Of a stretch of 37,211 bases of DNA, positions 1 to 37,211 are shown piece by piece. The notes beneath the pieces are model-generated. The model had not been told where the DNA came from. It was given only the letters and a program-made list of their open reading frames with translations, and did not search any database. The stretch is from a virus: positions 1 to 37,211 of the IMG/VR virus record IMGVR_UViG_3300008339_000200, one strand, 5' to 3'. Both the position numbers and the translations under genes were made by a program. Positions within the stretch are counted from its first letter, which is position 1. Each line of letters begins with the position of its first letter.

Positions 1-1
1 A

Positions 2-541
2 GCGACATTTCCTAATACTATTATTATTGCAGGCAATGTTACTACCGGAGAAGCCTGTAAAGATCTAGCCGAATGGGGAGCTGATTTAGTTAAGGTCGGC
101 ATCGGGCCAGGCCAGGTCTGTTCAACTAAGAACAAGACTGGATTTCATATGCCTATGTTTACTGCGATAATGAGTTGTGCAGACGTATCCCCCGTACCGA
201 TTATTGCTGATGGCGGATTTCGTGAGAACGGTGATATTGCAAAAGCATTAGTTGCTGGTGCTACGTTCTGCATGATTGGTGGTATGTTTGCTGCCTGCTC
301 GGATTCCCCAGCGACAATGGTGAACGGTAAAAAAGAGTATTACGGCAGTGCTTCTGAGAGAAACAAGGGATCCGTTAGGAACATCGAGGGATTCACTACT
401 CATCTAACACCTACTAACACTATTACTAGTAAAGTACGAGAAATTCAAGAAGACTTGCAGTCCGCTATTAGTTATGCCGGCGGAAAAGATCTTTCTGGGC
501 TTGACCTTTCTAAAGTACAATATAGAATTGTTTCACCATGA
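2..541 (+). CDS. guaC: GMP reductase, C-terminal part (5' end outside window)
   Basis: NADPH-dependent reduction of GMP to IMP (purine salvage), cytoplasmic. The frame is open from base 2 with no start, so the gene is cut by the window edge and about 179 C-terminal residues remain. Visible family features: [12 protein letters not shown], the catalytic loop [15 protein letters not shown] with its cysteine at bases 119-121, the phosphate-binding [16 protein letters not shown], and a C-terminal [11 protein letters not shown] followed by [14 protein letters not shown]. That tail fits the Bacillus/Staphylococcus-type GMP reductase better than IMP dehydrogenase, which would show a different flap. 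The stop overlaps the next start (ATGA at 538-541), suggesting translational coupling. An IMPDH-like activity cannot be excluded without the N-terminus. Confidence 0.82.
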
Positions 542-888
542 AAATATTGAGTAACGCTGAACACGCAAAGCTGCTAAAGGCTAATCGAGACGCATATCAG
601 GAGGGATATGATAAGGGTCGTTCTGATGCCCATGAATCAGATTTCATTCAAGACATTTCATTTAATGATGTCGAGTATGTATTTGATTTTCGCAACCCAG
701 GAGTTAGAGTGTTTAGTATTGAACGTTCTGATGTCGGTACTGATAAAGAAGAAACTGTTATTGGTTACCTTGACGTAGAAGGTATTGTAAGGCTATGGCA
801 TTTTCATTGCTCGCGGACCCACCACAATAAACTTGTTGAACAATGGAATCAAGCCAAGCAATCGCCTTTTGTAACTAAAAAGAAATAA
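538..888 (+). CDS. Hypothetical protein, 116 aa
   Basis: I do not recognise this protein. It is soluble, without signal peptide or membrane segment. The N-terminus is helical and charged (residues 1-35, rich in Lys, Asp, Glu and Gly), followed by a mixed beta-looking segment ending in a His/Trp-rich stretch (RLWHFHCSRTHHNK) and a lysine-rich tail. It starts inside the stop of the GMP reductase gene through an ATGA overlap and is followed three bases later by another small gene, so it looks like a co-transcribed early or middle accessory gene. It is outside the tail operon on the other strand and nothing ties it to the virion. Confidence 0.75.
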   Translation: MKILSNAEHAKLLKANRDAYQEGYDKGRSDAHESDFIQDISFNDVEYVFDFRNPGVRVFSIERSDVGTDKEETVIGYLDVEGIVRLWHFHCSRTHHNKLVEQWNQAKQSPFVTKKK

Positions 889-891
889 TTT

Positions 892-1383
892 ATGAGCAAA
901 GAAGAATATGTACAACTCGAGGCTGTCAGGGAAGCTCTCGAAAAGGTAGTCAAGGACGAGAATGCTATTGAAAAGGTTCTCGATCTTTTGAGTGATGCTA
1001 CAGTAGCAGTGGATCAAGCAAAGCAAGCTGAAGAAGCAGAAGTTGCTGGTTCCGTCGCAGAAGACGAGGGTTCAGATGAACCCAAGATTAAGAAGCAATA
1101 CGTTATCCTTGTTTCTGATAAGGATGGGGAAATTAAGCGAGATCTTGTTGGTTGGGTGCTTCAGATGCCCGAAAACGAAGATAGTCGAGACATCGTTGAA
1201 AGCATTAAGAAAGGCGCTTACAATTATAATGCTTCGAAGAAAGGCCGTAAGTACCCTGTTGGGTCTATTGGTTCGGCAATTGAAGGCTGTGGTAGTAAGT
1301 TCTTTAAGCCTTATAACATTAGTATTAAGACTAAAGAACCAGTACTCGTTATTACGACAAATAACGTTTTGCCTCGCTCATAA
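892..1383 (+). CDS. Hypothetical protein, 163 aa, acidic N-terminal half
   Basis: Unrecognised. Residues 1-65 are predicted helical and strongly acidic (VREALEKVVKDENAIEKVL, then a Glu/Ala/Asp-rich run). Residues 68-163 look like a small compact domain beginning KKQYVILVSDKDGEIKRDL and containing GWVLQMPENEDSRDI and several Gly/Lys turns. No catalytic motif is evident. It is the last gene of the plus-strand group and is followed immediately by a rho-independent terminator, which supports it as a real expressed gene. A DNA-mimic or protein-interaction role for the acidic part is only a guess. Confidence 0.75.
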   Translation: MSKEEYVQLEAVREALEKVVKDENAIEKVLDLLSDATVAVDQAKQAEEAEVAGSVAEDEGSDEPKIKKQYVILVSDKDGEIKRDLVGWVLQMPENEDSRDIVESIKKGAYNYNASKKGRKYPVGSIGSAIEGCGSKFFKPYNISIKTKEPVLVITTNNVLPRS

Positions 1384-1388
1384 AAACG

Positions 1389-1413
1389 AAAAGCCCCGAA
1401 AGGGGCTTTTTTT
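1389..1413. terminator. Bidirectional rho-independent terminator
   Basis: A perfect stem AAAAGCCCC / GGGGCTTTT with a GAAA tetraloop (1398-1401), followed by a T-run on the plus strand and preceded by A's that give a T-run on the minus strand. It sits between the stop at 1383 (+) and the stop at 1412-1414 (-), so one hairpin closes two convergent operons. Confidence 0.93.
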
Positions 1414-3610
1414 ATGGAGCTGGTACAAGTCTTGGTGTGACTACATTACTACCAGGGCCGTTAGGGAAGTTAGTTGGTAGACCATCGGCCCCTACAGAAA
1501 ATAGTACCGGTGGCGGAACTCCTATAGTCTGTATTCTACCATTTAATGGAGTTTCAGCTCCAATACCGTCCTTATCTGCATTAAGTGTGCCAATAGTATT
1601 AGCTGCGTGAGTTGAAAAGTCATTAGGGCCGATTGGTGTAGAGCTCTTAAGAGTAAGAGGTATATTTTTAAACGCGTGAGAGTGAGGCTGAGCAATAGTT
1701 AACGTACCTGCACCTAAAGTGTTAAGATTTAAAAAACTACCCGGAGCTACAGCTACAGCTATAACAGTAGGCTCAGTAGCTCCGCCACCAGGTAATACCG
1801 GTAATGAAGGTATTTCGAGTACTAAATTACCTAAAGCATCAGTGTTTAACACGGCCCATCCACTGCCCAAAGCTCCTGGTAGTCCGGTTGGATTAACTAA
1901 AGGACCGGTAGCTATTATCTGAGTATTTTCTGTAACTTGATATTCAATTGGTGCCGTAATATGATTGACAAATAACTCTCCTTCAACATAAGCTCCGCCG
2001 CCTATTATAACGTTTTTAGAAACCCCTACTGTACTATCAAACACTATTTGACCGCCTAGTAAATTTTTAAACTGTAACGCGTTTGCAGAAACGGTAATTA
2101 TATCTCCGTTAATATCGATTTGACCATCTTTGGAACCTATATTAATCATTGCGTCAGCTCTTACATCAACAATAGAGCCTTGTAATTTTATATTACCTAG
2201 AGTCTGTACTGTAGCACCGCCCGCCCCGGACTTAATATTGAGCCGGTTCATTGCAAAAATATCATAATTACCACCGGGAGTATCCGGTACATATAATTGC
2301 TGTATTGTAGGTATGCCGGTAGGTAAAGCAGCAAAATTACCCGCTAATAAATTAGGTTTTATTGAACCTATTATTTCTTTACCGGTTAAAGGTATATAAG
2401 GGAGTATAGAATAGGTAGCTGCAGTATTAAGTGTTAAACCGACAGTCGCTACTCTGTGCTTAGTAATAAACTCAAAACTGTTACCCCCAAACCCCATTTT
2501 CTTTTCTTGCTCTGACAGACTAGTAGTAATTTGAGAAAGAGTATTTTGTATAGTTGTTGCAGAAACATCTCCAGTCAACTTAGAGTATAAACTATTCCAC
2601 TGACTATTGGCCTGTATGTTAAAATTACCTACTTTTAACCAGTAGTCTCCTTGTACAATATGATCGTTATCTCTACCTATATAGATGCTATTATGGCCAT
2701 TAATTGTTTCAAATTTATCTTTTAATGTTAATAATTGAAAGTTTTTTGGATTGAATAAAGCAGTAAATTGATTGTTAAGTTCGTAGAAACCGCCGTTAAA
2801 ATGAGTGACTTTATAAGATTCTCTATCAGTAGTGTTAATAATCTCTATTGCAGCGCCCCGCTGATTGAGTACTAATTTATTACGATATGTAGAAGAGTCT
2901 ATAGTGGGTTCTTTTTGTACTCTTTGAGTTTTATTTTCAAATGTGCCTGGATAATCAGGGTATGTATCATCTCCTGCTTTAAATATACTTTTAAACTCGT
3001 CTTCTCCAAAAGTAGTTCCCATATATACAGGATAATGAGGTATACCTTCTCTAAAAAATACCCAGACATGTGCGCCTACATTCGGCACAGAAAATAACCC
3101 TTTAGCTGCATTAGAATAAGTAGACGGTTTATAATTGTTAGAATATTGATTAAAATGCTGGCTGTTTATTTTAGCCGTATTACCAAAAGCATCGCTTACT
3201 GGATAGCTTTCATATAGAGCTCCTGGCTTATTACCTTTACCTTCAGGATCTATTTGAGTTGCAGATGAAGACGAGGTAAAATTAGTATTAGGCTGCCCAT
3301 AAAATAAAGGAGCATCAGATACCGTATTTGTATCAGAGGGGGAATTATAGTAGTTTGCAGTAGACGCCCCCGCTATAGGGCTACACATTTCTGCCCACGG
3401 TAATGTATCTCTTAAGTCATCTATTACACTACTAAGATCCTCTCCGCCTGGAGTTCCGGGAAAACTAAATGAAAAGTCTTTTTTTAATTGATTCCATTTA
3501 TTGTATATAGTACTAGATATGTGCGGTATCCAAACTTTAACTCTACCTCTATATTCAGGATCGTTATTTTGTACTACTATACCGAGATAAATAGAATTAA
3601 AAGTTTGCAT
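1412..3610 (-). CDS. Central tail spike / baseplate hub, gp5-like
   Basis: Probable membrane-piercing spike at the centre of the baseplate. Residues 1-205 look like the OB-fold of T4 gp5 / VgrG proteins: YLGIVVQNNDPEYRGRVKVW near the start, LPWAEMCSPIAG at 70-81 and GLFSVPNVGAHVWVFFREG at 171-189. After about residue 235 the chain is beta-rich (RGAAIEIINTTDRES, GHNSIYIGRDNDH, then IGSKDGQIDINGD), consistent with a trimeric beta-helix needle. A PHSH motif lies in the C-terminal part. I see no T4-lysozyme-like domain between OB-fold and needle, unlike T4 gp5. It is the last gene of the tail operon; its ATG shares one base with the upstream stop, and its own stop abuts the bidirectional terminator. 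Confidence 0.8.
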   Translation of the reverse strand: MQTFNSIYLGIVVQNNDPEYRGRVKVWIPHISSTIYNKWNQLKKDFSFSFPGTPGGEDLSSVIDDLRDTLPWAEMCSPIAGASTANYYNSPSDTNTVSDAPLFYGQPNTNFTSSSSATQIDPEGKGNKPGALYESYPVSDAFGNTAKINSQHFNQYSNNYKPSTYSNAAKGLFSVPNVGAHVWVFFREGIPHYPVYMGTTFGEDEFKSIFKAGDDTYPDYPGTFENKTQRVQKEPTIDSSTYRNKLVLNQRGAAIEIINTTDRESYKVTHFNGGFYELNNQFTALFNPKNFQLLTLKDKFETINGHNSIYIGRDNDHIVQGDYWLKVGNFNIQANSQWNSLYSKLTGDVSATTIQNTLSQITTSLSEQEKKMGFGGNSFEFITKHRVATVGLTLNTAATYSILPYIPLTGKEIIGSIKPNLLAGNFAALPTGIPTIQQLYVPDTPGGNYDIFAMNRLNIKSGAGGATVQTLGNIKLQGSIVDVRADAMINIGSKDGQIDINGDIITVSANALQFKNLLGGQIVFDSTVGVSKNVIIGGGAYVEGELFVNHITAPIEYQVTENTQIIATGPLVNPTGLPGALGSGWAVLNTDALGNLVLEIPSLPVLPGGGATEPTVIAVAVAPGSFLNLNTLGAGTLTIAQPHSHAFKNIPLTLKSSTPIGPNDFSTHAANTIGTLNADKDGIGAETPLNGRIQTIGVPPPVLFSVGADGLPTNFPNGPGSNVVTPRLVPAP

Positions 3611-4827
3611 TAATTACTAGGAGATTTAAATGTATTAACTTTAGTTATTGCTGTGTTACCCTTAATATTTTTCACTTGAGTGTTTATAATTACAGCTGAA
3701 TTGTTATTAAGCCCTGTTAGCGCGTTATTAGATTGATATTTAAGCGTAGTTGCAACGTTACCCTTGCTTACGACTTTATTTAAATCTTGTACTGCAGCTT
3801 TTGCTTGTTGCGCAGAGGTAGCAATACTTGTTATTTTTTGCGTCTCTGTATTAATTGTACCAATTACACTATCTACTCCCGCTCTTACTTGGTTAACAAC
3901 ATTAACTACAGGCGCGAGCGCTTGTTGAGCTGTACTTACTACAGATTTAACTGTTGTAACTGCTGCTTTAAGTCTACTTACTACATTTGATATAGCGGGT
4001 AGCCCCGGTATAAACGCGTTAAGTAGTTTGCTTAAAGAAGGTAGTTTTGGTAGTTTTAATACGAATTTATTAAGCTGATCTATACCTTGAGAAAGAAGAC
4101 GTCCAGGGGTTTTAATTATATTGTTAATTCTATCTACCGCGGTTGTTATACCTTCTATTTTAGCACCAGCTTTCCAGTCATTAGGAGTAATTAAATTACC
4201 TACCAACAGGATTGCAAAGGGTAATTTATTTTTAAGCAAGCCATACCCCGCTTCTACTGTCTGTCTAACTTTAGCCACGCTATTAGTAAAGGCTTGAATT
4301 TGATTAATAAGAGCTATATTAGATGGACCCATACCTGATGGGGTATACGTACTAAAGTTTGTTTTTACCTTAGCGTTTAGCGAGTTCATCTGCGCTAATA
4401 CAATAGGTGGTACTTTTGAATTTAATAACGGATTTATTGGATCTGCATCCGTTGATACGTAACTTAATGAACCTACAGATTCAGAAAAATCTTGATACAC
4501 GTCCGGATTAGTCGCTGTTAATTGCTGTTTAACTCGAGGGTGAGAGTAAAACATCGCGTCATCCCACCATCCGTCAAACCATTGTGGACTTAAACCGGAC
4601 AAACCAACTGGTACTTCAAATACAGGATTTGGGGCATATATTGCTATACAGGGATCTCTAAGCTGTACAAAAAAATCGACCTTTGAACCTATAGGGTTAG
4701 ATGAAAAATCCGCACTGTAATACGCTCTGGATAAGTCTGTTTCTTTTTCATACCCGGGTACAGAGTACTCTGGTAACACTATTCTAGTATTATAGTAATC
4801 AAACGTTTTTACAACTGCCTGAGCCAT
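3610..4827 (-). CDS. Probable baseplate-associated structural protein, 405 aa
   Basis: Not recognised as a named family. Residues 1-100 are aromatic-rich and globular (KVDFFVQLRDPCIAIYAPNP, then WFDGWWDDAMFYSHPRV). Residues 200-350 are helical with repeated Val/Ala/Leu heptad-like patterns (SVVSTAQQALAPVVNVVNQV), suggesting a long coiled or bundled segment. The tail is Asn/Lys-rich. The position between hub and spike genes suggests a hub or needle-associated protein, but this is inference from order alone. A late-promoter-like CTAAGTAT lies four bases before the ATG and overlaps the stop of the upstream gene. Confidence 0.8.
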   Translation of the reverse strand: MAQAVVKTFDYYNTRIVLPEYSVPGYEKETDLSRAYYSADFSSNPIGSKVDFFVQLRDPCIAIYAPNPVFEVPVGLSGLSPQWFDGWWDDAMFYSHPRVKQQLTATNPDVYQDFSESVGSLSYVSTDADPINPLLNSKVPPIVLAQMNSLNAKVKTNFSTYTPSGMGPSNIALINQIQAFTNSVAKVRQTVEAGYGLLKNKLPFAILLVGNLITPNDWKAGAKIEGITTAVDRINNIIKTPGRLLSQGIDQLNKFVLKLPKLPSLSKLLNAFIPGLPAISNVVSRLKAAVTTVKSVVSTAQQALAPVVNVVNQVRAGVDSVIGTINTETQKITSIATSAQQAKAAVQDLNKVVSKGNVATTLKYQSNNALTGLNNNSAVIINTQVKNIKGNTAITKVNTFKSPSN

Positions 4828-4831
4828 ATAG

Positions 4832-4839
4832 ATACTTAG
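4832..4839 (-). promoter_or_regulatory. Late-promoter-like element CTAAGTAT
   Basis: Minus-strand CTAAGTAT, four bases before the ATG of the 405-aa gene. Its TAA is also the stop codon of the upstream hub gene (4836-4838). Same element as before many other genes here. Confidence 0.55.
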
Positions 4840-6338
4840 CCTACATCATCTGAAATAGGCATTCTATCATTAGTATGTAGTTTAACCGTATACAAAGTGT
4901 TAGTATATTTTTCGTCGGTAAACGTATGAACAATTTTGTTAACATACCACTGACCAAGTAATTTATTATCAAAATTATTAGCGATTGTATTTTGATTTTT
5001 ATCTATCCCTATAAAACAGTTAGCCTGTCTGTAGGTTGTACCCGGCACTGTAAAGGCTAAACTTTGATTTAAAAACAACATACTTTTTAATAATAAGTTT
5101 CTACTATCAGCGTATCGCGCAACTTTGTCTCTTTGAAACGAATACGCTTGCTTAACTATTTTTGCGTCTTTTTTAGTTTTATTTAATGTTAATGCGGCAG
5201 TAGCATTCACCCCTAAACTATCTACATAGGTTTTTTGTATATAGTTTTTAACACTTTCTACTGTATTATCTACAAAGTCTACTTTAAATGTTTTATTTTT
5301 TAAGTCGTTTGAATAACAAGGATAATTTACAAAAAAATTCGTATTAGTATTTGTAGAACTATCTTCAAATTGATAATTTGTAATTATACTATTAATATTA
5401 GAAAAATATTTTAAATCTGTGCTTTTAGGTATTTGTTGAAAAGACGGAATAATACTGTCATCAGATTGGCTGCTACCTGCTATTATAAAATTTTCTCTGT
5501 GCAAGACTCCAGTTATAGAACGCTGCTGCACAGCTAATTTAAATAAATTATTGAAAGATTGTAAAAACCAGGTCTTGGTATAACGATCTCTATATAACAA
5601 ACAAGGATCCCCTTCTTGCTGATTGCCTGTTTTTTGGCTAGTGTGTCTATAAAGTAAATATTCTAAATCATCAATAGCATTATTATTGGCTAAAGAATTA
5701 TAAAAAATTTTACTTGCTCCTGTATCCCAACTAGTGCTAAATTTAGAATCTTCTCCTAATACAAACTGTATCAAATTTTTTATAGCTAAACCTGTAGATA
5801 TTTTTTTTTCTTCATCAGTTAGTAAGGACGGTATTAAATTAGAAGGTAAAAGATTATTTGTTGACCAATCTACATTTATTTCTGAAAATATTTGATAGTC
5901 TAATTCCCAAAAATTTAATTGAAGGTATTTGTCTCTTACCGTATTACCGGTAACTATATCTTTTTTATCGTATACTGCGAATACAAATTCCATATTATAA
6001 CTATCTGGCGAAAGTTCCGCATTTGAATGGTCATCTACTATAGGCGCTATTTTAATTGCTATTATATCTCTACCATCATTACGAAACACATAATTTGCAT
6101 CTATAGGTACCGTGCCGTCTGGCCTTCTTTCAATTATATTGTCAGGATTGCGTATAACAAGGGTGCCGGTTTTATACCATAATAACCCATCATCAATTAT
6201 TTGTAAATTAACTAAATTCGCTGTGTTTATTGGAAACACCCGGCCATCGGGATTAAGTAAAGAAATATCGACTAAATACTTTTGATTGTTATAGTATAAA
6301 GTATTTGTAGGTATTGGGGTTATTGTAGATCTGATCAT
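4836..6338 (-). CDS. Putative baseplate hub protein (gp27/gpD-like role)
   Basis: A 500-aa beta-rich protein with no transmembrane segment. The N-terminal half has hub-like strands (YLVDISLLNPDGRVFPINTA, then GLLWYKTGTLVIRNPDN). The C-terminus KLLGQWYVNKIVHTFTD followed by YTVKLHTNDR resembles the last strands of tail hub proteins, which end with a phrase of the type 'G.y.v..v.H.f.....y.t.l.l'. The gene lies directly downstream of the gp53-like wedge gene, with an ATGA overlap (6335-6338), and two genes before the spike, where a hub that holds the spike would be expected. The assignment rests on architecture and context; direct similarity to T4 gp27 is too weak to read by eye. Confidence 0.6.
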   Translation of the reverse strand: MIRSTITPIPTNTLYYNNQKYLVDISLLNPDGRVFPINTANLVNLQIIDDGLLWYKTGTLVIRNPDNIIERRPDGTVPIDANYVFRNDGRDIIAIKIAPIVDDHSNAELSPDSYNMEFVFAVYDKKDIVTGNTVRDKYLQLNFWELDYQIFSEINVDWSTNNLLPSNLIPSLLTDEEKKISTGLAIKNLIQFVLGEDSKFSTSWDTGASKIFYNSLANNNAIDDLEYLLYRHTSQKTGNQQEGDPCLLYRDRYTKTWFLQSFNNLFKLAVQQRSITGVLHRENFIIAGSSQSDDSIIPSFQQIPKSTDLKYFSNINSIITNYQFEDSSTNTNTNFFVNYPCYSNDLKNKTFKVDFVDNTVESVKNYIQKTYVDSLGVNATAALTLNKTKKDAKIVKQAYSFQRDKVARYADSRNLLLKSMLFLNQSLAFTVPGTTYRQANCFIGIDKNQNTIANNFDNKLLGQWYVNKIVHTFTDEKYTNTLYTVKLHTNDRMPISDDVG

Positions 6339-6691
6339 TGCTGCTTTATACTTTGTAATACTTCAGTTACTATACGCGGGTCAAGTATTTTAAGCACAGT
6401 ACCCGCTTTAGGAAATTCTATTGGATTGTCAATCTTATTAACACTACATATTAACCACCATAATTGAGGAGTTGCGTATTGTTTATTAGAAATATCAGTC
6501 CAAGTGATGTTATCATACGGCACGGTGTAAGTTTGAAAATAACTATCAGCTAATACATCCGGAAAGTTTACTGTATTAAGCAAATTATAAAAATAAACTT
6601 TTTTATCTTTGTAAACATTGAAAAGGTTTTCAAAGTTATACATGTCTAAAGGTTTTAATTCAGGTATATTGTTTTGCTTTTGAGGGTCCAT
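6335..6691 (-). CDS. Baseplate wedge protein, gp53/LysM-like
   Basis: A small 118-aa protein whose second half (residues 60-105) reads NITWTDISNKQYATPQLWWL, then IDNPIEFPKAGTVLKILDP. This is the pattern of T4 gp53 and LysM-like tail proteins: a strand, a 'Y.tP..ww.i...N.i.nP' core, and 'G..l.ipd'. In contractile tails this protein joins baseplate wedges to the central hub. Length is shorter than T4 gp53 (about 196 aa), so it may represent only the core domain. It is translationally coupled to the downstream hub gene through ATGA. Confidence 0.72.
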   Translation of the reverse strand: MDPQKQNNIPELKPLDMYNFENLFNVYKDKKVYFYNLLNTVNFPDVLADSYFQTYTVPYDNITWTDISNKQYATPQLWWLICSVNKIDNPIEFPKAGTVLKILDPRIVTEVLQSIKQQ

Positions 6692-6700
6692 TTTAATATA

Positions 6701-8146
6701 TTAAGGGCCAAACCGTCCATTAGGAAAACCGCCACGCGGGATAAAAGCGCCTACTGTACCACCACCAGAAACCGGGCTACCAGCTCCGCCTGTAATGTCT
6801 TCTCTTATTTGTCTTTGAGTTACTCCGCTAGCATTTAACGAAGGATCTTGTTCGGCTCGTTCAGCCTTAAATACTTGTACTATAGTTTCTCCGTCTGCCC
6901 ATCCAAATAAATTTTGAGTAGTTGTTAACAAGCTTCTAATAGTGAGAGTAACTTTATACGCTTCAGGTATTAATTTAACATTTGGCCCGCTTTCCGGGGG
7001 CACTGTATTGCCCGTTGCTAAATCTATATACCTCGTGGTGCCTTCATTAGTCACCGTTAGCTTTTCTATGTTTGCAACAGGAAAGCGTTTATAGCCAGGC
7101 ACTTCAATTTCATAAATACATGGCGGATCTAATAAATTTATACCTCTACGGTTGGGTAAATTTTGATATGTAAGAACATATAAAAATTCCCAATTGTTTT
7201 GAGTTTGTTCTATACTAATTGTATTAAACAAATAGAAAGTTAAAGTAATACTATCTCCAGATTCTGGTGGAGAGTAGCCTTTTATTTTTTCTCGGCCAGC
7301 ACCAGGTTCCCCTCCTAAAGCCGCCGCTTCAACTACACTAGTTATTAAATCAATACCTCCCAGGGCAGCAGCTCCGCCACTTCCTTTTCCTATCATTTTT
7401 CTCGATTGTTCTAATAAATTTGTTATAGGAGCATTTTTACCGGGTTCAGTCCAGCTGGAATTAATACCGGTCATATTATCTATACTAATATAAGGCAGTA
7501 TATAGCTAATTTTTGTAGCTATACCGCTGTATAAATTAGAATAAGGATCTAACGCGTCTTTACCCCCTCTGCTTTTATCTATTTCTAGTTTAAGTCTACT
7601 AGGATCGCTAAACTGGCTGTACGCGTAGGCTCCTAATGCCGTTGTGCCTGCAGCGGCCGCGGCCCCGCCAAATATTTTAGCAATTGTTGCTTTGCCTGCT
7701 TTAACTTCAGCGGCGCTTCCTGTAAGTGTAGCTCGGGCTAGGCGACCGAGTGGCCCTGGTAGCCGGCTTGCTATACCAGCTGCTGTATTTGTCAGTTGCC
7801 CTAAAAAAGCTTCTCCGCCTGCAATTGCTCCAGCCCCTAAAGCTAATTGAGCTAAAGGATTTTCTACATCTAATCTACCGAGAGCTTCTTGAAAGCCTCG
7901 CGCGCTATTAATATAAGACAAAAGTTCGGCAGAATATTTTAATCTATATTCAGTTAATTTTACTCGAGGTATTAATGACCGAGTCTTAGGGTTTGAAAGA
8001 GTCCAACAAAAATCTTTATGTACATTATATGTAGCTGCAGCTTTGTTATTTTTAGGTACTAAATACCTTGCCCCGTATTCGGATTTAGATATAGCAAGAT
8101 CCGGTATTTCATTTGCATAATCTACTTCTTTAAACCAAGAGGGCAT
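6701..8146 (-). CDS. Putative tail tube cap/baseplate protein (gp48/gp54-like role)
   Basis: A 481-aa protein in three parts. The N-terminus (1-95) is globular. A Gly/Ala-rich hydrophobic segment runs from about 100 to 180 (LALGAGAIAGGEAFLGQL, then GGAAAAAGTTALGAYAYSQF). The C-terminal half, about 295-430, looks like a tube-fold domain (SGDSITLTFYLFNT, WEFLYVLTYQN, CIYEIEVPGYKRFPVANIEK, YKVTLTIRSLLTTTQNLF). Tube-fold domains in baseplate proteins cap or nucleate the tail tube, and position between tape-measure candidate and gp53-like gene agrees with that. The hydrophobic Gly/Ala insert is unusual for this role. The function is inferred. Confidence 0.55.
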   Translation of the reverse strand: MPSWFKEVDYANEIPDLAISKSEYGARYLVPKNNKAAATYNVHKDFCWTLSNPKTRSLIPRVKLTEYRLKYSAELLSYINSARGFQEALGRLDVENPLAQLALGAGAIAGGEAFLGQLTNTAAGIASRLPGPLGRLARATLTGSAAEVKAGKATIAKIFGGAAAAAGTTALGAYAYSQFSDPSRLKLEIDKSRGGKDALDPYSNLYSGIATKISYILPYISIDNMTGINSSWTEPGKNAPITNLLEQSRKMIGKGSGGAAALGGIDLITSVVEAAALGGEPGAGREKIKGYSPPESGDSITLTFYLFNTISIEQTQNNWEFLYVLTYQNLPNRRGINLLDPPCIYEIEVPGYKRFPVANIEKLTVTNEGTTRYIDLATGNTVPPESGPNVKLIPEAYKVTLTIRSLLTTTQNLFGWADGETIVQVFKAERAEQDPSLNASGVTQRQIREDITGGAGSPVSGGGTVGAFIPRGGFPNGRFGP

Positions 8147-8150
8147 AATA

Positions 8151-8158
8151 TTACTTAC
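8151..8158 (-). promoter_or_regulatory. Late-promoter-like element GTAAGTAA
   Basis: Minus-strand GTAAGTAA four bases before the ATG of the 481-aa gene, in the 21-base gap after the tape-measure candidate. Weaker match (G at position 1, A at position 8). Confidence 0.45.
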
Positions 8159-8167
8159 TACTAAATA

Positions 8168-10093
8168 TTAGCGATTGCCGCTTAGCTTTTCTATACTTTC
8201 TAAACGATTTTGCTGTATATCAGGAGGGGTAAGATATAAATCAATTTTGTTACCGCCTTGCATTACAGTGGTGCTATTAGAAGCAGCTGTAGCGGTATTA
8301 GTTTTAAGAGTTTCTGTCATTTGAGCTTCAAGTTTTTGTACGCTTTCGTTTATCCGTTCTGCGGCCGCGGCCATTTTGTCTAAAGCTTCAGATGTATTTG
8401 TATTATTTTCAGTTATTGTTTCAGTAATGGTATTATTAACTAACGTAGTCTGGCCTTGTATAAATCCTTTATTAAAAGCTTCGAGTTCTTTATTTTCTTG
8501 AGGTTGGTTTTCAGTTTCGACTGAAGAAGTAGTTTCTATATCTACATTATCGGTTTCTCCTGGTACTATTTTAAGCGGGGTATTTTCGCTGTCTGTTTCT
8601 AGAGAAGCGCCTCCGCTTTCTGCAAATGCATTAATTGCAGCTTCTGCGCCTTTTTTTCCGGCCCACACACCTGCTATGCCACCAATGAGCCCGCCAATAG
8701 TAGCTAATATCGGGGATGCAAAAATTGCGCCCGGGCCCGCCAAGCCACCTAATAACGCTCCAGCTTTAGCTCCTGCTAAAGTTCCCGCTAATGCACCTCC
8801 TGCTGTACCCGCACCGACCGTAACAGCTTCTCCAACAGACCCAGTTTGCTGGTAACGATCAGCTCCTTCATATGCTCCAGTTATAAGCGAGCCCGCTACT
8901 CCAGCTCGAGTCACATAAGTAGGTGGTTTAGGGACTGGAGCTTTAAATACTTTAGGGCCTGGTGGAACTCGTGGCGGACGAGGTGGTTTGTCACTGGTAG
9001 GCGGTTTAGAGGGTTTAGGAGGCTCAGGTACTCGAGGAGGTGGATTTGGCTGTGGCGGGTTTGGACGGTTTGTTCGGGAACTCGGACCAGGGTAGAGATT
9101 AGTACTAGATCCACTTTCTCCGGCCATAAAAGCTGGTCCTGAATTTAGCTCTTCAAACAAATCTTTTAATTTATCGTACGCTTTTTGATCAATATCTACT
9201 ATATTGACTTTAAATAAAGCCGTTTTTTGACGTTCTTCGTCTCGTGCTACTTCTTGAGGAGAAGGCGCATACCCAGGCAGTTTTTTTACAGGATAAGTAG
9301 AGCCAATAAGTTCTTTGTTAGTATTTTCACTTGTTTGAGCTGTCGTAGCTATCGGAGTGTTAGCAGCAGTTATAGCTTCTTTTATTTGTCTTTGTATATC
9401 ATTATCTTTAACTTTTTCTTCTTTTAAGCTTTTTATTTTTGCCTCTCGGGCTTCTTTTTCTTCTAGCTCAATTTCAGCTGTAGTTTTATCTAAATTTTTT
9501 CTGAAATATTTTTCTTGAGCTGCAGTTGCTTCTTCAGCTGCTTTTAGCACTTTTTCGAAGTCTTTATCAAATACAGACATCGTATCTAGTTTACTTCTTA
9601 ACTCAGATGCGTCTAAGCCTTTTTCATTTTTTATGTCTTTATCATATTTTGCTAATGCATCCTCTACAGCTTTATTTAATATCTGTTCACTTATTTCTTT
9701 TTTTCGGTTTTCTTTCTCTTTTTCTTCTTTCTCTAAACGAGCTTTTCTTTCTACCTCAAAATTTTTGTTTAACTCTTCTACGGATTTATTTAAGATTTCA
9801 AATCCGTTTGTTAAAGTCTTATTATTGCTTTCAGTTATTGCTTTAGTATTATTTTCAGATAGACTTTTGTATTCAGCAAACTTAACGATTAATTCGTTAA
9901 CTTTTTTAGTAAAACTACCTTCGTTATTGGGGTCGAATATTTTTTGTAAATTATCATTTAGTTTTTGAATTTGAGAAGAATCCTCCGGTAAGCTAAAATC
10001 CCCGCCAGCAACTCCTACGTTGAGCTGATCCTCTTTAGATAATACTGCAAGCAGTCTTCTTAAGACGTCTTCGAGTTGTTCGTTTTCCGGCAT
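8168..10093 (-). CDS. Tape-measure candidate, 641 aa
   Basis: Probable tail-length ruler, inferred from position and architecture. Residues 40-240 are strongly charged and helical (ARLEKEEKEKENRKKEIS, LEEKEAREAKIKSLKEEK), typical of coiled coil. Residues 342-391 are a proline-rich linker with many PP and PPKP units. Residues 395-490 are a Gly/Ala-rich hydrophobic region (ALAGTLAGAKAGALLGGL, then ATIGGLIGGIAGVWAGKKG) with the small-residue spacing of a membrane-inserting glycine zipper. The C-terminus is again helical and Asn/Thr-rich. Length is near T4 gp29 (590 aa), and the gene follows the two gp26/gp51-like genes. The membrane-active segment would fit DNA delivery at infection. Confidence 0.6.
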   Translation of the reverse strand: MPENEQLEDVLRRLLAVLSKEDQLNVGVAGGDFSLPEDSSQIQKLNDNLQKIFDPNNEGSFTKKVNELIVKFAEYKSLSENNTKAITESNNKTLTNGFEILNKSVEELNKNFEVERKARLEKEEKEKENRKKEISEQILNKAVEDALAKYDKDIKNEKGLDASELRSKLDTMSVFDKDFEKVLKAAEEATAAQEKYFRKNLDKTTAEIELEEKEAREAKIKSLKEEKVKDNDIQRQIKEAITAANTPIATTAQTSENTNKELIGSTYPVKKLPGYAPSPQEVARDEERQKTALFKVNIVDIDQKAYDKLKDLFEELNSGPAFMAGESGSSTNLYPGPSSRTNRPNPPQPNPPPRVPEPPKPSKPPTSDKPPRPPRVPPGPKVFKAPVPKPPTYVTRAGVAGSLITGAYEGADRYQQTGSVGEAVTVGAGTAGGALAGTLAGAKAGALLGGLAGPGAIFASPILATIGGLIGGIAGVWAGKKGAEAAINAFAESGGASLETDSENTPLKIVPGETDNVDIETTSSVETENQPQENKELEAFNKGFIQGQTTLVNNTITETITENNTNTSEALDKMAAAAERINESVQKLEAQMTETLKTNTATAASNSTTVMQGGNKIDLYLTPPDIQQNRLESIEKLSGNR

Positions 10094-10097
10094 CGAA

Positions 10098-10105
10098 ATA
10101 CTTAG
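10098..10105 (-). promoter_or_regulatory. Late-promoter-like element CTAAGTAT
   Basis: Minus-strand CCTAAGTAT, element ending four bases before the ATG of the tape-measure candidate; no Shine-Dalgarno sequence is visible there. Confidence 0.55.
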
Positions 10106-10118
10106 GCTGCCTCTGTAG

Positions 10119-10886
10119 TTATATTTCTACGAGAAACTCTGTATTAATATTCAAGACTATATCTGTCTCAATACCTTCTTTTTTAGCCTTTAAAGTTAAT
10201 ACCTCTGTATTTAAATTAAAAAGCATTCTAATAAACTCTCCTACTTTATTAATTAAATTTACTGGTAAAGTTTCAACAATTGCTATTTGCTCTTGCGGCG
10301 TAAACTGTTTAAAATTTATCAAAACACCTTCTACATAAATTTCTTTTATGCATTTGCATGTTTCTCCTATATACATATCTCCTAATGCCTCTACAAAATT
10401 TTTAACATCGTTTTTTGCAAGAGTTTGTTGATATCTCAGCTCTTTTTCGTGTTTATATTGTTCTATTATTTTAGGTACTTCTATATCAATTTTTATTTTA
10501 TCAAACTCAATAGTCTTAGCCAAGTCTTGTATCTTAGCTAGTTTATCTATACTTTCTGCTACTGCAGCATCTCCGTATTCGGATTTAATTATATCCCCGT
10601 GTAGAGTTTTACGGTATGCTAAAAGAATAGCTAGTCTATCTAGCACATTAAACTCCTTAGTTATATCCCAATCTAAACAATTCTCTGTTATAATTTCATA
10701 TGTTGCTATAATAAACTTAGTACGAAAAACTAAATTATCATATCCAGCGTCGTATAGTTTTTTTTGCTGGGCTCCGGTAATAGGGCGAAAACCTACTTCT
10801 CTTTTTAAAGAAGGTATGTAGATTTGCAAAATATTTTTATTTGCATAATCTTTAAGGGTATCGAGTACATTTTGTATGTTATTCAT
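10119..10886 (-). CDS. Baseplate hub assembly protein, T4 gp26/gp51-like
   Basis: A 255-aa protein with the opening typical of the T4 baseplate gp26 family: IYIPSLKREVGFRPITGAQQ followed by KKLYDAGYDN, then a helical section with FNVLDRLAILLAYRK. In T4, gp26 and gp51 assist formation of the central hub and are minor or catalytic components. This gene and its upstream neighbour share the layout (short beta N-terminus, 'lakl.i....yd.lairE' helix, helical remainder), so they look like divergent paralogues. It lies immediately before the tape-measure candidate, as expected for hub assembly factors. Confidence 0.62.
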   Translation of the reverse strand: MNNIQNVLDTLKDYANKNILQIYIPSLKREVGFRPITGAQQKKLYDAGYDNLVFRTKFIIATYEIITENCLDWDITKEFNVLDRLAILLAYRKTLHGDIIKSEYGDAAVAESIDKLAKIQDLAKTIEFDKIKIDIEVPKIIEQYKHEKELRYQQTLAKNDVKNFVEALGDMYIGETCKCIKEIYVEGVLINFKQFTPQEQIAIVETLPVNLINKVGEFIRMLFNLNTEVLTLKAKKEGIETDIVLNINTEFLVEI

Positions 10887-10888
10887 AT

Positions 10889-11779
10889 TTAAAAGCCAAA
10901 TTCGGTATTATGTTCAGTTTTTGGATTATTTTTTGTGTTGGTATTTTTTTTATTTTCTTCTAAAAAGTAATTCCAATATACTTGTATTTCTGCTGGGGTA
11001 ATTGAATCTACATATTCAGCACTAAATTTACAATGAGTAACAACGTTATACATAGCTTTGTAAACATTATTAAGTTCTTCTATAAAAAGATACTCTAATA
11101 ATTCGCACAATGCAGTAGAATCTATATTGCCTGTAATTTTATAAATTGTTTTACTTGTATGCGGGGATACTATTTTTATTAAATTTTTTTCCGAATTATG
11201 TTTTTTTGCTTGAGCTATTTGCAAGCGGGCTTGTAGTAAATGACTAGCTGGTAAGTGTTCAATTATAATTTTTTTTTCGTCAAACTTATAACTATCCAGT
11301 TTTATAATTTTTTCGGTAATTATTTCAGTAATACTCGCACAAAGATCTTCAGAATTATTTTCCGTTAATAGTATTGTTTCGTCTTTTATACCCGTAAACA
11401 AACTATGCTTTGTAGTTAAATTATCTGTTTTTACTGTTACTTCAGTTATTAATTCGTCTAAGGTTTTTTGTATATCGTTAATTGCTGTTTGATAGTTAAA
11501 ACTCGCATTTGAATCCGGACAGGTACATTTTAAATTTAAATCAGGGCTCACACAAACTTCTCTTATAGTTAAAAAAATTGCAAGTTTATCAATAATTGTT
11601 AAATTTACTAGCTCTTTTACCTCTATTATTTCTTGCAAAATAAAATTGAACAATTCGATAGTCTTTAACTTATCTCCAACATACAAAGATTTTACCAAAT
11701 TTCTATATGTTTTATAGTTTAACTCTTTAACATATATAAATTTTTTTTGACTTGGTAAAAAAGCTTTTAACTTGAACAT
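10889..11779 (-). CDS. Baseplate hub assembly protein, second T4 gp26/gp51-like copy
   Basis: A 296-aa protein of the same general type as the next gene: FKLKAFLPSQKKFIYVKELN, then NYKTYRNLVKSLYVGDKLK and LTIIDKLAIFLTIREVCV. Unlike its neighbour it carries a short cysteine pair (LKCTCPDSNASFNYQ) that could be a remnant metal site or strand turn. The C-terminus is Lys/Asn-rich and low complexity. It starts three bases after the upstream tube-like gene and ends three bases before its paralogue, so the pair is surely co-transcribed. Assignment to the T4 baseplate family is by pattern; the exact T4 counterpart (gp26 or gp51) cannot be decided. Confidence 0.55.
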   Translation of the reverse strand: MFKLKAFLPSQKKFIYVKELNYKTYRNLVKSLYVGDKLKTIELFNFILQEIIEVKELVNLTIIDKLAIFLTIREVCVSPDLNLKCTCPDSNASFNYQTAINDIQKTLDELITEVTVKTDNLTTKHSLFTGIKDETILLTENNSEDLCASITEIITEKIIKLDSYKFDEKKIIIEHLPASHLLQARLQIAQAKKHNSEKNLIKIVSPHTSKTIYKITGNIDSTALCELLEYLFIEELNNVYKAMYNVVTHCKFSAEYVDSITPAEIQVYWNYFLEENKKNTNTKNNPKTEHNTEFGF

Positions 11780-11781
11780 AA

Positions 11782-12510
11782 TTACGATCTATCGCCATCA
11801 ATATTGGTAATCTTGTATGATTTATATGTCCAATTCGTATTTACCACTCGTACATTGCCGTTTTCCCCGTAAGCATACGTAAAATCCGGAACCGAAACTG
11901 GAGCGCAGTCAATATATGTAATTTGTTTGCGAGTAGAATTGCTATTTTTAGAAAACCCGTCTATATGCCATACCTCAAGATTTCCCTTCACTCTTTGATT
12001 TTCAGTTTGTCGGCCGAACAAGCCGAAGGTGCTTACTGCAAATAACCATGGTCTTAAAATATAATCCGTAAAGGAAATATTAGTTTCTATAAAACTTATT
12101 GTTAAATTATTAGGATCATTACGGCCCTTAATAACAGGCGCTGAAAGCAAATTACCGTGTACATTTGTATTAGTGCTTGGACCCACTCTACCGCTAGCTA
12201 AAGTCTCTCCAGGTATTGTTACTCCGGTAGCAAATACTATCCGGCCATTAATTTTTTTATCTTCTTCTATAAATTTAATTAATTCCCCTCGTAAACCACG
12301 AATGTCTTCCCATTGAGCATTTTCATCGTAATAATCTTGTATAACATTATTAATAGCTAAATAAGGGATGCTATCAATCTTTACTATAAAATTTGCTTCA
12401 GAAGGTATAGAAAAAGTATTATCTTCCCTCTGTAAATTATTTAATATTGAGGCTAGTTCCGAAGTACTACCTAATCCTTTCGGTCCGAGAGTTGGACTGT
12501 CAATAGGCAT
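11782..12510 (-). CDS. Tail tube-fold protein, most divergent of the group
   Basis: A 242-aa protein. Core strands resemble the tube fold: ANFIVKIDSIPYL near residue 40, a 'VTIPGETL' phrase where its neighbours have 'LPsR.I', NNLTISFIETNISFTDYILR, and a C-terminal VPDFTYAYGENGNVRVVNTN ending in WTYKSYKI. It is longer between the first strands and carries an acidic/charged insertion (EDIRGLRGELIKFIEEDKK). Candidate role: tube initiator or the last tube-like ring against the baseplate. No late-promoter-like element precedes it; it is probably read with the upstream 222-aa gene. Confidence 0.6.
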   Translation of the reverse strand: MPIDSPTLGPKGLGSTSELASILNNLQREDNTFSIPSEANFIVKIDSIPYLAINNVIQDYYDENAQWEDIRGLRGELIKFIEEDKKINGRIVFATGVTIPGETLASGRVGPSTNTNVHGNLLSAPVIKGRNDPNNLTISFIETNISFTDYILRPWLFAVSTFGLFGRQTENQRVKGNLEVWHIDGFSKNSNSTRKQITYIDCAPVSVPDFTYAYGENGNVRVVNTNWTYKSYKITNIDGDRS

Positions 12511-12521
12511 ACTAATTAAAT

Positions 12522-13190
12522 TTAACGTCTAAACACTTGCCCTACTGCTTGAGTGGCGCGGGTTAAGCTACGAGCTGTATTAGTAATTGCGTTAAGTGTA
12601 CCGAGCAGACCGCCTTGTTGCTGTTTGATTGAACTTCTATCAACTTCGCTTACCCAGTATTGATATGCAATTGTAGCTTTTATTTCTTGTATACTACCAT
12701 TACCGGTCATTTTATAATCTATTGCTCCTAGATCAGTAATATAAGCCCCATAAAGACTATATGTACTAATTGTATACATTTGATCGTCTAATAAAATTAA
12801 ATCAATTACATTTTCTGTACCTGGTAAAGTAATATTATTATTTTGACTATTAAAGGGGCTAAATGTATTTGACATCGCACCTTCTAATCTTTGACGAAGC
12901 TCTAATGCTTGGTCTGCGTAAAAAGTTATACTCCAGCTTTCAGAATTAGGATAAGTAGCAGCTCCCGGTACGTTAAAGTTGAGCCCCATATACGGAGCTT
13001 TAATATTTTCTATTCTACGAGAAGGAAGAGCTGCACTTTTAACATATACCAAATCATCTTCACCAAATAAATCTTGCCCGCCAGCAACAATAAAACTATT
13101 AACTCTTAATTGGAAATCTCTAGAAAACTTTTTTTGAGTAGCTACTCTATAAAAGTTTGAAATATTTTGATTAGTCTGATAAGTTGCCAT
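12522..13190 (-). CDS. Tail tube paralogue, 222 aa
   Basis: A clear homologue of the main tube protein at 14032-14553. Shared features include NFYRVATQKKFSRDFQLRV at the N-terminus, LVYVKSAALPSRRIENI, YMGLNFNVPGAATYPNSESW, and the C-terminal YSLYGAYITDLGAIDYKMTG with ATIAYQYWVSE. It then adds about 45 residues, Gln-rich and basic, that the main tube protein lacks. It is likely a minor tube or tube-junction protein. Its own late-promoter-like CTAAGTAT precedes the ATG by seven bases and overlaps the stop of the upstream paralogue. Confidence 0.75.
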   Translation of the reverse strand: MATYQTNQNISNFYRVATQKKFSRDFQLRVNSFIVAGGQDLFGEDDLVYVKSAALPSRRIENIKAPYMGLNFNVPGAATYPNSESWSITFYADQALELRQRLEGAMSNTFSPFNSQNNNITLPGTENVIDLILLDDQMYTISTYSLYGAYITDLGAIDYKMTGNGSIQEIKATIAYQYWVSEVDRSSIKQQQGGLLGTLNAITNTARSLTRATQAVGQVFRR

Positions 13191-13197
13191 CTTAATA

Positions 13198-13205
13198 ATA
13201 CTTAG
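13198..13205 (-). promoter_or_regulatory. Late-promoter-like element CTAAGTAT
   Basis: Minus-strand CCTAAGTAT seven bases before the ATG of the 222-aa tube paralogue; its TAA is the stop codon of the upstream gene (13202-13204). Confidence 0.55.
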
Positions 13206-13978
13206 GCTGTACCTGCTAGGTTAGGGTTTATTTGATTATTTACCGGTACAGCTGAACGCAATGTGTTTTTTATTAAAGCTGTAGTTTCATTAGAACCAAT
13301 ATATTGAAACGCAAATGTTGTAGTTATAGAAGCTATACCGCCTGCAGTGGTAGTATTATAAGCTATATCTCCGAGATTTATCGGAAAACAACCATACAGT
13401 TTATAATCTCTTACCGGCTGCATATTAAAAATATCTATTCTATCCTGTTTAGATCTTTTGTCTTTTATTTCTCTGTTTCCTCTTTCTAATTTACCCGCTC
13501 CTAACTGCACTGGTTTGTATAACGTTAAAGTTATATCCGTATGAGCGGTTTGATTAGATTTAAATCCGTGCTCATTATAAACTTGTTGACTCCAATACTC
13601 AAATATGTCTTTAATTAGATAGGTATCGTCGGAGTAAAAAGTAAGAGCCCAATTTAAAGAACTAGGGTAAGATGCTGCAATTGGTACGTTAAAGCTAAAA
13701 TTTTTATAGTTTAATTTAGCCGTACTTATTTTTCTACTTGGTATACTACCTGCTTTTACATAAAGTAACTTACTTGGTGTAAAAAATCTGTTAATAGCTC
13801 TTTCTCCAGTTTGTAACTCTTTTATATTAGTTATATTAGTTACTCTGAATAAATTGTCTTTTGCAAACCCTAGCCGTTGAGCTGCTTGATAAAAGCCTTT
13901 TAAAGAATCGTCTGAGACAGATCCTCGTAACGGAGTTTCGTTTACTACAAATGGGGGCAGCTTAACAATATCAGCCAT
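13202..13978 (-). CDS. Tail tube paralogue, 258 aa
   Basis: Homologous to the main tube protein over the core: GFYQAAQRLGFAKDNLFRV, LLYVKAGSIPSRKISTAKL, FSFNVPIAASYPSSLNWALT, YKLYGCFPINLGDIAYNTTT, TTFAFQYIGSNE. It differs by a 25-residue N-terminal extension, a charged insertion after residue 165 (ERGNREIKDKRSKQDRID) and a C-terminal tail. It is the first gene after the internal terminator and has its own ATAAGTAT element between hairpin and ATG, so it may be expressed independently of, and more weakly than, the sheath and main tube. Confidence 0.74.
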   Translation of the reverse strand: MADIVKLPPFVVNETPLRGSVSDDSLKGFYQAAQRLGFAKDNLFRVTNITNIKELQTGERAINRFFTPSKLLYVKAGSIPSRKISTAKLNYKNFSFNVPIAASYPSSLNWALTFYSDDTYLIKDIFEYWSQQVYNEHGFKSNQTAHTDITLTLYKPVQLGAGKLERGNREIKDKRSKQDRIDIFNMQPVRDYKLYGCFPINLGDIAYNTTTAGGIASITTTFAFQYIGSNETTALIKNTLRSAVPVNNQINPNLAGTA

Positions 13979-13982
13979 ACAG

Positions 13983-13990
13983 ATACTTAT
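13983..13990 (-). promoter_or_regulatory. Late-promoter-like element ATAAGTAT
   Basis: Minus-strand ATAAGTAT four bases before the ATG of the 258-aa gene and 11 bases downstream (in the sense of transcription) of the internal terminator, where a new promoter would be needed. Confidence 0.6.
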
Positions 13991-14001
13991 CTCTGTACAT
14001 T

Positions 14002-14024
14002 AAAAAACCCCCTTACGGGGGTTT
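14002..14024 (-). terminator. Rho-independent terminator inside the tail operon
   Basis: Minus-strand AAACCCCC-GTAA-GGGGGTTTTTT: eight-base perfect stem with tetraloop followed by six T's. It lies eight bases after the stop of the main tube gene and before the three minor tube paralogues. Confidence 0.9.
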
Positions 14025-14031
14025 GTGAGTT

Positions 14032-14553
14032 TTATTCGTGGCGCCAGTAGTGGTATGCTAGCGTTGCATTAAACGTTAGTGGTGTACCAGTACCTGCAAC
14101 ATTATATGCTACATTTCCTAAAGATACTACATAAACCCCGTATAATTTATACGTATTAACTATTTGTAATTTATCATCTACAAGGTTTAACTGAATTACT
14201 TTATCAACTCCGCGTGGAGATAAATCTCCAGTACTCGTAGCATCATCAAAAACTTTACCGATTTGCCAGTCTTCGAATTTTTTACGAATGACCCCGTTTT
14301 TATCATTACGGAACGTCACAGCCCAAGCGTTACTACCTGGATACTTTACTGTACCCGGCACATTAAAGTCAAGCCCCATATAAGTTGCGGTTTGATTACT
14401 AATAGTGCGGTCAGGAAGATTAGCGGTGGTAATATAAACGAAATCGTCTTCGTTGAATGTATCTTCCCCGATAGAGACTACCCGTAACATATAGTCACGG
14501 GCAAAGTCTCTAGCTTGGGATACCCGAAAGAAGTCTTGTATTGTTTGAGCCAT
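14032..14553 (-). CDS. Major tail tube protein, gp19-like
   Basis: The tube monomer that polymerises inside the sheath. At 173 aa it is close to T4 gp19 (163 aa) and has no insertions, unlike the downstream paralogues. Visible tube-family features: DFFRVSQARDFARDYMLRV, FVYITTANLPDRTISNQ, YMGLDFNVPGTVKYPGSNAW, VTFRNDKNGVIRKKFEDW, YKLYGVYVVSLGNVAYNVAG, and the terminal ATLAYHYWRHE. It follows the sheath gene directly and is closed by a strong terminator, so sheath and tube form the high-expression part of the operon. A CTAAATAT element lies five bases before its ATG. Confidence 0.85.
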   Translation of the reverse strand: MAQTIQDFFRVSQARDFARDYMLRVVSIGEDTFNEDDFVYITTANLPDRTISNQTATYMGLDFNVPGTVKYPGSNAWAVTFRNDKNGVIRKKFEDWQIGKVFDDATSTGDLSPRGVDKVIQLNLVDDKLQIVNTYKLYGVYVVSLGNVAYNVAGTGTPLTFNATLAYHYWRHE

Positions 14554-14558
14554 ATTGA

Positions 14559-14566
14559 ATATTTAG
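14559..14566 (-). promoter_or_regulatory. Late-promoter-like element CTAAATAT
   Basis: Minus-strand CCTAAATAT five bases before the tail tube ATG. One of the closer matches to the T4 late promoter TATAAATA. Confidence 0.6.
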
Positions 14567-14573
14567 GTTAAAC

Positions 14574-16832
14574 TTAGCTTATTAACTCTTGGAAGTTTTG
14601 AGATGTTCTTGTGCAGTAGAAGTTGACCAAGATAAATTCGGCAGTACGAACTGGCTTGATATAAATGTCTACTACTAAAGTATTATCATCAATTAACTCT
14701 GGAGTGTTGTTTGTAGTATTGCATACAATTAAGTAATCGAATAAGCCTTGAGTGTTCTTAGCAAGATCAAATACCGGGGTAATTGTATTAACTAAACGGC
14801 TACGAGTAAATGTAGTGTTTGGCTCGAATACGAAGAATTTAGCTGTATTAAACACAGACTTTTCTAAGTAGAGGAACAGACGGCGTACATTTAGACGATC
14901 AAATGCGCTTGGAGCTTTGAGTAAGGTCTTTTGACCCATTATTGTGTATCCTTCGTTAGGGAAGAACACTACTGGGTTTACAGACACCTTATAGAGTAAG
15001 TCGCGTTGCTTTTGCTGAGGATTTACACCAAGGTCATTAATACCAGTAATAGTACCACGATTTAAACCTGCAGGCGCGCCCCAAGGGTAAGCAATTGCAT
15101 CATTACGACTAAACGCTGCAGCTGCAAAACCAGAAAATGGCAACCAAACGTTTTTGTTTGTGTATTGATCAGTTGCTCTTGCCCAGTTACCGTAAGTTGT
15201 AGAGTAACTCGAATTTAAGTTACTATAAAGGTTACGCAATGGCCAGTAAATGTTTTGAGAGAAGTTTTTGCTCTTGTCATCTAAGGTCTTAAAGTTTTGA
15301 CCTTGTACGAATACCCAACGTAACGGATCAGAAATGAATACTAAGTCTTTACGTTCATTTCTTGCAAAATTATCAAACTTTGTTGTAATGCCTACCCAAG
15401 CATTTACTGTATCGTTTGATACCGCATTACCAGTTGAGGATGTTAAGGCCTGTACGTTGGTTTTTAATGAGCCGCTCCAGTAGGTATCATCAAATGCAGC
15501 AGAACCAGCCGCTGCGATTGTTGAAATACCACCGTCAATTACTACATCAAGACTTAACGTGTCTGGGTTTTGAGCAAGATTCAATATCTTGTCAACTTTA
15601 GTACTTACGTTGCCTACTACTTTTTGATTTTCTGTACCAAGTGTAGGAGAGTAAACTCCAAGAGCGTATAGGTTATTTGCAGCAGCGTGTCCACCACCTG
15701 AAGCCGTATTGAATATACTTGAAGTAGATCTTAATACTCTTATAGCTTTATTAGCATTACCGTTACTATCTAACCAAGATGTATTATCAGCGATATTTGG
15801 ATTTACAAATATAGTTAAATTTGGGGAGGTATTATTTACAAGAGTGTTTATAAAATAGCTTTGTGGCTGGCCCCCGTTTGGATCTTGAATTTTGCGATCA
15901 GAATAGAACGAACCTGTATAGCCTTCTTGTAGTACGTATTCGAGAGTTAAAGCTGTAGGAGAGAAAGGCGAAACTCTTACTTTAAATAATGAAAATATCG
16001 CAGTATCTTGATACGCGGTGCCAGCTATATTAAACGAAGGAATATTTTCAATATCTTGAGAAACACTACCTACATTAGCAGTTGCAGTTGCACTTAGCTG
16101 AAACTGGTAACGAGTATTTGGTACTGCAGTGTATGCGCTGGTAGCAGCTGTTTGGGCTGCAATTGTATCGATTGTTAAAGCTGCATCAAAATCAGTAGAA
16201 GGATTTAAGTTAGCATTATCTGCAAGATTAAAATAAAACCCTTCAAATTTTTCGTTAATTGTGGTTTTTGCTTTATTGAGCACAATTAAACCAGCTGCAC
16301 TTAATTCAGTAAAGCCTGTAAATACAGGCGCTGTACTTGCTGCTGCAGTTGCCCATTGTAGACCGCCTTGTAATACTAAATTGTATTGGTCATCTGTAAG
16401 CTCAACTAATGTTGGTTGAGTTAAGTAGTAAGCACCAGCAGCGCTTAGTGCGGTGCCGTTTGCTACTGGAGCAGTTGCATCTGTTGCAGATGCTGCAACT
16501 ACTGGAAATACTAACGCACTATACTTGCTAGAAAATCCTTCCCCAGCTTCAGCACCGTAAGGTAAGCGAGCGACATTTACAACTGCATTTGTGCCACCAT
16601 TAAAAAGCTGTCTTACAGAGTAGTAAAAATAGCGCTCTGCTGCATTGGTAGGAGTACCATATATTGTCTCAAAATCAGCAACACTTGCTACGTTAAGAAT
16701 TTCGTAGGTTGGACCTTGAGGCGCGAAACCGGTCACCAAGAAGCTTGTACCATTAGGAGCATTAAGTCTTGTGCTAAGATCGATTTCGCGAATTTCTACG
16801 CCAGGAGATTGTATAGTACGAGTGTTGGCCAT
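14574..16832 (-). CDS. Contractile tail sheath protein, gp18-like
   Basis: The contractile outer tube of the tail. The opening TRTIQSPGVEIREIDLS (residues 4-20) is the hallmark of phage sheath proteins, followed by GTSFLVTGFAPQGP, FETIYGTPTNAAERYFYYSV and GTNAVVNVARLPYG. The C-terminal domain has GYTIMGQKTLL, NVRRLFLYLEKSV, FVFEPNTTFTRSRLVNTI, and the terminal VDIYIKPVRTAEFILVNF phrase, which provides the handshake strands linking subunits. At 752 aa it is longer than T4 gp18 (659 aa), the extra length lying in the variable, Ala/Thr-rich outer domains at about 110-300. The start is fixed by the conserved N-terminus. Its late-promoter-like element is farther upstream (17 bases) than elsewhere. 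Confidence 0.93.
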   Translation of the reverse strand: MANTRTIQSPGVEIREIDLSTRLNAPNGTSFLVTGFAPQGPTYEILNVASVADFETIYGTPTNAAERYFYYSVRQLFNGGTNAVVNVARLPYGAEAGEGFSSKYSALVFPVVAASATDATAPVANGTALSAAGAYYLTQPTLVELTDDQYNLVLQGGLQWATAAASTAPVFTGFTELSAAGLIVLNKAKTTINEKFEGFYFNLADNANLNPSTDFDAALTIDTIAAQTAATSAYTAVPNTRYQFQLSATATANVGSVSQDIENIPSFNIAGTAYQDTAIFSLFKVRVSPFSPTALTLEYVLQEGYTGSFYSDRKIQDPNGGQPQSYFINTLVNNTSPNLTIFVNPNIADNTSWLDSNGNANKAIRVLRSTSSIFNTASGGGHAAANNLYALGVYSPTLGTENQKVVGNVSTKVDKILNLAQNPDTLSLDVVIDGGISTIAAAGSAAFDDTYWSGSLKTNVQALTSSTGNAVSNDTVNAWVGITTKFDNFARNERKDLVFISDPLRWVFVQGQNFKTLDDKSKNFSQNIYWPLRNLYSNLNSSYSTTYGNWARATDQYTNKNVWLPFSGFAAAAFSRNDAIAYPWGAPAGLNRGTITGINDLGVNPQQKQRDLLYKVSVNPVVFFPNEGYTIMGQKTLLKAPSAFDRLNVRRLFLYLEKSVFNTAKFFVFEPNTTFTRSRLVNTITPVFDLAKNTQGLFDYLIVCNTTNNTPELIDDNTLVVDIYIKPVRTAEFILVNFYCTRTSQNFQELIS

Positions 16833-16849
16833 AAAGTTTTTGTATACTA

Positions 16850-16857
16850 TTATTTAG
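16850..16857 (-). promoter_or_regulatory. Late-promoter-like element CTAAATAA
   Basis: Minus-strand CCTAAATAA 17 bases before the sheath ATG, leaving room for a short leader; it is the only site of the set spaced beyond 9 bases. Confidence 0.5.
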
Positions 16858-16882
16858 GCAAATTCAGAAGGGATTCCTGAGA

Positions 16883-17467
16883 TTACTGAAGTAATTCGGC
16901 GCCTAATTGACTGAAAGCAAAAGTAAAACTTGACTCAATTTGAGTAGCGTCTTGGTAGCTATATTTAAACCCTTGCAGATTTGTAATAAATGCTTTATGG
17001 TAATCAAATTTAATTTTCTGATTATTATATTCATCTAAGCCAAAAACAGTAATCAGGGTCTGATATTCATGCATTGTAGCAGGGCCTTTTACTGCAAGCC
17101 CGTCTTTATTTGATATACCCATTTTGGAATGATTAATATAATCAAGCCACTTCCATAAAACCCACCAGTTATTATATCCGTTATCTACCGCAAAATTAAC
17201 TGTAACATTGTTATATTGCTCTCTTTGGTAAGTGGTGACTTTTAACGGCTGCCCGCCAAAATTTAATGCAACTGGATTTATTGCTATATCTGGCACAATA
17301 TTGCCGTATACTGAATACTGTAAAGTATTTAAATCCAAATTATAACTTTTACGAACATCTCCTACTGGAGTATTTATAGACTTTAAAGGGTCAGGAATAT
17401 TTAAGACAAGTATAAATTTGTCTTTTCTTGATTTATTTAAAATAGACTGTTGGGCTACGTCGCTCAT
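16883..17467 (-). CDS. Tail tube-like protein upstream of sheath (completion/terminator candidate)
   Basis: A 194-aa beta-rich protein. The opening has KDKFILVLNIPDPLKS and the middle has YNNVTVNFAVDNGYNNWWVL with WKWLDYINHSK. The end, FKYSYQDATQIESSFTFAFS, is the closing hairpin seen in tube-fold proteins. It is more distant from the main tube than the downstream paralogues. As the gene just before the sheath it may be a tube variant, tail terminator or tail completion protein. Its start overlaps the stop of the nucleotidyltransferase-like gene (ATGA), and it has both AGAAGG (17471-17476), a reasonable Shine-Dalgarno site, and a CTAAGTAA element just upstream. Confidence 0.6.
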   Translation of the reverse strand: MSDVAQQSILNKSRKDKFILVLNIPDPLKSINTPVGDVRKSYNLDLNTLQYSVYGNIVPDIAINPVALNFGGQPLKVTTYQREQYNNVTVNFAVDNGYNNWWVLWKWLDYINHSKMGISNKDGLAVKGPATMHEYQTLITVFGLDEYNNQKIKFDYHKAFITNLQGFKYSYQDATQIESSFTFAFSQLGAELLQ

Positions 17468-18522
17468 TTACCTTCTTTACTTAGGTAGTAATATTTATAC
17501 ACCGGATCAAAAGCAAGAGATATACCACTTGTACTTAAGCTTCTAGGCTCGTTATGTACTTTATCTAAATTAATACTATAAAAAGTTGCTATGGCGTTAG
17601 CTATATTTGGCGGTATATGAGTTTTTCCTTTTTTCTTTTTCTTTAAATTTTCTATAGCCGGAAAAGGGGTTTCTTGGTCAATATGAGACCGCGCAACCAT
17701 TGTTACAGACTTAGTGCTAGGTTTAGTTAATTTACTAACCCCGGCAGTTAAGCCTTGATGTCGTGGACCTCTGCTACCTTCGCCTCCAGTAGACATACCT
17801 GGTAACGCAAAAAACTGTTTAAAATTTTCTTGATTAAGAGACAGCTCTTTATCTCCTTTTGCTACCACACCAGTAACGAGTTTATCTATCATACCACGTC
17901 GCCTTAATTCTTTAAAAGCTAAATTTTCTACAGAGAATTCTCCGCCGGCTTCGAGGCCGGCTTGTCTCATTTTTAATATTTTTTCTTTAACTCTTTCTGC
18001 ACATTCTAAATTACAACTGTCACTTAAAGCATGGCTAATTAATTCAAGTATATGATCAACTTTTCGTTTAACCTCTGACTGATTAATTGGTTTTTCTTTT
18101 TCCGGTACTATTAACCACGAATCGTTTTTAATAGAATATACACCGGTTGCGTAATGTTGTTCGTTAATGTCTTGTACGTAGCACTCTACATCAAAACCTT
18201 TTATTTTTATATCATGGTTGCTATTCCAAACAGTCTTTTTAGCTTTAAAATAATCTTTTAAAAAGTCTACATCCTGACCGTATTCAGTTAAATCAGTTAG
18301 TATATGTAGATCTATATCACTTTGAGGCGTATAATTATAATTTGCTAAAGAACCAGTAAACGTAATATCCTCTACATCAATATCTAACTCGAAAGACTCT
18401 AAAAATGCTTCTGCTACTTGTAGTAGTTTATCTTTTATAGCCGGAATAAGCTTACCGTCTCTCCATACTAATGGATTAAGAGTGTCATGATATTGAAAAG
18501 TAAGCTTTGCAGATGGTTCCAT
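17464..18522 (-). CDS. Nucleotidyltransferase-like protein (pol-beta superfamily)
   Basis: Residues 53-75 contain ITFTGSLANYNYTPQSDIDL followed by HIL: the hG[GS]...Dh[DE]h motif of pol-beta-type nucleotidyltransferases, with GS at 57-58 and metal-binding D69 and D71. A third acidic residue is available at D111 in IKGFDVECYVQ. The C-terminal 150 residues have a helical part (ERVKEKILKMRQAGLEAGGE) and a basic segment with KKKKKGK. The family transfers nucleotides to RNA, protein or small molecules; the substrate here is unknown. It is the first gene of the tail operon, coupled by ATGA to the next gene, so it is expressed with the virion proteins. The catalytic residues look intact. Confidence 0.75.
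   Translation of the reverse strand: MEPSAKLTFQYHDTLNPLVWRDGKLIPAIKDKLLQVAEAFLESFELDIDVEDITFTGSLANYNYTPQSDIDLHILTDLTEYGQDVDFLKDYFKAKKTVWNSNHDIKIKGFDVECYVQDINEQHYATGVYSIKNDSWLIVPEKEKPINQSEVKRKVDHILELISHALSDSCNLECAERVKEKILKMRQAGLEAGGEFSVENLAFKELRRRGMIDKLVTGVVAKGDKELSLNQENFKQFFALPGMSTGGEGSRGPRHQGLTAGVSKLTKPSTKSVTMVARSHIDQETPFPAIENLKKKKKGKTHIPPNIANAIATFYSINLDKVHNEPRSLSTSGISLAFDPVYKYYYLSKEGK
17471..17484 (-). promoter_or_regulatory. CTAAGTAA element next to an AGAAGG ribosome-binding site
   Basis: Minus-strand CTAAGTAA (17477-17484) immediately followed by AGAAGG (17471-17476) and then the ATG at 17467. Here transcript from an upstream promoter could use the Shine-Dalgarno site; transcript starting at this element would lose part of it. 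Confidence 0.5.
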
Positions 18523-18525
18523 GTA

Positions 18526-18541
18526 ACGTAAATATTTACGT
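18526..18541. promoter_or_regulatory. Perfect 16-bp palindrome between divergent genes: bidirectional late-promoter candidate
   Basis: ACGTAAATATTTACGT reads the same on both strands and fills the 20-base gap between the tail operon start (18522, -) and the oxidoreductase start (18543, +). Each strand presents GTAAATAT (18528-18535 on +, 18532-18539 on -) seven and nine bases from its ATG. It could be a pair of promoters or an operator site. Confidence 0.6.
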
Positions 18542-18542
18542 A

Positions 18543-19283
18543 ATGCCTGACTATTTAAAACTCTTCGAAGATATAGTTAACACTAATAATCCTGATATTT
18601 ACCAGGAAAAACTTAACAATGCTATCGAATACCTTAAGAAAAAAGAAAAGGTATTATTTTTAACAACTTCCAATCGTTGGGAAGGAGATAAAGAAAAACC
18701 CAAGAGCACTATTTTAGCAGAGTTTATTAAATCCAAAGTGGGAGATAATGTAGAAATTATCGATGTTGCCAAACTTAACATTTATATTTGCGAAGGTAAC
18801 GTAAGCAAATCAGACGGCAATAATTGCGGGGTAAAAGACTCGGTATTGAAAGATAAAGAAAAAAATCCGAGTGGTAATCATAGATGCTGGTGTTCAATTA
18901 ATAATAAAGATGATGAACTATGGAAAATAAGTAAGCCACTCTTTGAGTCTGATGCAGTAGTATTTTTTGTAAGTGTGCGCTGGGGTCAAACTAATAGTGT
19001 ATATCAAAAACTAATTGAACGTTTAGATTGGATAGAAAATAGACATACCACTCTTAAAGAAGATAATATTGTAGAAAATATTGATGCGGGTATTATAGCT
19101 ATAGGTCAAAACTGGAACGGTGAAACAGTTATTGACACTCAAAAGAAAGTATTAGACTTTTATGGGTTCAAAGTACCAGAAGAACTTAGCTTTAACTGGC
19201 AATACACAAAAGACTCGGCAGATGAATCTCAAGAAAGTTATAAAAAAGCATTAAGCGCTTTTAAGAAAGTATTTGGACTTTAA
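18543..19283 (+). CDS. Flavodoxin-fold NAD(P)H/FMN oxidoreductase-like protein
   Basis: A 246-aa protein resembling NADPH-dependent FMN reductases. A first beta strand and phosphate loop are seen at 37-61 (VLFLTTSNRW, then STILAEFIKSK). A middle segment has cysteines at 83, 95, 115 and 117 (YICEGNVSK, NNCGVKDS, HRCWCS). The segment SDAVVFFVSVRWGQTNSVYQ with KLIERLDW (136-163) matches the 'aD.iVf..PvYw...s...K...DR' region of that family. It probably reduces a flavin or quinone-like substrate in the cytoplasm. I chose the ATG at 18543, since an upstream in-frame ATG would overlap the divergent gene and the palindromic promoter; the preceding GTAAATAT fits. The canonical Tyr of the PVYW phrase is replaced by RW. 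Confidence 0.7.
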   Translation: MPDYLKLFEDIVNTNNPDIYQEKLNNAIEYLKKKEKVLFLTTSNRWEGDKEKPKSTILAEFIKSKVGDNVEIIDVAKLNIYICEGNVSKSDGNNCGVKDSVLKDKEKNPSGNHRCWCSINNKDDELWKISKPLFESDAVVFFVSVRWGQTNSVYQKLIERLDWIENRHTTLKEDNIVENIDAGIIAIGQNWNGETVIDTQKKVLDFYGFKVPEELSFNWQYTKDSADESQESYKKALSAFKKVFGL

Positions 19284-19286
19284 CTT

Positions 19287-20006
19287 TTATTCCCAAACTA
19301 CCATCTTCCAGCGCTCATTATCGATACCGAAAAAGCGACACTTCCACGCGCTTTGTTCAAAAAACTCTAAATGACCCCATTGATCTTTATACTTAATCAA
19401 CTGCTTTGCAGCATCATTCCAGTCTATACTTAAAAATACAGCTTCATGTTTTTTTTGCTTTTCGTAAATTTCATTGTAATTGAATCCGTCATATTCGTAA
19501 TGCAACACTTCTAGTACGTTCCCTTCTTTATCAGTGTAGTCCATAGAGAAGTCAAAACCCCACTTAGGTTTCATTTTAATAAGTTTATATATTAATGTAT
19601 TTCTCGTAGCAAATGTCTTTAGCTGTTCTAAAGCTTCTCCAGTAAACGCTCGCCTTTCAAATAGTAAACAATGATTTAAATGTGCTCCCTCCCATACCCC
19701 GGTATCATTTCCGGAGTATAAATCAGTTGAACCAGTATACAAACTGTATACATCTTGAGTCATCCATTCTTTTTTAAGACAGTTTTGAGAAGGATAATGT
19801 TTCTGTAAACGTATTTGAGCTTCTTCTGCATACCATTGTTCAATTTCAGTCATTTCATAGCCGTTTTGTTCGAACAATGCTAAAAATTCAGGGCCTGGGT
19901 AAAGCAACTGTTTACCCGCTGTAGAAAATTGTTGAAATCTTGCTAAAGATTTGCTCCAGTAACCAGTAGGATCTAATTCGTTGCTAGTAAGCTTTAAACC
20001 GTTCAT
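19287..20006 (-). CDS. Hypothetical protein, 239 aa
   Basis: Unrecognised. It is soluble, rich in Trp, Tyr and Phe, and apparently a single globular domain: SLARFQQFSTAGKQLLYPGP, AEEAQIRLQKHYPSQN, TLIYKLIKMKPKWGFDFSMD, LEVLHYEYDGFNYNEIYEKQ, and the ending WKCRFFGIDNERWKMVVWE. No nucleotide-binding or nuclease motif is visible. I prefer the ATG at 20006 over the one nine codons upstream (20033), because a TATAAAAT sequence precedes it by five bases and the longer form would crowd the terminase promoter region. It converges on the oxidoreductase gene with only three bases between the stops. Confidence 0.72.
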   Translation of the reverse strand: MNGLKLTSNELDPTGYWSKSLARFQQFSTAGKQLLYPGPEFLALFEQNGYEMTEIEQWYAEEAQIRLQKHYPSQNCLKKEWMTQDVYSLYTGSTDLYSGNDTGVWEGAHLNHCLLFERRAFTGEALEQLKTFATRNTLIYKLIKMKPKWGFDFSMDYTDKEGNVLEVLHYEYDGFNYNEIYEKQKKHEAVFLSIDWNDAAKQLIKYKDQWGHLEFFEQSAWKCRFFGIDNERWKMVVWE

Positions 20007-20011
20007 AATAT

Positions 20012-20019
20012 ATTTTATA
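20012..20019 (-). promoter_or_regulatory. Late-promoter-like element TATAAAAT (variant)
   Basis: Minus-strand TATAAAAT five bases before the chosen ATG at 20006. It departs from the CTAARTA pattern of the other sites but is close to T4 TATAAATA. Confidence 0.4.
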
Positions 20020-20041
20020 ATTGCAACATGCATTTTCCACA

Positions 20042-20049
20042 GTAAATAC
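20042..20049 (+). promoter_or_regulatory. Late-promoter-like element GTAAATAC
   Basis: Plus-strand GTAAATAC four bases before the terminase ATG at 20054; it supports this start over the in-frame ATG at 20021, which would place the element inside the coding region. Confidence 0.55.
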
Positions 20050-20053
20050 CAGT

Positions 20054-21820
20054 ATGTCTAAAGGCGCTTCTAAAGAAACATTTTATATGGGCAATAAAAA
20101 TCTGCCCGTACCCGAGACTGAATTTCAATGGACGCCAGAAATGGTAGAAGATCTAGAAAGAGCTAGAAAGTCTATATTACATTTTTCTCGGTTTTTTTAT
20201 ATTGTAAGTCTAGATGAAGGTAAACAGCCTATTAAGCTTTATCCCTATCAAAAGCGTATATTAAAAGCGTTAGTAGAAAATAGATTTAACGTAGTATTAG
20301 CTTCACGGCAAATTGGTAAAACCACAATTCTTACTATATTTGCTTTATGGATGGTGTGTTTTACTGATGACTATAGAGTATTATTAATTGCAAATAAACA
20401 AGAAACTGCTAAAAACATATTTAAACGCATCAAGTTGGCGTATGAGATGTTACCTAACTATATGAAGCCCGGGGTAATTGCATACGCAAAAGAAGGTATG
20501 GAACTAGCCAACGGCAGCTCAATAGGTATTAGTACAACAACTTCTGATGCTGCTCGTGGTGAATCTATTAACTGTCTACTTCTTGATGAAGCTGCGTTTA
20601 TTCCACCTGAGTTTATGGATGACTTTTGGGAATCAGTGTTTCCTGTTATTTCGTCTTCTAAAAAGTCTAAAATTTTTATGTTATCTACTCCTAATGGAGT
20701 CGGTAATTTGTTTTTCAATACCTATAACGATGCTACGCTCGGCAAAAACGGCTGGCACCATGAAAGAGTTGATTGGTTTGAAGTGCCTGGAAGAGATGAA
20801 AAATGGAAAGAAATGACTATAAGAGCATTAGGTTCTTTAGAGTCTTTTAATCAGGAATACGGTAATGAGTTTAGAGCAGCTGGGGAAAATGTTTTTGATA
20901 AAGAACAATTAGAAGAAATGGAAAATACCGCGTTAGAACCGGTATATACGGATGATGACGGACTATTAAAAGTGTATAAAGATAGAATTGACGGACATTA
21001 TTACACTATAGGGGTTGACGTAGGGGAAGGTATAGGTAGAGCTAACTCAACTATACAAGTGGTGGACATTACAGATTTAACTCAAATAGAGCAAGTAGCT
21101 ACATATGCTTATAATAAATTAGATCCGTTTAATTTTGCAGCTAAATTAATAGAAATAGCTGCTCAATGGAACAACCCGCCCATACTTATTGAAAGAAATA
21201 ATTGCGGTGCGCAAGTAGTAGACGCTTTAATACATACCCATCAGTATAATAATTTAGTAAAATATACCCCTAGTATGGGTTCATTTACAGAAAAAGCCGA
21301 ACAAGATAATAGAATGGGTATATATTCTCACACTAATAGTAAATTTAATTCTATGTCTAATTTTAGATACTGGATGAATGTATTAAAAGTAGTTAAGCTA
21401 AATGATAAAGAAACTATTGGAGAGTTTAAAACATATATACGACACCCCAACGGTATATGGAAAAAACAGTCTGATAAATATATGGATGATAGAGTAGAGG
21501 CTCTTATTTGGGCGCTTTTTATATTAGATAATAAAGTTGCAGAGCAGTTTTACGAAATTGTACAGCAAGACAGTAATGGTAAAATATTAAAAATGGTACC
21601 AAATAACTGGGATCCTTTTGTAATGAGTATGCCAAAGCCTTCTGAAATGAATAGACGTCTTGATAAAAAAGAAGAAAATACAATTATACCTCATAACCCT
21701 GTCGTTATACCTGAAACTGAAGAACAGGATGCAGATATAAATGAATTATTTGAACAAGGGTGGAGACTACCTAACGGTAGTACTGCTAACAGAATGTTTG
21801 ATCAGAGATTTATACAATAA
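20054..21820 (+). CDS. Terminase large subunit, gp17-like
   Basis: ATP-driven DNA packaging motor with a headful-type nuclease. Counting from the ATG at 20054 (588 aa): Walker A SRQIGKTT at 84-91, Walker B LLLDE at 175-179, coupling motif STPNG at 211-215. The nuclease domain has the acidic triad of an RNase H fold in GVDVGEG (D322), LIERN (E380) and MDDRVEALIW (D479). YGNEFRAAGENVF links the two domains. All key residues are present. Length is close to T4 gp17 (610 aa). It is the only gene of the DNA-packaging set in the window and is followed at once by a strong hairpin terminator. Confidence 0.95.
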   Translation: MSKGASKETFYMGNKNLPVPETEFQWTPEMVEDLERARKSILHFSRFFYIVSLDEGKQPIKLYPYQKRILKALVENRFNVVLASRQIGKTTILTIFALWMVCFTDDYRVLLIANKQETAKNIFKRIKLAYEMLPNYMKPGVIAYAKEGMELANGSSIGISTTTSDAARGESINCLLLDEAAFIPPEFMDDFWESVFPVISSSKKSKIFMLSTPNGVGNLFFNTYNDATLGKNGWHHERVDWFEVPGRDEKWKEMTIRALGSLESFNQEYGNEFRAAGENVFDKEQLEEMENTALEPVYTDDDGLLKVYKDRIDGHYYTIGVDVGEGIGRANSTIQVVDITDLTQIEQVATYAYNKLDPFNFAAKLIEIAAQWNNPPILIERNNCGAQVVDALIHTHQYNNLVKYTPSMGSFTEKAEQDNRMGIYSHTNSKFNSMSNFRYWMNVLKVVKLNDKETIGEFKTYIRHPNGIWKKQSDKYMDDRVEALIWALFILDNKVAEQFYEIVQQDSNGKILKMVPNNWDPFVMSMPKPSEMNRRLDKKEENTIIPHNPVVIPETEEQDADINELFEQGWRLPNGSTANRMFDQRFIQ

Positions 21821-21845
21821 AAAAGCCCGCTTAAAGCGGGCTTTT
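21821..21845. terminator. Bidirectional rho-independent terminator after terminase
   Basis: AAAAGCCCGC-TTAAA-GCGGGCTTTT, a perfect ten-base stem starting directly after the terminase stop. The A-tract gives T's on the minus strand, so it can also stop transcription from the opposing gene ending at 21868. Confidence 0.92.
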
Positions 21846-21867
21846 GAAGTCTATGCCTTTAAGACTA

Positions 21868-22935
21868 TTAATTAGCGAAAAGATCTTTACCTGTCTTTAG
21901 ATTACCGGTCTGATTGTTTCCAGTTGGTTTTTGTAGCCCTTTGTCAAAATCTTTTGCTTTCTTAGGAGTAGGATCTTGAACAGTGCCAGGAGCTCCTTGC
22001 TCAGAAGCAGATCCACCCTTTTGGGTTACTGTGCCTGTACCAACAGTCTTTAGCTTGTGACCATCTTTAAGTTGTTCTGATTTTGCTCCAGAACCTACAC
22101 CAGCATGGCCGAGATCTTCAGCTTCTACTTCTTCCATAACTGGGGTTTCGTCTTCAGCACCCATCGCGCCTTCTTCGTCTCCTAAAGTACCAGTCTCAAC
22201 GTCATGAGCAATGTCTTTTCTTAAGAAAGCTAATACTTTTTCGAGAGCTTCAACAGCTTCTTCGTGAGAGAGAGTTGTTTCTTCTGCTGGAGCCATATCT
22301 GTCTCAGCTCCTGTATCTAGACCTGCATCTGCAGCAGGCGCCACTGGAGTCATATCTTCCTCTTCGGATACGAAAGGAACATTGTTGACTGCATCTTCAT
22401 ATAGTTGATCGAATTTTGATTTAGGCATAGTAAATTGTTGTTTCTTATATTTATTAGATTTAGTAACGGTTTCTACGTTTTCTTCTACTTTTTCTTCTTT
22501 TTCCTCTTCACCATTTTCATCATTATGGTGTTTTTTGTTAAGATGGTTTTTATCTTCTGTTTCATCTTCTTCTTCGTTTTCCTCATCAGCTTCTTTTAAA
22601 GGAACTTCTTTGTCACTGCCAGGAACTTTTACCTTCTCTCCGGGTTGTATACCGTCTTTTTTGGCATCAATAACGGCTTTAGCAAAAGCATTGCCTTCTT
22701 TTTTAGGCTTTTTCACAGGTTCAAAATTATCAGCCCCGTGTGGACCACTTTTTTTCTTATCAGCTAATTCAACTTTAGTGTCAGTACCAATATCTTGAGC
22801 TGACTCAGGAAGGTACATGGCAGTATTAGTAGGTAAAATGGTGGCGGGTTTCTTAGCTTCATCAACTTTAACAGTGTTTTGTTGAATAGAAGCATACAAC
22901 TGATCTAACCCGGCAAGGCTTTTTATTTTGCTCAT
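21868..22935 (-). CDS. Acidic low-complexity protein (possible prohead core/scaffold)
   Basis: A 355-aa protein that is largely disordered. It has Lys-rich stretches around 60-110, a run of Glu/Asp/Lys/Asn/His at about 115-160 (EENEEEDETEDKNHLNKKH, ENGEEEKEEKVEENVE), a short conserved-looking motif MPKSKFDQLYEDAVNNVPF near 168-186, and an acidic helical part (EEAVEALEKVLAFLRKDIA). The N-terminal SLAGLDQLYASI echoes the FDQLYEDA motif. Such composition is typical of phage internal core or scaffold proteins, and it sits between terminase and neck genes, but no homology is readable. I start at 22935 because a CTAAATAA element precedes it; an in-frame ATG six codons upstream lies inside that element. 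Confidence 0.7.
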   Translation of the reverse strand: MSKIKSLAGLDQLYASIQQNTVKVDEAKKPATILPTNTAMYLPESAQDIGTDTKVELADKKKSGPHGADNFEPVKKPKKEGNAFAKAVIDAKKDGIQPGEKVKVPGSDKEVPLKEADEENEEEDETEDKNHLNKKHHNDENGEEEKEEKVEENVETVTKSNKYKKQQFTMPKSKFDQLYEDAVNNVPFVSEEEDMTPVAPAADAGLDTGAETDMAPAEETTLSHEEAVEALEKVLAFLRKDIAHDVETGTLGDEEGAMGAEDETPVMEEVEAEDLGHAGVGSGAKSEQLKDGHKLKTVGTGTVTQKGGSASEQGAPGTVQDPTPKKAKDFDKGLQKPTGNNQTGNLKTGKDLFAN

Positions 22936-22942
22936 TGTAATA

Positions 22943-22950
22943 TTATTTAG
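22943..22950 (-). promoter_or_regulatory. Late-promoter-like element CTAAATAA
   Basis: Minus-strand GCTAAATAA seven bases before the ATG at 22935, in the 55-base gap between divergent genes. Confidence 0.55.
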
Positions 22951-22978
22951 CAAATTTGTGATTAATTCTATAAATTCT

Positions 22979-22986
22979 GTAAATAT
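22979..22986 (+). promoter_or_regulatory. Late-promoter-like element GTAAATAT
   Basis: Plus-strand GTAAATAT four bases before the ATG at 22991. A TATAAATT lies 13 bases farther upstream as an alternative. It decides the start of the neck-like gene. Confidence 0.55.
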
Positions 22987-22990
22987 TTTT

Positions 22991-23977
22991 ATGTCAATAG
23001 CGAAGTACTGTGTAGATACGGGCTACTATATTGCCCCTTCAGTTACCACTGGTAATACAGAATGCCTCTCAGGGGACCTTCGCTATTTGGATATAAGCAA
23101 AACAGATACAGAACGTAATCTTTGGGAAAATTGGTGGGATGAACAAATACGGCAATATGGTATGCGTACTAGCTACTATATAAATGCTTATACTCTTTCT
23201 GGACACGACTTTTTCTACGGAGAACAGCCTTTAGCTGGATTTCTTCCGCCGTTAAGCGTGGTAATGTGTCTTACTGTTAATAATGATAGTATTATATTAA
23301 GTAAATTTGGTATACAAGGTAATGCGGATATTACAGCGGTTGTTTCTATTAAAGCATTTACCTCTTCTTTAACTGCATCTTCTTTAAGCGGCATAACATC
23401 TAGATATACATATGAACCTAAAGCAGGGGATTTAATTGAATTATCCGAATATGGTACTACTCGTCCAAACGGAAGAAGCGGGCAAATATATGAAATAACA
23501 GAACGAGTTGATCAAAGAGGTGGAGAAGCTAATCAATTAATGGGGCATTATGTTTGGATGATAAAAGGTAAACGTTATGATTATACCTTTGAACCTAATG
23601 CCCCACGAGAAGCTCTTAGCAAACAGGTATTTGATAATAAATACGATGGAATTGTGCCTCTTGATACCGGAACTCCTGGAGCGGATGCTCGCATTATTGA
23701 AACCAAAGCATATTCTCAAAATGTGGATAAGCAAGGTAGAACAGTTGTGTATAATTACCAACAAAATACTAATGCTCCGCTTTCTGGATACTTAACATAT
23801 GACGGCACTGATCCTAAAACTGGCCGACCAAATACCGGGGTGTATGGGGCGTATGATGATGGTGGTACTTTAGTAAATCTATACGCAGGCGGCGGCGCTC
23901 ATACCCCAAGCGCAAGTGCGCTTGGTTCTAATAATAGTGAAAATACATATCTCGGACTTCGTAGTCCTAATAACTAA
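22991..23977 (+). CDS. Neck / head-closure protein, gp14-like
   Basis: A 328-aa protein whose central part follows the layout of T4-like neck proteins. It has WENWWDEQIRQYGMRTSYYI at 45-64, FFYGEQPLAGFLPPLSVVM at 74-92 (compare the 'lYGEdp...f' phrase of gp14-type proteins), FGIQGNADITAVVSIKAF at 106-123, PKAGDLIEL at 143-151, and a strand-rich GQIYEITERVDQRGGEANQL. The remaining C-terminus is Gly/Asn-rich and probably extended. It would join the head vertex to the tail. The ATG at 22991 is preferred over one 21 codons upstream, which lies within the divergent promoter gap and adds an unlikely hydrophobic leader. It is the first gene of the plus-strand structural block. Confidence 0.6.
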   Translation: MSIAKYCVDTGYYIAPSVTTGNTECLSGDLRYLDISKTDTERNLWENWWDEQIRQYGMRTSYYINAYTLSGHDFFYGEQPLAGFLPPLSVVMCLTVNNDSIILSKFGIQGNADITAVVSIKAFTSSLTASSLSGITSRYTYEPKAGDLIELSEYGTTRPNGRSGQIYEITERVDQRGGEANQLMGHYVWMIKGKRYDYTFEPNAPREALSKQVFDNKYDGIVPLDTGTPGADARIIETKAYSQNVDKQGRTVVYNYQQNTNAPLSGYLTYDGTDPKTGRPNTGVYGAYDDGGTLVNLYAGGGAHTPSASALGSNNSENTYLGLRSPNN

Positions 23978-23981
23978 ATAA
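23974..23981 (+). promoter_or_regulatory. Late-promoter-like element CTAAATAA
   Basis: CTAAATAA six bases before the ATG of the first giant fibre; its TAA (23975-23977) is the stop codon of the neck-like gene. Confidence 0.58.
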
Positions 23982-23987
23982 TATTAT

Positions 23988-26900
23988 ATGGCTGACACAC
24001 AGTATCCTACAATTGTATATCCTCACGAGCTACCTACTGTTCCTCAAGCTCAGCCAGGCGATTTACTTTTCTTAGAGCAAAAAAACCCAGACGGTTCTTA
24101 CACCACTTATTCTGTTGCAGTTTCAACAGTATCTGCAGTAGGACCTAAAGGAGATGAAGGCCTTTCAGGTTATTCAGGTGTATCTGGTTTTAGCGGTATA
24201 AGTGGTTTTAGTGGTCAAGGCGTATCGGGGTATTCTGGTTATAGTGGAGAAAGTACTTCAGGCTATTCAGGTATTTCAGGTTACTCTGGTATAAGCGGGT
24301 ACTCAGGCTACTCTGGTATTAGCGGCTATTCTGGTATTAGCGGTTTTAGTGGGTACAGTGGTTACAGTGGTATAAGTGGTTATAGTGGTATAAGTGGTTA
24401 CAGCGGACCTTCTCCTACAGGGGTAGTTTACTATTATTCTACTTCTGCCGCTGATGTGAGCGGTTTACCGTTACCTCAAGGCTTACCTACTCCTTACAAT
24501 TACGGTTTATTATTCGACGCTCAAGAGGTAGGTTCAGAAATTTATCTTGATACTATTATAAACGATACGGATGGGCAAGCTTTAGTGTTTGCTGCTATTA
24601 CACCTCCAAGTAAACCATTTAAAACTCTTATTAATATAGGTAATTGGTCGTTTGATACTTTCTATTCAGTTTCAGGTTTAAGCGCTGAGTATAGTACTAC
24701 CAATTTTGTTTATAAAGTATTTAAAAGAGCGGTAGACAGCACTGAAACAGAATTATTTTCTGCTACGGGAGCCGCGTTAACTAAAACTCCATTTGCGACT
24801 TATCAAAGAACAAATTATTACATACAGTCTCCATTAGTATTAAATCAATCAGATAGACTTGTCTTTAAAGTATTCGTACAAACTACTAACACTGAAGACA
24901 CAGACGTAACATATTATTATCTCGGAGACACAAATTATAGTAGAGTAGTAACAAATATAACAATAGGGTTTGACGGTCAATCTGGCTTTTCTGGTATGTC
25001 TGGTTACAGCGGCATATCGGGGTATTCTGGTTTTAGTGGATCCGGAACCTCGGGGTATTCTGGTTTTAGTGGTCAAGGTACATCAGGTTATTCTGGTTAT
25101 AGTGGTAATAGTACTTCTGGCTATTCTGGCTATAGTGGTATAAGTGGCTATTCTGGTCCTTCAGGCTATTCGGGTTATTCTGGTATGTCGGGCTACTCTG
25201 GTTTTAGTGGAGCGAGCGGTTTTAGTGGCCAAGGCATTTCAGGGTACTCTGGTTTTAGTGGTAATAGTGCTTCTGGTTATTCAGGCTATAGCGGTATTAG
25301 TGGCTATTCTGGTATAAGTGGTTACTCAGGCTACTCAGGTTTTAGCGGTATATCAGGCTTTAGTGGTTATAGCGGTACTGGTAGCTCTGGTTATTCAGGT
25401 ATTTCAGGTTATTCAGGTATAAGCGGCTATTCTGGTCTTTCAGGTCATTCTGGTTACAGCGGTATTTCAGGATACTCTGGAATAAGCGGCTATTCAGGTA
25501 TATCAGGTCATTCTGGTTATAGTGGTATATCAGGTTTTAGCGGTCAAGGTACTTCTGGCTTTTCAGGGTACTCGGGCTTTAGCGGTATAAGTGGTTTTAG
25601 TGGTTTTAGTGGTTATTCAGGTGTATCAGGTTATTCTGGTTATAGTGGTATAAGCGGTTATTCCGGTATATCAGGTTTTAGCGGTCAAGGTACTTCAGGC
25701 TATTCTGGTTTTAGCGGTTACAGTGGTATATCTGGTTATACAGGGTTTAGCGGGGTGTCCGGTTATAGTGGTATTAGTGGTTATAGCGGTATATCAGGCT
25801 TTAGTGGTTATTCAGGCGTATCAGGTTATTCTGGCTATAGCGGTATTAGTGGTTATTCGGGCTATAGTGGTTATTCGGGCTATAGCGGTATTTCTGGTTA
25901 CTCTGGCAATTCAGGTTACAGTGGTTTGTCTGGTTATTCAGGTTTTAGCGGTATATCTGGTTATTCTGGTTTTAGCGGTATATCAGGTTTTAGTGGTCAG
26001 GGCACATCAGGGTATTCTGGTTATAGTGGTATAAGTGGTTACAGCGGCTTTTCCGGCTATAGCGGGTATAGTGGTATAAGCGGTTATTCAGGTTATAGTG
26101 GTATTTCTGGCTACTCCGGCTACTCCGGTATATCAGGTTATAGTGGTATTTCAGGCTTTAGCGGCTGGAGCGGTTACTCTGGCTACAGTGGGTATAGCGG
26201 AGATAGCGGTATATCTGGCTATAGCGGGTATTCTGGTTATAGTGGTTATAGTGGAATAACCCCTCAGATTTGTACCGTATTTTTTCCAAATACGGGAGAA
26301 TATTATTTTCAGTCAGTCGGGGAAACATTTTATCAAACCCCTATTACAGCAGGGTTAGCGTTTAACGCTGGTCAAACATTGTCTGTATACGCCGCCGGAG
26401 ACAATATTGTTCAGTATATGTTTGTTCGCAGTTATGATAGCGTGACTGGTGCATTAAGTGCAATTGTAACGTATTCTCAGTCTCCTGGTTTTAAGACATA
26501 TAATAATCTTGAAATATGTTTAGCAGGACAAGTAGGTATATCAGGGTATTCTGGTTATAGCGGTATTAGTGGTTATTCAGGTATATCAGGATTTAGCGGT
26601 CAAGGCATTTCAGGGTATTCTGGTTATTCAGGCTATAGCGGCATAAGCGGTTACTCAGGCTACAGCGGTATTTCTGGTTACTCTGGTTACTCTGGTATAT
26701 CAGGCTATAGCGGTATAAGTGGTTATTCTGGTATATCTGGCTATTCTGGCTATAGCGGTATAAGTGGTTATTCTGGTATATCTGGCTATTCTGGCTATAG
26801 CGGTATAAGTGGCTATTCTGGTCCTTCAGGCTATTCAGGCTATTCAGGTTATTCTGGAGTATCAGGCTACTCTGGTTTTAGCGGCTATTCAGGTTACAGC

Positions 26901-28415
26901 GGTATTAGCGGTTATTCAGGCTATAGCGGTATTTCTGGCTACTCAGGTTTTAGCGGGATCAGCGGTTATTCCGGTTATTCAGGCTACAGCGGTATAAGTG
27001 GCTATAGTGGCTTGTCAGGTTACTCAGGTATAAGCGGTTTTTCTGGTGTGTCTGGTTATTCTGGTATAAGTGGTTACTCAGGTTTTAGTGGTATATCAGG
27101 ATACAGCGGTCAAGACGGTCAAGGTTTAACCCCTGAAGCAAATAGATTATATGTTTCTAAAGACGGTAATGATAGTAATGACGGTCGAACTTTAGCTACA
27201 CCTTTTCTCACCATTAAAAAAGCGGCGGCTTATGCTGCAGCTAATTTAGGTACAAAATACACTATAATCCTTATCAGTGGGGATTATACTGAAGCAAACC
27301 CAATTTATCTTGCTCCTAATGTTTCGGTCATTGGAGATAATTTAAGAAGAGTTTCAGTACGCCCAACTAACAGACAATACGATGTGTTTTGGTGCACTAA
27401 TAGTGTTTATGTTTGGGGTATTACTTTTAGAGATCATTTAGCGCCAGCCGCGGCTTGCGCATTTCCAAATCTTTCTAATGCTTCTTTAACTGCAATTGCA
27501 TTTAATACTACCGGGTATGAAATTACACCTCCTGCTAGCAAGCCATTTATAACTACAAGCCCGTACATTCAAGGTAGTAGCTCTATTACTTCAGGAGTAA
27601 GCGGTCTAAGCGCAGGCTGTGGTATTAGAGTAGACGGTAATTTAGCTACCGGCTATTTAAGAAGCTTTGTAACGGACTCATTTACTCAATTTAACGAAGG
27701 TGGTATGGGTATCCATATCACTAATAATGGTTACGCGCAGCTAGTATCAACCTTTACTATTTGCTGCACTGAAGGGGTAAGAGCCGACAACGGCGGCACT
27801 TGCTCAATTAATACCTCTAACTGTTCTTTTGGTCTATCCGGTCTAGTTGCAGTAGGGTATTCTTCTACCCCGGTACTTACCGGTATATTAGCGCTAGCAA
27901 CTGATGGTACAGATACTATTGCAGTAAGCGCAATAACACCAAGATCTTTTCCTGCATATGATCTACCAATTGACAGGCCTTACGTAGGATTAGTATTTAA
28001 AATAGAAAATGATAATACTTTATACACTTTAGATTCTGTTACTTTAACAGATATTATAACGTACAAGTACAATATAATATCTACTTCTAATATTACTAAT
28101 ATACTTTCAGCTGGTTCTAAAGTAAACTTTTATATAAGAAGTACAATTACTTCAAGCTCGCATACGATGGAATATGTAGGCTCTGGTGTAACACTTGCAA
28201 CTGCAGTACCTTCTTTAGGCGGAGTTGGAAATCCTGATTTAGAAGCTGTACAAAGCGACGGAGGTGCCGTATACTATACAAGTACTAATCAATTAGGTAA
28301 CTTTAAAGTAGGTAGCGGATTTACAGTAGTGCAATCTACCGGAACTATTGAAGGCGAAACATTTAATAGATCTATATTATCATTAGTGACTCCCCTTACT
28401 CTTGCATTAGAGTAA
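23988..28415 (+). CDS. Giant repeat fibre with Gly-X-Ser blocks and C-terminal beta-helix, 1475 aa
   Basis: A long fibre protein. Residues 1-51 are a non-repeat head (ELPTVPQAQPGDLLFLEQ) that probably anchors it. Three Gly-X-X blocks follow (about 52-142, 327-758 and 847-1045), almost all GYS, GIS, GFS or GVS with hardly any proline, opened by one ordinary collagen-like GPKGDE. Two globular inserts interrupt them: 143-326 (GVVYYYSTSAAD, NWSFDTFYSVSGL) and 759-846 (CTVFFPNTGEYYFQSVGETF). The C-terminus from 1046 starts RLYVSKDGNDSNDGRTLATP, the opening of DUF1565-like right-handed beta-helix domains, and ends with YYTSTNQLGNFKVGSGF, a phrase common in phage fibre tips. Receptor binding or attachment is likely but unproven. 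Confidence 0.85.
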   Translation: MADTQYPTIVYPHELPTVPQAQPGDLLFLEQKNPDGSYTTYSVAVSTVSAVGPKGDEGLSGYSGVSGFSGISGFSGQGVSGYSGYSGESTSGYSGISGYSGISGYSGYSGISGYSGISGFSGYSGYSGISGYSGISGYSGPSPTGVVYYYSTSAADVSGLPLPQGLPTPYNYGLLFDAQEVGSEIYLDTIINDTDGQALVFAAITPPSKPFKTLINIGNWSFDTFYSVSGLSAEYSTTNFVYKVFKRAVDSTETELFSATGAALTKTPFATYQRTNYYIQSPLVLNQSDRLVFKVFVQTTNTEDTDVTYYYLGDTNYSRVVTNITIGFDGQSGFSGMSGYSGISGYSGFSGSGTSGYSGFSGQGTSGYSGYSGNSTSGYSGYSGISGYSGPSGYSGYSGMSGYSGFSGASGFSGQGISGYSGFSGNSASGYSGYSGISGYSGISGYSGYSGFSGISGFSGYSGTGSSGYSGISGYSGISGYSGLSGHSGYSGISGYSGISGYSGISGHSGYSGISGFSGQGTSGFSGYSGFSGISGFSGFSGYSGVSGYSGYSGISGYSGISGFSGQGTSGYSGFSGYSGISGYTGFSGVSGYSGISGYSGISGFSGYSGVSGYSGYSGISGYSGYSGYSGYSGISGYSGNSGYSGLSGYSGFSGISGYSGFSGISGFSGQGTSGYSGYSGISGYSGFSGYSGYSGISGYSGYSGISGYSGYSGISGYSGISGFSGWSGYSGYSGYSGDSGISGYSGYSGYSGYSGITPQICTVFFPNTGEYYFQSVGETFYQTPITAGLAFNAGQTLSVYAAGDNIVQYMFVRSYDSVTGALSAIVTYSQSPGFKTYNNLEICLAGQVGISGYSGYSGISGYSGISGFSGQGISGYSGYSGYSGISGYSGYSGISGYSGYSGISGYSGISGYSGISGYSGYSGISGYSGISGYSGYSGISGYSGPSGYSGYSGYSGVSGYSGFSGYSGYSGISGYSGYSGISGYSGFSGISGYSGYSGYSGISGYSGLSGYSGISGFSGVSGYSGISGYSGFSGISGYSGQDGQGLTPEANRLYVSKDGNDSNDGRTLATPFLTIKKAAAYAAANLGTKYTIILISGDYTEANPIYLAPNVSVIGDNLRRVSVRPTNRQYDVFWCTNSVYVWGITFRDHLAPAAACAFPNLSNASLTAIAFNTTGYEITPPASKPFITTSPYIQGSSSITSGVSGLSAGCGIRVDGNLATGYLRSFVTDSFTQFNEGGMGIHITNNGYAQLVSTFTICCTEGVRADNGGTCSINTSNCSFGLSGLVAVGYSSTPVLTGILALATDGTDTIAVSAITPRSFPAYDLPIDRPYVGLVFKIENDNTLYTLDSVTLTDIITYKYNIISTSNITNILSAGSKVNFYIRSTITSSSHTMEYVGSGVTLATAVPSLGGVGNPDLEAVQSDGGAVYYTSTNQLGNFKVGSGFTVVQSTGTIEGETFNRSILSLVTPLTLALE
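24141..24413 (+). repeat. Gly-X-Ser codon repeat block 1, first fibre
   Basis: About 30 consecutive nine-base units encoding G-[Y/I/F/V]-S, with synonymous codons freely mixed. It begins with GPK-GDE and ends before the first globular insert. Confidence 0.9.
24966..26261 (+). repeat. Gly-X-Ser codon repeat block 2, first fibre
   Basis: About 144 nine-base units of G-[Y/I/F]-S type, interrupted by occasional GQG-TSG and GNS units. It is the longest block of this fibre. Confidence 0.9.
26526..27122 (+). repeat. Gly-X-Ser codon repeat block 3, first fibre
   Basis: About 66 units of the same type, ending in GQD-GQ before the beta-helix domain. Confidence 0.9.
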
Positions 28416-28416
28416 A

Positions 28417-28424
28417 GTAAATAT
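28417..28424 (+). promoter_or_regulatory. Late-promoter-like element GTAAATAT
   Basis: GTAAATAT eight bases before the ATG of the 115-aa gene, just after the stop of the first fibre. Confidence 0.52.
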
Positions 28425-28432
28425 AATAGTAT

Positions 28433-28780
28433 ATGGCCTCGATACCATTAAACTATTTCAAAAGAGTAACTGCAGGCGCAACCACCATTCCGACAGTAAT
28501 TTATACAGCCCCTGCAAGCCGGGCAGGTATTATACTTTCTGCTGTTGCATCTAACATAACTAATAGTGTTCATACTATTACAGTAGGCATTTCAGCTGAT
28601 AATGTATCCGGGTCCTATTATGACTTACTTAAAGGCTTTTCTGTACCTAATGGAGATGCGGTTAATGTAGCGGTTGGTAAACTAGTTTTAGGGACCGGGG
28701 ATCAATTAATTATATCTGCCGCTAGTAACTCTGCAGTAAATTTCACTTTAAGCGTGTTAGAAGCTGTTAACACACAATAA
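28433..28780 (+). CDS. Small beta-rich virion protein candidate, 115 aa
   Basis: A compact protein predicted to be nearly all beta strand: NYFKRVTAGATTIPTVIYTA, GIILSAVASNITNSVHTITV, GDAVNVAVGKLVLGTGDQLI, and the ending NFTLSVLEAVNTQ. The pattern (strand, small loop, 'sN.t...h.i.v', 'kLvL..gD.l', 'SvLE') is one I associate with small proteins sitting between fibre genes in aquatic T4-like phages; I cannot name the family. It may form a ring or a connector for the fibres. The stop shares its last base with the ATG of the second fibre, so the two are coupled. Confidence 0.7.
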   Translation: MASIPLNYFKRVTAGATTIPTVIYTAPASRAGIILSAVASNITNSVHTITVGISADNVSGSYYDLLKGFSVPNGDAVNVAVGKLVLGTGDQLIISAASNSAVNFTLSVLEAVNTQ

Positions 28781-31700
28781 TGGCCACGTACAATCAACCC
28801 CAACTTATAAGCGATAGGGTGCAGGTTATACCGCCTTTAAGTGCGGACTCGGCTCGCTATCAGTTTCTTAATTTAAAAAATGCTGAGCCTAATTTAGGAG
28901 TACCGTTAAGCGCGTCCGCTGGCGCAAATTATATTCCTATATCTAATGATTCTGGAGTAAGAAGTTTTACCACTAATAATTCTATAGTACTTTCGGGGGA
29001 TAAAGTAGGCTTTGGTAAATTACCAGTTTATGCAGTTGATGTTAATGGAGATGTTAATGTTACTGGAGAATTTCGCAAAAACGGAGAAATAGTCTCCGTC
29101 AGTGGCTATTCAGGTTACAGCGGTATATCTGGTTATTCCGGGTTTAGCGGTATATCGGGCTATTCAGGTTACAGCGGTGTATCAGGCTACTCAGGTTACA
29201 GCGGTATATCGGGCTACTCAGGCTATAGTGGTATATCGGGCTATTCAGGCTATAGTGGTATTAGTGGTTACTCAGGCTATAGTGGTATATCGGGCTACTC
29301 AGGCTATAGTGGTATTAGTGGTTACTCAGGTTATAGCGGTGCTGACGGTATTTCTGGGTATTCTGGTATATCAGGCTACTCAGGTATATCAGGCTACTCA
29401 GGTATATCAGGCTACTCAGGCTATAGTGGTATTAGTGGTTACTCAGGTATATCGGGGTATTCAGGTTATAGCGGTGCTGACGGTATTTCTGGGTATTCTG
29501 GTATATCAGGCTATAGCGGTATAAGTGGCTATAGCGGCATATCAGGCTATTCTGGTTATTCGGGTATTTCTGGTTATTCGGGTATTTCTGGCTATTCTGG
29601 TTATAGCGGTATTATAGGAGAGTCTGGAACTTCTGGTTATTCTGGTATATCAGGTTATAGTGGTATAAGTGGTTATTCAGGTTATAGTGGTATATCAGGC
29701 TATTCCGGGGAATCAGGTTATAGTGGTATATCAGGTTATAGCGGTATATCAGGTTATTCTGGTTACAGCGGTACATCTGGTTATTCTGGTTATTCCGGTG
29801 TATCTGGTTATTCAGGTATTTCAGGCTATAGCGGCATAAGTGGTTACTCAGGTGTTTCTGGCTATAGTGGCTATAGCGGTATTAGTGGGTATAGTGGAGA
29901 CGCTGGAACTTCAGGCTATAGTGGCGGTGTTGGGCAATCTGGTTATAGTGGTATTTCTGGTTATAGTGGTGCATCTGGTTTTAGCGGCTTTAGTGGTGCC
30001 CCAGCAGTTGGGGTAGTTTATTACCCGACTACTTCTGCAGCTGATATAGCTAATTTTAATTACTATGATGTAGTACCTCAATCAGGCGCTGAAACAACAT
30101 CGACTACATTTATTGCTATTACTGACAATTATAAAACAGTAATTTCAAATATTACTCTTACCGGAGAGCCCGGTACTACTAGTATACCTGTAGGTACTTG
30201 GGTCTTTGATACTTATTATAGTTTAGCGGGTTTAGGTTTAGGATTAGGTAAAGTAGTAAACCTTGCGTTTGAAATATTAAAATATAACGGCAGCACTTTA
30301 ACAAGCTTATTTACGGCCTACAATGATGGGGCTATTACTACCAATGTTGCTTCAGGTTCACCTGCATCTTTATTAACAGAGTATGTAATTTCTACCCCAA
30401 TTGCCTTAGATGCCACGGACCGTCTAGCGATTATAACTAAAGCTAGTACAAACGATACTAATACTATACAGTTTAACTTCCATTATCTAGGCGCAGACCA
30501 TTATAGCGCTGTACGAACCGGTATATACCGCGGAGCTGTAGGCACATCTGGTTTTAGCGGCTACAGCGGTATTAGTGGTTATAGTGGTATAAGTGGTTAT
30601 TCTGGTCCTTCAGGTTATTCCGGTGGGTCTGGTTATAGTGGCTATAGTGGTATAAGTGGTTATTCTGGTACAAGTGGTTATTCCGGTATATCTGGTTATA
30701 GTGGACCTCAAGGTACAGTAGGCACTCAAGGCCCTACCGGTACGTCGGGTTATAGTGGTATATCAGGCTACTCTGGGCCACAAGGTGCTATTGGTACCTC
30801 AGGCTACTCAGGTATAAGTGGTTTTTCTGGTATATCTGGTTATAGCGGTTATTCAGGTATACCAGGCGACTCGGGCACATCAGGTTATTCTGGTATATCA
30901 GGCTACTCCGGTATAAGTGGTTTTTCTGGTATATCTGGTTATAGCGGTTACTCCGGTATAAGTGGTTTTTCTGGTATATCTGGTTATAGCGGTTACTCTG
31001 GTATATCAGGCTATTCTGGTCCACAAGGTACAGCTGGCGCCCAAGGTACTACTGGTACTCAAGGCATTACCGGAACATCTGGTTTTAGTGGTGTATCGGG
31101 GTATTCTGGTTTATCAGGGTATAGTGGTTACTCAGGTATAAGCGGCTTTAGCGGACCTCAAGGCACTACTGGTACTTCAGGCTTTAGCGGTATATCGGGT
31201 TATAGTGGTATAAGCGGCTTTAGCGGTCCTCAAGGCACTACTGGCACGCAAGGCACTACTGGTACTTCAGGCTATAGCGGTATAAGTGGTTATAGCGGTA
31301 TATCTGGCTACTCTGGACCGCAAGGCACAACCGGTACTCAGGGTACTACTGGCACTTCAGGCTTTAGTGGTATATCTGGCTATTCAGGCATATCAGGGTA
31401 TAGTGGCCCACAAGGCACTACTGGCGCACAAGGCGTAACCGGCACTCAGGGTACTACTGGTACTTCAGGCTTTAGCGGTATATCTGGATATTCTGGACCG
31501 CAAGGTACTACTGGCGCACAAGGCGTAACCGGCACTCAGGGCACTACTGGTACATCAGGGTTTAGCGGTATATCAGGATATTCTGGCCCACAAGGTACTA
31601 CTGGCACTCAAGGCACTACTGGCACTTCAGGCTTTAGCGGTATAAGTGGTTATAGCGGTATATCTGGCTACTCTGGCCCACAAGGTACTACTGGCACGCA

Positions 31701-33612
31701 AGGCACTACTGGTACATCAGGGTTTAGCGGTATATCAGGATATTCTGGCCCACAAGGTACTACTGGTACGCAAGGCACTACTGGCACTTCAGGCTTTAGC
31801 GGTATAAGTGGTTATAGCGGTATATCTGGCTACTCTGGCCCACAAGGTACTACTGGCACTCAGGGTACTACTGGTACTTCAGGCTTTAGCGGTATATCAG
31901 GATATTCTGGCCCACAAGGTACTACTGGTACGCAAGGCACTACTGGTACGCAAGGTACTACTGGCACTTCAGGCTTTAGTGGTATAAGTGGTTATAGCGG
32001 TATATCTGGCTACTCTGGCCCACAAGGTACTACTGGCACTCAGGGTACTACTGGCACTCAGGGTACTACTGGTGCCCAAGGTATTACAGGCACGCAAGGC
32101 ACTACTGGTACATCAGGGTTTAGCGGTATATCAGGATATTCTGGCCCACAAGGTACTACTGGCACTCAAGGCACTACTGGCACTTCAGGCTTTAGTGGTA
32201 TATCTGGCTATTCCGGTGTTAAAGGTGCAACCGGCTCTCAAGGAGCAACTGGCGCACAAGGTACTACTGGCACTCAAGGCACTACTGGCACATCAGGCTT
32301 TAGTGGTATATCTGGTTATTCTGGCCCACAAGGTACTACTGGCGCTCAAGGCACTACTGGCACTACTGGTGCCCAAGGTATTACCGGGACCCAAGGCACT
32401 ACTGGCACTTCAGGCTTTAGCGGTATAAGTGGTTATAGCGGTATATCTGGCTATTCCGGTGCAAAAGGTGCAACCGGCTCTCAAGGAGCAACTGGCGCGC
32501 AAGGCACTACTGGCACTACCGGTACCCAAGGCACTACTGGTGCCCAAGGCACAACCGGCACTCAAGGTACTACTGGTACTTCAGGCTTTAGCGGCATAAG
32601 TGGTTACTCAGGTGTTTCTGGCTATTCCGGTGCAAAAGGTGCAACCGGCTCTCAAGGAGCAACTGGCGCGCAAGGCACTACTGGCACTACCGGTACCCAA
32701 GGCACAACTGGCGCACAAGGCACAACCGGCACTACCGGTACCCAAGGCACTACTGGCGCACAAGGCACAACCGGCACTCAGGGTACTACTGGTACTTCAG
32801 GCTTCAGCGGTATAAGTGGTTATAGCGGTATATCTGGCTATTCTGGTGCCAAAGGTGCAACTGGCTCTCAAGGAGCAACTGGCGCGCAAGGCACTACCGG
32901 CACTACCGGTACCCAAGGCACAACTGGCGCACAAGGCGCAACCGGCACTCAGGGTACTACTGGTACATCGGGCTTTAGCGGTATATCTGGCTATTCTGGC
33001 GCCAAAGGCACAACTGGATCTCAAGGTGCGACCGGCACCCAAGGTAATACTGGCGCCCAAGGCACTACCGGTACCCAAGGTATAACTGGTACATCGGGCT
33101 TTAGCGGTATTTCAGGTTACTCTGGTGCATTTGCGGGCACTGGTACAACAAATTATGTAGCTAAGTTTACTGGTGCAAGTTCATTAGGTAATAGTCAGAT
33201 ATTTGATAACGGTACAAACGTCGGTATTGGTACTCAAAGTGCCGCTTATAAATTAGAAGTCAGTGGTTCATTTGCTGCAACTACTAAGTCTTTCGTAATT
33301 GATCACCCAACTAAGCCTGGTAAGAAATTAGTATACGGTGTTATAGAAGGCCCTGAGCATTCGGTCTTTATACGTGGTAAAACCACTACAAATGTAATAC
33401 CTTTACCAGAGTATTGGTTTAATTTAGTAGACGAAGAAACAATTACCGTTCAACTCACACCTATAGGCGCATTTCAAAAGCTTGTAGTCTTAGAAGCAAA
33501 TAGTAGACAAGTCACTATTAAGAATGATAGTATGCTTGACTCTCTAATTGATTGCTACTTCTTCATACAAGCAGAACGTAAAGACATACCAAAATTAGTA
33601 ACGGAGGTGTAA
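28780..33612 (+). CDS. Giant repeat fibre, Gly-X-Ser and Gly-Thr-Thr/Gln blocks, 1610 aa
   Basis: The largest gene of the window. Residues 1-108 are an N-terminal head ending in KLPVYAVDVNGDVNVTGEFR, a phrase found in fibre shafts. Residues 109-408 are GYS/GIS repeats, and 409-587 a globular insert homologous to the one in the first fibre (GVVYYPTTSAADIANF, TWVFDTYYSLAGL). Residues 588-1448 are a second repeat region where GYS units alternate with GPQ-GTT-GTQ-GTT-GTS units. The C-terminus 1449-1610 has TNYVAKFTGASSLGNSQIFD, YKLEVSGSFAATTKSFVID, EGPEHSVFIRGKTT, EYWFNLVDEETITVQLTPIG and YFFIQAERKDIPKL, a module I recognise from other phage fibre ends. The long shaft suggests a fibre of hundreds of nanometres if extended. 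Confidence 0.85.
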   Translation: MATYNQPQLISDRVQVIPPLSADSARYQFLNLKNAEPNLGVPLSASAGANYIPISNDSGVRSFTTNNSIVLSGDKVGFGKLPVYAVDVNGDVNVTGEFRKNGEIVSVSGYSGYSGISGYSGFSGISGYSGYSGVSGYSGYSGISGYSGYSGISGYSGYSGISGYSGYSGISGYSGYSGISGYSGYSGADGISGYSGISGYSGISGYSGISGYSGYSGISGYSGISGYSGYSGADGISGYSGISGYSGISGYSGISGYSGYSGISGYSGISGYSGYSGIIGESGTSGYSGISGYSGISGYSGYSGISGYSGESGYSGISGYSGISGYSGYSGTSGYSGYSGVSGYSGISGYSGISGYSGVSGYSGYSGISGYSGDAGTSGYSGGVGQSGYSGISGYSGASGFSGFSGAPAVGVVYYPTTSAADIANFNYYDVVPQSGAETTSTTFIAITDNYKTVISNITLTGEPGTTSIPVGTWVFDTYYSLAGLGLGLGKVVNLAFEILKYNGSTLTSLFTAYNDGAITTNVASGSPASLLTEYVISTPIALDATDRLAIITKASTNDTNTIQFNFHYLGADHYSAVRTGIYRGAVGTSGFSGYSGISGYSGISGYSGPSGYSGGSGYSGYSGISGYSGTSGYSGISGYSGPQGTVGTQGPTGTSGYSGISGYSGPQGAIGTSGYSGISGFSGISGYSGYSGIPGDSGTSGYSGISGYSGISGFSGISGYSGYSGISGFSGISGYSGYSGISGYSGPQGTAGAQGTTGTQGITGTSGFSGVSGYSGLSGYSGYSGISGFSGPQGTTGTSGFSGISGYSGISGFSGPQGTTGTQGTTGTSGYSGISGYSGISGYSGPQGTTGTQGTTGTSGFSGISGYSGISGYSGPQGTTGAQGVTGTQGTTGTSGFSGISGYSGPQGTTGAQGVTGTQGTTGTSGFSGISGYSGPQGTTGTQGTTGTSGFSGISGYSGISGYSGPQGTTGTQGTTGTSGFSGISGYSGPQGTTGTQGTTGTSGFSGISGYSGISGYSGPQGTTGTQGTTGTSGFSGISGYSGPQGTTGTQGTTGTQGTTGTSGFSGISGYSGISGYSGPQGTTGTQGTTGTQGTTGAQGITGTQGTTGTSGFSGISGYSGPQGTTGTQGTTGTSGFSGISGYSGVKGATGSQGATGAQGTTGTQGTTGTSGFSGISGYSGPQGTTGAQGTTGTTGAQGITGTQGTTGTSGFSGISGYSGISGYSGAKGATGSQGATGAQGTTGTTGTQGTTGAQGTTGTQGTTGTSGFSGISGYSGVSGYSGAKGATGSQGATGAQGTTGTTGTQGTTGAQGTTGTTGTQGTTGAQGTTGTQGTTGTSGFSGISGYSGISGYSGAKGATGSQGATGAQGTTGTTGTQGTTGAQGATGTQGTTGTSGFSGISGYSGAKGTTGSQGATGTQGNTGAQGTTGTQGITGTSGFSGISGYSGAFAGTGTTNYVAKFTGASSLGNSQIFDNGTNVGIGTQSAAYKLEVSGSFAATTKSFVIDHPTKPGKKLVYGVIEGPEHSVFIRGKTTTNVIPLPEYWFNLVDEETITVQLTPIGAFQKLVVLEANSRQVTIKNDSMLDSLIDCYFFIQAERKDIPKLVTEV
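29104..30003 (+). repeat. Gly-X-Ser codon repeat block 1, second fibre
   Basis: About 100 nine-base units. It includes near-identical DNA copies at 29161-29337 and a duplicated 135-base segment at 29338-29607. Confidence 0.9.
29338..29607 (+). repeat. Tandem duplication of a 45-residue segment with synonymous divergence
   Basis: Two adjacent 135-base copies (29338-29472 and 29473-29607), each starting GADGISGYSGIS. As read here the 45 encoded residues are identical, while the DNA agrees well only over roughly the first 40 bases and then differs at many synonymous sites, including TCA versus AGC serine codons. Confidence 0.85.
30541..33123 (+). repeat. Mixed GYS / GTT-GTQ repeat block 2, second fibre, with higher-order units
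   Basis: About 287 Gly-X-X units. From about 31140 they are organised in higher-order units of roughly 24-45 residues (GTSGFSGISGYSG followed by PQGTTGTQGTT), repeated about twenty times. Toward the 3' end GAK-GAT-GSQ-GAT variants replace GPQ. Confidence 0.9.
33603..33608 (+). promoter_or_regulatory. Strong Shine-Dalgarno site GGAGGT
   Basis: GGAGGT five bases before the ATG at 33614, inside the last codons of the second fibre. It contrasts with the SD-less starts of many genes here and suggests this LamG gene is read from a long upstream transcript. Confidence 0.75.
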
Positions 33613-33613
33613 C

Positions 33614-34309
33614 ATGGCAACAAACTATTCTCCAAGAGTAGTAACCGATGGCTTAGTGATGTGTTTAGATGCTGGTAATCAAAAAAGCTATTCAGGATCT
33701 GGTACTGCTTGGAATGATTTAAGCTTTACAGGTAACAATGCAACTTTAGTTAATGGACCGACTTACAGTGGTGCAAATGGCGGAGCAATTACTACTGATA
33801 CTGTTGATGATTATATTTCAGTTAATAATAGCTCTTCTTTACAATTAACAACTGGCTTTACAGTTGGTATGTGGGTTAAGTTTAATAATGCTATAGGGGT
33901 ATCTTACAAAAATCTTATAGGAAAACCTACATATACTAAGTACGGAATAATTATTGAGTGGTATGGTAATAATCCGTTATTACCAGATTTTATTTCAACA
34001 GGAGGCGCAAGAAATACTGGACCCGGGCTACTTTATCCTTCATTAACTAATTGGAATTATGTAGTACACTCTTACGATAAAAACGGAGGCGCCAATAACC
34101 AACGATTTCATGTATGGCATTCAGGAACATATACCAGCGCATATGCTACGCCCGGTGCGCTTAATATAGAAACATCGACAGACCCTCTTTATATAGGAGG
34201 AGCCGGAGCTGGTTTAACAATAAGTTGCGTGTGGGTTTATAATCGTGGTATAACTAATAATGAAGTACTACAAAATTACAACGCAACTAGATCTCGCTTT
34301 GGATTATAA
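33614..34309 (+). CDS. LamG/concanavalin A-like virion protein 1
   Basis: A 231-aa jelly-roll protein, first of five related copies. It opens with the family signature PRVVTDGLVMCLDAGNQKSY, then SGSGTAWNDLS and NNATLVNGPTY. The middle has LTTGFTVGMWVKFNN, typical of LamG-like (concanavalin A-like) folds, and NWNYVVHSYDKN. It closes with SCVWVYNRGITNNEVLQNYN and a short ATRSRFGL tail. The fold binds carbohydrates or other surface ligands in many proteins, so a role in host-surface recognition or capsid/fibre decoration is plausible. The strong GGAGGT site fixes the start. Confidence 0.78.
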   Translation: MATNYSPRVVTDGLVMCLDAGNQKSYSGSGTAWNDLSFTGNNATLVNGPTYSGANGGAITTDTVDDYISVNNSSSLQLTTGFTVGMWVKFNNAIGVSYKNLIGKPTYTKYGIIIEWYGNNPLLPDFISTGGARNTGPGLLYPSLTNWNYVVHSYDKNGGANNQRFHVWHSGTYTSAYATPGALNIETSTDPLYIGGAGAGLTISCVWVYNRGITNNEVLQNYNATRSRFGL

Positions 34310-34312
34310 TTT

Positions 34313-34582
34313 ATGTACAGCGCTCGTGAATTCATGATAATAAATTCTTCTCAAATCAGCGCTGTTGATTTTGAGCAAGTTTTAGAAACATCTCCAGAAA
34401 CTTTAAGGTATTCTGTTGACAAATCACTAACCCTTTTTAAATGGGACAATAATAAAACTAATGGTATCCCTTCAAGTATTGCTAATATACCTAGCGAGTA
34501 TAAACAAGGGCCTTATAACTACGAAGAAATGATGATAGAGTTAAACTCTCCTGTCTGGACCCAGCCTACATCAGGTATATAA
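34313..34582 (+). CDS. Small hypothetical protein between LamG genes, 89 aa
   Basis: Unrecognised family. YSAREFMIINSSQISAVDF, then EQVLETSPETLRYSVDKSL and TLFKWDNN make a short alpha/beta start; the end is GPYNYEEMMIELNSPVWTQP. It is not a LamG domain. It is separated by three bases from the upstream LamG gene. Small genes in such positions often encode fibre chaperones or minor fibre parts, but there is no direct evidence here. Its stop is embedded in the ATAAGTAA element of the next gene. Confidence 0.7.
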   Translation: MYSAREFMIINSSQISAVDFEQVLETSPETLRYSVDKSLTLFKWDNNKTNGIPSSIANIPSEYKQGPYNYEEMMIELNSPVWTQPTSGI

Positions 34583-34586
34583 GTAA
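34579..34586 (+). promoter_or_regulatory. Late-promoter-like element ATAAGTAA
   Basis: ATAAGTAA four bases before the ATG at 34591; its TAA (34580-34582) is the stop codon of the 89-aa gene. Confidence 0.5.
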
Positions 34587-34590
34587 TAAT

Positions 34591-35292
34591 ATGGGGTATA
34601 ATAACGGACCAAAAATAGTAACAGATCGTTTAGGGCTGTATATTGACTCGGGTAATATTAAAAGCTATTCGGGAACTGGTACAGTATGGAATGATATGAC
34701 TAATAACGGGTTAAATTTTTCTGGGTCTGCTTCTTATATAACCCCGTTAAGCGGAGCATCTGCTGGCTATACCTGGTCGACCGGGACGACAAATTTATTA
34801 GACACCGATCAACATTCAATATTTTTTAGAATACGGTTTAATTCTACTGCTGGTAATTCAACTGGTACTACTGGAAGCTGGGAAAAAATATTTACTTATG
34901 CTCCGGCTACAACTGATAGAAGCCCGGGGGTATGGAGATGGCCAAGTAATAGATGGATACACTGGAGATACGATCCAGGCAATACCGGTTGCGATTTTGG
35001 GTATAATAGTATTACTTTAGATTCTAATAGTGAGTTTCCGTTAAACACGTGGTTTTATATAGGGGTAACTAAAAATGCAAATGAAACAATAAATTATGTT
35101 AACGGGAAACGAATAGGGGCACAGTACCCGACTAGCAATAAAACATCTGGTTCGTCGCCAATTTATATATTTGAATATTACACTAATCCGTTATGTAATG
35201 TTGATAATATGTTTATATACAATAAAGTTTTAACTGATTCAGAAGTATTACAAAACTACAACGCATTAAAAGGAAGGCTTGGTTTACCGTGA
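34591..35292 (+). CDS. LamG-like virion protein 2
   Basis: A 233-aa member of the same family: NNGPKIVTDRLGLYIDSGN, then IKSYSGTGTVWNDMTNNG. The jelly-roll core has HSIFFRIRFNS and FPLNTWFYIGVTKNANETIN. The shared ending is MFIYNKVLTDSEVLQNYN followed by ALKGRLGLP. The region between about 45 and 150 is quite different from copy 1, as expected if it forms variable ligand-binding loops. The stop overlaps the next start (GTGA at 35289-35292). Confidence 0.77.
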   Translation: MGYNNGPKIVTDRLGLYIDSGNIKSYSGTGTVWNDMTNNGLNFSGSASYITPLSGASAGYTWSTGTTNLLDTDQHSIFFRIRFNSTAGNSTGTTGSWEKIFTYAPATTDRSPGVWRWPSNRWIHWRYDPGNTGCDFGYNSITLDSNSEFPLNTWFYIGVTKNANETINYVNGKRIGAQYPTSNKTSGSSPIYIFEYYTNPLCNVDNMFIYNKVLTDSEVLQNYNALKGRLGLP

Positions 35293-35996
35293 GTATATTT
35301 GGAGGGCCTAAAGTTGTTACTGACAATTTAATACTTTGCTTGGATGCAGGTAATAAAAAAAGCTATCCTGGTTCTGGTACTGTATGGTACGATTTAACTC
35401 CAAACAATAATAATTTTAATATAATTGCTACCGCATATAATGCAGCAGGTTATATGGACTTTAACGGGGCATACGGTTGTGCTAAAAATAGTACAGATAT
35501 ATCTTTATCCGATGCTACTGGTGTAACGTATCATATTGTTACTCGAGTTAAAAATTCGACTGCTGAATGGAGAACTCTTACTCGCTCCTACGATGCCGAT
35601 CACCAAGTCATTATAGAAAGCGGCGGTTGGAATATAGGTATGTATGATAATAATGGTGCCGGGTTCTTAGGTACAGGTTTTTCCCAGCAAAATTTACCAG
35701 GCAACGGCACTACCACCTGGATACAAATATACTGGAGGTGGCAGTCCTCTTCTCCGTATTATCAATTTAGTTACAATGACTCTCCTACAGTAACTAGAGG
35801 TACCATTGCTGACGCTAATTCTAGATACAATAGAGGTTTTGGATCTTTAGGGGCTTATCATAATGGTAGTACTGACCCTGCTAATTCGTCTCAGTACTGG
35901 GGAGATATAGCATACTTTGCGGCTTATAATAGGTTTTTAAATAATTCAGAACTACTTCAAAATTATAATGCATTAAAAGGAAGGTTTAAACTATGA
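35289..35996 (+). CDS. LamG-like virion protein 3 (GTG start)
   Basis: A 235-aa family member: GGPKVVTDNLILCLDAGNKK, then SYPGSGTVWYDLTPNNNNF. Core strands include TGVTYHIVTRVKNSTAEWR and TTWIQIYWRWQSSSPYYQFS; the end is AYFAAYNRFLNNSELLQNYN followed by ALKGRFKL. It begins with GTG, unlike its paralogues, within a GTGA overlap with the previous stop. No SD or late-promoter-like element is near, so it most likely depends on coupled translation. A YNDSP phrase and TRGTIADANSRYNRGFG are specific to this copy. Confidence 0.76.
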   Translation: MSIFGGPKVVTDNLILCLDAGNKKSYPGSGTVWYDLTPNNNNFNIIATAYNAAGYMDFNGAYGCAKNSTDISLSDATGVTYHIVTRVKNSTAEWRTLTRSYDADHQVIIESGGWNIGMYDNNGAGFLGTGFSQQNLPGNGTTTWIQIYWRWQSSSPYYQFSYNDSPTVTRGTIADANSRYNRGFGSLGAYHNGSTDPANSSQYWGDIAYFAAYNRFLNNSELLQNYNALKGRFKL

Positions 35997-36184
35997 CCAC
36001 TAAAGCAGACGTAAAACAGATGTGCGATGCAATAATTGGACAGTTATTCTGGTTAGATACTGAACCAGATAGCGAACTGATACAGCAAATGAAAATATAT
36101 CGTCAAAGTTTAATTAATTACCCCAACACCTATGTAGAAGGTACTATGACTATATTCCCTTTAGACCCTAGAATAAAAATATGA
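35993..36184 (+). CDS. Small protein, possible tail/fibre assembly chaperone, 63 aa
   Basis: Only 63 aa. GQLFWLDTEPDSELIQQM followed by KIYRQSLINYPNTY and FPLDPRI recalls the C-terminal pattern of phage tail assembly chaperone-like proteins ('R..LL..tDw..lPD......a...YRqaLr.ip.......P..P'). It overlaps its neighbours by ATGA at both ends, so it is translated as part of the LamG chain. It may help fold or attach the adjacent LamG proteins. The match is by pattern and the protein is short. Confidence 0.6.
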   Translation: MTTKADVKQMCDAIIGQLFWLDTEPDSELIQQMKIYRQSLINYPNTYVEGTMTIFPLDPRIKI

Positions 36185-36825
36185 GTATAGCCGGCGGCCC
36201 AAAAATAGTTACAGATGGCCTAGTACTATACTGGGATATGGCTGAACCTGACTGCTACCCGGGGTCCGGTACTACTATATACGATTTATGTCGTAATTAT
36301 GACGGCACTCTTTTTAATTCTCCTACTTTTTCAAGAGCTAACGGTGGTATATTAACATTTAATGGTAGTAGTAGTTATGTAACTGGTACCACTGCTAATT
36401 TTTCTACTACAAATTGCACGGTCATGGGTGCTGCAAAATATAACGGGTCGAATGGCCGTATGATAAACGGCGCCAACAATAACTGGTTGATGGGCCATTG
36501 GGGTAATTCAGTAGGTAATTTTTACGCAGAAGGCTGGATAACCGGGGTGGGGGCCGGTGGTACCGATAATAACTGGAAAATATATACTACTTTAAATAAT
36601 TATAGTTCTGATTCTTGGGGATTTTATATTAATGGTGCTCCAAATACTTTGGCCAGCACAGGCGGATCTCAGGGACCGAACGGTATTGCTATAGCAAGAT
36701 ATAACCCAGGAGCTACAGAATACTCAGATGGCAGCTTTTCTTTTTTAATGATTTACAATAGACTATTAAATGCATCTGAAATATTACAAAATTATAACGC
36801 TTTAAAAGGACGGTTTAATATATGA
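36181..36825 (+). CDS. LamG-like virion protein 4
   Basis: A 214-aa family member, the shortest complete copy: GGPKIVTDGLVLYWDMAEPD, then CYPGSGTTIYDLCRNYDGTL and FNSPTFSRANGGILTFNGSS. The usual LDAGN is altered to WDMAEPD. The jelly-roll core is NCTVMGAAKYNGSNGRM, NNWKIYTTLNNYSSDSW. The end is SFLMIYNRLLNASEILQNYN followed by ALKGRFNI. It overlaps both neighbours by ATGA. Confidence 0.77.
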   Translation: MSIAGGPKIVTDGLVLYWDMAEPDCYPGSGTTIYDLCRNYDGTLFNSPTFSRANGGILTFNGSSSYVTGTTANFSTTNCTVMGAAKYNGSNGRMINGANNNWLMGHWGNSVGNFYAEGWITGVGAGGTDNNWKIYTTLNNYSSDSWGFYINGAPNTLASTGGSQGPNGIAIARYNPGATEYSDGSFSFLMIYNRLLNASEILQNYNALKGRFNI

Positions 36826-37211
36826 GTTACAATAACGGACCTAAAATAGTTACCGATAATTTAGTGTTATATTTAGATGCAGGTAACACTAAAAGCTATC
36901 CTCAGCCAAATGAAGCCTGGGTAGATTTAAGTAATAGCGGTAACAATGCTAACGGCGCCGGCTTTCCCGGCGCCAGTAGCCCGGTATTTTCTACTGATGG
37001 TAAAGGTTGTTTTGATTTCAGCGGGACTACAGGGGGTAGCGCAGCTGCAGCCTCAACAGGTTTTACGTTTGCTTCTAATATGGTACCTACTACAGGTAAC
37101 TTTACTTTTGAATGCTGGATTAAAAACCCGCCCGCGGCAGGTCAGACAGGTTTGTTTAGTAATGCTAGTGGCGGGGATGGGTATAGATTTGGACCTGGGT
37201 ATGATGGTACA
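36822..37211 (+). CDS. LamG-like virion protein 5 (3' end outside window)
   Basis: The frame opens with ATG inside the previous stop (ATGA at 36822-36825) and stays open to the last base, giving 130 residues. The family opening is complete: NNGPKIVTDNLVLYLDAGNT, then KSYPQPNEAWVDLSNSGNN. It continues through a Gly/Ala/Ser-rich stretch and GNFTFECWIKNPP, the first core strand of the LamG-like fold. The PGSGT phrase of the others is replaced by PQPNEA. The C-terminal NYNALKGRF tail would lie beyond the window. Confidence 0.78.
   Translation, partial: MSYNNGPKIVTDNLVLYLDAGNTKSYPQPNEAWVDLSNSGNNANGAGFPGASSPVFSTDGKGCFDFSGTTGGSAAAASTGFTFASNMVPTTGNFTFECWIKNPPAAGQTGLFSNASGGDGYRFGPGYDGT

Follow-up and report, generated by a model that had tools for sequence, protein, structure and literature searches.

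A putative T4-type late promoter element placed just before start codons in uncultured T4-like phages, with near-leaderless late mRNAs as its probable consequence

Why should one short element recur a few bases before the start codons of about half the genes of a phage, on both strands? The question is posed by an IMG/VR phage fragment of 37,211 bases (the window), whose tail, neck and packaging genes identify it as part of a distant T4-like myovirus. Genes for the terminase (gp17), the tail sheath (gp18), four tail-tube-like proteins, a gp14-like head closure protein, a gp5-like hub and collagen-like tail fibres were recognised. For terminase and capsid, the best matches among named phages reached only ~32-35% identity. 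IMG/VR holds many relatives of the window, most with 72-100% terminase identity and on contigs of up to 140 kb. A scan of GTDB genomes with terminase and capsid, aimed at the host, yielded no relative. Long contigs of the window's clade (G001-G009, G011, G012, G014, G015, G017 and G018) and of more distant relatives (G021-G024) were included in the analysis. The gene start was computed throughout as the most upstream ATG. Due to the relatedness of the contigs, counts made across them are not independent.

The initial annotation had listed 16 sites of an eight-base element and one TATAAAAT variant, ending 4-9 bases before the ATG, or 17 bases in the case of the site at 16850. All coordinates on both strands and all distances were recovered from the sequence. 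Gaps are given here from the end of the six-base core TAARTA to the ATG; the eight-base form begins one base before this core. Counted by the core, the same distances are 5-10 and 18 bases (Table 1). The two overlapping divergent promoters at 18529-18538 lie in a perfect 16-bp palindrome, ACGTAAATATTTACGT, so that polymerase could probably occupy only one of the two at a time.

Table 1. Putative late promoter cores and an adjacent terminator-like hairpin in the window (gap: bases between core and ATG)
Feature	Position	Strand	Gap	ATG	Gene	Remark
TAAGTA	4833..4838	-	5	4827		predicted +1 = A of AUG
TAAGTA	8152..8157	-	5	8146		predicted leaderless
TAAGTA (CCTAAGTATT)	10099..10104	-	5	10093		predicted leaderless
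TAAGTA	13199..13204	-	8	13190	tail-tube-like	predicted 3-nt leader
TAAGTA	13984..13989	-	5	13978	tail-tube-like	predicted leaderless
Hairpin AAACCCCC-GTAA-GGGGGTTTTTT	14002..14024	-				intrinsic-terminator-like, directly upstream of 13984 promoter; read from sequence
TAAATA	14560..14565	-	6	14553	tail-tube-like	predicted 1-nt leader
TAAATA	16851..16856	-	18	16832	tail sheath gp18	predicted 13-nt leader
TAAGTA	17478..17483	-	10	17467	tail-tube-like	second copy TAAATA 17492-17497
TAAATA	18533..18538	-	10	18522		overlaps plus-strand promoter
TAAATA	18529..18534	+	8	18543		divergent partner of 18533 element
TAAAAT (TATAAAAT)	20012..20017	-	5	20006		variant core
TAAATA	20043..20048	+	5	20054	terminase large subunit gp17	predicted leaderless; conserved in orthologues
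TAAATA	22944..22949	-	8	22935		
TAAATA	22980..22985	+	5	22991	gp14-like head closure	predicted leaderless
TAAATA	23975..23980	+	7	23988	tail fibre	
TAAATA	28418..28423	+	9	28433		
TAAGTA	34580..34585	+	5	34591		predicted leaderless

In the window as a whole TAARTA is depleted (88 copies, compared to an expectation of 151), which is presumably due to the TAA stop codon in it. At a gap of 4-13 bases, it nevertheless precedes 14 of the 32 called starts. Chance would place it before 0.37 starts on average (maximum 3) according to 5,000 circular shifts, and before 1.55 (maximum 8) according to 2,000 dinucleotide shuffles of the upstream regions. Other ATGs of the window rarely follow the element: none of 91 internal in-frame ATGs and 9 of the 764 remaining ones did so. 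A search of pooled related contigs, performed without a prior motif, ranked TAAGTA and TAAATA first and second among the hexamers enriched upstream of starts, taken together. Thus, the initial claim that about half of the genes are preceded by the element more often than expected by chance held against shuffled and coding sequence as well as in a motif search across related contigs, and chance was ruled out by the shift, shuffle and internal-ATG controls. Overlap with the TAA stop codon of the gene before, which occurs at some elements, was likewise rejected as an explanation, since divergent gene pairs without a preceding stop carry the element too. The consensus reads VTAARTAW, in which the first two bases are relaxed compared to T4 and position -8 is A or G. 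T4-type late promoters have no sequence-specific -35 element; in the logo, only a weak and unexplained preference for G/T was visible 16-21 bases upstream of the core, which may reflect terminator tails.

To which genes the element belongs was determined in the window's clade and related contigs, where genes were classed according to their resemblance to proteins of T4 and Mosig. At a gap of 5-13 bases it was present before 24 of 33 late T4-core genes (gp3, gp4, gp13, gp20, gp21, gp25, gp48 and others) and before none of 45 early genes with functions in replication, recombination and nucleotide metabolism (gp43, gp44, gp46, gp47, gp55, uvsW, ssb, primase, nrdA/B, thyX). The corresponding Fisher p value of 5e-13 overstates the independence of the data, as the contigs are related. 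Among 29 distinct terminase upstream regions, all 21 with a divergent neighbour contained the element, but only one of the eight with a same-strand neighbour, in which the gene is operon-internal. Terminase orthologues of 73-95% identity have retained TAARTAT at a gap of 5-7 bases within otherwise unrelated upstream sequences. A similar picture emerged from structural-rich contigs: starts that follow a same-strand gene at a distance below 5 nt never had the element (0/54), whereas 28 of 37 (76%) at a distance of 5-24 nt did. Confinement to the heads of transcription units is the behaviour of a promoter.

The absence of the element from operon-internal genes also bears on the suggestion, made in the initial annotation, that it might be an unusual translation signal. 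It could then be an A/T-rich start context as in Bacteroidota, without any promoter function. Such a role would fit the tight spacing and the fact that the genes lack Shine-Dalgarno (SD) sites, like those of hosts such as Flavobacterium, in which initiation is tuned by A-rich upstream bases (PMC6847099). However, operon-internal late genes would need a translation-start signal just as well, and they do not have it. In addition, the element is missing before all 45 early genes, it lies ~60 nt upstream of the capsid gene gp23, its core matches the gp55 promoter, and copies on both strands overlap between divergent genes. The operon-internal genes and the distance in gp23 largely exclude this possibility, which we regard as very improbable.

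A T4-type late promoter requires further components, and these were searched for in the relatives. A homologue of the late sigma factor gp55 was identified there with PHROG profiles (phrog_234, E 5e-17), located between gp47 and uvsW; its family profile matches the solved structure of T4 gp55 (PDB 7d7c, E 1.3e-5). The more distant relatives possess gp55 as well. A gp45-like sliding clamp was detected as a partial match in one relative of the clade, G004 (phrog_223, E 2.7e-10). Neither gp55 nor gp45 was found in the 37-kb window fragment; both are known from the contigs of relatives only. Of the three homologues named in the initial annotation, gp55 and a gp45-like clamp were therefore recovered, while gp33 remained undetected by an HMM search with phrog_254, in which the controls were equally silent so that the search had no power. 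Pfam PF02916 failed to reveal gp45 and also its controls, before the clamp was found with PHROG. A C-terminal clamp-binding motif as in T4 was not evident by eye in the gp55 relatives. The AlphaFold model of a gp55 relative was poor (pLDDT 54), gave no match with Foldseek and was not used as evidence. Together with the class bias and the terminase data, gp55 and the gp45-like clamp on the relatives' contigs support the earlier proposal that the element is a T4-type late promoter, here in a variant form, as far as this can be judged from sequence.

The nature of the mRNAs was inferred from the distance to the start codon. In 1,370 non-redundant genes, a gap of 0-4 bases was rare (n=17), while 104 genes showed a gap of 5, 115 a gap of 6, 52 a gap of 7 and 33 a gap of 8 bases, with falling numbers thereafter. 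In T4 the late promoter element spans positions -13 to -6 (PMC2988020), a geometry that at a gap of 5 sets +1 on the A of the AUG. At shorter gaps the message would begin inside or past the start codon, and a floor at 5 is what this constraint predicts. The predicted +1 base is A in 79% of the genes with a gap of 7 and in 75% of those with a gap of 8, figures that are inflated by orthologues. SD motifs were found before 1.1% of the element-led genes compared to 6.7% in the control, and before 4.6% of other leading genes (control, 7.1%); in the window, SD-like motifs occur at control frequency. A -10-like signal ~10-12 bp before the start codon, as in leaderless genes, is also present. Hence, both the near absence of visible SD sites and the near-leaderless state of the messages, as originally put forward, found support at the level of sequence, the former from SD-like motifs at background frequency and the latter from a floor that is absent from T4, Syn9 and P-SSM2. 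Most late mRNAs of this phage and its relatives are probably leaderless or have a leader of 1-5 nt, as predicted from these spacings; no 5′ ends have been mapped. A minority of element-led genes, including the tail sheath gene of the window, exhibit a gap of 11-20 bases and would have a real leader. The distant relatives G021-G024 show the same short-gap pattern, which therefore characterises the wider group and is not peculiar to the window fragment. The idea that these relatives generally use SD sites proved to be wrong; only their gp23 tends to do so.

All in all, we consider it very likely that a gp55-directed late promoter has been fused to the start codon, giving rise to leaderless or nearly leaderless late mRNAs. 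A gp55-family sigma factor of the phage, once made, would direct the host RNA polymerase to the -10-like VTAARTAW element, and every copy would start one late transcription unit. The promoter would have moved up to the start codon, where T4 keeps a leader with an SD site. Transcription would begin at the A of the AUG at a gap of 5, and 1-5 nt before the AUG at gaps of 6-10. If the late mRNAs are of this kind, their translation must proceed without SD pairing. The location of the element, its specificity for gene class and operon heads, its conservation, the spacing floor and the finding that relatives encode gp55 and a gp45-like clamp were read from DNA alone. The exact +1, control of the window phage's late genes by gp55/gp45 and the use of a 5′-terminal AUG in translation are inferred without transcript data.

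It is also conceivable that the late promoter is real, but that the starts are mainly reached by longer read-through transcripts, the short-leader transcripts being of little importance. This possibility draws on the 73% of element-led genes that have a same-strand gene upstream, since read-through messages from there would be leadered. It does not account for the 21 terminase copies whose upstream neighbour is divergent, so that no message could enter them by read-through, nor for terminators just before several elements (window 14002-14024; gp23). Moreover, only the need to keep the AUG within a locally started transcript would lead one to expect a floor at exactly 5. We therefore think read-through unlikely. 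A processing site, at which long late transcripts are cleaved by an endonuclease immediately ahead of every AUG, would yield 5′ ends near the AUG as well. The element is, though, strand-specific at divergent heads, restricted to unit heads and a match to the known promoter, and no such nuclease has been identified. Hardly any weight can be given to processing, even less than to a translation signal. Thus, we favour the promoter fused to the start codon.

An exception to the short gap is gp23, the major capsid gene. In the four gp23 genes of the class count the element is located ~60 nt upstream. A comparison of 12 distinct clade members (L218, L240, L228, L239, L236, L212, L237, L238, L241, L225, L245 and L243) disclosed the order intrinsic terminator (in most of them), element and ~50-nt leader. 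The leader opens with a conserved hairpin, GTTGA-stem-loop-stem-TGAG, about where the T4 geometry puts +1. By eye, the stem covaries: both sides are changed in L228 (AAGTTCT/AGAACTT) and L237 (AAGCGAT/ATCGCTT). An Rfam search of the gp23 leaders did not reveal any family. The gp23 gene of more distant relatives is likewise preceded by a hairpin, and in many cases by an SD-like AAGGAG; a TTGAGGC-GCCTGA hairpin found there is possibly related to that of the clade. The same promoter can thus serve genes with a leader, and the short gap of the other genes is not forced by the promoter itself.

Compared to known systems, the element shares with T4 late promoters (TATAAATA; gp55/gp33/gp45) the core TAAATA, the restriction to late genes and, in relatives, gp55 and a gp45-like clamp. 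Most T4 copies, however, lie 26-30 nt before the AUG with an SD site between, instead of 5-10 nt without one, and T4 late messages start with a leader that contains a ribosome-binding site, unlike the prediction for the window phage and its relatives. At position -8 the ratio of A to G is 145:104 in this clade, compared to 46:5 in its more distant relatives, 13:2 in Syn9 and 11:0 in T4. The elements of the cyanophages S-PM2 and Syn9 (NATAAATA) and of Aeh1 (a/gC-TAAATA) are relaxed in the first two bases and precede structural genes, as here, but that of Syn9 is mostly located 21-40 nt and that of P-SSM2 mostly 21-30 nt upstream, with leaders retained. The Pelagibacter phage Mosig has a few close copies, yet SD-like motifs in about half its genes. 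Leaderless genes of Actinobacteria and Deinococcus-Thermus have been inferred from a TA-like -10 box ~10-12 bp before the start (PMC3160421). The box distance is the same, but those are host sigma-70 genes, whereas here a phage late-sigma regulon is concerned. While gp55-type late transcription is known, its promoter fused to the start codon across a regulon would be new; in the open literature searched, we found no paper joining gp55 late promoters to leaderless mRNAs.

The host can only be guessed. Bacteroidota would agree with the lack of SD sites and with the bS21 ribosomal protein genes carried by two of the more distant relatives (L328 and L329, on G022 and G021, respectively); bS21 was not found in the window's own clade. 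A Bacteroidota host has been argued for other freshwater phages (PMC9723584). The Bacteroidetes phages with bS21 described there are large and have clustered terminase, capsid, protease and portal genes, similar to this group; the text makes no mention of promoters. Messages of Flavobacterium are mostly leadered (PMC6847099). Early promoters did not narrow down the host: sigma-70 pairs showed no clear enrichment, and the same was true of the -7 box typical of Bacteroidota (TAnnTTTG). We tentatively raise the possibility, for which the support is still weak, that a whole T4-like family expresses its virion genes from leaderless mRNAs, in keeping with Bacteroidota-like host ribosomes that ignore SD sites, and that only the capsid gene has retained a structured leader (a hairpin in the clade, a hairpin and an SD-like site in many distant relatives) for special control, perhaps with the phage bS21.

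If the fusion of promoter and start codon is correct, leaderless translation would be directly coupled to a well-understood phage promoter of the sigma factor/sliding clamp type, and +1 could be predicted at nucleotide resolution from sequence by means of the spacing floor. The phages would offer a natural system in which leaderless initiation could be studied across the genome of a lytic phage, and a simple rule to call late genes and their starts in abundant uncultured freshwater phages. With gp23 as the contrast case, it could be asked why the capsid gene needs a leader.

Two gene arrangements of the window may be added. Of the four tail-tube-like genes around the sheath gene (gp19, phrog_45; 12522-13190, 13202-13978, 14032-14553 and 16883-17467), three are arranged in tandem. 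Between 33614 and 37211, related genes matching phrog_24074 form a tandem array with the common start GGPKIVTDxLVLYLDAGN, possibly a series of adhesin cassettes, and at some members of this array an SD-like AAAGGA precedes the next gene.

What the first reader, a model, noticed from the sequence alone, without database searches (positions are those of the whole stretch)
23988..33612. Nearly proline-free Gly-X-Ser fibre shafts: collagen-like helix or polyglycine-II bundle?
Hundreds of consecutive triplets are GYS, GIS or GFS with a bulky aromatic or aliphatic residue in position 2, Ser in position 3 and almost no proline. Bacterial collagen-like proteins rely on Pro or charged residues. Gly-X-X segments without proline can form polyglycine-II bundles, as in the gp38 adhesin of phage S16. 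A stacked ladder of Tyr/Ile side chains along a shaft would be distinctive. If the 861-residue second block of the larger fibre is a triple helix at about 0.29 nm per residue, it would be about 250 nm long.
Basis: partly seen in the sequence, partly recalled or inferred. Interest (0 to 1): 0.62.

Follow-up and report, generated by a model that had tools for sequence, protein, structure and literature searches.

The report
Proline-free collagen-like phage fibre shafts
Two neighbouring genes of an uncultured contractile-tailed phage encode very long fibre shafts with glycine at every third residue, probably collagen-like ropes built from tyrosine and isoleucine instead of proline, and they obey an unusual nearest-neighbour rule shared by about a hundred related viral sequences.

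Summary
Proteins A (1475 aa) and B (1610 aa) carry G-X-Y tracts with Tyr, Ile or Phe in X and Ser in Y, and almost no Pro (0.2-0.5%) or charge (0.5-1.7%). B has unbroken runs of 100 and 289 triplets. Corrections: the 289-triplet block is a mosaic with GTT/GTQ/GPQ triplets, and the longest pure G[YIF]S run is 24 triplets, not hundreds. Codon usage shows protein-level conservation. I favour a collagen-type triple helix over a polyglycine-II bundle: runs are long and turn-free, GYS blocks join Pro/Thr/Gln collagen triplets in register, and A's 12 internal breaks are only G1G and G4G. AlphaFold finds no single-chain fold. New here: X residues of adjacent triplets follow a rule. Two aliphatics almost never sit side by side (61 cases, 0.08 of expectation), mainly at lag 1; non-aromatic G-X-Y tracts lack it. 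This suggests Tyr/Ile side-chain packing in place of proline or salt bridges. That step, the trimer and the triple helix are inferred, not shown.

The parts
23988..28415 (+). Protein A, 1475 aa: fibre protein with GXS shafts, an inserted jelly-roll-like domain and a DUF1565-like C-terminal domain
   Evidence: ORF; Pfam Collagen 289 bits; PHROG tail-fibre families; DUF1565 at the C-terminus
24141..24413 (+). A shaft 1, GXS, with one G1G and one G4G break
24414..24965 (+). A inserted domain (residues 143-326), paralogue of the B inserted domain
   Evidence: 31% identity, E 2e-18; profile hits in about 40 loci
24966..26261 (+). A shaft 2, GXS (residues 327-758), breaks only of G1G and G4G type
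26262..26525 (+). A small inserted domain (residues 759-846), unknown
   Evidence: non-GXY stretch; found in 13 loci, mostly window copies
26526..27125 (+). A shaft 3, GXS (residues 847-1046)
   Evidence: 58-triplet run plus 9 triplets
27126..28412 (+). A C-terminal domain, DUF1565-like
   Evidence: PF07602 E 2e-4
28433..28780 (+). Small protein between A and B, phrog_1276 (unknown function)
28780..33612 (+). Protein B, 1610 aa: fibre protein with two GXY shafts
   Evidence: ORF; Pfam Collagen 538 bits; PHROG tail-fibre families
29104..30003 (+). B shaft block 1: 100 uninterrupted triplets, mostly GYS/GIS
   Evidence: 115 triplets in five sister contigs
30004..30531 (+). B inserted jelly-roll domain (residues 409-584)
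   Evidence: AF2 pLDDT 92; CocE-type C-terminal domain fold, Z 14.2
30532..33132 (+). B shaft block 2: 289 uninterrupted triplets, mosaic of GFSGISGYSG and GPQ/GTT/GTQ/GAQ
   Evidence: 333 triplets in five sister contigs
33136..33609 (+). B C-terminal module shared by many phage fibre proteins on other shafts
   Evidence: 429 IMG/VR stretches; 47 named phages; on a GXY shaft in 13 of 61 ORFs

Best explanation
A and B are tail-fibre (or similar virion fibre) proteins of a contractile-tailed phage. Their G-X-S tracts form long thin homotrimeric shafts of collagen triple-helix type that space folded domains and hold the C-terminal module far from the virion. Gly at every third residue lets three chains pack. 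Instead of proline or salt bridges, the shaft relies on its length, on folded end or inserted domains for nucleation, and on packing of aromatic and aliphatic X side chains beside small Ser in Y. Shown: Gly periodicity, protein-level conservation, the neighbour rule, in-register mosaics, break types, and one C-terminal module used on different shafts. Inferred: trimer, triple helix, packing mechanism, fibre role.
For: Pfam Collagen 289/538 bits and many PHROG tail-fibre families. Runs of 100 and 289 triplets. Gly and Ser fixed while Gly third bases vary and Ser uses AGY and TCN about 1:1. A's 12 internal breaks are 9 G1G and 3 G4G; in the wider family register-shifting breaks are G1G 205 and G4G 34 against 29 of all other kinds, plus 106 in-register Gly substitutions. 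From my own knowledge, G1G and G4G are the commonest breaks in animal non-fibrillar collagens. GYS units share one register with GPQ/GTQ collagen triplets, 58 junctions in B block 2, and 47 of 383 aromatic runs in the fetched loci are mixed. Sister contigs differ by whole triplets only (+15, +44). AF2 single chain of 180 shaft residues: pLDDT 24.6. A phage-encoded collagen-like protein is a shown trimer with a triple helix near 0.29 nm per residue (PMC3368898).
Against: No solved structure with a Pro-free, charge-free aromatic GXS repeat was found; PDB matches are ordinary collagens matching on Gly spacing. Studied bacterial and phage collagens depend on Pro in X and on charge (PMC3368898, PMC7824840). 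From my own knowledge of host-guest work, Tyr or Phe in X and Ser in Y are among the weaker choices. Trimerisation was not testable. The inserted domain resembles a CocE-type C-terminal jelly-roll, not an established trimeric cap.
Confidence: 0.72

Rival explanations
1. The shafts are unstructured or weakly associating low-complexity tethers, like the GYS-rich segments of phase-separating proteins; aromatic residues give stickiness and there is no triple helix.
For: Almost no Pro or charge; AF2 gives pLDDT 24.6; X residues unfavourable for classic collagen (own knowledge). [G/S]Y[G/S] motifs are known in low-complexity domains such as FUS (own knowledge).
Against: A loose tether needs no register, yet Gly is kept for up to 289 triplets, register-shifting breaks are nearly all G1G and G4G, length changes are in whole triplets and collagen-type triplets are fused in register.
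Confidence: 0.15
2. The tracts fold as polyglycine-II bundles, within one chain or between chains, as in the gp38 adhesin of phage S16.
For: Gly-X-X without Pro is compatible with PGII packing; X residues of adjacent triplets would line one face, which fits the lag-1 rule.
Against: Long runs lack the loops that PGII sandwiches need (PMC12892980); no compact single-chain model (weak); no gp38 relation; Pro/Thr collagen triplets in the same register.
Confidence: 0.08
3. The neighbour rule reflects DNA repeat copying (units GYSGIS and GYSGYSGIS amplified) and not side-chain packing.
For: Tandem repeats of 18, 27 and 45 bases are abundant in A and B; sister contigs differ by repeat-unit indels.
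Against: Copying should give correlation at longer lags; the effect is strong at lag 1, weaker and reversed at lag 2, and nearly gone by lags 3-4. It recurs across 108 loci, none exceeding expectation, also with V, L, W and F, and is absent from non-aromatic GXY tracts.
Confidence: 0.2

Closest known systems
Phage and prophage collagen-like fibre proteins (EPclA of E. coli O157 prophages; FibU gp68 of phage 80alpha)
   Same: GXY tract between folded modules in a phage-encoded protein; EPclA is a shown trimer with a triple helix (PMC3368898), FibU is predicted only (PMC7048315)
   Different: They use Pro in X and many charged residues; here both are nearly absent, X is Tyr/Ile/Phe, and tracts are about 3-8 times the 111 residues of EPclA
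Bacterial collagens Scl2 and BclA (Pfam PF01391, NCBIfam SclB)
   Same: Match through Gly spacing; Thr-rich units of B block 2 resemble the GPT-type repeats of BclA (own knowledge)
   Different: No cell-wall anchor or bacterial setting; Scl2 is stabilised by Pro and charge (PMC7824840)
PHROG tail-fibre families phrog_6320, phrog_5073, phrog_1806
   Same: Best-scoring families, annotated tail fibre or collagen-like minor tail
   Different: The score comes from the repeats; I know of no characterised member with a Pro-free aromatic shaft
Methylophilaceae phage P19250A gene 0023 (KX815270)
   Same: Cultured phage with GXS runs of 138 and 127 triplets, Pro 0.5%, rich in Y/F/W/I
   Different: Smaller genome (38.7 kb), more charged residues (4.9%); annotated as tape-measure protein, probably wrongly
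gp38 adhesin of phages S16 and PP01 (PGII sandwich)
   Same: Gly-rich phage fibre component
   Different: PGII helices with hypervariable loops at the fibre tip; no sequence relation found

Membership tests
Collagen-like proteins (PF01391) | Gly at every third residue over many triplets | tested here: met
   100 and 289 uninterrupted triplets in B, 221 triplets in runs of 5 or more in A; Pfam 289/538 bits
Collagen-like proteins (PF01391) | Pro-rich or charge-rich X and Y positions (usual, not strictly defining) | tested here: not met
   Pro 0.2-0.5%, charged 0.5-1.7% in A 327-758, A 847-1046 and B 109-408; B block 2 Pro 2.2%, charged 0.7%
Collagen-like proteins (PF01391) | Three chains forming a triple helix | not testable with these tools
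   Only single-chain prediction was available
Phage collagen-like tail fibre | Encoded among virion structural genes of a tailed phage | tested here: met
   Tail sheath, T4-type baseplate protein, hub lysozyme, head-closure and terminase genes in the window
Phage collagen-like tail fibre | Present in virions as a fibre | not testable with these tools
   Needs virion proteomics or microscopy
gp38 polyglycine-II adhesin | Sequence relation to gp38 | tested here: not met
   Only Pfam Collagen matched A and B at E 0.1
gp38 polyglycine-II adhesin | Gly-rich helices separated by loops and packed within one chain | tested here: inconclusive
   Runs up to 289 triplets without loops argue against it, but the AF2 model has too low confidence to exclude any packing
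LPXTG-anchored Scl1/Scl2 adhesin (NCBIfam NF038329) | LPXTG cell-wall anchor at the C-terminus | tested here: not met
   B passes the score cut-off through its repeats, but its C-terminus is a phage fibre module without LPXTG

The most novel reading that the evidence does not exclude
A widespread viral class of triple helices is stabilised not by proline, hydroxyproline or salt bridges but by a ladder of aromatic and aliphatic side chains in X packed beside Ser in Y, with a nearest-neighbour code that forbids adjacent aliphatics and wants an aromatic after each aliphatic.
Probability: 0.35. Interest if true: 0.78.

Novelty: new variant of a known kind. Interest (0 to 1): 0.5.

Why it matters
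Studied bacterial and viral collagens owe their stability to Pro in X and to charge. A large environmental class that lacks both yet keeps the Gly register for up to 289 triplets would mean that the known rules of triple-helix stability are incomplete. The adjacent-residue rule is a precise prediction that can be tested by reordering X residues without changing composition. A cultured phage (P19250A) carries the same kind of shaft, so the question can be put to real virions. It could also offer a genetically encoded rod that needs no hydroxylation.

Tried and rejected
Megablast of the rest of the genome against named phages: no match. tblastn with the shaft-bearing half of B and with its inserted domain: no match in named phages; the shaft itself was probably hidden by the low-complexity filter. 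PDB sequence search with the C-terminal regions: nothing for A; for B only a 40-residue local match to a pilin at E 1e-4, not pursued. PDB search with the inserted-domain profile: nothing. Literature searches for GYSG in a collagen context and for collagen-like phage or cyanophage fibres found no description of this class; the library lacks most subscription journals. An apparent 45-aa shortening of protein A in sister contigs was a locus-edge effect: A is unchanged. PDB entry 8zxl 'axialfibril' looked like a relative but is a GAPGSQGAPGLQ-type sequence matching on Gly only. That the neighbour rule is an artefact of the search pattern was rejected: it holds in loci fetched without specifying X (6 against 113 expected). 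A TNF/C1q-like trimeric cap for the inserted domain: TNF and C1q folds appear only at low TM-score and the best match is CocE-type, so a trimeric cap is not shown.

Full report
What the window is. The window is a 37,211-base IMG/VR record classed as a linear virus fragment. It encodes a contractile-tailed phage: tail sheath, T4-type baseplate protein, hub lysozyme, head-closure protein and large terminase. The terminase is below 60% identical to that of any named phage; the closest are T4-like cyanophages and Pseudomonas phage pf16.

Check of the observation. The two proteins lie exactly where stated. B holds uninterrupted G-X-Y runs of 100 triplets (29104-30003) and 289 triplets (30532-33132); A holds 221 triplets in runs of five or more. 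In B block 1, X is Tyr 53 times and Ile 29 times, and Y is Ser in 94 of 100 triplets. Pro is 0.2-0.5% and charged residues 0.5-1.7% in A 327-758, A 847-1046 and B 109-408. Two corrections: pure G[YIF]S runs reach only 24 triplets, and B block 2 is a mosaic of short GFSGISGYSG units with GTT, GTQ, GTS, GPQ and GAQ triplets, Thr being the commonest X residue.

Conservation acts on the protein. Across 160 (A) and 151 (B) G[YIF]S triplets, Gly is constant by selection of the pattern but its third base varies, and Ser is split almost evenly between AGY and TCN codons. Moving between those two boxes takes more than one substitution, so Ser at this position is selected or very old; recent copying of one DNA unit cannot explain it.

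Anatomy. Both proteins carry an inserted domain (A 143-326, B 409-584; 31% identical), found in about 40 fetched loci, sister contigs included. AF2 predicts it well (pLDDT 92, all beta). It is a jelly-roll closest to CocE-type C-terminal domains (Z 14.2, 2.6 A over 160 residues). Among viral models its best matches include phage proteins annotated 'Collagen triple helix repeat'. A ends in a DUF1565-like domain. B ends in a module found in 429 IMG/VR stretches and 47 named phages. Of 61 ORFs examined only 13 have it on a G-X-Y shaft, and several of these are copies of one virus; the others have other kinds of N-terminal part. Shaft and C-terminal module are thus exchanged as units, as is usual for phage fibres (own knowledge).

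Distribution. Among named phages the DNA search found Methylophilaceae phage P19250A and a 735-kb metagenomic phage present as two records. A scan that left X free showed two classes of viral G-x-S tract: one with Thr/Ser in X (69% of all X) and one with Tyr/Ile/Phe in X (19 loci).

In A and B no Ile-Ile neighbours occur in adjacent triplets, against 12 and 17 expected from shuffles. In 377 non-redundant tracts of 108 loci (9,109 triplets) adjacent aliphatics occur at 0.08 of expectation (61 cases), aliphatic followed by polar at 0.24, and aliphatic followed by aromatic at 1.67. The effect is weaker and reversed at lag 2 and nearly gone by lags 3-4; none of 74 testable loci exceeds expectation. 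It holds in loci fetched without specifying X (6 against 113 expected) and is absent from non-aromatic G-X-Y tracts (84 against 71). It is directional: aliphatic-polar is avoided, polar-aliphatic is not. In an idealised triple helix, the X side chain of the next triplet on the same chain is one of the two closest X neighbours, at 9-11 A, while two triplets on is 19-21 A (side-chain radius assumed). A packing rule would then be felt at lag 1, as seen. The same holds for one face of a PGII helix, so the rule supports side-chain packing but does not choose between folds.

Triple helix or PGII bundle. Four points favour the triple helix. First, runs reach 289 triplets without turns, whereas the gp38 PGII sandwich is built of helices with protruding loops (PMC12892980). 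Second, GYS units and Pro/Thr/Gln collagen triplets share one unbroken register, with 58 junctions in B block 2. Third, A's 12 internal breaks are only G1G and G4G, and these make up 239 of 268 register-shifting breaks in the wider family. I recall that the same two are the commonest in animal non-fibrillar collagens; the paper library gave only an incidental mention, so this comparison is not tested here. Fourth, AF2 finds no single-chain fold in 180 shaft residues; this is weak, because AF2 can also fail on single collagen chains. Against: studied bacterial and phage collagens rely on Pro in X and on charge (PMC3368898, PMC7824840), both lacking here, and no solved structure has such a repeat.

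Length. If triple-helical at 0.286 nm per residue, B blocks 1 and 2 would be about 86 and 248 nm. Five sister contigs carry blocks of 115 and 333 triplets; the one compared codon by codon has no other difference in B. The true length is therefore uncertain: it may vary by whole triplets in nature or be collapsed in this assembly.

Verdict. This is a real and widespread class of phage fibre shaft, a new variant of collagen-like protein. Of the two structures offered, the collagen type is better supported (0.72). The neighbour rule is the new and most testable result; a proline-free stabilisation by a side-chain ladder is possible (0.35) but unproven.

Noticed in passing
window 33614-36825: Four paralogous 214-235 aa proteins downstream of B share phrog_24074; two of them match the LamG/concanavalin-like family PF13385 (one above, one below its cut-off). 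Possibly sugar-binding virion proteins.
   Followed up: partly
L242 3901-7506 (KX815270, P19250A_0023): Annotated 'tail length tape-measure protein' but made of GXS runs of 138 and 127 triplets with fibre-like ends; probably a tail fibre.
   Followed up: partly
L223, L224, L175, L198, L240: A second viral class with X = Thr/Ser, with runs up to 785 triplets, also nearly Pro-free; its fold is equally open.
   Followed up: no
window 28780-33612 versus L243-L248: Sister contigs carry a longer B (+15 and +44 whole triplets, no other codon change in the one compared): natural length variation or assembly collapse.
   Followed up: yes
L127, L128, L129: Three bacterial MAG contigs (Omnitrophota, Goldiibacteriota, Nitrospirae) carry the GYSG motif; may be prophage or misbinned virus.
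   Followed up: no
LR756501 104439-104570 and 399885-400247: A 735-kb metagenomic phage has both the repeat and, elsewhere, the B-type C-terminal module.
   Followed up: no
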